Shown one piece after another: positions 1 through 64,000 of a stretch of DNA of 64,000 nucleotides. The translations under genes were made by a program, and so were the position numbers. Every line of letters starts with the position of its first letter. Positions within the stretch are counted from its first letter, which is position 1. This DNA comes from Morchella semilibera (Eukaryota > Ascomycota > Pezizomycetes > Pezizales > Morchellaceae), in assembly GCA_009192285.1 (NCBI GenBank), contig WBVU01000004.1, positions 4,610,001 through 4,674,000 on the forward strand. Reading direction: 5' to 3'. The notes beneath the pieces are model-generated. The model was given only the letters and a program-made list of their open reading frames with translations. It made no database searches and was not told where the DNA came from.

Positions 1-2
1 AA

Positions 3-139
3 CAGCAGTAAGACTGCATTTGTCTCCTGATGTCTCCTGAGTCCCAGGAGACTCAAAAAATATTTGGAAGTCTCAGGAGACTTTCAGGAGACCCGGGAGA
101 CTGTTGGGAGACTCCAGTCACAAGTTGAGTTTGCTGATG
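3..139 (+). mobile_element. 137-bp foldback MITE, copy 1
   Basis: A slightly diverged member of the 137-bp family whose usual ends are CATCAGCAA and TTGCTGATG. The inside is a run of GGAGACT/AGTCTCC iterations with a near-palindromic TCTCCTGAG..CTCAGGAGA core. The copy is flanked by a 2-bp AA duplication (1-2 and 140-141). It abuts a decayed LTR-A piece. Confidence 0.85.
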
Positions 140-1167
140 AACAATCCAGTATAACTCATATGTCCGCTTCTAGAAACCCATGGAAATCCATCCCAACCAC
201 ACCTCCTATTCCTCCCCACCATCTTACCAAAACCTATTACCAATCCTACCTGCAACTGAACCTCATAGAATCTAATGACTACAACCTCATTTGATCTCAC
301 CCCATCTTCACTTAATATAACTCTATCTATAACAACAGTGCTATGACTGCCGAATCATCTGGACCAATGCCAATATGCTGAGACATACGGCCACTATTTA
401 ATACCCTCCTTCGCCAGTTCAATATGACTTATACATTAGTCCATAGAAACTCATCAAAACTGACTGTAACTACATTTCAGATTTCTCCTCACCATCTTAC
501 TAAATTCTATTACTAATCCTCTTTGCAACCGTAACTTATAGAACCTACTGACGTAAACCTCACTTTCTATCACGGAGCGAAGCGGGGACGAACACAGAGA
601 GAGCCAAGATACACAACCGAGGTAGGGCGAGACAGGGCGGAGTAGGTAGTGCAAGGTAAGACAACCGAGAGGCTGTTGGACGAGAGGCAAAGCGAGGCTA
701 AACTGGGGAACAAGACAAAGCTATAGATTCTCTTCTTCCTTCCAGGAAGTAGGAACGGGGAAACTCAATAATAGTAAGAGGTCCTAAGCTCTATATTTGA
801 CTTAAAGGACAAGAAGGTTGCGTGAAGGGGGAGGGGAAGGAAGAGAATACCTACAAGCGAGGGAGAGCGCTCCCTATATATAGCCCCAAAATCCCTTCGC
901 TGACTCATACCATAGAACCCCATAGAACACAAAAAAAAACTCTTCTATTACAAATACATGCACGACGTTGACTCAAAGAACCCCTGCTCAGAAACTCATA
1001 GAACACCATAGAAAAACCCTTGACTAATCCTTCTTCCCGCAACATCACTCCGTACGCTCCACGCCGTTATACTTTCTCTCATCCGCTCCTCGCTTAACCT
1101 TTCTCCATTAACCACAACAGCACTAAGACTACCGAATTCTCCAGTCCGATGCCAAGACGGCGGAACA
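140..1167 (-). mobile_element. Decayed LTR-A pieces (Ty3/gypsy LTR) with nested LTR-C
   Basis: Two diverged LTR-A pieces lie head to tail, ending near 385 and near 1167. They are recognised by the recurring blocks CCACACCTC.TATTCCTCCCCACCATCT, ATCACGCCATCGAACCTCCTAGAA-like and GATGCCAAGACG.CGGAACA. The second piece is interrupted by an LTR-C. Strand is given in the sense of the parent gypsy element. These are old fossils. Confidence 0.7.
568..1071 (+). mobile_element. Solo LTR-C with 5-bp target duplication
   Basis: A 504-bp element beginning TATCACGG and ending CCGTTATA, flanked by perfect CTTTC duplications (563-567 and 1072-1076). It contains a TATA-like CTATATATAG and the downstream block ACTCATACCATAGAA shared with the other LTR families here. 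Size, 5-bp duplication and promoter-like content suggest a solo LTR, although the ends are not TG..CA. I do not know the parent element. Confidence 0.75.
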
Positions 1168-2141
1168 CATAGTATACTGAATGTTTCTTCCCTTTTTTTT
1201 AAAAAAAAAAGGAGGTATTTCAATGTAGATTTTAGTTTAACTCTGAAACTACTACAAGAGATAGTATCCATTGTCATATATCATATGAGTTCTATATCTA
1301 TGAGTTGTCATCGTTATTTTAATTTTACTAAACCATTTCTGTGTTTTATGCAGCTCATTAGTCCAACAGTTGACAGACTTTGGACAGAATGCCAAGCCTT
1401 TTCTATCGGTCCATGGACTGGCTTGGCAACTTAGACTGCAGTCAACTACAGTTGGACAGGACGGTTGTCAGTCCAGGCACTGCCTTAGCCTGCTTCGCTC
1501 TTCGCCTCGCTTTGCCCGGTGATAAGAGCAAATAACAGCAGAATAGTTTAATTCCTACTTACGGCTGTATTGTTTGACAAGCTGTTCGTATTTGAAGTCG
1601 GTCTCGTTGATGTTCATTGGTCTCGACGTTGTTTGTTGGTTGCCATGCCACATCACGAGAACTTTTGTCACCTGCCATACCTCATCACGATCAAAAACGG
1701 GGTTGATCAAAATGGGGTTTTTTTTTTTTACGAATTCTTGGTTCCCAAACGGGCCCACTGTTTTTTTTTGTCTTAGTCTTATCTTAGCGCACACTTTGAG
1801 TACATTTTGGCATAAACCGTACTAGAACAGCCCTAAGTATCTACGGTAGTCTTCCTTTTTTTCCTTTAATATCCAACTGGAACATTTTCTCGTAGGGAAA
1901 ATTTCCGTTGTGTAATCTTGTGCTATGAAATTTTGCCTGTTATATTGCACTAGCTAGATGAGGAATCGATACGTGTACTGATGATGTGCCTACTCAAACA
2001 CTGATACATATGACCGCCAAACAAAACGAGGGATGTATGAAAAATGACACAAGTGAGATAAAGTTGAGATTCATCCTATTGAAAACGAATATAGAAAAAG
2101 GTAGCATGAGGAATATCATTAATCATGCAAGACCTTAGGTT
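1168..2141. other. Intergenic, no gene recognised
   Basis: AT-rich DNA with homopolymer runs (T8/A10 near 1192-1210) and a few short GTCCA/TGGAC inverted pieces around 1360-1475. Short frames near 1555-1825 show no recognisable domain. It lies between the LTR pile and the 3' end of the hydrolase-like gene. Confidence 0.5.
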
Positions 2142-3895
2142 TTACATGCGTAGCAGCTGTTCCAATCTTTTTTTCAATATATTTACTCCATCCAGGTTGT
2201 TCCAAACAGCATGTGGAGCGTTATTGACCACATCCCAAGCCACTAGGTTTTCCGTGATTTCAGTTAACTCCCTCTGGCCGTCGTTCCATTGTTGATTGTG
2301 CTTGCTTGCCCTTCCTGAGCTTACAACGGCGATAGGCAAGCCCTTTGGTAGAATTGCTTTAGCAGCCGCGATTTCATTCTTCGTAAATGTTGTTGCAACC
2401 AAGTTCTCTTGAAGCTTGGCCTTGATCTGCTTCCCATTCTGATAGGCTGAAATCCCATATATACGATCTGCGCGACCTCTACCTAACAAAATGGCTCCCG
2501 TCAAACGATCAATCCCAAGTGGACTGATGATTCCCCGAAGCCAAAGTAGAAAACCCCTACCGGCAGAGCCTATTCTATGGAGTTGGGACTCGGGGAGGGC
2601 ATCTACAAAAAGCATCCCTTTAACCTCGGCAGTATGACGAGAGGCAAAGATGCGAGAGTATATCCTAGTTGGGGTCAGTCGTCCTGAAAAAGAAAAATTG
2701 GGGAAATAATTACCCCCCGACACCATGGGAGACTAGTACCCAGGGCCCGCTCTCATCCGCTTTCGTCAGTGCTTCTGATAAAACATCAATTGCCATGCCC
2801 GCCGATAATGGGCTTGGCGCATTATCGCTGAAGCTAATGCCAGGTCTATCCCAGTAACAGTATCTTTCGATTTTCTTGTCTTGGTATGCGCTCAAAATCC
2901 ATCCTTCTAAACCATGTTTTACAGGATCTTCTCCGCCCTCCACAAGTACAGTTGTTACACTTGTTCCGTCCAGAGAGGTAGCATTCCCTGTACAAAAGAG
3001 ATGTACCTCATATCCATGACCATCAACCCAATATCGTGCCCCTGGGGGTGCGAGGGATGAATCGCTAGAACGAAGAATAAGTGTCGCAGTAATGAGGAAG
3101 GTGATAGCAATAAAAGCGATAAGAACGGTGGTAGCAGAAAAAACCGACAACCATTCTGCCAAAGAACGTCTGGTTTCACGTCGACCAGTCAGACGCTCCT
3201 CCTCTTCTCTTTTACCATAGGCAACCACACGGTCACATAGAATCTGTATATATGAATCAGCATAGGCTTAAACTTAGAGGGAAAGGTAGACTAACACCCC
3301 ACGCACTAATGGTAATGGCCCAGATTACCGACACTACTCCAACCCAGCCTTCTTCATCACGAATGCGTGCAACAGCCAAAAGGATAACTGCGTCGATGAA
3401 TAACAGTGCGGACAATATTATCCATGAGTACTGCTCAGATCTCGAGGGAGTAGCGAAAAATAGAAGCAATAGTACTAAACTGCTGGTGGCAAGTGTAGAG
3501 AAGCTACATATGAATATTTATTATTAGATTGCTACAATCGCGCCCCCAGCGCTATACGCACTGCAAGCAAAACCAAGATTGATATGCAGATTGAGAACTT
3601 ACGCAAAACTAAGGAAACCACTCCCTCTAGAATAGATTCCAGGGGGGCTCACGAACATTGAAATCAGAAGAACAACCCACCAGAGTAAAGAAACTGTCAA
3701 GAGGAGTATCGTTGCCCATCTCAATGACCGCACAGGAAGCAAATTGTACGGCGATACTGCTGGATCGTCTGGACTGAGTGGGGAATGTCCATTCTCGGTG
3801 GATAGAAGACTCGTTCTTTCATCAGGGTTTTGGCTACGTGACCTATGGGACGACCCCAGGCCTTGGTTCTCGTCTGGTTTTCTCGGACCCCCAAA
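2142..3895 (-). CDS. Membrane-anchored alpha/beta-hydrolase-like protein (fungal 'mitochondrial integral membrane protein' family)
   Basis: Three 3' exons join in frame on the minus strand: 3504-3296, 3243-2714 and 2664-2142, with GT-AG introns at 3244-3295 and 2665-2713. They encode a membrane helix (LLFFATPSR, then LFIDAVILLAVARI), the motif AYGKREEEERLTG, a second helix (LIAFIAITFLITATLIL) and a lumenal hydrolase-like domain. That domain has YCYWDRPG, SAGMAIDVLSEAL, WVLVSHGVGGIYSR and FLLWLRGIISPLG. This order is familiar from a fungal membrane protein family usually annotated as mitochondrial. The HGVGG stretch sits where a nucleophile elbow would be, and a classical GxSxG is absent, so catalysis is doubtful. 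A further upstream exon (about 3603-3850, reading NPDERTSLLS, then a membrane segment, then FVSPPGIYSRGSG) clearly belongs to the gene. I could not splice it in frame to 3504, nor find an in-frame ATG, so the 5' end is unresolved. Confidence 0.75.
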
Positions 3896-4325
3896 GATTA
3901 CTCATTGCGCAAATAGTATAAATAAAAAGAAAGTACAGGCACAGCCAATTTGATAATTCAGGGTGACTAGCCTTTATATACTACTACGAACATCGGGAAC
4001 AAAGAAAGGTGACGTTTTCTCAAATTCAGGATAAAATTGCACCGTTGCTTGAGACTGGTGACGTCGGGGACCGACAATTTTATGACGTAATGTAGATCTG
4101 AATACCAAATCGTAATCCCTGGTTGGTCTAGAGATATGCAAGTCATGATTGGATGAACACGCCGTCACTCTCTACTACGCCTGGAAATGCATTACTTGAT
4201 ACGTTATCGACACATTGTCCATACAAAAGCGAGGATGGTAATATATTCCTTGATGCATTTTATGACGACTTTGAGAAAGGCAGGAAAGGCAGCAGGAAAG
4301 GAATCAGTGAAGTCATCGATGTCCC
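3896..4325. other. 5' flank of the hydrolase-like gene
   Basis: About 430 bp between the presumed start region of the hydrolase-like gene and the first LTR-A piece. I see no gene. It probably holds the promoter of the minus-strand gene. Confidence 0.4.
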
Positions 4326-4556
4326 ACCGGCATCTTGGCATTGGTCTCGAAAGTAACTCAGTGGTTGCAGTGCTGTTGTGGATAATGGAGCTAGGTTAAG
4401 CCAGAAGGGGATGAGATGAGGTGAGGTTTACGTAAGTAGGTTCCACAAGGTACGGTTGCAGGGAGGATTGGTAATAGGATTTGATGAGATGGTGGAAAGG
4501 AATACGAGGTGTTGTTACAGTTGGTTCCTAGGAGTTTCTATAGGCTGATGTATGAG

Positions 4557-5330
4557 TGTCCCGGCGTCTTGGCATCGTTCTGAAGGTTCGGTAGTCAAAG
4601 CGCTGTTACGATTGTTTAGGTATTGCTGAGCGAGGAAGGGGTGTACTGAGGAAGGAGTGTCCGAGTCGTCATTGAGTTCTAGGAGGTTCGGTGGCGTGAT
4701 GGATTTGTAATGCAAATAACAGAGATGGTGGAGAAGAATACGAGGTGTGGTTGTGATAGATTTCTATGGGTTTTTATAAGCTGATGTATGAGTCATAGCA
4801 GACTGGTGGAAGAAAGGTGTTAAATAGCGTGTATAGATGTTTTCCTTAGTTCTTTCTTTCTGTTCTCTCTGTCTCGTCTTCCTGTTTATGTCGGTACATA
4901 AGAATATATTCCTATCTTAAGCCATAGTTAATCAGCAAACTCAAATTGTGACTGGAGTCTCCCAACAGTCTGCCGAGTCTCTTGAGAGTCTCCTGAGACC
5001 CCTGAATATCTTTTGAGTCTCCTGAGGCTCAGGAGACATCAGGAGACAAATGAAGTCTTGCTGATGTTCCTCGTATCCAAGACTCTGTTCTCCTTAGAGG
5101 AAATCTATAGTATCTCTCATCGTTCTCGTTGATGTCAATCTGGTCCTCACTCTCCCTATCCGGTACTCTTTCTCTTTCGCCTTTGCCTTTACCTTCATCG
5201 ATGCCTGTGCTTGTGCCTGCCCAGTGTTGTTTCTGTTTTCATCAATATCCTCGTTGGGTTGAGTGTGCTCCTCGAGTACATCTGCATCATCATTGTCATC
5301 TTCTACTTTACGTCGGGTTACTTTGTCACA
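4557..5330 (+). mobile_element. Solo LTR-A, 5-bp target duplication, carrying a MITE
   Basis: Starts TGTCCCGGCGTCTTGG and ends TTTGTCACA, flanked by perfect ATGAG duplications (4552-4556 and 5331-5335). It is about 635 bp once the MITE at 4930-5066 is subtracted, matching the other copies. A TTAAATAG block precedes the presumed transcription start. Confidence 0.88.
4930..5066 (-). mobile_element. 137-bp foldback MITE, copy 2
   Basis: A reverse-orientation copy of exactly 137 bp within the solo LTR-A, with 2-bp TT duplications on both sides. The first base of the usual CATCAGCAA end is A here. Confidence 0.88.
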
Positions 5331-5373
5331 ATGAGTCATACTGGACTGGTGGAAGAGGGTGTTAAATCATGTA

Positions 5374-6576
5374 ATGTAGTAACCTGACGCAAAGTAGAAG
5401 ATGACAATGATTATGCAGCAGGACTCAAGGAGCACAGCCAACGTGATGAGGTCACCGACGAAGACAGAAAAGACACCAAACAGACACAAGCACAAGTATC
5501 GGCAAAGGCAAAGGCAAAAGCAAAGGCACAAGAGTACAGAGCAAGGAGAGTGAGGATCAGATAGATCTCAACAAGAACGATGAGAGGTACTAGAGGTTTC
5601 CTCAGAAGAGGACTGGATCTTCAGTACAAGGAACTATGGCTTGAGGATAGGAGTATATTCCTATGTACCGGAATAACAGGAAGACGAGACAGAAAGAAAA
5701 GAAAGAAAGAAATAAGGAAAACATCCATCCCCGCTATTTAACACCCCTCCTTCACCAGTCCACCATCCGAGTCACTCATACATCAGCTCATAGAAACCCT
5801 TAGAAATCCATCGCTACCACACCTCGTGTTCTTCCCCACTGTCCCGGTGTCTTGGCATTGGTCCCGAGGGTTCGGTAGTCGAAGCGCTGTTGTGATTGTT
5901 TAGGAATAATTAGGCGAGGAATGTATATGGTAAGAGAGGTTGTCGTCATTAGGTTCTAGGAGGTTCGATGGTGTGGTGGATTTGTAATGTAAATAGCGGA
6001 GATGGTGGGGAGGAATACGAGGCTTGGATGCGATGGGTTTCTATAGGTTTCTATGAGGCAATGTATGAGTCATAGCGGACTAGTGGAGGAGAGGTGTTAA
6101 ATAGCGGGGATAGATGTTTTCCTTAGTTTTTTCTCTTCTTTTCTGTCTGTCTCGTCTTCCTGTTAACTGGGTACATAGGAATCTACTCCTATTTCTAAGC
6201 CATAGCCTCTCGTACCAAATACTTGATCCTCTGACGAGAGGAAACTCATAGCATCTTTCATCGTTCCCGTTGAGGTATATCTGGTCCTCACTCTCCCTGC
6301 TCTGTGCTCTTGTGCCTTTGTCCTTGCCTTTGCCTTCGCCGGTGCCTGTGCTTGTACCTGCCCGGTCTTACCTTTGTTTTCGTTGGTCTCCTCGTCGCTT
6401 AGCTGCGCCCCTCGGGTCCTTCTGCGTCATCATTGTCATCTTCTTCTTTGCGTCTGGTTACTCCGTCACACCCACCATCTCTACTATTTTACATTACAAA
6501 TCCATCACGCCATCGAACCTCCTGGAATCCAATGATGTCACTCCCTCCTTAACTCACCCCTTCCTCGCTTAGCATT
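5374..6576 (-). mobile_element. LTR-A split by another LTR-A
   Basis: A minus-orientation LTR-A (start resembles TGT.GTAACCTGACGC) runs to 5839 and resumes after 6470 with CCACCATCTCTACTATTT. The interrupting copy at 5840-6470 is in the opposite orientation. The right part ends at the MITE pair. It is a fossil. Confidence 0.75.
5840..6470 (+). mobile_element. Solo LTR-A, 631 bp, perfect target duplication
   Basis: Begins TGTCCCGGTGTCTTGG and ends GTTACTCCGTCACA. The 5-bp duplication CCCAC is present at 5835-5839 and 6471-6475. It carries no MITE, so it gives the native LTR-A length. Confidence 0.9.
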
Positions 6577-6852
6577 CATCAGCAAACTGAACTTGTGCCA
6601 GCAGTCTCCCAACAGTCTCCCAAGTCTCCTGAGAACATCAGCAAGACTTCATTTGTCTCCTGATGTCTCCTGAGCCTCAGGAGACTCAAAAAATATCCAG
6701 GAGTCTCAGGAGACTCTCAGGAGACTTGGGAGACTGTTGGGAGACTCCAGTCACAAGTTGAGTTTGCTGATGAATCTCTTGAGACCCCTGGATATTTTTT
6801 CAGTCTCCTGAGGCTCAGGAGACATCAAGAGACAAATGAAGTCTTGCTGATG
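6577..6852 (-). mobile_element. 137-bp foldback MITE, outer copy of a MITE-in-MITE
   Basis: A reverse copy starting CATCAGCAAACTGAAC at 6577 and ending CTTGCTGATG at 6852. It is interrupted by a complete forward copy. Removing the inner copy and one 2-bp duplication leaves exactly 137 bp. Its outer flanks (TT and AG) do not match, so one side has been rearranged. Confidence 0.85.
6636..6772 (+). mobile_element. 137-bp foldback MITE, inner copy
   Basis: A complete 137-bp copy inserted in the middle of the copy at 6577-6852, with AA duplications at 6634-6635 and 6773-6774. Direct evidence of self-insertion. Confidence 0.9.
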
Positions 6853-7005
6853 AGCCCATGTAACTTCCATACCTGTTCCAAGTATAGACGAGACAGATCC
6901 CTACCATTAACATTTTCTGTGGTAGGAATCAAACGCTTTATTTTCGTTAACCGATCCATTAACATAAGTATAGCATTAAACCCATTGCTCTCTGGCAGCC
7001 CGGTT
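6853..7005 (-). mobile_element. Integrase core fragment of gypsy fossil 1
   Basis: A minus-strand segment reading FNAILMLMDRLTKIKRLIP, typical of the start of the gypsy integrase catalytic core. It is separated from the zinc-finger part of integrase by the solo LTR-A at 7006-7777. The left side stops at a MITE. Confidence 0.75.
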
Positions 7006-7777
7006 TGTGACGGAGTAACCTGACAACAAAAAGAAGATAACAATGATGACGCAGAAGGACCCGAGGAGCAGAGCCTAAATGACGAGGAAACTGACGAAGA
7101 CAAGGATAACGCCGGGCCGGCATATGCGCAGACACCGGCGAAGGCAAAGGCAAGCGCAAGGGCAGAAGGGCACAGAGCAGGGAGAGTGAGGACCGGATGG
7201 ACCTCAACGAGAACGATGAGAGGTACTATGAGTTTCCTCTTTTTAGAGGATCAAGTCTTTGGTACGAGAGGCTATGGCTTAGAAATAGGAGTAGATTCCT
7301 ATGTACCGAGATAACAGGAAGAAGAGACAGAGAGAAAAGAAAGAAAGAACTAAGGAAAATATCTATCCCCGCTATTTAACACATCTCCTTCACCAGTCCG
7401 CTATGACTCACACTTTCACTCATAGAATCTCATAGAAACCCTTCGCAACCACACCTCGTATTCCCCTCCACCATCTTAGCTATTTACATTACCAATCCGT
7501 CACGCCACCAAACCTCCTAGAACCCAATGACGACACCCCCCCTTTAGCACACCTCTTTCCTCGCTTAACCATTCCTAAACAATTGCAACAGCACTTCGAC
7601 TACATCAGCAAGACTTCATTTGTCTCCTGATGTCTCCTGAGCCTCAGGAGAATCAAAAAATGTACAGGAGTCTCAGGAGACTCTCAGGAGACTTGGGAGA
7701 CTGTTGGGAGACTCCAGTTACAAGTTGAGTTTGCTGATGTACTGAGCACTCGGGACTGATGCCAATACGCCGAGATA
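7006..7777 (-). mobile_element. Solo LTR-A inserted in gypsy integrase
   Basis: Reads TGTGACGGAGTAACC to GCCGAGATA on the plus strand. Perfect CGGTT duplications lie at 7001-7005 and 7778-7782. It is about 633 bp without the MITE at 7602-7739. The insertion into the integrase region shows that fossil 1 is older than this LTR. Confidence 0.9.
7602..7739 (+). mobile_element. 137-bp-family MITE, copy in solo LTR-A
   Basis: A forward copy of 138 bp with a TA duplication (7600-7601 and 7740-7741). It interrupts the conserved CGACTACCGAACCCTCGGG block of LTR-A. Confidence 0.9.
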
Positions 7778-7782
7778 CGGTT

Positions 7783-9655
7783 ACAAGATCTATTGTAATA
7801 TATCCGTCCAAGGTCCCTTAGGTACTGATAGTGGTCGCAGGACTCCTTGAAGAGGATTATGATTCGCTTTGCTCCTGCGACAAGTATGGCAATTCTGAAC
7901 ATAGCGGTCTGTATATTTCCGCATGGTCGGCCAATAATAGTTCTGACTCAGTAGTTCCAATGTCTTTGATCGTTCCGGGTGTCCAGCAAAGGGTTTATTG
8001 TGGTATTCCCGTAGCAAGTAAAGCTTGAGTTCGTCATTGTCAGGAACATAGAGTGTATTCCGGTAAAGCAGTAACCCCTCCTTGCTTCCTTTGCACTCAG
8101 CCAACAAAATCTCTTTCGATTGTCGAACGCCGTCCCGGGGCATGGATAAAACCTTACTTGGAAAACTATCACACTGGTAAGCCTTGTGAAATAAATCGAG
8201 TACAGGAGACAATCCTTCAGCGGGTTCATTTGACAAAAAGCCCGCTAACAAATCTATCTTTGAATCTAAATTCTCTTTCTTCAAAACCACTCGACTTTGT
8301 TGTTCCAGTCTCTCATCCCCTCCTTGAGTAAATCCTTATGCCTTCGGGTCAGAATATCAACCTTCCTTCCCTGCTTCCCTGGTCTATATTGAATAACAAA
8401 ATTAAACCGAGACAAGAACTCCGCCCAGCGAGTTTGACACCGATTTAGCAATTTGGTTGACAGAAAATACTCAAGATTGCGATGATCTGTAAGTACTTTT
8501 ACTTGGAATTGAGCTGTCTCCAGATGAGGTCTCTATTCCTCAAAACAACGAATAATAGCCAACAACTCCTTGTCATAAATCTTATTATTACACTCCGCAG
8601 GTCAGTGTGTCTTAGAGAAGAACGCGACTAGTTGCAAAATCCCTCCGTCATCACGTTGTGATAATATTCCTGCCGACACATAATCCGACGCATCGGTTTC
8701 CACAAAAAGTTCTTTCTCAAGATCAGGGTGCATCAATACTGGGGCAGTGGTGAAAGCAGTCTTGAGTTTTTGAAAGGCTTGTTCAACTCTCTGAGTCCAC
8801 TCAAATTGTACATGCATCTTCGTCAAGGCAGTCAAGAGCTGAACCACTTAGGAGTAAGCGTAAATAAAGCGTCGATAAAAATTAGCAAACCCAAGAAATT
8901 CCTGAACCTTCTTTACTGTCTTCGGGGCATCCCAGTCCACAATCGTTTGTACCTTAGTAGGATCTATTTTTTATTCCTCCAAGGGTCAGAATCATCCCCA
9001 AATATTTTGTTTCTTGCACACTGAATTCGCACTTCTCTGATTTTAGGTGGACCTCATTGGCTTCCTGGGCTTCGTGCACTTGTTGTACATCCTGTTGATG
9101 CTGTTCCAAAGTTTCCGAATAAATAAGAATATCATTAAGGTAGGCAGTCGCACAACGATCCAAGAAAGGCCGGTGAATATCATTAATCCAGCGTTGGAAG
9201 ATTGCGGGCACATTGGTTAAACCAAAAGGCATCACTAGATACTTCCAATGTCTATAGCGCGTCCTAAAGGCCGTCTTCCACTCGTCACCCTCTTTAATCC
9301 TAATCTGATTATAGCCCCATCGTAGATCCAACTTGGTAAAATAATTCGCCCGTGCTAGATTGGCCATAGTTTCCGGTGTCAAGGGAAGAGGATACTTATC
9401 CTTGACCATAATAGCATTAAGCTACCGATAGTCAACGCACAAACGTAAGGACCCATCAGCTTTCTTAACGAATAAAACAGGAGCGCCGGCTGGAGAACTG
9501 CTAGAGCAGAGAAATTCCTTATGTAGGTTATTGGCCAAGTAGTTTATTAGAGCCTTCAATTCTTCCCTGGACATGCTATACATGGGGCCAAAAGGTGGCA
9601 TAGTCCCTTCTTGCAATTTTATCTCATGATCATAGGGACGATGTGGCGGTAGCCT
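7783..9655 (-). mobile_element. Gypsy pol region: RT, RNase H, integrase zinc finger
   Basis: On the minus strand, the RT region shows [20 protein letters not shown] and [20 protein letters not shown]. RNase H-like sequence follows ([20 protein letters not shown]). The integrase N-terminal zinc-binding region reads YHNKPFAGHPERSKTLELL then YVQNCHTCRRSK. Order and motifs are those of Ty3/gypsy pol. The reading is interrupted in several places; treat as a fossil. Confidence 0.85.
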
Positions 9656-9792
9656 CATCAGCAAGACTTCATTTGTCTCCTGATGTCTCCTGAGCCTCAG
9701 AAGACTAAAAAAATATCAAGGAGTCTCAGGAGACTCTCAGGAGACTAGGGAGAATGTTGGGAGACTGCAGTCATAAGTTGAGTGTGCTGATG
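9656..9792 (+). mobile_element. 137-bp foldback MITE in gypsy pol
   Basis: A complete 137-bp forward copy between the RT and protease parts of gypsy fossil 1, with CT duplications (9654-9655 and 9793-9794). Confidence 0.9.
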
Positions 9793-10442
9793 CTGGACGC
9801 ATTGGTTTCATCGAATAATTGTCGAAACTGCTGATAATATATCGGAATCATTCCATCTGGGTTGGCAGGCATTTCCAATATTTTATTAACAGCATATAGA
9901 GTAGTCGAGTAAACCTGAACAGTAGGGTCGTAGGAGAGTTTCTTAAATGATCGAGGAGTAACTGCTGAAATATGTGTAACCGGCCTTTTGGGTGGTGGAG
10001 TTAAAATCCCCCGAGCAACAATAGGTTTGTGGTTGGCTATACAATGTTCAAGAAATACTGATGACTGGAAGCGAATATCATTCCTTCCACTATCAATCAA
10101 GACTCCATGCTTCCTCATCCACAATATTCCCATCACGATCGGATAATGCCCTAATTTTGTAACAAAGAAAGGACATTCCTCCACATGTCCATTTATTTCC
10201 AGCTCGAGCGTAACCTTCTTGGTCACCTTCCCTGATTCAATCGGCCTTCCATCAATCACATCAATCTCCCTCTCAGTCTTCAAATTTTTCATCTTCAGTT
10301 CATGGCGGCGCACAAAGTCTTCATCAATAAATGCATATCCTGACGCTCCCATATCAATCAAGGCATAAGTGGGTACAATAGATTTTTTATTTTGTGAAAT
10401 AGAGCAGACTACAATAAATTGATTCCCATCCATCTCCCCTTC
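9793..10442 (-). mobile_element. Gypsy protease-like region
   Basis: The minus-strand reading contains SIVPTYALIDMGASGYAFID and HYPIVMGILWMRKHGVLID, the arrangement of a retroelement aspartic protease between gag and RT. It is bounded by the MITE on the left and LTR-B on the right. Fossil. Confidence 0.7.
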
Positions 10443-10939
10443 CATCACGGCTCCGCCTCCTGCACCTCGCCTGCCGGCAAGGCGTCTTCGGAACAGGGTT
10501 GTTGGATAGTATCGGTCGATGTCGGAAGTAGAATGAGGGATTAGGAAGGAGCTCGGGTAATGGAATGTAAGCGCTAGGAAGGATTGGGTAGTAACGGATA
10601 GAATTGGGGTTATTGGGAATAGTATAGGGGGTACGGGAGTGTAGTAGTTTCTATGGGATTCCATGGTATGAGTTATTGGTGCGGGGGGATAGTTATATAT
10701 ATAGTGCTCGTTCTTTCCTATGTTTTTGCCTCTCTAGGCAACGTCTTCTTTCTGTTAGCAATCTATTACTTTGGCTTCGGCCCTTCTGTCTACGCCCCGA
10801 ACCTGAACCTGGACCTGAACCAGCCTCGCCTCAGGTGTATCCTGAGCCGACCCTGTCCTGCATCTGTTCCTGGAAGTTACTCCGCCTCGCCTCTGAAGAT
10901 CACCCTGTCTTGCCCCTGAAGCCCACCCCGCCCGTGAAA
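10443..10939 (-). mobile_element. Solo LTR-B inside gypsy fossil 1
   Basis: A 497-bp element starting CATCACGGCTCCGCCTCC and ending CCCGTGAAA, flanked by CCTTC duplications (10438-10442 and 10940-10944). It matches the copies at 45890-46363 and 27956-29333 and carries a TATATATAG promoter-like block. Solo LTR of a second family. Confidence 0.85.
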
Positions 10940-11206
10940 CCTTCTGATACTGAAAACGTTAAAATAGACACTTTAGAGAAAACCTTTGGAGGTCCCTGGA
11001 CTATACTGCCTAGGCCAGGGACGAATCTTTTAACTCCTCCTCATCCGACAACATTTTCTCCTCCTTTTCCTTCTTCTCCTTCTTTGCTTCCAACAACGCT
11101 CCCCTCATTCTAGGTGCCGCTCTCCCCGAAGGCGAAAGCGTACAATCTCTAACCAAATATCCAACCCCTATACAGTAACAACAACGATTCTCCGCAAAAC
11201 GTGCTT

Positions 11207-11343
11207 CATCAGCAAACTCAACTTGTGACTGGAGTCTCCCAACAGTCTCCCAGGTCTCCTGAGAGTCTCCTGAGACTTCTGGATATTTTTTGAGTCTTCT
11301 GAGGCTCAGGAGACATCAGGAAACAAATGAAGTCTTGCTGATA
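11207..11343 (-). mobile_element. 137-bp foldback MITE in gag
   Basis: A reverse copy of 137 bp with TT duplications (11205-11206 and 11344-11345). The terminal G is A here. Confidence 0.88.
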
Positions 11344-11633
11344 TTCCCTCTCCCTGTGGTCTGAGCGACGGCGACTATTAGACAAATCCATAGAAATAGC
11401 TCCACCAGGAGTATAGGAAGGGTGGGCCACTGGTGCAGTACTCTTCGGTGCTGGTTGGGGTAGTCCTCGTATGACTGGGGATATTGCTAATGCAATAAGT
11501 GGGCGAGAGGCAAAGGAACGAGGAGCGGGGCCACTAAGAATCAGAAATCTAAATCTCCCCATTCTGGCTTCTAAGGCTCTTTGCTTATCATCAAGTCGTT
11601 GGAGAAGGAGCCCACACTCCTTAATTGTTGTTG

Positions 11634-11769
11634 CATCAGCAAACTCAACTTATGACTGCAGTCTCCCAACTGTCTCCCGGGTCTCCTGAGAGTCTCCTGA
11701 GACTCCTGAATATTTTCGAGTCTCCCGAGGCTCAGGAGATATCAGGAGACAAATGAAGTCTTGCTGATG
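11634..11769 (-). mobile_element. 137-bp-family MITE in gag (second)
   Basis: A reverse copy of 136 bp with TG duplications on both sides (11632-11633 and 11770-11771). Confidence 0.88.
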
Positions 11770-12589
11770 TGGGGTCTTGTTCCGAATCATTAGTGCCATT
11801 AACTTTTGGTTAAGTCCCTACAAAAGACAATCAATTTTAGCAGCTTCATTGAACTCAGAGTTGGCAGTATACCGCTGGAACTCTGCAAAATATTCAGAAA
11901 GGGAACGTTGGCATTGTCTAATTTCCCTTAAATTTCGAGCAGTAGTGGCCGTACGATCCGGATCCTCAAAAGTATTATCCTAAATTTCAAAAGATTCCGC
12001 CATTGAGTAAAGGGCAATCCCTTTGTTCGTAATATAAGCAAGAAATTGATCTGCCACCGGTCCCTCCAATCGAGAAATAGAATAGGCAAACTGTTGTGCC
12101 GAGGTGGGAAAACGATCGAAATTAGCCGTGAGCTTGACTTGTAGTTGTCGTTGTTAGGTCCTGAGGGTCTTTCGATCGCCCCGGTATTTCTCCGGGTCGG
12201 GGAGCTCCTTTGATTTGTATAGTTTGGTTAAGTCATCATGGAGCTCCTCTAAACCTCCCTTGACTCCTTCTAACAGCTTCTTGATCTTAGCTCGTATTCC
12301 CTGGATTTCTTTATGAAACTTGGCTGGGCCTTGTTCTGTTTCGGAGTGGTGAGTAGTGAGGTCGGTCGCATATTGTTGGACCCCTCCGTACGCTCTTTGG
12401 AGGAGGGCATACGCTTGTTCCGCTTCTTTCATTGCAGTGGGGTCCACTTCAGGGTGAGTGACAAAGAACCCTTCGGGATCCGTATGGAGCTTTTGATAAT
12501 CAAATGCATTGGTAGCTGGAGAGATTATAGTGAACTATGGTAGGAGGAACTCGAGCTGTGCCGGTCGAGTAAGGATGGTCTCGTCTTAA

Positions 12590-13358
12590 TGTGACGGAGT
12601 AACCTCATCAGCAAGACTTCATTTGTCTCCTGATGTCTCCTGAGCCTCATGAGACTCAAAAAATATCCAGGGGTCTCAGGAGACTCTCAGGAGACCCAGG
12701 AGACTGTTGGGAGACCTCAGTCACAAGTTGAGTTTGCTGATGCTGACGCAAAGTAGAAGATGACAATGATGACGCAGGAGGACTCAAGGAGCACAGCCTA
12801 TGCGATGAGGAGACCAATGAAGACAAAAACGGCGCCGAGCAGTCACAAGCACAGGCGCCGGCAAAGGCAAAGGCAAAGGCAAGGGCACAAGGTAATAGAG
12901 TAGGGAGAGTGAGGACCAGATGCACCTCAGCGAGAACAATGAGAGGTACTATGGGTTTCTTTAGCAGAGGACAGGATATTGGGTGTTCGGAACTATGGAT
13001 TGAGGATAGGAGTATATTCCTATGTACCGAAATAACAGGAAGACGAGACAGAGAGAAAGGAAAGAAAGAACTAAGGAGAACATCTATCCCCGCTATTTAA
13101 CACTTCTCCTCCACCAGTCCGCTATGACTCATACATCAGTTCATAGAAACTCACACAAATCCGTCACATCCACACCTCGTATTCCTTTCCACCATCTCTG
13201 CTATTTACATTACCAATCTATCACGCCATCGAATCTCCTAAAACTTAATGACGACACCACCCTTTTAGTACACACCTTCCTCGCTTAGTCATACCTAAAC
13301 AATCACAACAGCGCTTCGACTACCGAACCCTCGGGACTAATTCCAAGACGCCGGGACA
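12590..13358 (-). mobile_element. LTR-A at the gag-proximal end of gypsy fossil 1
   Basis: Begins TGTGACGGAGTAACC exactly where gag-side sequence ends and finishes GACGCCGGGACA. The same junction occurs at 45457/45458. It is 630 bp when the MITE is removed. It is followed at once by part of an opposite-orientation LTR-A (13359-13513). Confidence 0.85.
12606..12742 (+). mobile_element. 137-bp foldback MITE near an LTR-A end
   Basis: Exactly 137 bp, with CT duplications (12604-12605 and 12743-12744), sitting 16 bp inside LTR-A. Confidence 0.9.
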
Positions 13359-13513
13359 CCATCCGGTCCTCACAATCCCTGTTTTTCGTTCTTGTACCTG
13401 CCTGGTGTCGTTCCTGTCTTCGTCGGTGTCCTCATCTCGTTGACTGTGCTCCTTGAATCCTGCTGCTTCATCATTGTCTTCTTCTACTTTGCATCAGGTT
13501 ACTCTGTTATATA
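13359..13513 (+). mobile_element. LTR-A fragment
   Basis: Plus-orientation 3' part of LTR-A, from ATCCGGTCCTCAC to GGTTACTCTGTTATA. No other parts are present. Confidence 0.65.
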
Positions 13514-13516
13514 CGG

Positions 13517-13834
13517 TCAAGAAAGTACCCACGTATCACCAGCATCAGTGGACCTCTTATACGCTCCGCTTTTGGAGACAATCATCAATTGAGCATACCT
13601 ATTGCAGTCATGATTGATGATTACAATCATAATAAAGGAGTTGTTGATATTGCTGATCAGTATCGGAGTTACTTCTTTACACTGTTGTTTGCTAGACAAA
13701 ATTGGCTTCCCTTATCTTTTTGGATTTTAGATATTATATTGATTAACTGTTTTATCTTGCATAAATTATTACATGCTGGATCACTAGAGAAAATGATGAC
13801 ACATAGGGATTTCCAGCTTATTTTAGCAGGTTAG
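13517..13834 (+). pseudogene. piggyBac-type transposase C-terminal fragment
   Basis: The reading 13589-13834 gives MIDDYNHNKGVVDIADQYRS and then WLPLSFWILDIILINCFIL. This is the pattern near the last acidic residue and C-terminal helices of piggyBac transposases (DDYN..MGGVD..D, then W..LFFWLLD). The stretch just upstream appears to hold more of the domain in another frame. There is no start and no recognisable terminal repeat. A solo LTR-A begins 24 bp after it. A dead fragment. Confidence 0.7.
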
Positions 13835-13857
13835 TTGTTGAAAAAATATTCAAATAG

Positions 13858-14490
13858 TATGACGGAGTAACCCGACGCAAAGAAGAAGATGACAATGATG
13901 ATGCAGAAGGACTCGAGGAGCACACCCTATGTGATGAGGAGACCGACGAGGACAAGAACAACACCGGGCAGGCTCAAGCACAGGCACCGGTGAAGGCAAA
14001 GGCAAGAGTAAAGGCACAAGGGCACAGAACAGGAAAAGTGAGGACTGGATGGATCTTAACGAGAACGATGAGAGGTGCTATGGGTTTCTACTTTCAGGAG
14101 GACAGAGTACTTGTTATGAGAAGCTATGGCTTAGAAATAGGAGTAGATTCCTATGTATCGAGATAACAGTAAGACGAGACAGAGAGAAAAGAAAGAAAAA
14201 ACTAAGAAAAACATCTCTCCCCGCTATTTAACACATCTCCCCCACCAGTCCATTATTACTCACACTTTCACCTATAGAACCCCATAGAAACCCATCGCTA
14301 CCACAACTCGTATTCCCCCCACCATCTCCGTTATTTCCATTACAAATCTATCACGCCATCGAACCTCCTAGAACCCCAATGACAACACCCCCTTCTCAGA
14401 ACACCTTCTCCTCGCTTAACTCTTCCTCATTAGTTTACATCAACACTTCGACTACCAAATCCCCGGGACTGATGCCAAGACGTCAGAACA
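13858..14490 (-). mobile_element. Solo LTR-A with AATAG duplication
   Basis: A 633-bp LTR-A reading TATGACGGAGTAACCC to CGTCAGAACA, flanked by AATAG (13853-13857 and 14491-14495). Confidence 0.88.
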
Positions 14491-15314
14491 AATAGGCATG
14501 GCCGTACCAGGTAGTATATAAGAAAAACTGTACCAATCTGATATAGTACAATTTATGGTATTGTAGATTTAATACCTGCGATAAATAGTGGAGATCATGT
14601 ACAGCCATGTCTATGAAGTTGCTGGAGCAAACATAGCAACGGGGTCATGAATCAACTTTTAATTGTGAATAACTCAAGAACCATAGATCGAATTGATATG
14701 AAATTGAAAATATAGAATGACTAGCTAATAAACTACCATTTTGTATGACCACCCTTAACATAATACTGGTTCACCAGTCTTGGCATACTATCAACCCAAC
14801 TATCAAAGGTTTCTTGAAAAATATATTCCCACTCTCCAAAATCAACTCTCCACAATCCCTTTGTATTATGAGGTCTTCTCTCTTTATTATGCCATCTCTT
14901 ATGAAGTCTATACTTAAGTATACTTCATGTATTCTCCATCGGATTCAGGTCTGGTGAACAAAGAGGCCAGGCCAAGGAGTGTATCTATACTCTTGTTTAT
15001 ACCCCTTTGCTCGAGCACAACTATGAGCTTTGAGACCATCCTCCATCAATAGAGCATCGTTAGAATCATCTCGACTCAGCCAATAAGGAGCTAAACAGTC
15101 CGCTACTGTTTCTGTTACATACTGTACTCCATAAAAGCCTAGTCTATCGTTCTTTCTGGTCCGTTCATCAGGATGTCTTTAGCGGATTATCACTCGTAAA
15201 CATTATGAACCGTATTGAAATCTGCATCAGATTTTTATTGTAGTGCCACCGCTCTTGGAATAAGGCTCTAAGTATTTTTCTTCAAGTTCAGTGCCTGGTT
15301 TCAACCTAACCTTC

Positions 15315-15916
15315 TATCACTGAGCAAAGCGAGGACAAGGGCGAGAGGTGGCAAGGTACACAACCAAGGCGGAACGAGGCGAGGCAAATAGGTACGAGAC
15401 TTAGGCAAGGTAAAGAGTAGGCTGCGAGGACGAGGGACAGAGCGAGGCGGGGTTACGAGGCGAGGGCTATGGGATTTCCTCCTACCTCCGAAAGGCTAGG
15501 AGCGGGGGAAAACTTCAGAGTAACTAGTGATCCTAAAGCTTTGTATTGGCTAAAGGATAGGAAGGTTGCGTAAAGAAGAAAGGAAAGAAAGAGAATCCCT
15601 ACAACATCAGCAAGACTTCATTCGTCTCCTGATGTCTCCTGAGCCTCAGAAGACTTGGGAGACTGTTGGGAGACTGCAGTCATAAGTTGAGTTTGCTGAT
15701 GAAGCGAGGGAGAAAGCTCCCTATATATAGCCCCAAAATCCCTTCGCTGACTCATACCATAGAACCCCATAGAACACAAAAAAAACTCTTCTATTAGAAA
15801 TACATGCACAGCGTTGACTCATATAATCCCTACTCAGAAACTCATAGAACACCATAGAGAACTCCTGACTAATCCTTCTTCCCGCAACATCACTCCGTAC
15901 GCTCCACGCCGTGATA
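15315..15916 (+). mobile_element. Solo LTR-C inside a Tc1/mariner copy
   Basis: Starts TATCACTGAGC and ends GCCGTGATA, with CCTTC duplications at 15310-15314 and 15917-15921. About 503 bp after subtracting the nested MITE. It has the CTATATATAG and ACTCATACCATAGAA blocks. Confidence 0.88.
15605..15701 (+). mobile_element. Internally deleted foldback MITE (97 bp)
   Basis: Both ends of the 137-bp family are intact but about 40 bp of the middle is missing. AA duplications at 15603-15604 and 15702-15703 show that it inserted as a unit or was deleted later. Confidence 0.88.
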
Positions 15917-18530
15917 CCTTCATCCCCATAAGATTTGGATTATATTCTACTATAGCTTCATCTGTCCAAACAATTCGTCTCCACCATCTCAAATTCTATC
16001 TCCGTCTCTTTGCATACCATAAAGTTTTTTTCTGCTTCCTCTCTGCTGTAAAATAAGGCTTGCAACGGCGTATCTTGAATGTAACTTGAAAACCAATGCT
16101 TTTCAGTGCTTTATTTATCGTGTCTTTTGATGCTTAGATATTGAATTAGGAGGCTACTTTTCAAATATCTCGTAGAGGTAGAGTAGGTTGATCCTCAACT
16201 ATAAGTTCTAGAGTTCTTTTATCCTTGTCTGATAGTAGGGGTGGATGGCCTGAGCGGGGTGCATCTTTGGTATGATCTCGTTCTTCATATCTGTTGATGA
16301 CTTCACTGACTGTACTCCTAGGAATTCCTGTGACCTTATGGATTTTATTGCCAGAGTAATTAAGATCATGAAGAGTAACAATAGCCCTCCTCTTATCCTC
16401 CCTACTGTAATTCCTAATCCTTTTGTTGGGGGGCATCGTGGGGTTGTGGGGTTGTGATCGATCGTTGCGCGAGGGGGGCATTGCTTGGTGGGGCTCAGGA
16501 AACTTCATAGACACGGCTGTACAGGACCGGCTTGAAAAGAGAAAGGAGTGTGAACGCTGTAGGATAAAGTTGAGAAAAGAAGGAAGTAAAGGTAGGCGTG
16601 CTCCTACATCATATTTTAGGTGTAAACCCTGTAGATTTATACTATGTCGCACTTGCTTTGTAGATTATCACCGTACTACATAGTCTTATTCGATATATTC
16701 TTGAATCGCTCGTTGCCTAGCACTGAATCTGATATCATATAACGGGGTAGTAAGGGTGCACGGTCCAGGTCGCGAATTGATAGAAAATCCTGACTAATTC
16801 TTTTTCCCGCAACATCGCTAAATACATTTCACACCGTGATAAATATCTGCTAGATTCGCTGCTTGATTAACTCCTTGAATATTTGCTACATGAATATTCG
16901 CTGCTTGTTTCGCTGTTTGATTCGCTGCTTGAATTTACTACTTGACTCTATGTTCAGTGCGGTACTTGTTTAGACTTGCTGCCTAATTCACGGATTAGCT
17001 CATAAAAGATCAGTAGAGGTAAAGAGCTAACGGGGGTGTAGCAATACAGGTGTGGAGATGGAGGTGTGGAGAGAGGAAAGATGTGATATCTCTAAGTCCC
17101 CAGCCCTAACCCCGAACTGCTTACAGTTTTTGACAACTCTTTTCCTTCATATATGATTCTCTCCAAAAGACCATTAATTATGCCTTAACGGGCTCTAAAT
17201 GGGCACCAAATATAATCTTCTTCCTCTTCCTTTTGGGTTCAACTAACTTATGGTCTTTTCGAAATTAAGTCTTTTTAAACCATGCCGTAGTATTAATGCT
17301 CAAATTCATACTTATAGAAATATCCGGACTGGCGCTAACGTAAGTATCCTACTGGCATTATATGTATATTCGTATGTATATAGAGGGTAATAGACTCAAG
17401 GCCCGTTTGGCAACAGGCCAAAACGGAGTTTTCAACCCTGTAAACTCCCCTTAGTCCTTAGAGACACTATTTTGTCTAGTTGCTAACGGGCTCTGGGTCT
17501 GTGATTAGGAATCGGCTCTGCGTAGTACTTTAGGTACTGTTTGTTATGCAGGGGTGGGGCTAGATGTAGGGAACGACAGAAATCTGGTTATTTAACCTTT
17601 CAATATGATAATATGATGTAGTAGCACATCGAAAGTATGATGCTCCAAATCCCCAGACATCAATCCTCAAAAATTTACATGTATGCATGCAATTCTATCA
17701 TAATTGGGACACGTCGCATACAAACCCCTATTATGACAGCAACGACTCAAATTAGCTAAAGAGGTGTCTGACAGCTCAAACGGAAGTTCTATAGGAGAAA
17801 CTTCAGCGTTGTCGATACTTCTGGTTACCAGCGTGTGGTGGACCCTTTGGTGAGGATTGAGGTGTAAAGAGAGGGATCTCCTAGCTGTTTAATCCTATCC
17901 GTCCCCAACCCTGCAACCATGTTTGATCACTATTTCAGCAATTAAGTTCTTCCCAAAGATAGTAGGACATTGGGACCAAAAGGTGATTTGTCTGTGGTTA
18001 CGAAAAAAGCGGTGTCAGAGCTTCTAGGCTAGGGGTCCTTTTTTCTTTCTCCCTTTTTTTTTTTCACTGCGAACGGATTCCAGTGGAGTGAATTCAATCT
18101 ATCCCCCCTATTGACAATGAAAACACGAATCAAACCCCTGCTCTGAATTGATTGAGTAGAATTAGAAGGTGATGACCGTTAATATGTATTCAGAGACTTG
18201 GTTGGGGTGCTTCAAGATGCCGAGATAAGAGTGTTGGCGTGATCCCTTGACTCCGCTCTCTCCCTTTTGCTCTCATTTTCATGTGGTTCAGGCTTCCTGG
18301 GCGGCGAGCATAAAGGCAGGTAGGTTGCCTCCTTCTTTTATGTTCCCGATTGCAGAAGAGAAGAAGAAAATTAGGATGGTGATCATAATATGGTCCGCTG
18401 TGTCATGGGAGGTTATTGAAGTTGTGGAGTCTAAGTGCAATACTTACTGTACATGTCCTCTACTTGTGCGTGTTATAGTACCCCCAAATCTAGAGATTTT
18501 GCAGTATTGGCATTACCAGTGTAAGATGTA

Positions 18531-18588
18531 TGTACTTCGGGTGGAGGGGTAAAGTGAGAAGACATCTTGCCCCTACACCCGAAGTACA
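18531..18588. repeat. Short hairpin 1 (21-bp arms, 16-bp loop)
   Basis: Left arm 18531-18551 (TGTACTTCGGGTG.AGGGG) and right arm 18568-18588 are reverse complements apart from two positions. The arms resemble those of hairpin 2 at 18961. No protein is encoded. Confidence 0.85.
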
Positions 18589-18960
18589 TGTTTCCCCTCG
18601 ATCTCATCCCGTGCCACAAACACGCAGCCCCACCCGGTACAACCATCAGCATGCAGTTAAGCTTGCGGCAAGTGTGGAAGTAAGCACAGACGATTATGCA
18701 ACTGCCACCTCCCAGTACCGCTTCTCAGCAAGTCCGTGCACATCCACAGAACATCTTTGGGCTAACAAGGCCCCTCCCTATTGAATTGTTTGGGTCTGGC
18801 TAATTTAGCTGTTACCATATTTGATGCATTTCCTCCATCCATGGTCCGGACCCATAAGGCTTACGAAAACTGACAGGGCGCTGATCATTTACAAGGGTTT
18901 CTCTGGAGAGGTGGTTGAACGGTGCAGATCACGTCTGCTAATAGCAATTTTGATCTCATA

Positions 18961-19016
18961 TGTACTATGGTTGTAGGGGTAGGTGTCTACAGACTTACCC
19001 CTACAACCGTAGTACA
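18961..19016. repeat. Short hairpin 2 (21-bp arms, 14-bp loop)
   Basis: Left arm 18961-18981 (TGTACTATGGTTGTAGGGG..) and right arm 18996-19016 pair at 20 of 21 positions. The arm consensus with hairpin 1 is TGTACT(T/A)CGG(G/T)TGTAGGGG. Confidence 0.85.
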
Positions 19017-19975
19017 GCCAATTTTTCGAGTGGATTTGGATTGCACACGGAAAGCGGAAATCTCTAAAAGAGCCTCTTCTAAACCGAGCTCAATGGTCAT
19101 TTTTGCTCATGTAGTATTTCCCCACTAACGCAGAGCATTTATGTCGGTGCTATACAAGTAAGTACATGTATATACCTCATAAAACTACTCCGATACTAAG
19201 TCCTAGCTCTAATAGGGCTTGAATCAACTACCGCCCTAGCCTTTGTGGTTTAGCAACAGAGCTGAAGAACTCGGGTTATCAAAATTATCCAGACACCTTG
19301 TGCTGCAAGCGCTGCCAGCGAAAAATAGAAAAAATCTCTATGGTTGAACTAGGTATAAAGATTGATCTGTTTCTCAATCTAGAGCTTCGATCTAGGGCTC
19401 GTTGTGTCTAAATAGGTTTAAGAACCCTCAAGAATTACACGCATACTCACGTGCCCAATGACAAAGCGCGCTTCCTAAACAAATCCCTGGACTAAGATGA
19501 TGGCCATCTCCTATGGACTTGTACCTACATTGTAGGGAAGTAACTATCTTTTACGTCCAGGCCCCAGACGGTTTGTCTTGGTACCCACGGCCTTTCCCAC
19601 TAGTCTACTGCCCTCGAAGAATCTCGCAATTAATGAGCATGTATGCACTGTGAGAAACAATCGGGATGTGTGCGAGTGAGGGCTGATGGGTGATAAATAG
19701 GAGCTCGGAAGGGACAGGAGGTGAACGAGAGATAGCTGGTGCTTTGCTGAAGCCAGCGGCAGTGTTACAAATTAATGAGGTGTGTACACCTTAGTGTGAG
19801 TACAGATGTACATAACTGCATGGTTAAAAAGTGATGGGGTAGCCAGTAGAAAGAAGGCGTACATGAAGAGGTTGATTCCCTGTGAGATCTCATAGGACTG
19901 GTTGGCCGTCAGGCCCTCTCCCCACGGATATACATTCTAGCCGTCCCCTTTCCCCACCACCCCCTTTCCTGGCCT

Positions 19976-20068
19976 AGGAGTGAGGGAGGGGAAAGAAGAA
20001 AGGGAAAGGGAGAAGGGAGAAGGGAGAGGGGAGAGGGGGAAGGGGAAGGGGAAGGGGAAGGAAGCAGT
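19976..20068. repeat. GGGAAA/GAGGGG purine-rich low-complexity tract
   Basis: Imperfect short tandem repeats of GGGGAA and GGAGAAG units. Apparent frames here are artefacts of composition. Confidence 0.8.
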
Positions 20069-20204
20069 ACAACGGCGGCAAGCAGAAACATAAATACGCA
20101 GTAACCTGGTAAACGCACGAGTTCGATCAATTGATATCTTCTTCTTACAATCTCCAGCGGCGTAGGCTCGCCATTCAAACTACCAATATCAAACACCAAG
20201 CTCA

Positions 20205-20405
20205 TGACGCCGACGGTGGTAGTGGTAATAGCAGCAGCAGCAGCAGTAGTAGTAATAGTAGTAGTTACACTACTATGGTAGTGGTAATGGTGGCGGTAAT
20301 GGTAGTGGTAGTGGCAGTAATGGCAGCACTGGTAGTAGTGGTAATATATTTGTAGCAGTTCTAGTGGTGGTGGTCGTGGTGATAGTAGTAGTAGTAGAAG
20401 GTGGT
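20205..20405. repeat. Trinucleotide repeat tract (GGT/AGT/AGC)
   Basis: A long imperfect microsatellite of GTAGTG/CAGCAG/TAGTAG units. Frames across it read as poly-Ser/poly-Val or poly-His/Tyr and are not credible genes. Confidence 0.85.
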
Positions 20406-20648
20406 GTTCGTGTTGCTTTCCCAAAGCGTCTATTCCACCTAATTCCTTAACTACTTATTGTGCAGTTCTATTTTCTTTCAGACGAGAAAATCAATTGAAA
20501 TCTATAATTAAAAAGCTAGAGGGAGGGAAACGAGAAAAGAAGAAAAGAAAGAAAAACAGAAAGAGGAAAAAGTAAAAAAGAAACCCACAACACAGCCAAA
20601 AACCCAATAACAAAACAATTCCCCCCTCCTACACTTATCTGCTGCGAT

Positions 20649-20664
20649 CCCCCCCCCCCCCCCC
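20649..20664. repeat. C16 homopolymer
   Basis: A run of 16 C about 860 bp upstream of the transcription-factor start. It is preceded by an A/G-rich tract on the plus strand (20517-20590). Confidence 0.9.
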
Positions 20665-20699
20665 AGGAGACCCTGACTTTCTCATTTGGAGAGGAAAGC

Positions 20700-21525
20700 A
20701 ACCTAACCATTCATCCATCCATCCAGACTATCCGCACTTTACCTCGTCTTTAGTGCGTCACACTGATCTACGCGCAGGAACTTTCACTGCACATATTAGA
20801 TCACGGGTACCACAAGCACTCCTGTTGAGGAGGTGGGGGAATCCTGAGGATTTTGGATTTTGGCTTGTGTTGTTCCTGGTACTAAGGTACTTATAACTTA
20901 TAACTCAGCAGCAAAACGACCGCTGAGGGTACTCCCTGTTCCGTTCCCGCTGCTGAAGCTGGTCGTTCTTAAAATTTGGACATTTAGACATCTGTCTGTC
21001 TCTGTCGCACAATTGCGCATCTTGCCCTCTACAATCCCGCGCTCCCCATCCCCCCGCCAGCATCGGCCACAAACACATCGCGAACTTTCCCCCTTCTACT
21101 CGGTGGACCTCACTGCGTAGCCCAATCTACTCATATCACTCACGCTCGTCCTCCATACTCGCGGTCTATGTTGCCTCAGGTGGCTGTCGATTCTGTTCCC
21201 CGGCGACTATTACCTCAACAAGCGATGAGCATGCAGCAAAGCATAAATCTCTCTCCGACGGACCTAGGCGGTCAAAGGGAGAATCACAGGAGTATGTTCC
21301 CCCTGGATTGTCATCCTTTCACCGCCTCAAATAAAAATAATTTGCAATAAAAATATCCTTGAAAAGAAATCAATACCGATCGATGCCTTTTGTCACTAGC
21401 TAACTTTTTCTATTACTAAAGATTATGTTTTTGTTGATGAACATAACCGACACAAAAGGCTCAAGGGTTAGTTTTCATTTGATATTGGAATGTTTTGCCT
21501 GGAAAACTAACCCCAGCGTTCAGTT
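20700..21525. other. 5' region of the Zn2Cys6 gene
   Basis: About 800 bp rich in CT tracts. A frame at 21168-21350 (MLPQVAVDSVPRRLLPQQAM...) could be an upstream exon or a leader frame. An acceptor-like CAG lies directly before the first ATG of the zinc cluster exon (CAG|TTATGCG), so an upstream coding exon is possible. Confidence 0.4.
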
Positions 21526-24333
21526 ATGCGAGCATGCGAAGGATGCCGACGCCGAAAAATAAAATGCGACGCTGCCACAACGAATACATGGCCGTGCTCT
21601 GCTTGTGTACGCTTGAAACTTCACTGCGTTCCGCCCATGGTACAGTATGATCGCGATTTTGCACCCAGTCAGGTTGTTATGGAACAAGAAACCAACGGGG
21701 ACTTTGAGAATTCAAGTGCGAGCGGCGAAGAAGACCTTATGCAACACGCCTCAGGGCATGTCGCGAGGAAAACAAGCAGGACAACCCTGCCCGGATATCA
21801 TAATAGGGATGGAAACGCAGCTTTTCGAACACTTTCACCCTCCGAACATCATGGGCCATCGCAGAGGCCACCGAATACGCTCGCGTATCAGGGAATAACA
21901 GCTGGGGAAGTTGTAGAACCACTTCATTTTCAAGCACCTGTTTACCAAACACAGCCAGTGATGAGACAGCAGGACCAATGGGCAACAGAGAGTGACTATG
22001 CATCTGCTGCCCATGTCAGCGGAGTCCTAGGACAACTCAAAATTGATGATAGCGGTGTGGGTATGTTACACCTTTCTAATTTTAGAAGACCAAGCTTATG
22101 AAACTCAATCTTGATCAGCAAACTACATATCGGCCCAAGGAAGAAGACTCGCAGAAACACCTGCATATGAGCCATGGACGGAAGAAATCGAACCTAACCC
22201 ATCGTTTATGCCTGGACAGCATGAATTTGCAGTTAAGATAAGGCCTGAAGACATGCCCACGGATGACGAGGCTATGGAAATGTTTGGTATATTCTTTAAC
22301 CACATACACCCATACATCCCAATCGTCAATAAGGCCGCATTCTATCGACAGTGGAGCGCATCGCGCGACTCTATCTCACCCCTACTTCTTGAAACAATCT
22401 TTGCGTGCGCTGGCAGATTGACAACAGACCCAGCGAAAGGGCTAAAGTGGATAAGCATGGCGACAAGTTAGTCTAATCCCTTGCAATTAGGTGGGGTCTG
22501 AACTGCTTACATTCCTGTGCACAGGACATGTCGATTGTTTTTTCGATGTACCGCGACTTAGTACAGTGCAAGCTTTGTTGCTTCTACTGAAAGCGAGGGA
22601 ATCTGCGCCGCAAAGAGGATATTTCTTTCGTTCGTGGATGAGTATAGTTAGTATAATAGCGATGGCCCGTGATCTCGGCCTTGATAGACACAGTGATTTG
22701 CACAAGCATGGAGTAGGATGCGGAGAGAGCCCCCTCGATTGTATGACACGCACTCGTGTCTGGCAAGCGTGTTTCGTTTTCGAGCTCATGATTTGTGCCC
22801 CGCAAGGTATACCATCAATTTTTCCCCTCGAGTTGGACTGCAATTTTCTCACAACTCCACAGGGCGTGATATTATGCAGATCAATCCTGAAAGCATTGAT
22901 CTAACTACACCACTTGGTTCGCCCGATTTGGATGACAATGAAGTAACTATTTATCGCAACTTTATATACTTTGTGTGGCTTATTAAGAATATTCGTCGGA
23001 TGAATGATGTGCATGCGAAACTTAAGGCTACACCAAACTGGAGGAATGATCCCCAGTTCTTGGATTCGGGACCAAGCCTTGATACCTGGGCTTATGAACT
23101 CCCACCGAATCTTCATGTGGTGGTAGTCACTGATCTTAGTCACCCCGGCCCTCAGATAGACTCTCACTTTACAGGGAATCTTCAGATATATTATCATTTA
23201 GCTCGAATAATGCTCCACCGCCCTGCGTTGGCCTTCGGAAAGACTTTCTCTTTAGGTGGAGAATGGAAGACACACATGATGATATGTACAAATGCAGCAA
23301 AATCTATGCTTAGATTGGAGGAAACTGTCTTTGAACAATATGGCATGCTGGGGTTACAATGCATGCTTAGGGGTGTTAATTTCACCATATATGCTCTGCT
23401 CACTTGTGCTATGATACATCTGGTGAATTAAAAACCTTATTTTACGCTTTTCCGATGTTTTGACTGACTTCGATTAACAGATCGCCGCCACGTGCCCGGA
23501 CCCGGAGTTCAACTCAGACGCGAAAGACTATTTTACAAGAACGATGAGAATTTTAGAAAATTGCATTGATAGCTCAGCCTCCTCCGAGGTTAAGGGCCAA
23601 ATCGAGACTTTGCGTCAAGCTTTTTCACTCGACCTAAGTCGACCTTTTGTTTTAAATCCAAATTTCCCTTTTTACCCAGGCGTTTCAGCAGCGGTTGATC
23701 CAAGTATCACTCGAGCTTACACTCAAGGGGAAAGCTCACATGCGACTCTTACAGCTGGTGGTCCGGCAAATTATTCCCATCCATTGTCCCCGCCACATTC
23801 CACGGGCGATGGCGAGTCGAAAGGCGAATCCCCTGCGGCTGTCCAGTCATTAGTGATGCTAGCGGCAGGCCAAGGGTCTCAGAACCCTCCCGCCATCGTA
23901 GATAACATGGGATGGAATCCTTCTAGACTATTTGAGTTTGTTCCCCTAGAAAATCCTGAATATTTTAGGATGCTGATTGTGCTGTAGTAATTGGAATACC
24001 GCGTTTGGGATAAATGGATCTGTGTCAGCTATACCCTCTGGTATAGCTGGTCATCATCATGAAAGTGGGTTGGTTGATCCGCTTGGCGGTGGGCGTCCAC
24101 CTTCATCAAGCTCCTATGTGCCTACAACTGTAGGGGTTTCGCACTCATTCGTGTCCCCTGGTATGTGGCAAGATTCTGTAGCTGCGGCCGCCGTCTTTAG
24201 CGATTCAAACAAACGACCCTTCCCGTTCGGTGGGGAAACCGTATGGAATGCGTCAGGATCGTCGCAAGACAGACCTGAGACTGTACCGCCGTCAACAGCC
24301 TTGCGATCAGAGGCCGGCCGAAGAAGTCGTTAA
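21526..24333 (+). CDS. Zn2Cys6 fungal-specific transcription factor
   Basis: Six exons join in frame: 21526-22060, 22119-22466, 22525-22806, 22863-23422, 23481-23935 and 23988-24333, giving 841 aa. All five introns are 52-58 bp and GT-AG. Residues 4-34 form a binuclear zinc cluster with spacing C-x2-C-x6-C-x9-C-x2-C-x6-C (CEGCRRRKIKCDAATT...). The middle carries the fungal-specific transcription factor domain: FFNHIHPYIPIVNKAAFYRQW, then DVPRLSTVQALLLLLKARE and WMSIVSIIAMARDLGLDRH. The C-terminus has a PGMWQDSVAAA motif. The protein should act in the nucleus as a DNA-binding regulator; its targets cannot be inferred. The start at 21526 puts the cluster at the very N-terminus, so an upstream exon may be missing. 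Confidence 0.88.
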
Positions 24334-25552
24334 GAACGAAATTAACACTACCGACAACTTCGAGATGTTGAAGGTTAGTCTGCTCAAGACTTAGATGGTA
24401 TCTCTGCAACCACCAAGAAACCCGAGAAAGACCCCTAAGTTACCCTTCAATTCCCTTTTCTAGCATTGAATTCCAATAAGTGAAGTGGTGATTACAGCAC
24501 TGATATTCCCTTTTTTATTTCCCTTGTCCGATTTCCATTGCGTTTGGCGTGCTGGCTATGTGTATAAACATGTATTTTTGGAAGGTGTTTTTTATGTGGA
24601 CCTTGATTTTTTTTGGTTTATCTTATATCCCATTTCATTTCCTGCAATGAGTTACTTTTGTTTGTTACAGCACCAGATTTTTCTCATTATACTGGGTAAT
24701 CATTTTTTACGTTTTCCCTAGGGGCTAGTTCGGCTGATTGTTGTAAGAGCTTTTTCTCTTTTTTCTCCTAGCCTCCGTATTTCTCCGCTTTTTCTTTTCT
24801 TTCTCTCTCGGACTTCTACGGAACTTCGGGGTTGGCATTAATGAAAGATCTTTTTTGTTTTTCTTTAAAGAGTGGCTTCTATAATTGGGTAGTTATCTGG
24901 GGTCGAATTATAACACGGTAGTATTTATACCAGGTTTACGGGAAACAGTATGTAGTAATCATATTACTGGGAGGCTCAATTAATTGACCATGTCCCTTAG
25001 TATTCGGCGCCCCCACTCGAAAAATGGTTGGGGGCTGTCAATCATTTTCATAAGGCTAATGATCCCCTACACCCGATCTAGTTTTATCAGCCTTATCAAG
25101 TAGTACCAGATCTCTTAGGTACCGAGATGCTGGTTTAATTTGGTGCTGCTGCTGCATGCGAATGATTGTCATGCTGATGCTTGTTGCCGCAAAAGGAAGT
25201 AAACGCCGAAGACAGTGCTGGATTTTGGTTCGATGGCACATGCTTGGTCAAGCTTAAAGTCTCAGCCCGGGTAACTTCATTGATTGATGTCCGAACGCCA
25301 AGCGTATGCCCGCCCGCCAGTCGGGCCGGTTTCAGGATTTCTCTCATGCTGTGGGGTGATAATAGATCTAGAACTGGTGCATAGTACATACGAGGATTTT
25401 TTTGCTTCAAAAAATGAGAGGGATAAAAGAAGAAAGGATCATATAAGCTCCAAATCAAAGTAAATCACTCGGTCAGGCGCCAAGACATGTATTAAAGGAG
25501 TGTCAAGGGTAAGAAAGTTAAAGAGTACGAAACCTGGTTGGCTGATTTCCTA
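24334..25552. other. Intergenic 3' of the transcription factor
   Basis: T-rich DNA to about 24800, then unique sequence. A minus-strand frame of about 107 codons at 25135-25458 (..LKPARLAGGHTLGVRTS..) is open, but I recognise no domain and do not call it. Confidence 0.4.
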
Positions 25553-25573
25553 CAGTCGAATCTCCCTATAAGG
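25553..25573 (+). mobile_element. Solitary pogo-type terminal repeat end
   Basis: CAGTCGAATCTCCCTATAAGG preceded by TA is identical to the first bases of the MITE at 37774. It is cut off by the LTR-B-like element that starts at 25574. Confidence 0.7.
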
Positions 25574-26000
25574 TCTAACAGGACGAGGTCGGGACCTAGG
25601 ACGGGGACGCAGGCGAGGACAGGAACAAGGACAAGGGCGGGGACGAGGACGGGTTCAACCCGGGATACACCGGAGTCGGACGGGATCAGGTTTAGGTTCC
25701 GAGACAGGAGGCCAAAGACCAAAGGTATGTATTGCTTACAGAAAGAAGGCGTTGCCTAGAGGCCAAATAGATAGAGAGTACACAACCTATATATAGAAGT
25801 GGCTATGCTTAACTCCAACTAATTCCATTACCTCTGCAAACTCCAAGAATCCAAAAGAACATAATAAAACCTAATACTTCCTTCTGTAACTAACTTGAAT
25901 CCCCTCTAATGCTTACATCCAACCCCAACACTAGTCTAAACCTGGTATTCTTCCCCAAATCTTGGCCAACCCTACTCAACAACCAATTTTAGCATAATGC
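25574..26000 (+). mobile_element. Diverged LTR-B-like element
   Basis: Starts TCTAACAGGACGAGGTCGGG and contains ACAGAAAGAAGGCGTTGCCTAGAGG and ACCTATATATAGAAG, blocks shared with the LTR-B at 45890. The right end is too diverged to place (about 26000), and I find no duplication. Confidence 0.55.
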
Positions 26001-26076
26001 AAGGCTTTACAATATTACGGGAAGGTTTAGTCAGGGTTTCTCTTATATTTTATGGGTTTTGATGACAGGGGTTCAG

Positions 26077-26849
26077 TGTGACGGAGTAACCCGATGCAAA
26101 GTAGAAGATGAAAATGATGACGCAGAAGGACTCGAGGAGCACAGCCTTCGCGACGAGGAGATTGACGAAGACGGAAACAACATCCGGATCAGCAAACTCA
26201 ACTTATGACTAGAGTCTCCCAACAGTCTCCCGGGTCTCCTGAGAGTCTCCTGAGACTCCTGGAGATTTTTTGAGTCTCCTGAGACTCAGGAGACATCAGG
26301 AGACAAATGAAGTCTTGCTGATGCCGAGCAGGCACAAGCACAGGTACCGGCAAAGGCAAATGCAAGAGCAAGGGCACAAGGGTGCAGGGCAGAGAGGGTG
26401 AAGACCGGATGGACCTCAACAAGAACGATGAGAGGTACTATGAGTTTTCCTCTGAAAGAGGACAGAATCTTGGAAGCGAGGAACTATGGCTTGGAACTAG
26501 GAGTATATTCCTATGTACCGAGATAAGAGAAAGACAAGACAGAGAGAAAAGAAAGAAAGAACTAAGGAAAACATCTATACCCTCTATTTAACACCTCTTC
26601 TCCACCAGTCCGCTATGACTTACACATTCGCTCACAGAAACTCATAGAAATCCGTCGCAGCCACACCTTGTATTCCTCTCCACCATCTTGCCAATTCCTA
26701 TTACTAATCCATCACGCCATCGAACCTCATGGAACATAATAACGACATCCTCACCTAATCTCACCCTATCCTCTCTTAATGTAACTCCAGCTATCGCAAC
26801 AGCGCTACGACTACCAAACCATCGGGACCGATTCCAAGACGTTGGGACA
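26077..26849 (-). mobile_element. LTR-A carrying a MITE
   Basis: Reads TGTGACGGAGTAACCC to GACGTTGGGACA. About 634 bp without the MITE. The flanks TTCAG and TTTTA do not match. Confidence 0.8.
26187..26323 (-). mobile_element. 137-bp foldback MITE in LTR-A
   Basis: A reverse copy of 137 bp inserted in the ACACCGGGCAGG block. The first base is G, and the 2-bp flanks are imperfect (CG and CC). Confidence 0.82.
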
Positions 26850-26994
26850 TTTTATAAATCAACAAACATATTTCTATTAAAGTCTTTTGAGTTCTATAAA
26901 TTTTGTGACAGAGTAACTGAAATGACACGAGGGACAGATGAAACTAATGACGCTAATGAAGTCAAGAGGTAACATTGTGAATAATGAGAGCATC

Positions 26995-27052
26995 AACAAC
27001 TTGAAGACCTCATTTGTCTTCTGATGTCTCCTGGGCGTCAGGAGACTCAGGT
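26995..27052 (+). mobile_element. Foldback MITE 5' fragment
   Basis: Contains CTTGAAGACCTCATTTG and TCTGATGTCTCCTGGGCG, a diverged left third of the 137-bp family. The remainder is absent. Confidence 0.6.
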
Positions 27053-27099
27053 GACCACCTCGTATTCCTACCCACTATCTCACTGAAATCTATTACCAG

Positions 27100-27216
27100 C
27101 ATCAGCAAACTCAACTTGTAACTGTAGTCTCCCAATAGGCTCCTGAGACTCCTGGATATTTTTTGAATCTTATGAGGCTCAGGAGACATCAGGAGACAAA
27201 TGAAGTCTTGCTGACA
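27100..27216 (-). mobile_element. Internally deleted foldback MITE (about 117 bp)
   Basis: A reverse copy from CATCAGCAAACTCAAC to CTTGCTGACATG lacking about 20 bp of the AGTCTCC iterations. It lies between two small LTR-A pieces. Confidence 0.75.
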
Positions 27217-27881
27217 TGGTTAAATTGAGTTGCTACAAGTTTCTATAGGCTGATGTATCAGTTATATAGTACTGGCAAAGGAGGATGGTAAATAGAGGAT
27301 GTAGATCTTTTCCTTAGTTTTTTTTTTTTTTCTTCGTTTCGTATTCCTGTCATCACAGTACAAGGTAATATACATCTATTCATAGCGATAGTTATTTCGC
27401 TTACAAATTCGCCTTCACAGAAGTGACTCTATGGTTTCTCCTCATCTTTTCCTGAGGTCCTTACCTGATCCTCACTTTCCCTGCCCTGTTCTTGGTTTTA
27501 TCTTTGCCTTTGCCTTTGCCGATTCGTTGCGCTTCCATTAGCACTGTCTGTATCTCTCGATCGCGTCTGTGTCACTATCTTCCATCAGCAAAACTTCATT
27601 TGTCTCCTGATGTCTCCTGAGGCTCATATGTCTCAAAAAATATACAGGAGTCTCAGGGGACACTCAAGGAAGCTGGTAAACCATTGGGAGAGTCCAGTCA
27701 CAAGTTGAGTTTGCTAATGTAATATATCTTATGGTTTATATTAAGGTCCATTTAGTCCTCACTCTCCCAGCCTCATGCCCTCTCGGTGTTCTCATCCTTG
27801 TCAGTATTGTAGTTGTGCTGGCTTGATTCCTCGAGTCCTTTTTCGTCTTCCATTACCTTGCCTCTTAGTTACCCCGTTACA
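27217..27881 (+). mobile_element. LTR-A, 5' LTR of gypsy fossil 2
   Basis: A diverged plus-orientation LTR-A ending TTAGTTACCCCGTTACA, immediately followed by gag-side sequence (ATTAAAACGAGACC) as at the other gypsy junctions. Its left part is incomplete. A MITE is nested at 27583-27719. Confidence 0.7.
27583..27719 (+). mobile_element. 137-bp foldback MITE
   Basis: A forward copy of 137 bp, more diverged than most, ending TTTGCTAATG. The flanks TC and TA do not match. Confidence 0.82.
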
Positions 27882-28202
27882 TTAAAACGAGACCTCTCCT
27901 ACTCGACCGGCATAGTACGAGTTCCTCACACTATAGTTTACCATGACCACCCCGATATCATAGCTCAGTCTCCTGCACCTCGCCTTCCAGCAAGTCACCT
28001 CCAGAACAGGGTTGTTGGATAGTATCGGTCGATGTCGGATGCAGAGTGACAGATTAGGAAAGACGTTGAGTAATAGATTGTAAACATTGGGGAAGTTTGG
28101 GTAGTAATGGGATAGAAGTGGCGGCATTGGGAATAGTACGGGTGATACAGGAGTTTACTGGTTTCTATGAGATTCTGTGGCATTAGTCATCACTGGAGGA
28201 AA

Positions 28203-28965
28203 TGTCCCGACGTCTTGGCATCTGTCCCGACCGTTTGGTAGGCAATGCATAGTTGTGGTTGTTAGGGCAATGCTAAGCGAGGGTAGGGAGTGCGAGGTGG
28301 AGGTTCTCGTCATAGGTTTCTAGGAGGTTCGGTAGCGTGATGGATTTATAATGTAAATAGCGGGGATGGTGTGGAGGATTACGAGGTGTGGTAGCGATGA
28401 GGTTCTATGGGGTTCTATGGATGATGATATGTGGTCTTGGACTGGTGGAAGCGGTGTGTTAAATAGCGGGGATAGATGTTTTCCTTAGTCCTTTCTTTCT
28501 TTCCTCTCTGTCTCGTCTTCCTGTCATCTTAGTACATAGGAATCTACTCTCCAAAGCCATAGCCTCTCGTATCTAAGATTCCGTCCTCCAACGAGGAACA
28601 CCATAGTACCTTTTATCGTTCTCGTTGAGGTCCATTCGGTCCTCACTCTCTCTGCCTTGCGCTCTTGTGCCTTTGCCCTTGCCTCTGCCTTCGTCAGTGC
28701 CTGTGCCTGTGGCTGCCCGGCATCAGCAAGACTTCTTTTGTCTCCTGATGTCTCCTGAGCCTCAGGAGATTCAAAAAATCTCCAGAAGTCTCAGGAGACT
28801 CTCAGGAGACCCGGGAGACTGCTGGGAGACTGCAGTCATAAGTTGAGTTTGCTGATGGGTGTTGACTCTGTCTTCGTCAGTTACCTCGTCACGTAGACTG
28901 TGCTCCTTGAGTCTATCTGCGTCATCATTGTCATATTCTTCTTTGCGTCGGGTTACTCCGTCACA
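28203..28965 (+). mobile_element. Solo LTR-A nested in LTR-B
   Basis: Begins TGTCCCGACGTCTTGG and ends GTTACTCCGTCACA, with GGAAA duplications (28198-28202 and 28966-28970). It contains a MITE. Confidence 0.9.
28721..28857 (+). mobile_element. 137-bp foldback MITE, third nesting level
   Basis: A forward copy of exactly 137 bp with GG duplications (28719-28720 and 28858-28859), in an LTR-A that sits in an LTR-B that sits in gag. Confidence 0.9.
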
Positions 28966-28994
28966 GGAAATAACTGTATATATACAGCTCTGTC

Positions 28995-29131
28995 CATCAG
29001 CAAACTCAACTTGTGACTGGAGTCTCCCAACAGTCTCCCGGGTCTCCTGAGAGTCTCCTGAGACCCCCGGATATCTTTTGAGTCTCCTGAGGTTCAGGAG
29101 ACATCAGGAGACAAATGAAGTCTTGCTGATG
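28995..29131 (-). mobile_element. 137-bp foldback MITE in LTR-B
   Basis: A reverse copy of 137 bp with TC duplications (28993-28994 and 29132-29133), between the nested LTR-A and the right part of LTR-B. Confidence 0.9.
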
Positions 29132-29986
29132 TCTTTCCTACGTCTTCGACTCTCTAGACAACGTCATCTTTCTGATAATAATCCATATCTTTGGCTTCGA
29201 CCCTTCTGTACTCACTTTGTTCCTGAACTTGAACCTGTCTTGACTCTGGTGTATTCTGAGCCGACCTCGTTCTTGCTCTTGTTTCTTGATCCTGCTCCCA
29301 CCTCACTCCTGACCCCAACTCTGTCCCGTTAGACCCGAATACTAATGCATTTGACTATCAAAATCTTTATACGGATCTCGAAGGGTTCTTTGTCACTCAA
29401 CCTGAAGTGTACCCCAATGCAATTCAAGAGTTGAAACAAGTTTATAACCTCCAACTGGCGGACTGAGGCGTCAAACAATATTCGATCGACCCCTCCACCC
29501 ACCACTCCGAAACTGAGCAAGCCCGGGCCAAGTTCCATAAAGAAACCTAAGGATTGTAAGCTAAAATCAAGAAGTTGTAAGAAGGAATGAAGAAGATTTA
29601 GGGGAGTTCCATAATGATCTCAATAAGCCGCCCAAGTCCAAGAAAAACTTCCTGATCTGGAAAAGTACCGAGGCGACTGCAAGAGTTTTAGGACCTTTCA
29701 GAGATAACTACAAATTAATTTCACGGGCAATCTCGATCATTTTTCTACTCTTGTACAATTGATTGCGTATTCTATATCTCAACTGGAGAGACCTGTGGCG
29801 GATTAATTTCTTGCTTATATTTTAGATAAGGGAATTGGCTTCTACTCGATGTCGGAATTTTTTGAAATTTTCGATAATGCTTTTGGACACCCAGATTGGC
29901 CAGCTACAGCTGCTTGCAACTCCAGGGAAATTAGACAATGCCAACGTCCCTTCTCCAAATACTTTGCAGAATTCTAACGGTATGAT

Positions 29987-30755
29987 TGTGACGGAGGAAC
30001 CCGACTCAAAGAAGAAGATGATAATGATGACGCAGAAGAACCCGAGGAGCACAGTCAAGCGACGAGGAAACCAACAAGGACAAAGGCAACACCGGGCAGG
30101 CACAAGCACAGGCACCGGCGAAGGCAAAGGCAAGGGCATGGGCACAAGGGCGCAGAGCAGGGAAAGTGAGGACCAGATGGACCTCAAAGAGAACAATGAG
30201 AGATACTATGAGTTCCTTCTCGTCGGAGGATCGAGTATTTGCTACGAGAGGCTTATGGCTTAGAAATAGGAGTAGATTCCTATGTACCGAGATAACAAGA
30301 AGACGAGACGAAGAGAAAAGAAAGAAAGAATTAAGAAAAACATCTATTCCCACTATTTAACACACCTCCTCCACCGGTCCGCTATGACTCACACTTTTAC
30401 TCATAGAACCCCATAGAAAACCATCGCTGCCACACCTCGTATTTCTCCCCACCATCTCCACCATTCACATTACCAATCCATCACGCCATCGAACCTCCTA
30501 GAACCCAATGACGACACCCCCCTCCATCAGCAAACTCAACTTATGACTGCAGTCTCCCAACAGTCTCCCGAGTCTCCTGAGAGTCTCCTGAGACTCCTGG
30601 AGATATTTTGAGTCTCCTGAGGCTCAGGAGACATCAGGAGACAAATGGAGTCTTGCTGATGTCAGCATACCTTCTCCTCGCTTAACATTACTCGAACGAC
30701 TACAACAACCCTTCGACTACCGAACCCTCAAGATTGCTGCCAAAACACCGGGACA
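29987..30755 (-). mobile_element. Solo LTR-A in gag of gypsy fossil 2
   Basis: Perfect ATGAT duplications (29982-29986 and 30756-30760). About 630 bp without the nested MITE. Its orientation is opposite to the gag it interrupts, so it is not that element's own LTR. Confidence 0.9.
30525..30661 (-). mobile_element. 137-bp foldback MITE in solo LTR-A
   Basis: A reverse copy of 137 bp with TC duplications (30523-30524 and 30662-30663). Confidence 0.9.
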
Positions 30756-30846
30756 ATGATGTAGATTCTGAGTTCAACGAGGTTGACAAAATTGAATACC
30801 TCTTAGAAGGGCTCAATCAAGACATAATGGTACTGGTGATATAGAA

Positions 30847-30983
30847 CATCAGCAAAACTTCATTTGTCTCCTGATGTTTCCTGAGCCTCAGGAGACTGAA
30901 AAAATATGCAGGAGTTTCAGGAGACTCTTAGGAGACACAGGAGACTATTGGAAGACTCCAGTCACAAGTTGAATTTACTGATG
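30847..30983 (+). mobile_element. 137-bp foldback MITE in gag
   Basis: A forward copy of 137 bp with flanks AA and AT, interrupting gag sequence of fossil 2. Confidence 0.85.
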
Positions 30984-31186
30984 ATTGAGACTCCTGAAAC
31001 CATAAAGGAATGTGGTGTCTTATTGCAATGATTGGACAATAAACAAAAGGCTATACAGACTAGAATGGGGAGATTTAAGTTTCAGATTCCAAGTGGCTCT
31101 GCACCACGTTCCTTCAACCTACGACCACATGATGCATCAACAACACCCCCAGTCGTACAGTGACTCCTTGTGACGGTGTAACTTGG

Positions 31187-32087
31187 TGTGACGGAGTAAC
31201 CTGACGCAAAGAAGAAGATGACAATGATGACGCAGAAGGACTCGAGAAGCATAGTCTATGTAACGAAGAGACCGACGAAGACAGAGACAACACCGGGTAG
31301 GCACAAGCACAGGCACTGACAAAGGCAAAGGCAAAGACAGTATCACGGGGCGAAACGGAGGGTAGAGCGAAGCGAGCCAAGGTACACTACCGAGGCGGGA
31401 CGTGACAGTAATATCCGAAGCGGGCTGAGACGAAACTATGAAGCGAGCCGAAATACGAAGTAGAGCAGAATAACTGAATATATTCGAAAGGACTACAAAC
31501 TCCTGAGGATAGGAAGGTTGCGTGAAGAGGAAAGGAAAGAAGCTATCTACAAGCGAGGGCAAGGCTCATATATATATCACACCACCCGACCCGATGACTA
31601 ACCCGAATAACCCCATACAGAACCCCATAGAACCTCCCAAGACCCCTATATCCGAACCCAACCTTATCCCCTATACCCGAAACCTTATTTCCGAACCGAA
31701 CCCCTGATACCGAAACCCAAAGAACATAAGAGAATCCCTGACTAATCCTTCTTCCCGCAACACCACTCAACCGAGCTCTACGCCGTTATAGACAGAGGCA
31801 AAAGGTTACAGGTCAGATAGAGTGAAGACCAGATGGACCTCAACGAGAACAATGAGAGGTACTTATGAATTCCTCTAAGAGGACAAGGTAAGGGGTATGA
31901 GGAGCTATGGCTTGAGAGTAGAAGTATATTCCTATACATTGCAATAACAGGAAGACAAGACAGAGAGAAAAGAAAGAAAGAACTAAAGGAAAAGCCCCAC
32001 TGCCTTATCCAAACCCCCCTCCATTAGTCCGCTATGACTTATACCTTCATCCATAGAAATTCAAGAAATCTATTCCACCCACACCTC
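31187..32087 (-). mobile_element. Truncated LTR-A with nested LTR-C
   Basis: Reads TGTGACGGAGTAACCTG and stops at CCCACACCTC where the next LTR-A begins. An LTR-C is nested inside. A short copy of the LTR start (TGTGACGGTGTAACT) lies just before it at about 31170. Confidence 0.75.
31341..31790 (+). mobile_element. Solo LTR-C with GACAG duplication
   Basis: Starts TATCACGGGGCG and ends CGCCGTTATA, with GACAG at 31336-31340 and 31791-31795. At 450 bp it is shorter than the other LTR-C copies. Confidence 0.88.
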
Positions 32088-32846
32088 TGTGACGGAGTAA
32101 CCTGACGCAAAGAAGAAGATGACAATGATGACGCAGAAGGACCCGAGGATCACAGCCGAAGCGACGAGGAGACCGACGAAGACAAAGGCAACACCGAGCA
32201 GGCACAAGCACAGGCACCAGCGAAGGCAAAGGCAAGAGCAGGGGCAAAAGAGCGCAAAGGAGGGAAAGTAAGAACCTCAATGAGAACGATGAGAAGTGCT
32301 ATAGTTTTCCTCCCGGCAGAGGATCAAGTTTGTGGTACGAGAGGCTATGGCTTAGAAATAGGAGTAGATTCCTATGTACCGAGATAACAGAAAGACGAGA
32401 CAGAGAGAAAAGAAAGAAAGAACTAAGGAAAATATCTATCCTCGCTATTTAACATCTCCTCCACCAGTCCGTTATGACTCACACTTTTACTCATAGAACC
32501 CCATAGAAAACCATTGCTGCCACACCTCGTATTTCTCCCCACCATCTCTACTATTCACATTACAAATCTATCACGCCATAGATTCTCCTAAAACCTAATG
32601 ATGACACCCCCCTTTCATCAGCAAACTCAACTTATGACTGCAGTATCCCAACAGTCTCCCTGGTCTCCTGAGAGTCTCCTGAGACTCCTGGAGATTTTTT
32701 GAGTCTCCTGAGGCTCAGGAGACATCAGGAGACAAATGAAGTCTTGCTGATGTTAGCACACCCCTTCTTCGCTCAACCATTCTTAAACAATCATAACAGC
32801 GCTTTGACTACCGAACACTTGGGGTTGATGCCAAGACGCCGGAACA
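32088..32846 (-). mobile_element. LTR-A carrying a MITE
   Basis: Reads TGTGACGGAGTAACCTG to GACGCCGGAACA. About 620 bp without the MITE. The flanks do not match, so its insertion site was later rearranged. Confidence 0.82.
32616..32752 (-). mobile_element. 137-bp foldback MITE in LTR-A
   Basis: A reverse copy of 137 bp with TT duplications (32614-32615 and 32753-32754). Confidence 0.9.
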
Positions 32847-33827
32847 AAGGATAAGTGCTGAAATGTCTATTTTAGAGAATTTTAAAAGTGAGAGCCTGCA
32901 AAATAATTTGATTGGGCAGATAATAGAGAAATAATATGCATTTGGAAACTATAACTTATAGTTCTTGCAACACAACCTCCTCAACCTTTTTTCTACCTCC
33001 GTTTTCTTTCGAACTTTACCAGAATTCTTTTTGATAGCCTCAAATCACTATTCAGATAAAGCTAACACTGAGCGCTATTTAGTAGTCATTTTTTTGTATT
33101 TTTAGGAAAATATTTAGATTTTTTGAATAAGAATATTTGAAGTGTCTCCATACTCATTTCCCCATACAAACCTTACAGCCAAGGCCAAAATTCATTGGAC
33201 GCCTTTGGTTGCCACACATGGTGCCCATACAAATTTACTCAATCTCTGTGTCTCGGCATTAAAGGTGCATACCAGGTACAGTTGCACTGGGGGGCAATGA
33301 CGAAACTGGTTGAACGACGAACAGGTGTGTTTGTCAGTCGAGACAGTGGCGCAGCTCAGGCTGATATACAACCACTTGGTTGACTGGGGCCCGTTGTCCC
33401 AGGTCCGTCGTTGCCCCAAAGTTGACTGTACCCCGGCTGTATATGTAGGAGATTATAGCAACAGCTTCCTCTTCGGAATGGGTAAAAGTACATGCACCTA
33501 CCTGTAGGCTCCATAAAACAATCAGACGACCAACCGACCAACCAGCACTTAGGAAATAAAATTTGTATGCAGGTACGTTACTGACAAGAGTGGGGTGGCA
33601 ATCATAAAGACCTAGCTGTGGCTGCTTCACCACTTTCGGCTAGAGCATGCATAATGGCCGATGTCCCAAGCGCATTGCAGTTTCAGCTCAAGATGCCAGA
33701 AGCTTGCTTTGTTGACGACTTGATCCAGCTGGCTGTTTTTCACTCCACTCTCACTTAATAGTTCAAGCTAGTCCAACTTGCCCATCGATCTGGACATTCG
33801 GTTGCCGCACTCACTGACGAAAAGGAT
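32847..33827. other. Upstream region of the PhoD-like gene
   Basis: AT-rich to about 33180, then a more GC-balanced stretch with an imperfect inverted repeat (GGTACAG...GGGGCAA near 33270-33297 against 33404-33432). No gene recognised. It probably includes the promoter of the PhoD-like gene. Confidence 0.4.
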
Positions 33828-36800
33828 ATGGCTAATGTTTACATGTCGTCGCAGAGTTACCCACCAGGGTCTTCCGAGGTTATTAGAGCTAATGTAACGC
33901 CATTTTCAGCTATATCACCTGCTTCTCAATCCAATTCCTCGCGAAAGCCATCTGACGCGACCTCAACTCGCTCAATCGGCTTTGCTGCCGATCGCTCTCC
34001 ATTGCAGAATCTCGAGCTTGAGCTGAAACATATCAGTAAAGAAGAGTTTGACACGCCTGGTGTAGGCCGTTCCCTCAGTAAAAGGCAAGAAGAGCGGCTT
34101 CAACGAAGCACTACTATCACGTCAAGGCTCACTGCTAGTCCCCATGCCCCTTCACCAATCAATACATTCCCAGTTGGGGATGAAGGCCATCAATACAGAC
34201 GTCATAAAATGACACAGCTATTAGGGAGTAGCCCGTCCAGAAATAAAAGTGAAGACAATCACCATAATTCACCGCTCAATACCGATGCATTAGAGAAGCC
34301 TCAATTAACCGCAAAGCTTTCTCCCCAGATCTCCGGCCGTGACCGTATTGGGCGAAGGAGTCATCACCAAGGATATCGCTTCCAACATGTAAGGCGACCA
34401 AGCAGCAGCGAGAGTAAAAGTAACAGAGGCGATCATTCTCGAATCACCCGAGCGGCTGGGGGCAAAGACATCTTTGATGTTAAAGTGGCTCATTTGACTC
34501 TTGAGGATCGAGAGTTTGGATATCAGTCCCCTAACGGAGGGGATGCTACAAGGGATGACGGTATGCGGATTTCTATAAAGAAAGATATCATAATTATCAT
34601 TAACGATACCCCTCTCAATACTTGGTACCCAGCTATTTTGCCTCCCTGTTTGGAATTTCGGGTGCTGAACAATTCAAAAGTGCCTAGAACGTGGAATAGC
34701 ACCCATAATGATTCCTGTGATTATGTTACCACCGGAAGTATCATCAACAACCGAATATCTTTGCCCAAACATACCCCTGCCAAGCCCATTTCGCCTCCCA
34801 ACTCGTTCCGCCCTTTGACCGATGCCGTAGAGCCTACGCGGATCGCCCGGACTAAAGAAGAGAAAAAAGACGAGTTAATATTCTCATTCATCGCAGCTAT
34901 CAAACCTCGTGTAGCTCCTGCGCCTGCAACATATTCACCACCACTTCATGTTAAATGCGGGCCATTGCTACGATATACTGGGTTACGTAGAGATGGGAAA
35001 AAATCGAACGAATCAACCGCAAAGGAGGAGAGGGAGACCTGGCGGGGATCGGTCATGATTGTTACCAAAGATGATTACTCGGATTATTCCACAATCCCAC
35101 ACATACGATTATTTGTTCAACCAGCACCAAAACCTGGCATATCTGATATTAATAATCATGCAGACAATAGTGTACCAACTGCGTCCACAGGAGACTCATA
35201 CAATGTAAGACCCCTATCAAAGAAGAAAGGTTTCCAGATAGCTCTGACAAATCTGTTGACGGAGTTTCAGTATGCCAGAAGTAAAAGGGACGGCGAGTCA
35301 TTGGGAAAATACAGGGAGGTTGAAGGCATAAAACTACATTCCGAAAGGGGTGTTACATTCTGGAGATTTACAATTGAGGTAGAACTAGGCGATGAGCCAG
35401 GGAGAATCGCATACCGCATCAACCATGGCCCTGTGAACTGCTTTTGGGTCCCTTCGCGGACAGAGACCATGAACATAATGTTTTACAGCTGTAACGGTTT
35501 TAGCTTAAGCGTTAACCCCGAGGATTTCTGTGGACCGGATCCTTTGTGGAGAGATGTTATTCGAGAGCATGAGAAGAAACCTTTTCATGTAATGCTTGGT
35601 GGTGGCGATCAACGTACGTTTCTGTGGCCGATAGGCAAAATCCGAGTTTAAGCTAACTGAGTCTCTTATTGTGCCATATCATAGTTTATAATGATGCAGT
35701 CTCTAAAAAAACGAAGCTTTTCAAAGAATGGCTCGCTATCAAAAATCCTCTTCATAAAAAACACACACCATTTACTGACTCGATGGCTGATGAGCTTGAA
35801 GAGTTTTATCTTGAAAGATATTGTGAGCCCTAAATCCGTATACTGCACAGGGAAAACCCTTAGCGCTAATTTTATGTCTGCAGGTATGTGGTTCTCACAA
35901 GGACTTTTTGGAGTTGCCAACGCCCAGATCCCCATGATCAACATTTGGGATGACCACGACATAATTGATGGCTTTGGCTCCTATCCTGATCACTTTAACC
36001 GCTGCCCCGTATTTACCGGTCTGGGCGCAGTGGCTTTTAAGTATTACCTTTTGTTCCAGCACCAAAGCGTTGTAGATGAGGTAGAGGAAAATGAACCCAG
36101 CTGGTTACTAGGTGCTACGCCTGGCCCTTACATTGCTGAGCTGAGTAGAAGTTGTTTCATGTTTCTTGGAAGAAAAGTTGCGTTCTTAGGTTTGGATTGT
36201 AGGACTGAAAGAATGGTGGGTAATCTACCCTATATAATTTATCCCTTAATTGACTCTATTTTAGAGAGATCTTGTGCTATCCGAGAATAGTTACGATCGT
36301 GTATTTGGTAGATTGGAAAAGGAGATAATAAGAGGAGAAACAAAACATCTCATCGTACTCTTAGGGATTCCTATAGCCTATCCTAGGCTCGTCTGGCTTG
36401 AGAATCTGTATGTAATGCATTTATTAGAAGATGTCGCCGTAAACTAACGATCTTACTAGGATGACCTCACGACTGATGGATCCTTTGAAAGCGTTAGGTC
36501 GTATGGGGTATCTTGGCGGTTTTATCAATAGTTTTGATGGTAATTATCTCCCTAAGCATGGGTTTAAATTAAGCTAATCCTATAAAGGGGGCGTCGAACT
36601 TTTAGATGATCTTGATGACCATTGGACGGCCAAGAACCACAAGGCCGAAAGGAATTGGGTGAGTTCCCTTTCGATAACTAAAGAATCCGGACTTATATGG
36701 TCGCGATTTAGTTTATTGAAAAACTACAAAACCTTGCGGCAGAGAAATCAGTTCGCGTTACCATCCTCGGGTATATTCCCAAATCACTCGGGTTGGCTAT

Positions 36801-37554
36801 ATGAACTCACATACAACAGGGGCGACGTCCATCTTGCTGGTATTGGCCAGTTTTACTCAAACTATCGATTGCATATCCCTCGGGAGAATGACCATCGGTA
36901 CATGCCAAATATAATTTCGTCCGCGATTGTGAACACGCCGCCTCCAAACGGTTAGCACCAAAATCATTTCCTGCTTGGTAATTGTTTTCTAACCCTTTCA
37001 TCAGCTATGGCCGATGTTCTCAACAAGAGAAATAAGGTTCATCACCTGAACAGTCAAACGGATGAGGACATGTATCCAATCTTCCACAATGATGTTGACG
37101 GGAAGCCTCGAAATAACAAGCGGCTTCTACCAAGTATATCATCAAAGACTCACTATCTGGTATTACGAAACACTAACCCTTGGATATTTTAGGGAGGAAT
37201 TATGCGGTAATTAGAGAATATGTTAAGGATAGTAGTGTTCCTGATGAGATAAAACCCTTCAAACGCTCAACCTTTTCTAGGATCAAGAGGAATACTTTCA
37301 AAAAATCTCAAAGGGCCGACCCAACTTCCAAGCTAAATTCTATGGAGTCGAATATGGAAGGCGACGACAATACGGAATGCAGGGGGGTTACGGAAACCAA
37401 GACTGACGCATTAAATATCATCTTAAGGATGGAAATGAATCAAAAGGATCCATCTGGGTACACAAAACCTTACAGGCTAACAGTGCCTGTTCTTACATAC
37501 GAAAATCCTAGTAAAGCTGGTGGTCAGAACGATGTTGATGGGGGCTGGATTTGA
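33828..37554 (+). CDS. PhoD-like phosphatase (fungal metallophosphoesterase)
   Basis: Ten exons join in frame to 1076 aa: 33828-35613, 35685-35822, 35884-36215, 36265-36407, 36460-36539, 36588-36658, 36712-36770, 36820-36950, 37005-37133 and 37193-37554. Introns are 48-71 bp. The N-terminal ~330 residues are low-complexity Ser/Arg-rich. Next comes the conserved fungal segment KCGPLLRYTG, FWRFTIEVELGDEPGRIAYR and MNIMFYSCNGFSLSVNPEDF, then GGGDQLYND. The metal-binding phosphatase core follows: NIWDDHDIIDGFGSYPDHF (about residues 660-680), GLDCRTERM, HLIVLLGIPIAYPRLVWLEN, LLDDLDDHWTAKNHK and LGGDVHLAGIG. The D-x-H and GDVH motifs needed for metal binding are present, so the product should be an active phosphodiesterase or phosphatase. 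The substrate is unknown. Confidence 0.92.
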
Positions 37555-37773
37555 GTTTATGCTATTTCGAAGCTACCAACTTAGTAGATAATTGAAGGGG
37601 TTATTGGTAATGTTAGCAAGTAACAAGTTTGGAGGATCACTTCTTAGATAATCAACCATTTTACTAATATCTCCTAACCATATTCGCCATTTGATAAAGT
37701 TTTTCCGGGGACCTCATCACTAAACAAAAATCTGCCCAAGTGTTCGGAGGGATGTAGCTTGTTCACCTAGATA

Positions 37774-38013
37774 CAGTCGAATCTCCCTATAAGGGTACGT
37801 CGGGACCAAAGATTAGTACCCTTATATGGCGCTTAACCTTGTACAGTCAAATCTCCCTATAAGGGTACCTACAAGAATAATCGCCATATAACAGTATATA
37901 TTTACGGTCCTTCTGGGCTTTACTTACGCAAAATTCCTCTTAGTATAATGGTAAGCGCCCTATAGGGGTACTAATCTTTGGTCCCGACGTACCCTTATAG
38001 GAAGATTCGACTG
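37774..38013. mobile_element. pogo/Fot-type MITE with a duplicated left end
   Basis: Begins CAGTCGAATCTCCCTATAAG and ends with its reverse complement (..CTATAAG-like GAAGATTCGACTG). The arms match over about 60 bp, including GGTACGTCGGGACC. A second left end (CAGTCAAATCTCCCTATAAG) starts at 37844. It is preceded by TA; the right flank is TC, so the duplication is imperfect. It has no coding capacity and lies between the convergent PhoD-like and copper-transporter genes. Confidence 0.8.
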
Positions 38014-38538
38014 TCCTACTATTAAACGCTCTTCCGAAGTATCAGAAAACTAGTTGTAATAAGCGCCTGAGTTCTAGGTTTTTGTTTACGCGAGGCTAGA
38101 TTTCTAGTCGATATATCATTCCTAGTATGCTCTATAAATTTATCATATTTGCACTGAATGCCTTGAGAACCTCAGGGCAAGACGATACTCTTGTCCAAGC
38201 AAGAAAGGACATGGCCCTTGAAAGGCAGTGGCACCTTGGGGCTTTGCATCCGCTTTCCTCTAACGACCTCGTAGGCATTGCTATATTTTACAGTATACAT
38301 ATTGCTGCGCTCCCTATTGGATATCAGGGTGCAGCGGCTGCAGGGCACGGTTCACATACCAAGTGCTAATAATTAGTCAATGAACTGGCAATTGATCAAT
38401 TTATATTATAGCATACCAATTATAGTTTGAGATCGGCAGCTACACAGGCACACAAGGCCTAAGAAACAAACCCACTTACGAACCGATAAAGTGCGTAGGT
38501 AACATTTAAATGCGTGGCCTATAGACCATAACAAATCC
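38014..38538. other. Intergenic between convergent genes
   Basis: Contains a plus frame at 38127-38369 (MLYKFIIFALNALRTSGQDD...) of 80 codons without a recognised domain. Likely the 3' region of the copper-transporter gene. Confidence 0.35.
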
Positions 38539-39248
38539 CTAATGGCATGCAACAGACTTTGTGGCCGAGGCACCGCCCCACATAAGGTACCCGAGTGAAG
38601 CCCCCACAGCCACTGCAATCATCACCCATCCATTATAAGTCATGAATAGAAGCCTTGGTGGTTTTGGAATTAGAAATCATTACAGACTCAATAATCTCTT
38701 AGAATATGCAAACTCACATGATGAAAAACGAATAAAAAACCTGAACGCCGTAAAAGATTGCCTTTCCAATATGCCCTTTCTTGGATGCTGACCTTACATT
38801 TCTTCCTGGTAGTAATGAGCTCGATTCATCTTGGAAAGTCAGAGGCATAACCGTGACATGCACACACAGTGTTTATAGGGGTTGAGTTTAAATTAATGTA
38901 GAACAAAAAACAAGAGATGCATGTATCTGTCACGTACCAGATGTGCTAACGCTCGCGTTTTCGGCGTCAACACGCGCTTCATAACGACGGGAGAGCTCGC
39001 GGACAAACTCATATCCTGCTGAGAGTGCAACCACACCAAGAAGAGAAGAAACCAAGGCAAAAGTACTTGAGACATGCCACCAACGGAAAACCTACCCGAT
39101 ACATTAAAACCTTCATGGACCTTTTAAAGAGTGATAATCTTACCAAGCAAAGGTTCTCAGTATTCCAGGTAAATAACATGCTCATTTGGCAGCGGTAATT
39201 TGCCTCAATACCATGTCCGCCCATATCGTGTTCCGTAATATGCTCCAT
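38539..39248 (-). CDS. Ctr-family copper transporter
   Basis: Four exons on the minus strand (39248-39144, 39091-38938, 38829-38718, 38653-38539) join in frame to 161 aa; all introns are GT-AG. The N-terminus is short and Met/His-rich (MEHITEHDMGGHG..). Then come CQMSMLFTWNTENLCLVFRWWH, helix 1 (FALVSSLLGVVALSAGYEFV), a loop with a LLPGRN segment, and helix 2 with the M-x3-M-like stretch FFIMLLFMTYNG. Helix 3 has the small-residue GxxxG packing (VAVGASLGYLMWG). The protein ends SVACH, a C-terminal Cys-His pair typical of Ctr proteins. The family forms trimers that move Cu(I) across the plasma or vacuolar membrane; the short Met-poor N-terminus is more like Ctr2-type members. It is divergent from the dioxygenase gene 403 bp away. 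Confidence 0.88.
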
Positions 39249-39651
39249 TTTTAATAAGATCTGGTAGTTCCCGTCGAGTTCAAAGTTGGATCGCTAGAAG
39301 AGCTGAGGGAGGATTGCGGCAGACGTGAACCTGTACTTGAAGGCAAGAAAAGGCCGGGTAATAGCTGGTTATTCTACATGTATGGTGCGCATGTACATAA
39401 CTACATGTACCTTACCTGGGCTCAATTTTGCTCAAATGTCCTTAAGTGAATACCCCAGAATATAAATGTAGCTATAACCATGAATTAGTGCTCATATAGG
39501 TGAGATGAGGCAAGCTCATATATTTGTGCCAGCCGGCTAGCAGCTCGATGCGGCCCCGCTGACGTTGCACGCAACGGGTCACAATGCAGTATCACACAAG
39601 TAGACTTCAGAAGCAACATTGTTCCGGCCGCTACCTATCTACAGTTTCATC
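39249..39651. promoter_or_regulatory. Shared divergent promoter, copper transporter / dioxygenase
   Basis: 403 bp separate the two start codons. The interval has several CATGTAC/GTACATG palindromic pieces near 39374-39410 (ACATGTATGG..GCATGTACATAACTACATGTAC). A role for them is a guess; no binding site is assigned. Confidence 0.4.
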
Positions 39652-40419
39652 ATGCCGCTTCTACAACCATTAAACATCCCCAAATGGTCCGTTAATATCT
39701 AGACCTTCGCTTTATTATGATATTTTAATATTAATCATCCAGTATAGGCTCAAAGAAAACAGCCACCTGCTTCAGCCCCCAATTAATAATTATTGTGTTT
39801 ACGATGAACACATGACCGTCATGGTCTGGCTCTGCTCTGGTTTTTCAAGGTCTATCACTAACTAAAAAAAGATCGTTGGAGGACCGAATGCCCGCAACGA
39901 CTACCATATTAACGAGACGCCTGAATGGTTCTATCAGTATAAGGGTGCTATGTTGTTAAAGGTTGTCGATGAGGGAGTGTTCAAGGATATCACTATCGAC
40001 GAAGGCGAGATGTTCCTTCTTCCCCGTAAGTACCCAGTGCCGCTGTCGTATTCCAGTGTGCCTTCTTTAGAGTTAAAGTTCCTCACTTTTGTCACAGCAA
40101 ATACCCCTCACAATCCAGTCCGATTTGCAGACACGGTACCTCCCTCCCCTTCTTAACGGGCTATAAGCCAAATTTTTAACGCTCTATATAGGTTGGTATT
40201 GTCATTGAGCAAAAGCGACCTGCCGGGAGCCTCGATAGACTCCGTTGGTACTGCCCATCATGCTGCGAAATTGTTCATGAAGCTGCTTTCCACTGCACAA
40301 ACCTTGGAACCCAGATTAAGGAAGCTGTCAATAAATTTAAAGATAGCGATGATTTGAGGACCTGTGGTAAATGCGGTTCGATGGCTGCTGCAGCGCCGGC
40401 GGCGGTGTCAGTGTCGTAA
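39652..40419 (+). CDS. BNA1: 3-hydroxyanthranilate 3,4-dioxygenase
   Basis: Five exons (39652-39686, 39748-39823, 39872-40025, 40098-40135, 40192-40419) join in frame to 176 aa, the usual length. The enzyme opens the ring of 3-hydroxyanthranilate in the kynurenine route to quinolinate and NAD. The start reads [13 protein letters not shown], then [16 protein letters not shown] and [20 protein letters not shown], where the His and Glu are iron ligands. FADT follows HNPVR, which supplies the third ligand (His). The C-terminal rubredoxin-like site is present ([12 protein letters not shown] and TCGKCG). No defect is seen. It is transcribed away from the copper transporter. Confidence 0.93.
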
Positions 40420-41520
40420 TGCGATAGCCGTTGTGGCTTACTAGCATGTCACACGTAGAAGGGAAATGAAATTCGTGTAATAGGAACAAGTTACTATTGA
40501 AGTTCTAAGCATCCAGACGTGAGTTATTATACAGGTACCGAGAGATAGCGATAATGACTGCTGAGTAATCCATCTGAGAGGAATAACTTATAAGCATCCA
40601 TACTGATGCCATCCTTCCAATATGCCTTAGGGTTCGCAATGAGATACTAGTAACAAAGATACAAATGTCAGCCAACTGGAGATGAAACCCATGTTTACAC
40701 ATTCAAAGTTACAAACAAAATAAACTCAATACATTTTTTATCGGTCACTTTACTTGCCATCACGCTGGATCTGGGATAGGTTGGTTTTTGGTGTTGGTTA
40801 GCACGGCCACGGGGGGGAGTTGTTGGGATGTGAATTAGTTCAGGAAGATGGCATGAGTACCGGGTGTTTACCTTTAGTCTGAAGAACTCTGCTTCATTGG
40901 TTAAAAATGCAGGGATCCCAAAAACCTTAGCGCACCAAATTTGTATAGGAAAAAGTGTGTAGAACTTTCATATATCTCCACCAAAAAATCCTGAATATAT
41001 TAGACAAGTTTTACGAATGCCACAATCAACATCTGAAAATCTTTGTTCCTGGTTTAAAGATAACAAATTACTTTCTGAAAGTATTTCAAACCTCAGTTCC
41101 GTTTTATGATGCGGTAAACGTGTCTAAAATGAATTTACCAACGGTGGTAAATTATTTTACCACCGGCGGCGAAAATAATACCAGCATTTATACTTCAAAA
41201 TGGATATTAGCACAGACCTTTTCGCTAAAGGGGGCTATATAATGCCAGTATATATGAATATTGTCCACCGGTGGGAATTTCACCACCAGTGGCAGGAATT
41301 TTACCACCGGTGTGAAACTGTTGGTATTAATGATAATGTAGCATAAAGACTGAAAGTCAGCATTTATACTGGGACAAGGACTTAAATTCAGTGCTTATAC
41401 CACCGTTGGTGAAATTACTTTTGACACATTTACCGCTTCATACCGTTTTAGTTTCTGTTGAAGAGTGGATTGCGATTTGCATGAAAATCGTTAACGAGAA
41501 TACTTTAAACTGTACTGTAC
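40420..41520. other. Intergenic with a cluster of CACCGGTG-type palindromes
   Basis: No gene recognised. From about 41137 to 41420 the motif ACCACCGG/CCGGTGG recurs in alternating orientation at least six times, forming several possible small hairpins. Confidence 0.55.
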
Positions 41521-41524
41521 AGAA

Positions 41525-42145
41525 TGTTACGGGGTAGGCAGGCGTAATGTGACAGAAGACAATGATGATGCAGACTGACCCGAGGAGCACAGCCAGTACA
41601 ACGAAAACACTGACAAGGATAAGGAGACACTGTGCGGTCACAAGCTGTCCTGGCGTTTTGGCATTGGTTCCGAGGGTTCAGTAGTCAAAGCCACGCTGAT
41701 ATAACTGAAGAAGCTATGTTAAGCGAGGAGAGGATGCGATGAGTTAAGGATAACGTTATTAGGTGCTATGAGGTTCAACTGCAGGAAGGATTGGTAATAG
41801 GTTTTGACAAGATGGTGGGAAGGAATACGAGGTGTGGATGCTATGGATTTCTATGGGTTTCTATGAGCTGATGTGTAAGTCATATTGAACTAGTGAGGAA
41901 TAATGTTAAATAGCGGAGATAAATGTTTTTCTTTACTTTTTTCTTTCTTTCCTCTCTGTTTCGTTTTCCTGTTATTTCAGTATATAAGAACATACTCCCA
42001 TCTCTAGCCATAGTTCTCTCGTCCTCGTAATCTGTCTTTGGTAACGGGGAAATCTGTAGTACCTCTTATCGTTGTCGTTGAGGTCCATCTGGTCCTCGCT
42101 TTCCTTGCCCTGTGTTCTTTCGCCTCTGTCCTTGCCCTTGTCCTG
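41525..42145 (+). mobile_element. LTR-A pieces
   Basis: A minus-orientation scrap (about 41525-41645) is followed by a plus-orientation LTR-A from 41646 (TGTCCTGGCGTTTTGG) that stops near 42145 at the start of LTR-C. Fossils. Confidence 0.65.
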
Positions 42146-43276
42146 GATCACGGATGTCTCAGCGTCTTGGCGTCAGTCCCGAGGGTTCGGTAGTCGAAGC
42201 GCTGTCGTGGTTGCTGGGGTAATGCAAAGCGAGGAGGAGGAATGCTTGGGAGGGGGTGTCGTTATTGGGTTCTAGGAGGTTCGATAGCGTGATAGATTGG
42301 TAATATAAATAATAGAGATGGTGGGGAGGAATGCGAGGTGTGGTAGTGATGGGTTTCCATGAGGTTCTATTAGCAAAAGTGTGAGTCATAGCGGACTGGT
42401 GGAAGAGATGTGTTAAATAACGGAGTTAGAGGTTTTCCTTAGTTCTTTTTCTCTTTTCTCTCTGTCTCGTTTTTCTGTTATCCCGGTATATGAGAATCTA
42501 CTCATATTTCTAAGCCAAAGCCTCTCGTACCAAAGATTCTGCCCTCCAGAGCGAGGAAACCTCTAGCACCTCTCATCGTTCTTTTTGCGGTCCATCCTAT
42601 CCTCACTCTCCCTGCCCTGCGTCCCTGTTCCTTTGTCCTTACCTTTGCCCTCACCGGTGCCTGTGCTTGTGCCTGCCCAGTGTGGTCCTTGTCTTCGTCA
42701 CTCTCTTTGTCGCGTAGCCTGTGCTCCTCGAGTCCTTCTGCGTCATCATTGTCATCTTCTTCTTTGCATCTGGTTACTCCGTCACAACGGAGCGAAACGA
42801 GGGTGTAGTCTGAGGAGCTAAAGTATGCAACCGAGGCAGAGGAAAGCAGATCAAAACGAGGTGAAGCGAGGTGAAGCAAAGCGAGGCAGGACCTACGAAG
42901 ATAACTAGAGATGAAGGACGAGGTGAAAGGAGGCACAGAGACTATGGAAATTCCTGGAGTCCCCCAAAGGATGTCTTGATAACTACAGGTCCTAAAGTAT
43001 AGGTTGCTAAAAAGACAAGAATGTTGCGTGAAGAAGAAAGGAAAAAAGGAGAAAACCTTACTAGCAAGGGAGAGAGCTCCCTATATATAGCCCCAGAATC
43101 CTTTCGCTAACTCATACCATAGAAACTCATAGAAGTCAAAGGAAATCCTTCTATTAGAAATACATTCGCAACATTGATTCATAGAATCCCTGTAACAGAA
43201 ACTCATAGAACATCCTAAAAAACTCTGACTAATCCTTCTTCCCGCAACATCACCAAGTACGCTTCATGTCGTGATA
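42146..43276 (+). mobile_element. LTR-C interrupted nine bases from its start by LTR-A
   Basis: Its first bases (GATCACGGA) precede 42155 and the rest (ACGGAGCGAAACG...GTCGTGATA) runs 42787-43276. Removing the nested LTR-A leaves about 494 bp. Its own outer flanks do not match. Confidence 0.75.
42155..42786 (+). mobile_element. Solo LTR-A, 632 bp, in LTR-C
   Basis: Starts TGTCTCAGCGTCTTGG and ends GTTACTCCGTCACA. Perfect ACGGA duplications (42150-42154 and 42787-42791) lie within the LTR-C terminus. Confidence 0.9.
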
Positions 43277-43491
43277 AATAACAACGATTATCAACACGAC
43301 GTGCTTCCCTTTCCTTGGGATCCGGACGTCGATGACTATTAGACAAGTCCATAGGGACAGTTCCCCCAGGAGTATAAGAAGGGTGGGACGCTGGCGCAGC
43401 ATTCTTCGATGGTGGTTGGGACAGTTATCGTACGACTGCGGGTGTTGCTGAGGCAACAGGTGCGTGAGTGGTAAAGGGACGAGGAGCAGGG

Positions 43492-44123
43492 TATGATGGA
43501 ATAGCCCGACGCAAAGAAGAAGATGACAATGATGACACAGATAAGCTCGAGGAGCACAGTCTACGCAAAGAGGAGACCGATGAAGACAGAGGTGGCACCG
43601 GGTAGGCACAAGCACAGGCACCGGCAAGGGCAAAGGCAAGAGCAAAGGCAGAAGGGCGCAGGGCAAGGAGAGTGACGACCGAATGGACCTCGACGAGAGC
43701 GATGAGAGAAACTATAGATTTTCCCATTAGGAGAACAGAGTCTTTGATACGAGAAGCTATGGCTTAGAAATAGGAGTAGATTCCTATATACCGAAAGAAC
43801 AGGAACACCAGCTAGAGAGAAAAGAAAGAAATAACTAAGGAAAACATCTATCTCCGCTATTTAATACACCTCCTCCACCAGTCCGCTCTGACTCACACTT
43901 TCGCTTATAGAACCTCATAGAAATCCATCGCTACCACACCTCGTAATCCTTCCCACCATCTCCGATATTCTACATTACTAATCCATCACGCCATCGAACC
44001 TCCCAGAACCCAATGACGACAACCTCCACCTCGTGCTCCCCACCCTCGCTTAACATTACCCTAACAACCACAACCATGTATCACCTACCGAACTGTTGGG
44101 ACAGATGCCAAGACGTCGGGACA
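43492..44123 (-). mobile_element. Solo LTR-A in gag
   Basis: A 632-bp LTR-A flanked by perfect CAGGG duplications (43487-43491 and 44124-44128). Confidence 0.9.
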
Positions 44124-44315
44124 CAGGGCCGCTAGGAATCTGAAACCTAAATCTCCCCATTCTAGCCTGTAAGGCTCGTTGTTTGTTATCAAGGCGTTGG
44201 AGTAGTAGCCAACAATCTTTAATCGTCGTTGGGGTTTCATTCTGAATCATTAGGGCCATCAGATCTTGGTTAAGCTCTTTCAAAAGACATTCAATCTTGG
44301 CCGCCTTGTTAAACT

Positions 44316-44718
44316 TTTTCATGGATATGTTAGGTTCGGAGGTGTGGAAAGATTGGTAGGGTTGGGATTACTGTAAGCTAGGAGGCGGAGATGAGTCAGA
44401 ATAAGTTCTATGGGTTCCTGTTATGCGAAGGTTTGAGTCATGGTGGGGGTTATGCGAGGGTATGAGTCAGGCTTGGCTCCAGAATGGCGGGTATATAAAG
44501 GAGGCAACGGCGCCTACTTCTGTACTTTCTTTCTTTTCTCTTTTCTCTTCACGCAACGTCTTCTATATCCATCTACAATACATTATAGTCTCTATTTTCT
44601 ACTAGTGACTATCGCTGCCCCTTATACTTTGTGTTCATACCTCCCCCCTCTTGAGAAGTATCGCTGTCACTACCCCGCACCTTGCGGAACGAAGCTACAC
44701 CCCTGACGCCCTCTTGAG
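44316..44718 (+). mobile_element. 403-bp insertion with 5-bp duplication (LTR-D)
   Basis: Comparison with the gag copy in fossil 1 shows an extra segment here, bounded by AAACT (44311-44315 and 44719-44723). It contains GGGTATATAAAGGAG, a good TATA box, and a duplicated TATGAGTCA..GGGTTATGCGA block. Likely a solo LTR of a fourth family; the termini are not TG..CA. Only one copy is seen. Confidence 0.6.
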
Positions 44719-45889
44719 AAACTCAGAGTTGGCAGTATACCGCTGGAACTCTGCAAAATATTCCGAAAAGGTACGTTGGCGCTGCCTGATCTCCCTCAAG
44801 TTGCGAGCAGCAGTGGCAGCGCGATCCGAGTCCCCAAAAGCATTATTCAAAATTTCAAAAAATTCCGCCATTGAATCAAGAGCAATTCCTTCCTCCGTAA
44901 TATAAGCAAGAAACTGATCTACGGCCGGTCCTTCCAATCGAGAAATAGAATACGCGAGTTGTTGTTCCAAAGTGGGAAAACAATTGAGATTAGTCGTGAG
45001 CTTAACCTCTAGTTGTCTCTAAAAGGTCCTAGGGTTTTTACAGTCGCCCCAGTATTTCTTCGAGTCGGGGGGTTTTTCAGACTTGGGCGGCTTAGGTAAG
45101 TCGTCATAGAGCTCTTCTAAACCTTTCTTAACTCTTTCTTGCAACTTCTTGATATTAGCTCGTAGTCCCTAGGTTTCTTTGTGGAACCTGGCACTGGCTT
45201 GCTTGGTTTTGGCATGATAGGTAGCAAAGTCGACCGCATATTGCTGGACCCCTTTATATGCCCTTTGGAGGAGGCCATAGGCTTGCTTCGACTTTTGGGT
45301 TGCAGTAGAGTCCACATCAGGGTTAGCGCCAAAGAACCCTTCGAGATCCGTATTGTGCTTTTGATAGTCAAATGCATCGGGGGCAAGAGCGGTTATGGTA
45401 ATCTGTGGTGTGAGGAACTCGTACTGTGTCAGTCGAGTAAGGATGATCTCCTCTTAGTGTGACGGAGAAATCCGATCCAAGGTAGAAGATGACAATAATG
45501 ATGCAGAAGGACCTGAGAAGTATAGCCAGCGTGACGAGGATACCGACAAAGGCAGGAACAACATTGGGCAGGAACAACCACAGGCACTGGCACCGGCAAA
45601 GGAAGAGGCAGAGGCAAAAGGGCGCAGAATAGAGAGAGTGAGAACCGGATGGACCTCAACGAGAACAATGAGAGGTGCTATGGCTTTCTTCTGAGTAGAC
45701 AAGGTTCTAAGTATAAAGAGCTATAGCTGGAGAATAAAAGTATACTCGTATGTACCGAGATAACAGGAAGACGAGACAGAGACGAAAGAATGAAAAAATC
45801 AAGGAAAACATCTATCCCCACTATTTAACACCTCTCCTCCACCAGTACAATATGACTCATACGTCAGCTCACAGAAACCCATAGAAATC

Positions 45890-46363
45890 TCTAACGGGGA
45901 GGGGTCAGGTCGGGGACGGGGCAACGTTGATTCAGAGACGGAGGCAGGGCAGGGTCAGCTCAGGATATACTAGAGGCGAAACAGGTTCAGGTTCAGGTTC
46001 AAGGACAAGGCAGAGACAGGAGAGCCGAAGTCAAAGTAATATATTGCTAACAGAAAGAAGACGTTGCCTAGAGAGGCAGAAACATAGGAAAGAACGAACA
46101 CTATATATACAACTATCCCCCACGCACCGATGACTCATACCATGGAAACCCATAGAAACTACTCCCCATCTGTACCACCCATACTATTCCCAATACCCCC
46201 AATTCTATCTGTTGCCACCCAATCATTCCTAGCGCTTACATTCCATTACCCGAACTCCTTCCTAATACATCATTCTACTTTCGACATTGACCGATACTAT
46301 CCAACAACCCTGTTCCGAAGGCGCCTTGGTGGAAGGCGGGGTGCAGGAGGCGGAGCTGTGATC
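45890..46363 (+). mobile_element. Solo LTR-B in LTR-A
   Basis: Starts TCTAACGGGGAGGGG and ends GGAGCTGTGATC (474 bp). The flanking 5 bp are AAATC and AAGTC, one mismatch. It carries ACACTATATATAC. Confidence 0.82.
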
Positions 46364-46447
46364 AAGTCTATCGCAACCATACCTCGTATTCCTCCCCACC
46401 ATTTCTTTTATTTACATTACAAATCCATCATGCCATTGAACTTCCTA

Positions 46448-47080
46448 TGTCCTGGCGTCTTGGCATTTGTTCCGATAGCCTGGTAGGCAATGCACAGTTG
46501 TGGTTGTTAGAGTAATGATAAGCGAGAGTGGGGAGTGCGAAATGGGGGTTATCGTTATTGGGTTCTGGGAGGTTCGATGGCGTGATGGATTGGTAATGTA
46601 GAATAGCGGAGATGGTGGGGAGGATTACGAAGTGTGGTAGCGACGGGTTTCTATGAGGTTCTATGAGCGAAAGTGTGCGTCATAGCGGATTAATGGAGGA
46701 GGTGTATTAAATAATGGGGATAGATGTTTTCCTTAGTTCTTTCTTTCTTTTCTCTCTGTCTCGTCTTCCTGTTATCTCGGTACATAGGGATTTACTCCTA
46801 TTTCTAAGCCATAGCTTCTCGTACCCAAGACTCGTTCCTCTGACAAGAGGAGACTCATAGTACTCCTTATCGTTCTCGTTGAGGTCCATTCGGTCCTCAC
46901 TCTCTCTGCTCTGTGCTCCTGTGCCCTTGCTCTTGCCTTTGCCTTTGCCTGTGCCTGTGCTTGTGCTTGGCTGGTGTCGCCTCTGTCTTTGTCAGTCCCC
47001 TCGTCGAGTAGACTGTGCTCCTCGAGTCCCTCTGCATCATTATTGTCATCTTCTTCTTTGCGTCGGGTCACTCCATCACA
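46448..47080 (+). mobile_element. Solo LTR-A, 633 bp, TCCTA duplication
   Basis: Begins TGTCCTGGCGTCTTGG and ends CTCCATCACA. TCCTA lies on both sides (46443-46447 and 47081-47085). Confidence 0.9.
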
Positions 47081-47226
47081 TCCTAGAACCTAATGACGAC
47101 ACCTTCTATTCAGCACACCTCCTCCTCGCTTAGCATTACTTTAACAATTACAACAGCGCTTTGACTACTGAATTCTCGGAACTAATGCCAAAATGCCGGG
47201 ACACTTACATCTATGTGTTGATTATT

Positions 47227-47362
47227 TATCAGCAAACTGAACTTATGACTGCAGTCTCCCAACTGTCTCCCGAGTCTCCTGAGAGTCTCCTAAGATTCCT
47301 GGGTTTTTTTGAGTCTCCTGAAGCTCAGGACACATCAAGAGACAAATCAAGTCTTGCTGATG
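47227..47362 (-). mobile_element. 137-bp-family MITE
   Basis: A reverse copy of about 136 bp, first base T. The flanks TT and TA do not match. It adjoins a decayed LTR-A. Confidence 0.8.
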
Positions 47363-47801
47363 TATGAGGTGTGCTTACATAGGGTTTCTATGTGTTTCTA
47401 TAAGCTGATGTGTAAGTCATACTGGACTAGTAGGGGTGGATCTTAAATAGCAGAGGTAGATGTTTTCCTTAGTACTTTTTTTTTCTTTTCTCTCCGTCTC
47501 ATCTTCCCGTTACCTCGCTAGAGAGGAATATACTACTATCTCCAAGCAATAGCTCCCATGACCTTCAAAGCTGTTCTCAGTGAACAAGGAAACTCATAGC
47601 ATCTCTCATCGTTTACGTAGAAGTTCATCCGGTTCTCCCTCTTTTTGTCTTGCGTCTCGTTCATCTCCGCCCTTGCCTTTGCCCTCACTGGTTCCTGTGC
47701 TTATGCTTGCCTGGTTTTCTCATTGCTCCCGGCTATGCCCCTCGAGTCCTTCTGTGTTACCATTATCATCTGTTACATTACATCCTAGTTACTCCATCAC
47801 A
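47363..47801 (+). mobile_element. Decayed LTR-A (3' two thirds)
   Basis: A plus-orientation piece containing GCTGATGTGTAAGTCATACTGG, TAAATAGCAG and the end AGTTACTCCATCACA. More diverged than the others. Confidence 0.7.
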
Positions 47802-48369
47802 AAAAACCAACAGGAACAAACCAGGTTTAGAAATAAAAAGTTCTTTGCATATTCACCTAGAATAATCTTGAGGGAGGTCATCCACTATGATTCATAAACT
47901 AGAAATGATGGTCAAAGAAGACATATGGGAACCAAGGCGAGTTCCTATACTCAAAGGCTCTCTGATTCTGAAATTTATCTTTTCTACAAGTTCTGATGAA
48001 TTACCCTGATGCGGAGCAGAACTGTATTCCTCTATTACCTCTGCTTTTCTCTAAGCGCTAATGGGTATTCTCGGCTTCACGGGTATAATATCCTTAGTCA
48101 AGGTCTATCTAGATCTTGGGCTAGCATATGCCTCGACAGGCACGCATTGGATAGGATTCTACTCACATAGCCTACCCAAGGATGTGATAAAGCTGTCACT
48201 CAATATAGACTCTCCCGGGCTTGGTGTCCTGGTGTCTTGGTATCGGTCCCGATGGTTCGGTAGTCGTAGTACTGATTTTGATTAATGGAGTTACACTAAG
48301 TAAGTGAAAAGGATAATGTCAATACCACAGGTGACTTGATTATAACACGAAGATTAATGGGGTAGATTT
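47802..48369. other. Intergenic with an LTR-A start fragment
   Basis: Mostly unique. TGTCCTGGTGTCTTGG at 48225 begins a short plus-orientation LTR-A fragment of about 75 bp. No gene recognised. Confidence 0.5.
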
Positions 48370-48477
48370 CATCAGCAAGACTTCATTCGTCTCCTGATGT
48401 GTCCTGACTCTCAGGAGACTCTCAGGAGACCCGGGAGACTGTTGGGAAACTCCAGTCACAAGTTGAGTTTGCTGATG
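48370..48477 (+). mobile_element. Internally deleted foldback MITE (108 bp)
   Basis: Intact ends, TT duplications (48368-48369 and 48478-48479), and loss of about 29 bp from the centre. Confidence 0.88.
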
Positions 48478-48533
48478 TTAGCGGAGCAGTATAGATGCTA
48501 TTATGCGACACAACTCCGTGTCATACGTAACTG

Positions 48534-48642
48534 CATCAGCAAGATTTTACAAGTCTCAGGAGATTACAGGGGTATCAGGAGACTCAGGAGACTGTCAGAA
48601 GACTCAGGAGACTCCAGTCACAAATGGTGATGCTTTCTGATG
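48534..48642 (+). mobile_element. Divergent foldback MITE subfamily (109 bp)
   Basis: Shares the ends CATCAGCAAGA...CTGATG and GGAGACTCCAGTCACAA but has its own internal iterations. TG duplications lie at 48532-48533 and 48643-48644. The right end has an additional GGTGATGCTT. Confidence 0.8.
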
Positions 48643-49061
48643 TGCATCGTTCTTTTTTTTGGCTATTAGATATTACTATAATCAATATCTGGATTATCGC
48701 CAACAAACCTTAACACAATCTGTTGATAAAAACTCTTTTACCTTCAAAACTGTTTTTCAACAGCGCGATTTTAGAATCAATTTAGCATGGGAACTTATAC
48801 TCGATAGGTATACACAGTTGAATCCAGACTGAACAGTTTCATTAAGTGGATTCAGTAGCCGCCAAAAATGTGACTAGCTAGGTAACAAAACCAAAAAAAA
48901 CTTCCGCCCAGATGAAAGTAGGGGTGTTGGATTCAGCACTAGGTAGCGATGCACACATCAACTATCCTTTCCCTATGAGTCATTCATTCATCAACCAAAT
49001 AACAACATGCTAATGGCCTGCTACAAAGTATAGGTAATCAAGATATGATAATTAATAATTT

Positions 49062-49198
49062 CATCAGGAAGACTTCATTTGTCTCCTGATGTCTCCTGAG
49101 CCTCAGGAGACTCAAAAAATCTCCAGGAGTCTCAGGAGACTCTCGGGAGACCCAGCAGACTATTGGGAGACTCCAGTCATAAGTTGAATTTGCTGATG
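49062..49198 (+). mobile_element. 137-bp foldback MITE
   Basis: A forward copy of 137 bp (start CATCAGGAAG). The flanks TT and AG do not match. It lies just before the Harbinger element. Confidence 0.85.
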
Positions 49199-49236
49199 AG
49201 TCACTTGCTAACTGATTCTCTAGCTGGCAGCATTCC

Positions 49237-49580
49237 ATGGGAAACAACAAAACAAAACAAAACAAAACTCTATCCAGCCTTGCTTTGACTATGGTCTATA
49301 CCTCTGTTTTCAAAACAATGGAGCAAAACAAAACGCTGAAACGAAACGAGATCGCTACCTACTTGTTTATCTACTTTTGCAAACTCGGATACATTTTTTA
49401 CCGCTGTTTCTCAGCGGAGCAAAATGAAACACCGAAACGAAACAAGGACACTACCAAACTAGACATTGTTTGCTTTAGTACACCCACTATCAACACTGAA
49501 GTTTATCAGCGGAACGAAATGAAACGCTGAAAAGAAACAAGCCTGCCACCTCCTCTCTTTCCTTCAGAAAGTATACGGTT
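49237..49580. repeat. AACGAAAC-rich imperfect repeats
   Basis: Three loosely repeated 90-110-bp units contain (G)CAAAACAAAACGCTGAAACGAAACGAG, AAATGAAACACCGAAACG and GAAATGAAACGCTGAAAAG (each a variant, not identical). They lie upstream of the Harbinger transposase and may be its subterminal region. Confidence 0.5.
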
Positions 49581-49737
49581 CATTGGTATTGTTAGGCATT
49601 GTTTTGCCCCTTTAAAATGGAGGAAAATAAGCTAGAGGCCGTTATAGCTACTGCTGTAGCCAACTTTGCAATTGTAAACTTGGTTGTTTTACTTAGAACT
49701 GTCTCAGCAGCAAAGGAGACGGATATAAAGGATCCTT

Positions 49738-50817
49738 ATGGAAAACATACCACGTTATCGTCCTCCAATTCCCTACAGTCGTTTTGAATTTGATCTTCAA
49801 GCATGGACCGATATTAGTGCCGAAGAATATTTCAGGTATGGACTTTATCCCTTGACTCCGAGTCTATCGTTACTACTTCTTTGATAGGTTTACAAGATCT
49901 GAAATACATTCAATGCTGGTGTATTTCAACCTGGAGAGTTTAAAAGGAAAATACCCAGATCGCTGTAATCCTTCTTCAGAATTAGCTTTATCCATCGTAC
50001 TATGTCGTTTATCTTCTCCATCCAGATATAAAGACAAGTTCCACCTTTTTGGTTGCTCTCGTAGTACCTGGCAGTGCAATGTTTTCAATACAGTTATTTA
50101 TTACTAATAGGAAAAATATGCGGACAATATAAAGTGGGATAACAATAGGCTTACTTTTGATCGTTTGCAAGAGTTTGCTTCAGCTATTCAAAGCACCTTT
50201 GATAGCAATAGCAGAAATAGACCTCATGGAATTTGTGGGTTTGTGGACGGAACAGTGCGATTGATATGCAGACCAAATCAAATCAGAAGAAATATTATAC
50301 AGGATATAAAAAAGCACACGCTATCAAATGGCAAGCAATTATGACACCCGATGGAATCATTTCATCTCTAATCGGATTTTACGAGGGCAAAATGAGAGAC
50401 TGGGCTGTTTTGCAATTATTGGAATTAGAAGGAATAATTCGTGATATATTTCAAGCAGCGGAAATACCTATGGAAGATTGTGTTTATCTCTATGGTGACC
50501 CAGCATATTATTTGTCGTTTGCAATCATGGGCTACAAAGCTACAGTAGCAAAAGCCTTGACTTAAGCAGGAAAAAAACATAACGCTATTATGTCTTCATA
50601 TAAAATTGCGGTAGAACATGGGTTTGCAAATGTTATCAATCTATGGGAATTTATAACTCATCGGCATAGTCTTAAAATTGGTCTGTCACCTGTAGCTTCA
50701 TATTACTCTGTCGCAGTATTATTTACAAATATTCATACATGTTTTCGTGGTAATCAACTATCTAAACAGTTTGGTATGCAACCTCCTACGTTAGATAGGT
50801 ATTTAAATGTTGTATAA
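49738..50817 (+). pseudogene. PIF/Harbinger-type transposase
   Basis: Starts MENIPRYRPPIPYSRFEFDL. A GT-AG intron near 49836-49887 restores EEYFR/FTRSEIHSMLVYFNL. The DDE_Tnp_4-type core shows GICGFVDGTVRLICRPN, then KKAHAIKWQAIMTPDGIISS, CVYLYGDPAYY (second Asp) and AVEHGFANVINLWEF (Glu). Adjacent stops near 50100 and frame changes near 50280 and 50565 break the reading, so this copy is inactive unless small introns remove them. It converges on a Myb-like gene. Confidence 0.75.
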
Positions 50818-50825
50818 TAATTAGT

Positions 50826-51702
50826 TTACTGGTTTCTTTGCTCGGTCAATTTAGTTATATGTTCCAGAATACAAATTAACATCTCTTCCTGTTTCTGACT
50901 CTTTTCCTCCAGTTTAGCTAGCTTTTCCGCAGTTCTTTCTTTCTCTGAATCTTGCAACTTAGCTGAATCTAAAGCTACAGTATTTTGACCCTGTTTTGTA
51001 AGGCTACGGATTGCATCAGCTAGTTGATTTCCCATTTCCATAACCGCTGATACCATTTTGTTTGCATCTTCATGACCTGCTTGAATTTCCCGTTCAATAT
51101 AATCCTTTTTGACCATTATTTTTGACCGTTTGGATACTGCCTGACACTGAAACAATACCAATCGTATCCTCCTCGCTATCAGAATCTAAAGTGATACTGT
51201 CAGTACTCTTTCTCTTCCTACCGATACGTTTTACTGGAAGATCATCTCTACGTTTTCCTACTTCTGCTGACTCCATATCGATCATCTCTTTCGATTTATA
51301 AGCATTTGCTTTTTTCCGCTCAATGTAATCGATTCTGGTAATCCACTGGCAAGCATCCAATGCTTGTGTAAACTCTGTATCCTTTTGAACGGATCCTGAT
51401 TCCCGTTTTTCAGCTTCGATGGTAACCTAAAATATTCAAAGTTAATATTATGTATTTGTCTTGTTTGTTTATCAGTCGAATACCTTTCTATTGGCAACCA
51501 AATGTTTGACAGTTGAAGCGGAATCTTTGAGTTCTTTTCCTATTTCACGTTCCAACAAAACTCTAATTTTTGTCCAAAAACTACCCTTTCTGCCTTCCGA
51601 ATAGTCAAGTTGGTTGACAACGCAAAGTCGAATAAGTGTAAGAAGGTCATTTTCATCTAAACGAGTTCGTTTATATGCTTCTGAGGATGGAGGTTGAGAC
51701 AT
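50826..51702 (-). pseudogene. Myb/trihelix-like second protein of the Harbinger element
   Basis: Begins MSQPPSSEAYKRTRLDENDL. SFWTKIRVLLEREIGKELKD forms a Myb/MADF-like trihelix, then a GT-AG intron (about 51427-51482) leads to a basic stretch (PVKRIGRKRKS) and a C-terminal coiled coil (AEKLAKLEEKSQKQEEMLIC). Harbinger elements classically carry a transposase and such a DNA-binding partner. The reading changes frame near 51115, so it may be broken or have another intron. Confidence 0.65.
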
Positions 51703-51949
51703 ATCCGTAATGTTGTCTGGATTTGATATATTTGGTATTAATTGTTGTGATTGTTGGATGCGAGAGTCGGTAAAAAAAAGTGTTATGAGTAGTTGATGTT
51801 TGCAAGTTTATATTTTTTCTCGGTCATCCACGACCCTTCTTGATGGTCGGTATGATCGGCTCGGAGGCTTTTGGCATTTTTCTTTCCATTACACTAAAGG
51901 GTGAACATATATTTTCTCTGGTCGGACGGTGGTGATTTTTGCAAACGAA

Positions 51950-51985
51950 GGAACCCTCTAGGCGGGTAAGTAACCGCCTAGGTAA
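51950..51985. repeat. Short hairpin CTAGGCGG..CCGCCTAG
   Basis: CTAGGCGG GTAAGTAA CCGCCTAG forms an 8-bp stem with an 8-base loop, downstream of the Harbinger pair. It may be part of the element's end. Confidence 0.6.
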
Positions 51986-52574
51986 AGAAAAAAAAACTTC
52001 GGTAAGAGTCACTAAACCTATTTTGGTGCCAAGATATATTATTTCTACCCAACTGGTCCGTGCTCGGGCCCTGCTGAATCCGCCTATTAGAACGGGATTC
52101 CAACGCTACTGTCCTGGGATAGTATCAGTTGACAATAATAAGGAAAGTCGTAGTAGAGGTAGAGTTATTCGGTATCTTTTATTTAAATTGCTAAATCTTG
52201 ATAGGTTATGTGGGAATACATACGACGCTTCCATTCAACTGCAAAGAACCTGGCGCTCACAACTTAATAAGAATTGAGAAGAGTAGACAAAAACTTTGCT
52301 ATTTTTGCCTGATAGTATCACAATCTGATACCCGTAAAGATTCAGCATCTGCGTATGGTTAGTATCAAAAAGGTAAGAGTAGTTATACAGGATTTCTAGC
52401 TTCGCATTGTCAATTGCCGCCCTGCAAAAACCATTGTTTCCGCCTGTTCCATAATCTATCTGACAACTTTTAAGGTATTTATTTATTGTCTCCAAGCCGT
52501 TCTACATCATAGTAAATTTTATAATATAGCTAACGGGTTACAGGCATCAAAAACAGTTACCACATATTTAATTT
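51986..52574. other. Unassigned region
   Basis: Frames at 51939-52277 (plus) and 52235-52495 (minus) are open but carry no domain I recognise. They may be leftovers of an element. Confidence 0.3.
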
Positions 52575-52960
52575 TTCTGGCGGGTGAATTCTGACCGTAG
52601 CGTTGAATTCTATATATGATTTTACCCCTATATAGATATCTATAGCTTTATTCCACTGTGTTGTTGATATTGAACGATTGGCATTTGGTTTTTTTCTGCT
52701 GAAATTGCAAAGTTATAGCTTCAAAAGTGGTCATAAAATTTTGAATATTGCTGGCGGGTCAAATCCAACTAGAAATTTAGATTCTACACATATTTTTTCC
52801 CCTATGCAGATATCTATCACTTTGTTATACCACAATGTTGACCTTGAAGGATAGTCATTTGGTTTTTTTCCCCGCTGAAATTGTTAATTATTGGTTTCAA
52901 AAATGATGATAAAATCTTGAATATAGAATTTGACTAGAAATTTAGAATCTACACCCTTTT
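52575..52960. repeat. Tandem repeat, unit about 175 bp, 2.2 copies
   Basis: Segments starting near 52575, 52748 and 52921 share GGCGGGT.AA, AGAAATTTAGA.TCTACAC, CCCCTAT..AGATATCTAT and CATTTGGTTTTTTTC blocks. The copies are diverged, so the duplication is old. Non-coding. Confidence 0.75.
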
Positions 52961-53072
52961 TCATATCTATACATAGTATACTTTCCATATTCAACACTGT
53001 TGTGTTGCTGTTCGATGTAACTTTTGTCCTCTCCGTCCTCCTATCAATGATGGAGCGCCCGGTTGCTACAAC

Positions 53073-53098
53073 CACCCTAACCCTACACCCTAACCCTA
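53073..53098. promoter_or_regulatory. Telomere-like CCCTAA repeat in promoter
   Basis: CACCCTAACCCTA occurs twice in tandem, about 200 bp upstream of the ATG at 53300. Such motifs (telo-boxes, Tbf1-type TTAGGG sites) are known in promoters of translation genes in yeasts and plants. A role here is inference. Confidence 0.55.
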
Positions 53099-53299
53099 TG
53101 CAACTCTATTTGGCTTAAGAACATAGGAAGGGATAGGTACAAGCGAGTTGGGCGCGTGACTGCAAACAGACCTTAAGCCTAGCAACCCGGCAGCAATCTC
53201 TTAGTTTAACGTGGTCTCTGGGTGCGGCCGGGTGAGGTCCGTTGGTGAGTGAGAATCTGACTCTATCATAGTTTCTTCTATCCAAAACTGTCAGGCATC

Positions 53300-54238
53300 A
53301 TGGGCTCAATCAGCAAAGGCCTCCGGCCGTTCTCCACCACTAAGAATTTCACTATATTTCATAGCCTCACTCCTGTAGTAGTGGTCGACCCTAACGTTGT
53401 TTCGAATACATTCCATCCTCTTAACCGCAGAGTCCTTGAACGGATCAGGGCCGTAAAAACGAATGACCCCAAGTTGATTATCACCACTCTGGCAACGAAG
53501 AAGAATGTCTCAAAAAATTCCGTCGTTCGCAACAAGGCTGTTCGCAGAGTTCGAGAGGCAGTATATGAGAACTTGAGGGTTAAAGGATATGGAAGGGATG
53601 GAGTGTTGCTGAAGACTTCTGAAAAACACCAAGGAAACGGCAGGGAACGATTGGTGGGAACACTGTCTTTTTCGGTCACAATGGATAGTGTCATCACTCC
53701 GTGGGATGACTTGAAGGGGGATGTCGAGGCTGTTATCGACAAATTTATCGCAATCAGTCAAGAGGTAAAGGGCACTCAAGCCAAAAATACTTCTCGTAGT
53801 CGATCTGGGTTGGGGCGTGGATTTACTACGGGGAGAAGGCGATTCGAATCATCGGCGGAAGAAGCCTGGACTAGTCCGAGTTATGGCAGATCCCTAGGCC
53901 GCGATAAAAGCGAGAAAAGGACAATTGTAGAGGGGCGGTACCCGCCGGGCCGGTATGCTACTACAATAGCGATTGGGCCAGGCTTGCAACAAAAAGTGTG
54001 TTCTGGGGCAGGTGGGGCCTGGGGGCGATCAGAAGACCAGAGGCAAGAACGACCACAGGAGTGTCCTCCCGCAGGGAGCTCCAGCGGCAAATGGGGGGTG
54101 GAGGGTGGAGGTTGGCCAGCGTTAGATGTAAGATCACAAAGGTCAAAACAGAGACCCCTAAATGGAAACCAGGGTCGAAATGGGGGTAGGAAAGGGATAA
54201 TAGAGGGCGATGCCCCCAGAAGGGCACCTAGAGGATAA
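53300..54238 (+). CDS. RnpA-like protein, probably mitochondrial
   Basis: An uninterrupted frame of 312 aa. The start (MGSISKGLRPFSTTKNFTIF) resembles a mitochondrial targeting peptide. Residues about 38-150 read HPLNRRVLERIRAVKTNDPK, then KKNVSKNSVVRNKAVRRVRE and LVGTLSFSVTMDSVITPW. The NSVVRNKAVRRVRE run closely matches the RNR signature of the bacterial RNase P protein subunit (AVVRNRxKRxxRE). From about residue 165 the protein is Gly/Arg/Ser-rich, and that tail may be mis-called or lie beyond an unrecognised intron. A CCCTAA repeat lies in the promoter. Function in mitochondrial RNA processing or translation is inference from the motif. Confidence 0.65.
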   Translation: MGSISKGLRPFSTTKNFTIFHSLTPVVVVDPNVVSNTFHPLNRRVLERIRAVKTNDPKLIITTLATKKNVSKNSVVRNKAVRRVREAVYENLRVKGYGRDGVLLKTSEKHQGNGRERLVGTLSFSVTMDSVITPWDDLKGDVEAVIDKFIAISQEVKGTQAKNTSRSRSGLGRGFTTGRRRFESSAEEAWTSPSYGRSLGRDKSEKRTIVEGRYPPGRYATTIAIGPGLQQKVCSGAGGAWGRSEDQRQERPQECPPAGSSSGKWGVEGGGWPALDVRSQRSKQRPLNGNQGRNGGRKGIIEGDAPRRAPRG

Positions 54239-56219
54239 GTGGGGGATCAGCGTTCACAAAAATTAACCCCGGAATCCTATGTCATGGGTACGGGGATTAG
54301 GTATCTTGACCATCACCACCCTTCGAATAAATGCATGCTACGAGGGAAAAACATGAGGGGAGGACGAAAATAACTCTTCGCACAATATGAATCTGTTACA
54401 AAAGAATTACCGCAACCTAAACGCGACCAGCCCACACATGAAAGTAAAAGAGAAAAAAAAATGGGGCCTTTGTCCCCAAGAAAAACTCCAGCATGTTTCC
54501 CTCTTCGATATGCACGTAGACTTTAGACCAGGGGGAAAATGCGATCCCGATCTATTTGAATTTTTATGTTCGCATGTTACACGCAGTACACTCCCGCTCG
54601 CGACTTAGATGTTTGAAGGGTACAACATGATGCGGACGGAGGCACCGAAGGATTTAGGGGGGAGATTGTGACGGAACCTGCAAATAATTATGTTAGCCAT
54701 AATATAGCGCCTAAAAATGAGTATGTGAATATCGTACTTAGCGCGAACAACACCACTATTTCCATGTGGCCTAGTGACTTTTCCCCAAATAACCCTAATC
54801 TTAGTTCCACGGATTTCCTTCGAAGCCCTATAGACAAAGGCTACCTTCTTTCCTGCAAATCCGTATACCTCATCAGTAATCAGTTCAAGGGCATAATATC
54901 CTATTACATTTGCCACTGGTAACGTACCACAGTAGAAGGTGGCATCTTTTTGATTGTCGGCGCCCTCGATCTTAATGAGGGAGGTGTTAGGGTTCGTGTT
55001 TCGCTTACCCCTCTGGTAGGAGAGGTGTTTCCCCTATTACCGAAGAAGTTGCCGTTAGTTGTCTGTTCTTCCCATTGTACCATCTTTCCTGTCCGAAACC
55101 CTCCCCCATGAACTGATTCAGCTGTTCCGCAACAATGCCAATCCTCTCTGATTGAACATCTGAGAGAACCTGGAACTTTATTTTTTTCCCTCGATCCCAG
55201 TAGACTAAAGCCCTTCCCGCATGTTTACTTGGTGGTATAGCCTCGGATACGATTAAACTACGAGCGGAAAGTGCGAAGCATGTGGATTGTGGGATGGAAG
55301 CTAGTTACCTTAACGTACACTACATCGCATGAATTAATTAGTGTAATTCTATTGTATAAGCTTGGGACAAATGTCAGGATTAAGAACTAGACATACGTCG
55401 GTGGTTGGATTCAGGCATTCTGTTTCTATTGAAAATTTAGTGATTATTAGCCTCTCTAAAGCTTCAAAATGTTTCCAACCCAAACTCGCTCAAGGAGGAT
55501 ATAGACATACTGAAGGAAATTCGCCGTGGATCGAATGTTGGCTGATTAGCGGAGTTGCAAGGCGGTCGGTCGTTACTATAGGCTCAGTTGTGAGTTGTTG
55601 ATATTGATAGAGTATTTCATGATTATGCGCACTAGGGCTGCCGTTGTGTGTGTGTTGCCAAGACTAGGGCAAGTGAATTCCGTAGATGTGGAAATAGCAT
55701 GACAGTCACATGTACTGCTACGGAATCAGGATGCCCGCGCCAAGATTTCGTGTCTCCATGTCGCTACTTACAGGCACTAGAGGGGTGTTGACGGATTGCA
55801 GGCAAAACTTGGCTTGGCTGTCTCTCTTTTGGCTTGTTCCGTCAACACCAAGTGTCCGTCAACACCCAGTGAACGACATACCGGGTGTTGAGGGTATGTA
55901 CTGAGAACCCGTTTTGGGAATTTCTTTAAAAGGGGTTCTCCTAAGGGCTATGGTTGGTCTAATATACATAATATTTTAAATAATGTGATGCTTGGTAGCC
56001 AAGCTGGTATTTGAGTAGTCTGGCCCACAGCTCTTGCAACACAACCTCTATCACCCCAATTGGATCCTTGTTTATCTATGAATTTATTAGAACATAACTT
56101 GGGATTGGAACTAAAAATTCAAAATACCTGTCCCTGCGTCTTAGCATAGGTCCTGATAATTCAGTACTCTCAGTGCTAATATGATCAATGGGGTTAATTT
56201 AAGCAATAATGGAGAGACT
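54239..56219. other. Intergenic, no gene recognised
   Basis: About 2 kb of apparently unique sequence. Frames of 60-100 codons (for example 54668-54922 plus, 55362-55601 plus) show no domain. A TCCGTCAACACC inverted repeat lies at 55784-55866. An LTR-A-like TGTCCCTGCGTCTTAGCA scrap is near 56131. Confidence 0.45.
55784..55866. repeat. GGTGTTGACGGA inverted repeat with third copy
   Basis: GGTGTTGACGGA at 55784-55795 has perfect reverse complements at 55838-55849 and 55855-55866. It can form two alternative stems. Confidence 0.75.
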
Positions 56220-56984
56220 TATCAGCAAGATTCCATTTGTCTCCTGAGCTCTCCTGAGCTGTGACGGAGTAACCCGACGCAAAGAAGAAGATGACAATGA
56301 TAACGCAGAAGAACCCGAGGAACACAGTCCAGGGACGAGGAGACTGACGAAGACAAGGGCAACACTGGGCAGGCACACGCACAGGCACCGGCAAAGGCAA
56401 AGGCAAGAGCAAGGGCACCAGGACACAGAGCAGGGAAAGCGAGGACCAAGTGGACCTTAACGAGAACGATGAGAGATACTATGGTTTTCCTCTTGTCAGA
56501 GGATCAAGTATTTGATACGAGAGGCTATGGCTTGGAAATAGGAATAAATTCTTATGTACTGAGATGACAGGAAGACGAGACAAAAGAGAAAAGAAAGAAA
56601 GAACTAAGGAAAACATCTAACCCCGCTATTTAACATTCCCCTCCACCAGTCCGCTATGCATCACCTCATAGAAACCCATAGAAATCCATCACATCCACAT
56701 CTCATATTCCTCCCCACCATCTTCGCTATTTACATTACAAATCTATCACGCCACCGAACCTCCTAGAACCTAATGACGACACCCCCCTTTAGCACACCCC
56801 TTCCTCGCTTAACCATTCCTAAACAATCACAACAGCGCTTCCACTACCGAACCTTCGGGACTAATGCCAAGACGCCGAGACATAAGCCTTAGGAGACTCA
56901 AAAAATATCCAGTAGTTTCAGGAGACTCCCAGGATACCCGGGAGACGGCTGGGAGACTTTAGTCATAAGTTGAATTTGCTGATA
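56220..56984 (+). mobile_element. Foldback MITE split by a solo LTR-A
   Basis: The left part (56220-56259) and the right part (about 56888-56984, ending TTTGCTGATA) flank an LTR-A. Without it, the MITE is about 137 bp. This is the reverse of the usual nesting order. Confidence 0.8.
56260..56882 (-). mobile_element. Solo LTR-A inside a MITE
   Basis: 623 bp, reading TGTGACGGAGTAACCC to GACGCCGAGACA. The 5-bp flanks TGAGC and TAAGC have one mismatch. Confidence 0.85.
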
Positions 56985-57937
56985 AAAATGAGGAGAGGTT
57001 GTTATCATAGGTTTCAATAGGATTTGGTTGCAGGGAGAATTAAAAATGAGATTTGAGGATATATTAGGGAAGAATACAAGATGGGGTAATAATAGGTTCT
57101 ATAGGATTCTATACTTTGATGTAAGAATCATAGTGGAGGATCTAACCTGGTCCTCACATTCTATGCTTTGTTGTGATAGAGTAACCCGACGCAAAGAAGA
57201 AGATGACAATGATGACGCAGGAAAACCCGAGGGGCACAGCCTCGGCGACGAGGAGACTGACGAAGACAAGGGCGACGCCGGGCAGGCACAAGCACAAGCA
57301 CCGGCGAAGACAAAGGCAAGGGCAAAGACGCAGAAGCGCATAGTAGGGAGACTGAGGACCAGATGGACCTCAACGAGAACGATGAGAAATACTATGGGTT
57401 TCTTCTTGTTAGAGGATCGAGTCTTTGGTACGAGAAGCTATGGCTTTGGAAATAGGAGTAGATTCCAATGTACCGAGATAACAGGAAGACGAGACGAAGA
57501 GAAAAGAAAGAAAGAACTAAGAAAAACATCTATCCCCGCTATTTAACACACCTCCTCCACCGGTCCGCTATGACTCACACTTTCACCTCAGGCTGTACAA
57601 CCCCATAGAAACCCATCGCTACCACACCTCGTAATCCTCCCCACCATCTCCGCTATTCTACATTACCAATCCATCACGCCATCGAACCTCCTAGAACTCA
57701 ATGACGACAACCTCCATCTCGCGCTCCCAACCCTCGCTTAACATTACCCTAACAACCACAACCATACCTCGACTACCGAACTGTCGGGACAGATGCCAAG
57801 ACGCCGGGACATTTGTTTTCTTCTTGCTTTTGCCTTCGCTACTGTCTTGCGCTTCTGTTAGCCCTGCCTATTCCCCTCGATCTCATCTGTGTTGTCATCT
57901 TTATTTATGTCTGAGTGGTCTGGCTTACTCCATCACA
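56985..57937 (+). mobile_element. LTR-A split by another LTR-A
   Basis: A diverged plus-orientation LTR-A (56985-57171 and 57817-57937, ending ACTCCATCACA) surrounds the opposite copy at 57172. Confidence 0.7.
57172..57811 (-). mobile_element. Solo LTR-A, 640 bp, with a long antisense open frame
   Basis: Flanked by TTTGT (57167-57171 and 57812-57816). A plus-strand frame ending at 57546 runs through most of it: an acidic RRKEEDDNDDA start, QAQAQAPAKTKARAKT, and the basic REKRKKELRKTSI-type end found in other copies. Confidence 0.88.
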
Positions 57938-58015
57938 ATACTACGAGGGGGAATTCAAAGAAGAGGATAATACAACACTTTTTTTCTATTTTTTAAAAAA
58001 ATAATTTTATATTTT

Positions 58016-59280
58016 TGTGAAGGAGTTACCCGACGCAAAGTAAAAGATGACAATGATGATGCAGAAGAACTCAAGGAGCACAGCCAGCACGACGAGGATA
58101 CCGACGAAGACAGTAACAACACTAGGCAGGCACAAGTATAGCTATCGGCAAAGTGAAAGGCAAAGACAGAGGCAAATGGTCACAAGGCAGAGGAAGTGAG
58201 GACCGGATGGAACTCAACGAGGACGATGTCCCGGCGTCTTAGCATCGGTCCCGAGGATTTGATAGTCGTAGCGTTGTTGTGATTGTTCAGGAATAGTTAA
58301 GTGAGGTTGGGGTGTGTTAAGGAAGGTTGTCGTCATAGGTTTCTAGGAGGTTCGATGGCGTGATGGATTTGTAATGTAAATAGCGAAGATGGTGTGGAGG
58401 AATAGGAGGTGTAGTAGTGATGGGTTTCTATAGAATTCTGTGAGCGACAAGGTGAGTCATAGTGAACTAGGGGTGGAGGTGTGTTAAATAGCGGAGATAG
58501 ATGTTTTCCTTAGTCCTTTCTTTCTTTTCTCTCTATCTCGTTTTCCTGCTATCTCGGTACATGGAAATTTACTCCTATCCTCAAGCCATAGTCCCTCGTA
58601 CCCAAGATCCTGCCCTCTACAAGAGGAAAACCATAGCATCTCTCATCGTTCTCGTTGAGGTCCATTCAATCCTCACTCTCTCTGCTCTGTGCTCTTGTGC
58701 CACTGCCCTTGCCTTTGCCTTCGCCGGTGCCTGTACCTGTGCCTGCCCGGTGTTGCCTCTGTCTTCATCGGTCTCCTCGTCGAGTAGACTGTGCTCCTTG
58801 AGTCCTTCTGCTTCATCATTGTCATCTTCTTCTTTGCGTCGGGTTACTCCGTCACAGACGATGAGAGTTACTAGGGACTTCCTTCTGAAAGGATAGAGTT
58901 TTGGGTACGAGAGACTATTGCTTGAAGATAGGGGCACACTCCTATGAACTGAGATGGCAGGGAGACGAGACAGATGGGGAAGAAAGAAGGAACTAAAGGC
59001 GAAGTCTTCTCGCGCTATTTAATGTCCTCCTCTACCAGTCCGCTATGACTCTTACCGTCACCCCATAGAATCTTATAGAAACCACTCGCTACCATACTTC
59101 GTATTCCTCGCCACCATCTCTTCTATTTATATTACAATTCCATTATGCCATTGAACCTCCTAGAACCTAATGATGACACCCTCTCCTTAGCACAACCCCT
59201 CTTCGCTTATCTTACTTTAACAATTACAACAACGCTTCGATTACCGAATTCTTAGAACCAGATGCCAAGATGCCGGGACA
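58016..59280 (-). mobile_element. LTR-A split by another LTR-A
   Basis: Reads TGTGAAGGAGTTACCC to GATGCCGGGACA. The 5-bp flanks ATTTT and ACTTT are near-matching. The interrupting copy is at 58227-58856. Confidence 0.8.
58227..58856 (+). mobile_element. Solo LTR-A, 630 bp, GACGA duplication
   Basis: Begins TGTCCCGGCGTCTTAG and ends GTTACTCCGTCACA. Perfect GACGA lies at 58222-58226 and 58857-58861. Confidence 0.9.
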
Positions 59281-59413
59281 ACTTTCTTTCTGTTGGTAGT
59301 GAGACTTTTGGTGGTGACATGTCCCAGTATCTTGGCATCGGGCCCGATAGTTTAGTGGTCGAAGCGTTGATGTAACTGATGAAGTAGTGATAAGCAAGAA
59401 GGGACTCGATCAG

Positions 59414-59550
59414 CATCAGCAAACTCAACTTGTGACTGGAGTCTCCCAGCAGTCTCCCAGGTCTCCTGAGACTCTCCTGAGACCCCTGGATATTTTGTGA
59501 GTCTCCTGAGGCTCAGGAGACATCAGGAGACAAATGAAGTCTTGCTGATG
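59414..59550 (-). mobile_element. 137-bp foldback MITE
   Basis: A reverse copy of 137 bp with AG duplications (59412-59413 and 59551-59552). Confidence 0.9.
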
Positions 59551-59625
59551 AGGGGAGGGTATCGTCATTGGGTTCTAGGAGGTTTGATGGCGTGATGGAT
59601 TTGTAATGTAAATAGAAGAAATAGT

Positions 59626-60264
59626 TGTGACGGAGTAACCCGACGCAAAGAAAAAGATGACAATGATGACGCAGAAGGACCCAAGGAACACAGTCTAAGC
59701 GACGAGGAGACCGACGAACACAAAGGTAATACCGGGCAGGCATAAGCACAGGCATCGGCAAAGGCAAAGACAAGGGCAAAGGCACAAGGGCACAGAGCAG
59801 GAAGAGTGAGGACCTGATGGACCTCAGCGAGAACAATGGGAGCTACTATGGGTTTTCTCTTGTCCAAGGATTGAGTATTTGGTACGAGAGGCTATGGTTT
59901 AGAAATAGGAGTTGATTCCTATGTACCGAGATAATAGGAAGACGAGACAGGGAGAAAAGAAAGAAAGAACTAAGAAAAACCTCCAACCCCACTATTTAAC
60001 ACATCTTTCCAATCAGTCCGCTATAACTCACACTCAGGCTTTTGTTCATAGAATCTCATGGAAACCCATTACTGCCACACCTTGTATTCCTCCCCACCCT
60101 CTCGCTATTTTACATTACCAATCCATCACGCCATCGAACTTTATAGAATCCAATAACGACACCCCCCCCTTTAACTCACCCCTTCCTTGCTTAGCATTAC
60201 CCCAACAATCACGATAGTGTTTCGACTACTAAACCCTCGGGACCGATGCTAAGACGCTGGGATA
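59626..60264 (-). mobile_element. Solo LTR-A, 639 bp, ATAGT duplication
   Basis: Reads TGTGACGGAGTAACCC to GACGCTGGGATA, with ATAGT at 59621-59625 and 60265-60269. Confidence 0.9.
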
Positions 60265-60277
60265 ATAGTGAGGAAAA

Positions 60278-60508
60278 TATCAGCAACGCTTCATTTGTCT
60301 CCTGATGTCTCCTGAGCCTCAAGAGACTCAAAAGATATCCAGGAGTCTGTCCCAACGTCTTGGCATCAGTCCCAGTGCATCAGTAAACTCAACTTGTGAT
60401 TGGAGTGTCTCACAGGTCTCCTGAGAGTCTCCTGAGACTCCTGTATAATATTTTTTGAGTCTCTTGAGGCTCAGGAGACATTAGGAGATAAATGAAGTCT
60501 TACTGATG
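60278..60508. mobile_element. Two foldback MITE pieces around a 30-bp LTR-A scrap
   Basis: The left half of a forward MITE (60278-60347) meets the first 30 bp of an LTR-A (60348-60377). A nearly whole reverse MITE (60378-60508, 131 bp) follows. The rearrangement order is unclear. Confidence 0.75.
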
Positions 60509-60631
60509 TTGCTAGAATCCAATGACTTCATCCCCAGCCTATTTTACTTGATTCTCGCTAAACATAACTTCATTAGTTGTAACAGAGCTACGATTACTTA
60601 AACATCGGGACTGATGCTAAAACGTCGGGAC
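60509..60631 (-). mobile_element. LTR-A end fragment
   Basis: Holds CTAGAATCCAATGAC... through GATGCTAAAACGTCGGGACA, the plus-strand right end of a minus-orientation LTR-A. Confidence 0.7.
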
Positions 60632-60673
60632 AATATATCACGTCCTCCCTATTTCTTTCTATACTTTCCCTAA

Positions 60674-60775
60674 ACCTTCACCTTTACACTTTCATCCCTA
60701 TACCTTCATCTCTACACCTTCATCTCTACCCCTTTATTTTTATGCCTTCATTTTTATGCATCCATCTCGACGCCC
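60674..60775. repeat. 14-bp minisatellite, about 7 units
   Basis: Units of the type CCTTCATCTCTACA (variants CCTTCACCTTTACA, CCTTTATTTTTATG, CCTTCATTTTTATG). Non-coding. Confidence 0.85.
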
Positions 60776-62362
60776 CCACTTCCGCTACGGTTGAACATCT
60801 AATTCCCCTCTCAATATGGGCTGAGGCTAATCGGTGAATTAAGCACCAACTGGCAATCCAGTGAATCTAATGATGCACCCAATATAGCGAATCCAGCCCT
60901 CAATCCAGCAAATACCGCACCCAATCCAGCAAATCCAAATGAGCACGCTAGAGGAATCAGACACTGTGCCGCAATGAGCTGTATCATAACGTACCGTACA
61001 GAACATACAATAAAACAGGTAAGCAGGCAAGCCGTTATAGTAGTAGTTTTTAGACATATGTATATAGTATTGAATCATGAAATAAATAAGAATTTAATCT
61101 GTGAAATTTACCTATGCAGAACAAGTGTGAATACTGGCCTACCTGCGCATTTGGTTTTTTCAATGAGTAAAATCAGTATTATATAGGACTTCTTCATGAT
61201 ATCATATGATAAATATCTCAGACTGAGCCAAAAGTTAGCTTCAACGAGGCATGATCATATGAAACGCCAAATCAGCCATATATCCTGTTTAACTACACCC
61301 TATATCAGGCTGATAAAAAGATGTGGACTGGCGGTAAAGTACTTATGCTATCCACAAGTTTTTAAAATCGCCTGTTGGCCTAAAATCTCTACTACCTGTA
61401 TTAAACAATATACACAACATTTTTATGGATATAGTAGATTAAAGAAGACGCTATTGGCTAACTCAGATGACTGTCCTCCGTAACTGGTAACCTTTATTTT
61501 TTTTGTGTCTTGATACCGTTACTGTCAACGCTTTTTTATTGTATAGAATTATCAATATTCAGGAAGAGTACTCGCTGAACGGCTCCCAAAATAGTTAACT
61601 GCGGAAGGAATTTAGCAATTAGTTTATGTTCCTAGGAGTTCATGAAAAGATCAAGCTAAAAAAGGGGTCTGGACGCATAGGTTACTCTGCATACTGCCTG
61701 TAGGAGCGGAGGCGTCAAGCTGGAGAGGTACGGGAGTTTGGAACCTCACTTAGTACAAATCTCTCCACTCATTCTGTAAAGGGAAAGGAAAAAGAGTTAC
61801 TTATACACGGTCTATTTATTCGCTATGTAATACTTACCTATGCTTGGATCGATGCTTTGATTTGTATCATGACGCTAAGTCTCGCTAAGAGGCTACTTTC
61901 AGAATGGAGAGATTTTCCTTCCTAACACGGGTGGAATGTTGTGGTTCTTGGTATTGATTTCGAAACTTTCAAACGAAGTCAGAGCGCCATACCGCGGCAT
62001 ATTGCGAGTTCCTCGGAGTAGGTCAAGTGGAAGAGAATGAGAGGGGGGAATGATGATTGTATTCAACTGAGCGTCCTTAATCACTGTAATATATACTTGT
62101 CTCATCGTATCTAGTTGTCCTCCATAGTATTTCTTGCATGTCTTCCTGAGTGTTTTTATCTCGCGTGACAGACAATACTTAAGTCTTTTATAACACCTGA
62201 GATACTACAGCCTTTTGCTCTTAACCAATTCAATTCGTGGCTATTGGGTAGGAGGTGTTATGGTGAAATAAAAGGCTAGCAATGAGCGAGTTCCTTTGGC
62301 TTTGTGTATCTAGTCCACTTATGCTTTTCGTTCTTCACTTCCGGCGTCTGGCCTTGTATGCG
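60776..62362. other. Intergenic, no gene recognised
   Basis: Near 60850-60945 AATCCAG repeats appear (AATCCAGTGAATC, AATCCAGCCCTCAATCCAGCAAAT). A frame at 61196-61483 (plus, 95 codons) is open but unrecognised. The last few hundred bases probably hold the 3' flank of the ANCHR-like gene. Confidence 0.4.
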
Positions 62363-63441
62363 CTATGTCATATGGGTGTCAGCATGCATTTTAGGATAAT
62401 CAGCAAGAAATGCAGCACCTTCGTATAGGCAGTTCGCACAATATATATCATTTTCGCAGCCGAGGCAACAATATTCGGCATCTTCATTACATATACCTAT
62501 AGAAATGTTCAGTTTTGAGTCACCTAACTGCCACTTTGGCACTGTGCAACGAAAGGAAAAAAGACTTACAGCACCATGTATCAGTCTCATCCACTGAATC
62601 TCTACTGTACACTGGTTTTGGGGGAGGATCTATTATGGGGACTGAAGGGAGCTCTGGCCCTCCTAGAGCTTCAAACCGCCTGATCAGATCTTCATCAGGT
62701 TCTATCGTTTTGGGGGTTGGACACCCCCGCTGGTTACTTTCTCGCCATCTTCCATCCCCCTCCTCATCCAAAATTATGCCATGAGCCTTCTCAAACTCTA
62801 TCTCATCTTTGATCATTTCCAAAATATTCTCCTCCGCGTCTGCATCGCTCTTGGCGTCTTCTTTGAGTGAGTTGTTTCGTAACCAATTTGGCACCAACGT
62901 AGCGACGGTCCCGTTTCGGCCCTCGACCTCTTGAATAGATGTTGATGTTCGTATATCTGAGAGCAGCTGTTCAAGCTGGTTGTCATCAATCTCATCAATC
63001 TCATCAACTGCACATGTCTCTTTTTCTAAACTTAGCGTATTGATGAGCTCCTGGTGAACTGGATTAGAGCTAAAGGTCTCGCCGTTTTCGTGGATCAAAG
63101 ATCAAACCTTTACGGAAACATAATGGCCAGGTTTGTAGTATATATCACCCGTAAACTCTTCTGAGTGAAGCTTAACCTCGTATGCTGGTGACTTCTCGAA
63201 TAGTTTCCTGAAACGAGTGACTAACACGTCCTCATCGTAATCCGGGGGTATGTTATCACCCTTGTCAATGAACGGAGCAGTATTCCTGCAATAATATTCA
63301 AGAGTACGTAATTGTTAATATTACATTTGGCATCTTGATAACTTTGCAACCATGTTATAGAGATAATAGTAGGGGAACGACTTACCCCGAGTCTAAAGAG
63401 TGTCTTAACCTAGCAAGGCGGAGGGCCAGATCATCATCCAT
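62363..63441 (-). CDS. ANCHR/ZFYVE19-like zinc-binding protein, in-frame TGA
   Basis: Three exons on the minus strand (63441-63386, 63285-62570, 62496-62363) with introns of 100 and 73 bp (GTAAGT donors) give 302 codons in one frame. The start MDDDLALRLARLR looks like an N-terminal MIM-type helix, and DEDVLVTRFRKLF may be another. The C-terminus has the B-box-like zinc site WCCICNEDAEYCCLGC followed by YCANCLYEGA. Together these are features of fungal relatives of ANCHR, the abscission/NoCut regulator. Codon 80 (63102-63104) is TGA, in frame, between YVSVKV and SLIHENG. I found no GT-AG intron that removes it. The gene may be a recent pseudogene, have another start, or hold a sequence error. 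Confidence 0.7.
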
Positions 63442-63732
63442 ATGTACTGTAGTTCGGGAGAATTAACAGGTGTGATAGCACGTGCTTAGTACATATAATA
63501 GGTCCCCACAATCTTCTACTATCTACTATAATAACATCGATTTGTGTACTGCTTGGCGGGTTACCCTGCCTGCAGTTAGGTGGCAAGCTGGCCACTCCAC
63601 TAAAAAGAACACTAAGCATAAGACTCTGACACAGCTAGAAATAATTCAATATGGGGACGCCTATAACTGGAGTGTCTCAATGACATGAGTTCATGGCCTA
63701 ATAATAAATCACGTCAACTCTTGGTGCCTGGC
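63442..63732. other. 5' flank of the ANCHR-like gene
   Basis: About 290 bp of unique DNA between the start of the ANCHR-like gene and a MITE. Nothing else seen. Confidence 0.4.
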
Positions 63733-63845
63733 CTGATGTCTCCTAAGCCTCATGAGGCTCAAAAAATATCCAGGAGTCTCAGGAGACTCTCAGGAGACCT
63801 GGGAGACTGTTGGGAGACTCCAGTCACAAGTTGAGTTTGTTGATG
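63733..63845 (+). mobile_element. 5'-truncated foldback MITE
   Basis: Begins inside the family at CCTGATGTCTCCTAAGCC and ends TTTGTTGATG. The first about 24 bp are missing. Confidence 0.8.
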
Positions 63846-63973
63846 AATTCAACATTTAGAACCCCCGATTATCCCAATAATCTGCCAAGAAAATAATCAC
63901 CTTCGGAGATAATTATTCCCATACAGAACAAATATCCTGATACTAGTAGCCTAATTCTATTTCAATGTTCTCT

Positions 63974-64000
63974 TGTGACGGAGTAATCCGACGCAAAGAA
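63974..64000 (-). mobile_element. LTR-A, start only (window edge)
   Basis: TGTGACGGAGTAATCCGACG runs off the window end. The remainder is expected beyond it. Confidence 0.75.

Follow-up and report, generated by a model that had tools for sequence, protein, structure and literature searches.

The 137-bp repeat in the window

The analysis of the window, by which we mean the whole 64,000-nucleotide stretch of Morchella semilibera DNA studied here, revealed 28 copies or pieces of a short non-coding element (Table 1). They were recovered with a profile built from 15 seed copies, a host copy interrupted by a nested one being counted once, and their number agrees with the approximately 28 counted in an earlier note on this DNA. 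The window contains 76 occurrences of the tip CATCAGCAA when up to one mismatch is allowed, compared with a mean of 16.1 in 100 shuffles (s.d. 3.8, largest 24). In the 56.8-Mb genome of the fungus one arm of the element is found at 851 places.

Table 1. Copies and pieces of the 137-bp element in the window. Fractions give spanning or empty-site matches with a 2-bp gap.
Feature	Position	Strand	Duplication and empty sites
137-bp copy, first bases CAGCAGTAA	3..139	+	AA (1-2 / 140-141)
137-bp copy	4930..5066	-	TT; paralogous empty site differs by 2 bp
Older copy split by copy 6636-6772, its empty-site host	6577..6852	-	
137-bp copy nested in another copy	6636..6772	+	AA; 116/118 spanning matches
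137-bp copy	7603..7739	+	TA; 32/32 spanning matches
137-bp copy	9656..9792	+	CT; 7/7 empty sites
137-bp copy	11207..11343	-	TT; 3/3 empty sites
136-bp copy	11634..11769	-	TG; 2/2 empty sites
137-bp copy	12606..12742	+	CT; 57/59 empty sites
97-bp copy, internal deletion	15605..15701	+	AA
137-bp copy, one terminal base altered	26187..26323	-	no exact 2-bp duplication
Fragment (profile search)	27003..27050	+	
117-bp decayed copy	27100..27216	-	no exact duplication
137-bp diverged copy	27583..27719	+	no exact duplication
137-bp copy	28721..28857	+	GG; 50/61 empty sites
137-bp copy	28995..29131	-	TC (+ strand); 7/10 empty sites
137-bp copy	30525..30661	-	TC (+ strand); 0/69 spanning matches, against the rule
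137-bp copy	30847..30983	+	no exact duplication (AA / AT)
137-bp copy	32616..32752	-	TT; spanning matches mixed, 6/51
136-bp copy	47227..47362	-	no exact duplication
108-bp copy, internal deletion	48370..48477	+	TT
109-bp relative, interior differs	48534..48642	+	TG
137-bp copy	49062..49198	+	no exact duplication
Copy split by ~620-bp insertion resembling a solo LTR (TGT..ACA; LTR read by eye)	56220..56984	+	
137-bp copy	59414..59550	-	AG (+ strand); empty sites mixed, clean gap in 2/35
Fragment (profile search)	60279..60348	+	
131-bp decayed copy	60378..60508	-	no exact duplication
5'-truncated copy (profile search)	63731..63845	+	

Further measurements were made on 94 distinct full copies, taken from the window and from 60 genome loci chosen non-randomly (the 30 best matches to one window copy and the first 30 exact arm matches on contig C1). 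The internally deleted 97-bp copy and the copy at the window edge lie outside this set. As many as 84 of the 94 copies are 137 bp long and four are 136 bp, in keeping with the near-uniform length of 136-138 bp claimed earlier; two more measure 109 bp and one each 143, 131, 117 and 108 bp.

The 137-bp copies have the tips CATCAGCAA..TTGCTGATG, with repeated GGAGACT/CTCCTGA motifs just inside them. Three copies were folded as DNA, one of these on each strand, and the four strands gave z scores of -3.5 to -6.9, so that the description "foldback" in the earlier note holds as far as strong folding is concerned. The term is loose, however: as only the nine end bases are perfectly inverted, the element is to be classed as a MITE and not as a long-armed foldback element. 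It has the MITE traits of short and uniform length, absence of coding capacity, high copy number, inverted tips and a target duplication. Scans of the window with Rfam at gathering level and for tRNA gave no match, indicating that no structured RNA family lies behind the fold.

Target-site duplications and empty sites

An exact 2-bp duplication flanks 80 of the 94 copies, 5.9 being expected, and no other duplication length is in comparable excess in this set. The duplications use 15 of the 16 dinucleotides. TA is the commonest (16/80, against 5.2 expected), and the remaining 64 are non-TA. The variable duplication proposed from the window is thus seen in the larger sample, with neither a fixed TA nor a longer duplication, and all sixteen perfect window duplications were found again (AA 3, TT 4, TA 1, CT 2, TG 2, GG 1, TC 2, AG 1). 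Fourteen of the 94 copies have no exact 2-bp duplication; the window holds seven full-length copies without a matching one (Table 1).

The comparison with empty sites suggested in the earlier note was made for the 50 copies for which a paralogous empty site was available. In 40 of these the joined flanks hold exactly two extra bases as the modal difference, and in the other ten the mode has another value. Control cuts gave a spanning match in 48 of 940 cases, of which two showed a 2-bp difference.

A Plavaka-domain element in the same genome

The Plavaka transposase domain PF18759 has 128 matches in the genome, which merge to about 72 places. A decayed Plavaka fragment at the locus L053 is readable in two frames apart and shows no clear motifs. 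The domain is present in an element of 10,661 bp (C1:1925528-1936188) with ends CATCAGCAAG..CTTGCTGATG and the tip CATCAGCAAG at both ends. This element is inserted within a 137-bp copy and is flanked by the duplication TC, the one copy in which the duplication of the Plavaka family was read. Its left junction was forecast from the right junction and the TC duplication and was then found exactly; the forecast sequence occurs at three places in the genome within two mismatches, one of them exact. When the flanks are joined and one TC is removed, 119 of 131 positions match an intact 137-bp copy without gaps. The search for an autonomous element with like ends, as proposed earlier, thus led to a Plavaka-domain element with shared tips.

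The right-end sequence of the 10,661-bp element is present at 46 places and the left end at 39, and these pair into 24 elements. Eighteen are at least 9 kb long, 14 of them with the Plavaka domain; the remaining six measure 152-3,674 bp and have no Plavaka domain. Among the right ends, 21 of 46 have a correctly oriented Plavaka domain within 3.5 kb on the inside, and one of 46 has any such domain on the outside. The TET/JBP domain reported for some PlavakaB elements has 11 matches in the genome, four over the cut-off, and by comparison of coordinates by hand none lies inside the 24 paired elements.

Of the two arms of the 137-bp element, the left alone is clearly like this family beyond the tip. 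Smith-Waterman alignment of the 137-bp interior with the right subterminal region of the Plavaka element scored 45 (shuffle maximum 27) and with the left one 33, a score reached by 1 of 200 shuffles; for four control stretches the score was reached by 18, 30, 140 and 200 of 200 shuffles. Past the tip, this left arm is similar to the right end of the Plavaka element (0/2000 shuffles) and not to its left end (304/2000). The right arm has no similarity to either end once the first nine or ten bases are passed (428 and 555 of 2000 shuffles). The probe CATCAGCAAGACTTCATTTG followed by a base other than T, meant for elements with the left arm other than the MITE, occurs at seven places, and a mutated 137-bp copy accounts for at least one of them.

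A different Plavaka lineage, lost or unseen and with ends equal to the two arms of the 137-bp element, could instead be its driver, which would account for only the left arm resembling the 10-13-kb family. Other Plavaka lineages do exist in this genome, since only 14 of the approximately 72 Plavaka-domain places fall inside paired elements. However, the 10-13-kb family would be a sufficient driver because of the shared tip, the 2-bp duplication, the subterminal similarity and the short derivatives. Among about 100 arm places listed, none belonged to a Plavaka element bearing the arms of the 137-bp element itself, and inspection by eye of the matches listed on contig C1 found no Plavaka domain bracketed by these arms. 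We consider a separate driving lineage somewhat less likely than not.

Other candidate transposases

CACTA-type elements produce 2-3-bp duplications, and the earlier note had pointed to them while observing that the ends differ. Of the 25 genomic places with Transposase_21, several have long open frames, so a canonical CACTA transposon of the same genome was considered as the driver. A three-copy Transposase_21 family is indeed canonical CACTA and shares with the 137-bp element a related transposase class, CA..TG ends and a short duplication. However, its ends are CACTATGG..CTCGGTG and the two copies read at both ends (L069/L073 and L071/L074) have duplications of 3 bp, ACT and AGG, unlike the 2-bp duplications seen here. 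Its subterminal region shows no resemblance to the 137-bp interior beyond chance (18/200 shuffles), and five other Transposase_21 loci, 10 kb each, contain no terminal CATCAGCAA pair and no convincing terminal inverted repeats. Canonical CACTA/EnSpm membership is thus rejected on duplication and ends, and, judging from the roughly nine of 25 Transposase_21 places read, a CACTA driver appears very improbable. The original hint was nevertheless close, since Plavaka is placed with CACTA/EnSpm relatives.

Beside the Transposase_21 locus L066 there are repeats starting CATCAGTAAA, which resemble the tip; a duplication-flanked end was not found there.

A Tc1/mariner-type MITE with target slippage, for which the excess of TA and weak helix-turn-helix matches of Tc1/mariner type in a window frame (16164-16664) might speak, has a negligible chance of being correct because the 2-bp duplication varies in sequence and is not TA-bound, as the earlier note had argued.

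Discussion

The 137-bp element is very probably a high-copy, non-autonomous (MITE-type) member of the PlavakaB cut-and-paste DNA transposons. Its 2-bp duplication and its tips recur on a far larger Plavaka transposon in this genome. The element therefore most likely travels as a passenger of this known class and does not represent a new kind of transposon.

PlavakaB families, reconstructed from Agaricomycotina, are described as having termini CATCA..TGATG and duplications of 2 or 3 bp, and Plavaka is grouped there with CACTA/EnSpm relatives (Kojima 2025, PMC12730594). Corresponding termini are present here as CATCAGCAA..TTGCTGATG and as CATCAGCAAG at both Plavaka-element ends. The 2-bp duplication is seen in 80/94 copies, 40/50 empty sites and the Plavaka copy with TC, and PF18759, which lies in 14 of the 18 paired elements measuring 9 kb or more, provides the domain in the candidate autonomous partner. 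The 137-bp element differs from the PlavakaB families described in being short and non-coding, and its excess is at 2 bp only. PlavakaA, as described in the same source, shares the 2-bp duplication and the domain class but has termini TGT..ACA (PMC12730594).

Among fungal MITEs, those reported from Mycosphaerella graminicola are likewise short and non-coding with inverted repeats, and nine families have 2-bp duplications; however, in that report the dinucleotide is constant within a family (TA for eight families, CT for the ninth), compared with 15 dinucleotides here (PMC4522978). The genome of Marasmius oreades also bears Plavaka, and its non-autonomous families were sorted according to the autonomous elements whose tips and duplications they share, but we saw no 137-bp Plavaka MITE in the descriptions of its non-autonomous elements (PMC8290104, PMC9674265). 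Our literature search did not find the 137-bp family itself in print, and a text search for CATCAGCAA returned nothing related. The earlier suggestion that the family may be undescribed nevertheless cannot stand, as its enzyme class is present in the same genome and PlavakaB has been published (PMC12730594).

Judging from these sequences, the 137-bp element would be acted on by a Plavaka transposase, an enzyme related to CACTA/EnSpm and produced from another genomic site. This enzyme would bind the CATCAGCAA..TTGCTGATG tips together with the inner GGAGACT/CTCCTGA motifs, which may serve as binding sites, excise the element and join it to a target whose two strands are cut 2 bp apart. On repair, this stagger would leave a 2-bp duplication of nearly any sequence.

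A broader reading, advanced tentatively as not quite an even possibility, is that this is the first described burst of a PlavakaB MITE. Hundreds of 137-bp copies would have been mobilized by a Plavaka lineage with a strict 2-bp stagger that recognizes the GGAGACT motifs, possibly an unseen lineage apart from the 10-13-kb family, and would have inserted into one another and into LTR retrotransposons.

The little-studied and recently defined PlavakaB group gains a concrete system for study. It comprises a very small substrate present in high copy number, numerous paralogous empty sites from which the stagger is fixed at 2 bp, a candidate autonomous partner of which several nearly identical copies exist, and natural deletion derivatives in a range of sizes. 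Such a system would make binding and cutting by Plavaka transposase testable. Secondly, the case shows that an unusual MITE whose duplication looks "wrong" can be placed once the genome it resides in is searched for elements that combine matching tips with a transposase domain.

The 137-bp element and its copies

The window holds 76 occurrences of CATCAGCAA with no more than one mismatch, against 16.1 expected, and a search with a profile built on 15 seed copies gave 28 copies or pieces by our own tally of the profile matches. The window corresponds to C20:4610001-4674000 in the assembly (56.8 Mb, 23 contigs). Across the assembly a 35-base pattern of one arm matched 851 places at up to two mismatches and the initial 20 bases of the second arm matched exactly at 514 places; the control gave 0 in each case. 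The window and 60 fetched loci together supplied 94 distinct full copies with their flanks; thirty of the loci were those that best match a single window copy, and the other 30 were the first exact arm matches on contig C1.

The length is 137 bp in 84 of the 94 full copies. Pairwise identity among these 84 has a median of 94.9%, and they diverge from the majority sequence by 3.1% on average, both in a sample that favours well-kept copies; the 60 loci are skewed towards such copies and any age estimate is therefore biased. The 13 window copies in this set differ from the majority by 2.9-13.9%. Four DNA folds (strands of three copies) had z-scores of -3.5 to -6.9. Two places hold a 109-bp relative, alike in its tips and different in its interior (see Table).

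Target duplication and empty sites

An exact 2-bp match flanks 80 of the 94 copies, where 5.9 would be expected; no comparable excess was seen at any other length in the range 1-10 bp. The earlier note had described a 137-bp repeat family with sixteen perfect 2-bp duplications in the window: the observation of the family was sound and all sixteen are present. Fifteen of the 16 kinds of dinucleotide are duplicated, with biased use: tallied over both strands, the observed and expected numbers are 16 and 5.2 for TA, 20 and 10.1 for CA/TG, 22 and 13.0 for AA/TT, and 1 and 8.8 for AC/GT.

Many copies lie within other repeats, and 50 of the 94 therefore have a related element-free sequence across the junction (a paralogous empty site). 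The commonest difference was the absence of exactly two bases from the empty site (40 of the 50 copies); it was one base in four copies, and the other six each showed a pattern of their own. As a control, random 137-bp cuts from the same records gave a spanning match in 48 of 940 cases, with a 2-bp difference in 2 of the 48. For a copy nested within an older one in the window, the 2-bp difference was seen in 116 of 118 spanning matches.

Candidate enzymes

The earlier note's rejection of Tc1/mariner was justified, as was its suspicion of a CACTA relative. Transposase_21, the canonical CACTA transposase, was located at 25 places in the genome. One Transposase_21 family, present at three places and on a near-duplicate contig, has the ends CACTATGG..CTCGGTG, and two copies with both ends read carry 3-bp duplications (ACT and AGG). 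This family was rejected as a match to the 137-bp element since these duplications differ from the 2-bp pattern. At another locus, units resembling the subterminal repeats of CACTA elements adjoin a Transposase_21 frame (see Table).

The Plavaka transposase domain (PF18759) had 128 genome matches, some of them in open frames that run to about 1,000 residues. One fetched locus, L056, on the downstream side of a Plavaka domain and 2,035 bp from it, has the end CATCAGCAAGATTCAAACTCTCTCC, and outward of this end is the interior of a 137-bp copy. On the assumption of an insertion into that copy with a 2-bp duplication TC, the left junction was predicted before the search as TGACTGNAGTC followed by CATCAGCAA. 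Three genome places matched at up to two mismatches, one of them exactly (C1:1925517), with side and strand as expected, and the Plavaka element was therefore delimited as 10,661 bp of C1 (see Table). Its flanks, joined with one TC removed, match an intact window copy at 119 of 131 positions, without gaps, over bases 7-137; the host copy is without its first six bases, where another repeat abuts.

The right end of this element is present at 46 genome places and the left at 39. A correctly oriented Plavaka domain lies inward of 21 of the 46 right ends at a distance of up to 3.5 kb, and at 2.0-2.1 kb for 11 of the 21; on the outer side any Plavaka domain is present for 1 of the 46. Coordinate pairing of right and left ends gave 24 elements, 18 of them at least 9 kb long, and 14 of these 18 contain a listed Plavaka domain. 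The other six paired elements (152, 294, 305, 326, 1,097 and 3,674 bp) have no listed Plavaka domain and, judged solely by their end coordinates, are candidates for natural internal-deletion derivatives. No TET/JBP dioxygenase domain was found inside the 24 paired elements; the genome has 11 matches to it (e.g. C7:461686 and C6:1734168), 4 above the cut-off.

Comparison of the 137-bp and Plavaka elements

The two elements have tip and duplication length in common. The 137-bp interior scored 45 against the Plavaka right subterminal region (shuffle maximum 27) and, more weakly, 33 against the left, a score reached by 1 of 200 shuffles; in the controls for the interior the scores were reached by 18 of 200 shuffles for a CACTA stretch and by 140, 200 and 30 of 200 for three window stretches. 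Past the tip, the left arm has a match in the Plavaka right end (0 of 2000 shuffles) and none in the Plavaka left end (304 of 2000); the right arm has none in either end (428 and 555 of 2000). The left arm of the window 109-bp relative resembles the Plavaka right end (reached by 20 of 2000). Thus the Plavaka class is well supported for the 137-bp element, and the exact driving family falls short of that support.

Other features of the window and assembly

Window frames match DUF2417, a PhoD-related phosphatase and the Zn(2)-Cys(6) cluster domain, gene content that marks the host as a fungus. A TGTGACGGAGTAAC repeat, the same as the insertion resembling a solo LTR (see Table), flanks the copy at 12606. 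Contigs C9/C10 and C21/C22, and possibly C12/C13, pair with matching coordinates; loci L007 and L008 show no difference across 3,137 bp, and L071 and L072 share 99.87% identity across 9,995 bp. It is as if two homologues had both been retained in the assembly.

Table. Location of features in the window (plain coordinates), contigs (C) and fetched loci (L).
Feature	Location	Strand	Remarks
Nested 137-bp copy	6636-6772		within older copy 6577-6852
Retrotransposon pieces	7793-10733	minus	integrase zinc-binding, reverse transcriptase and aspartyl protease matches in separate frames
Helix-turn-helix, Sleeping Beauty transposase type	16164-16664	minus	weak matches, below Pfam cut-offs
109-bp relative	48534-48642; L036 2129-2237
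Insertion of about 620 bp	56260-56880		within a 137-bp copy; resembles a solo LTR; ends TGTGACGG..GAGACA; duplication of about 5 bp with one mismatch (by eye)
1,097-bp element between two Plavaka ends	C20:4674135-4675231		135 bp outside the window on the right; no listed transposase domain
Plavaka element	C1:1925528-1936188
Repeated units starting CATCAGTAAARTCGTTAGCAAAAC	L066 7684-8340

Assignment of the 137-bp element

According to PMC12730594, Plavaka is split into PlavakaA, with termini TGT..ACA and 2-bp duplications, and PlavakaB, with termini CATCA..TGATG and duplications of 2 or 3 bp. Of the PlavakaB features, the termini, the duplication length and a Plavaka domain in the candidate autonomous partner were found here. 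In a decayed Plavaka fragment (L053), read in two separate frames, the metal-binding motifs were not clear. No description of a 137-bp Plavaka MITE was found in the passages of the Plavaka literature that were consulted. We infer that the element was moved in a cut-and-paste manner by a Plavaka transposase. Most likely, the element adds a new non-autonomous, high-copy member to a known, recently defined transposon group and does not represent a new kind of transposon.
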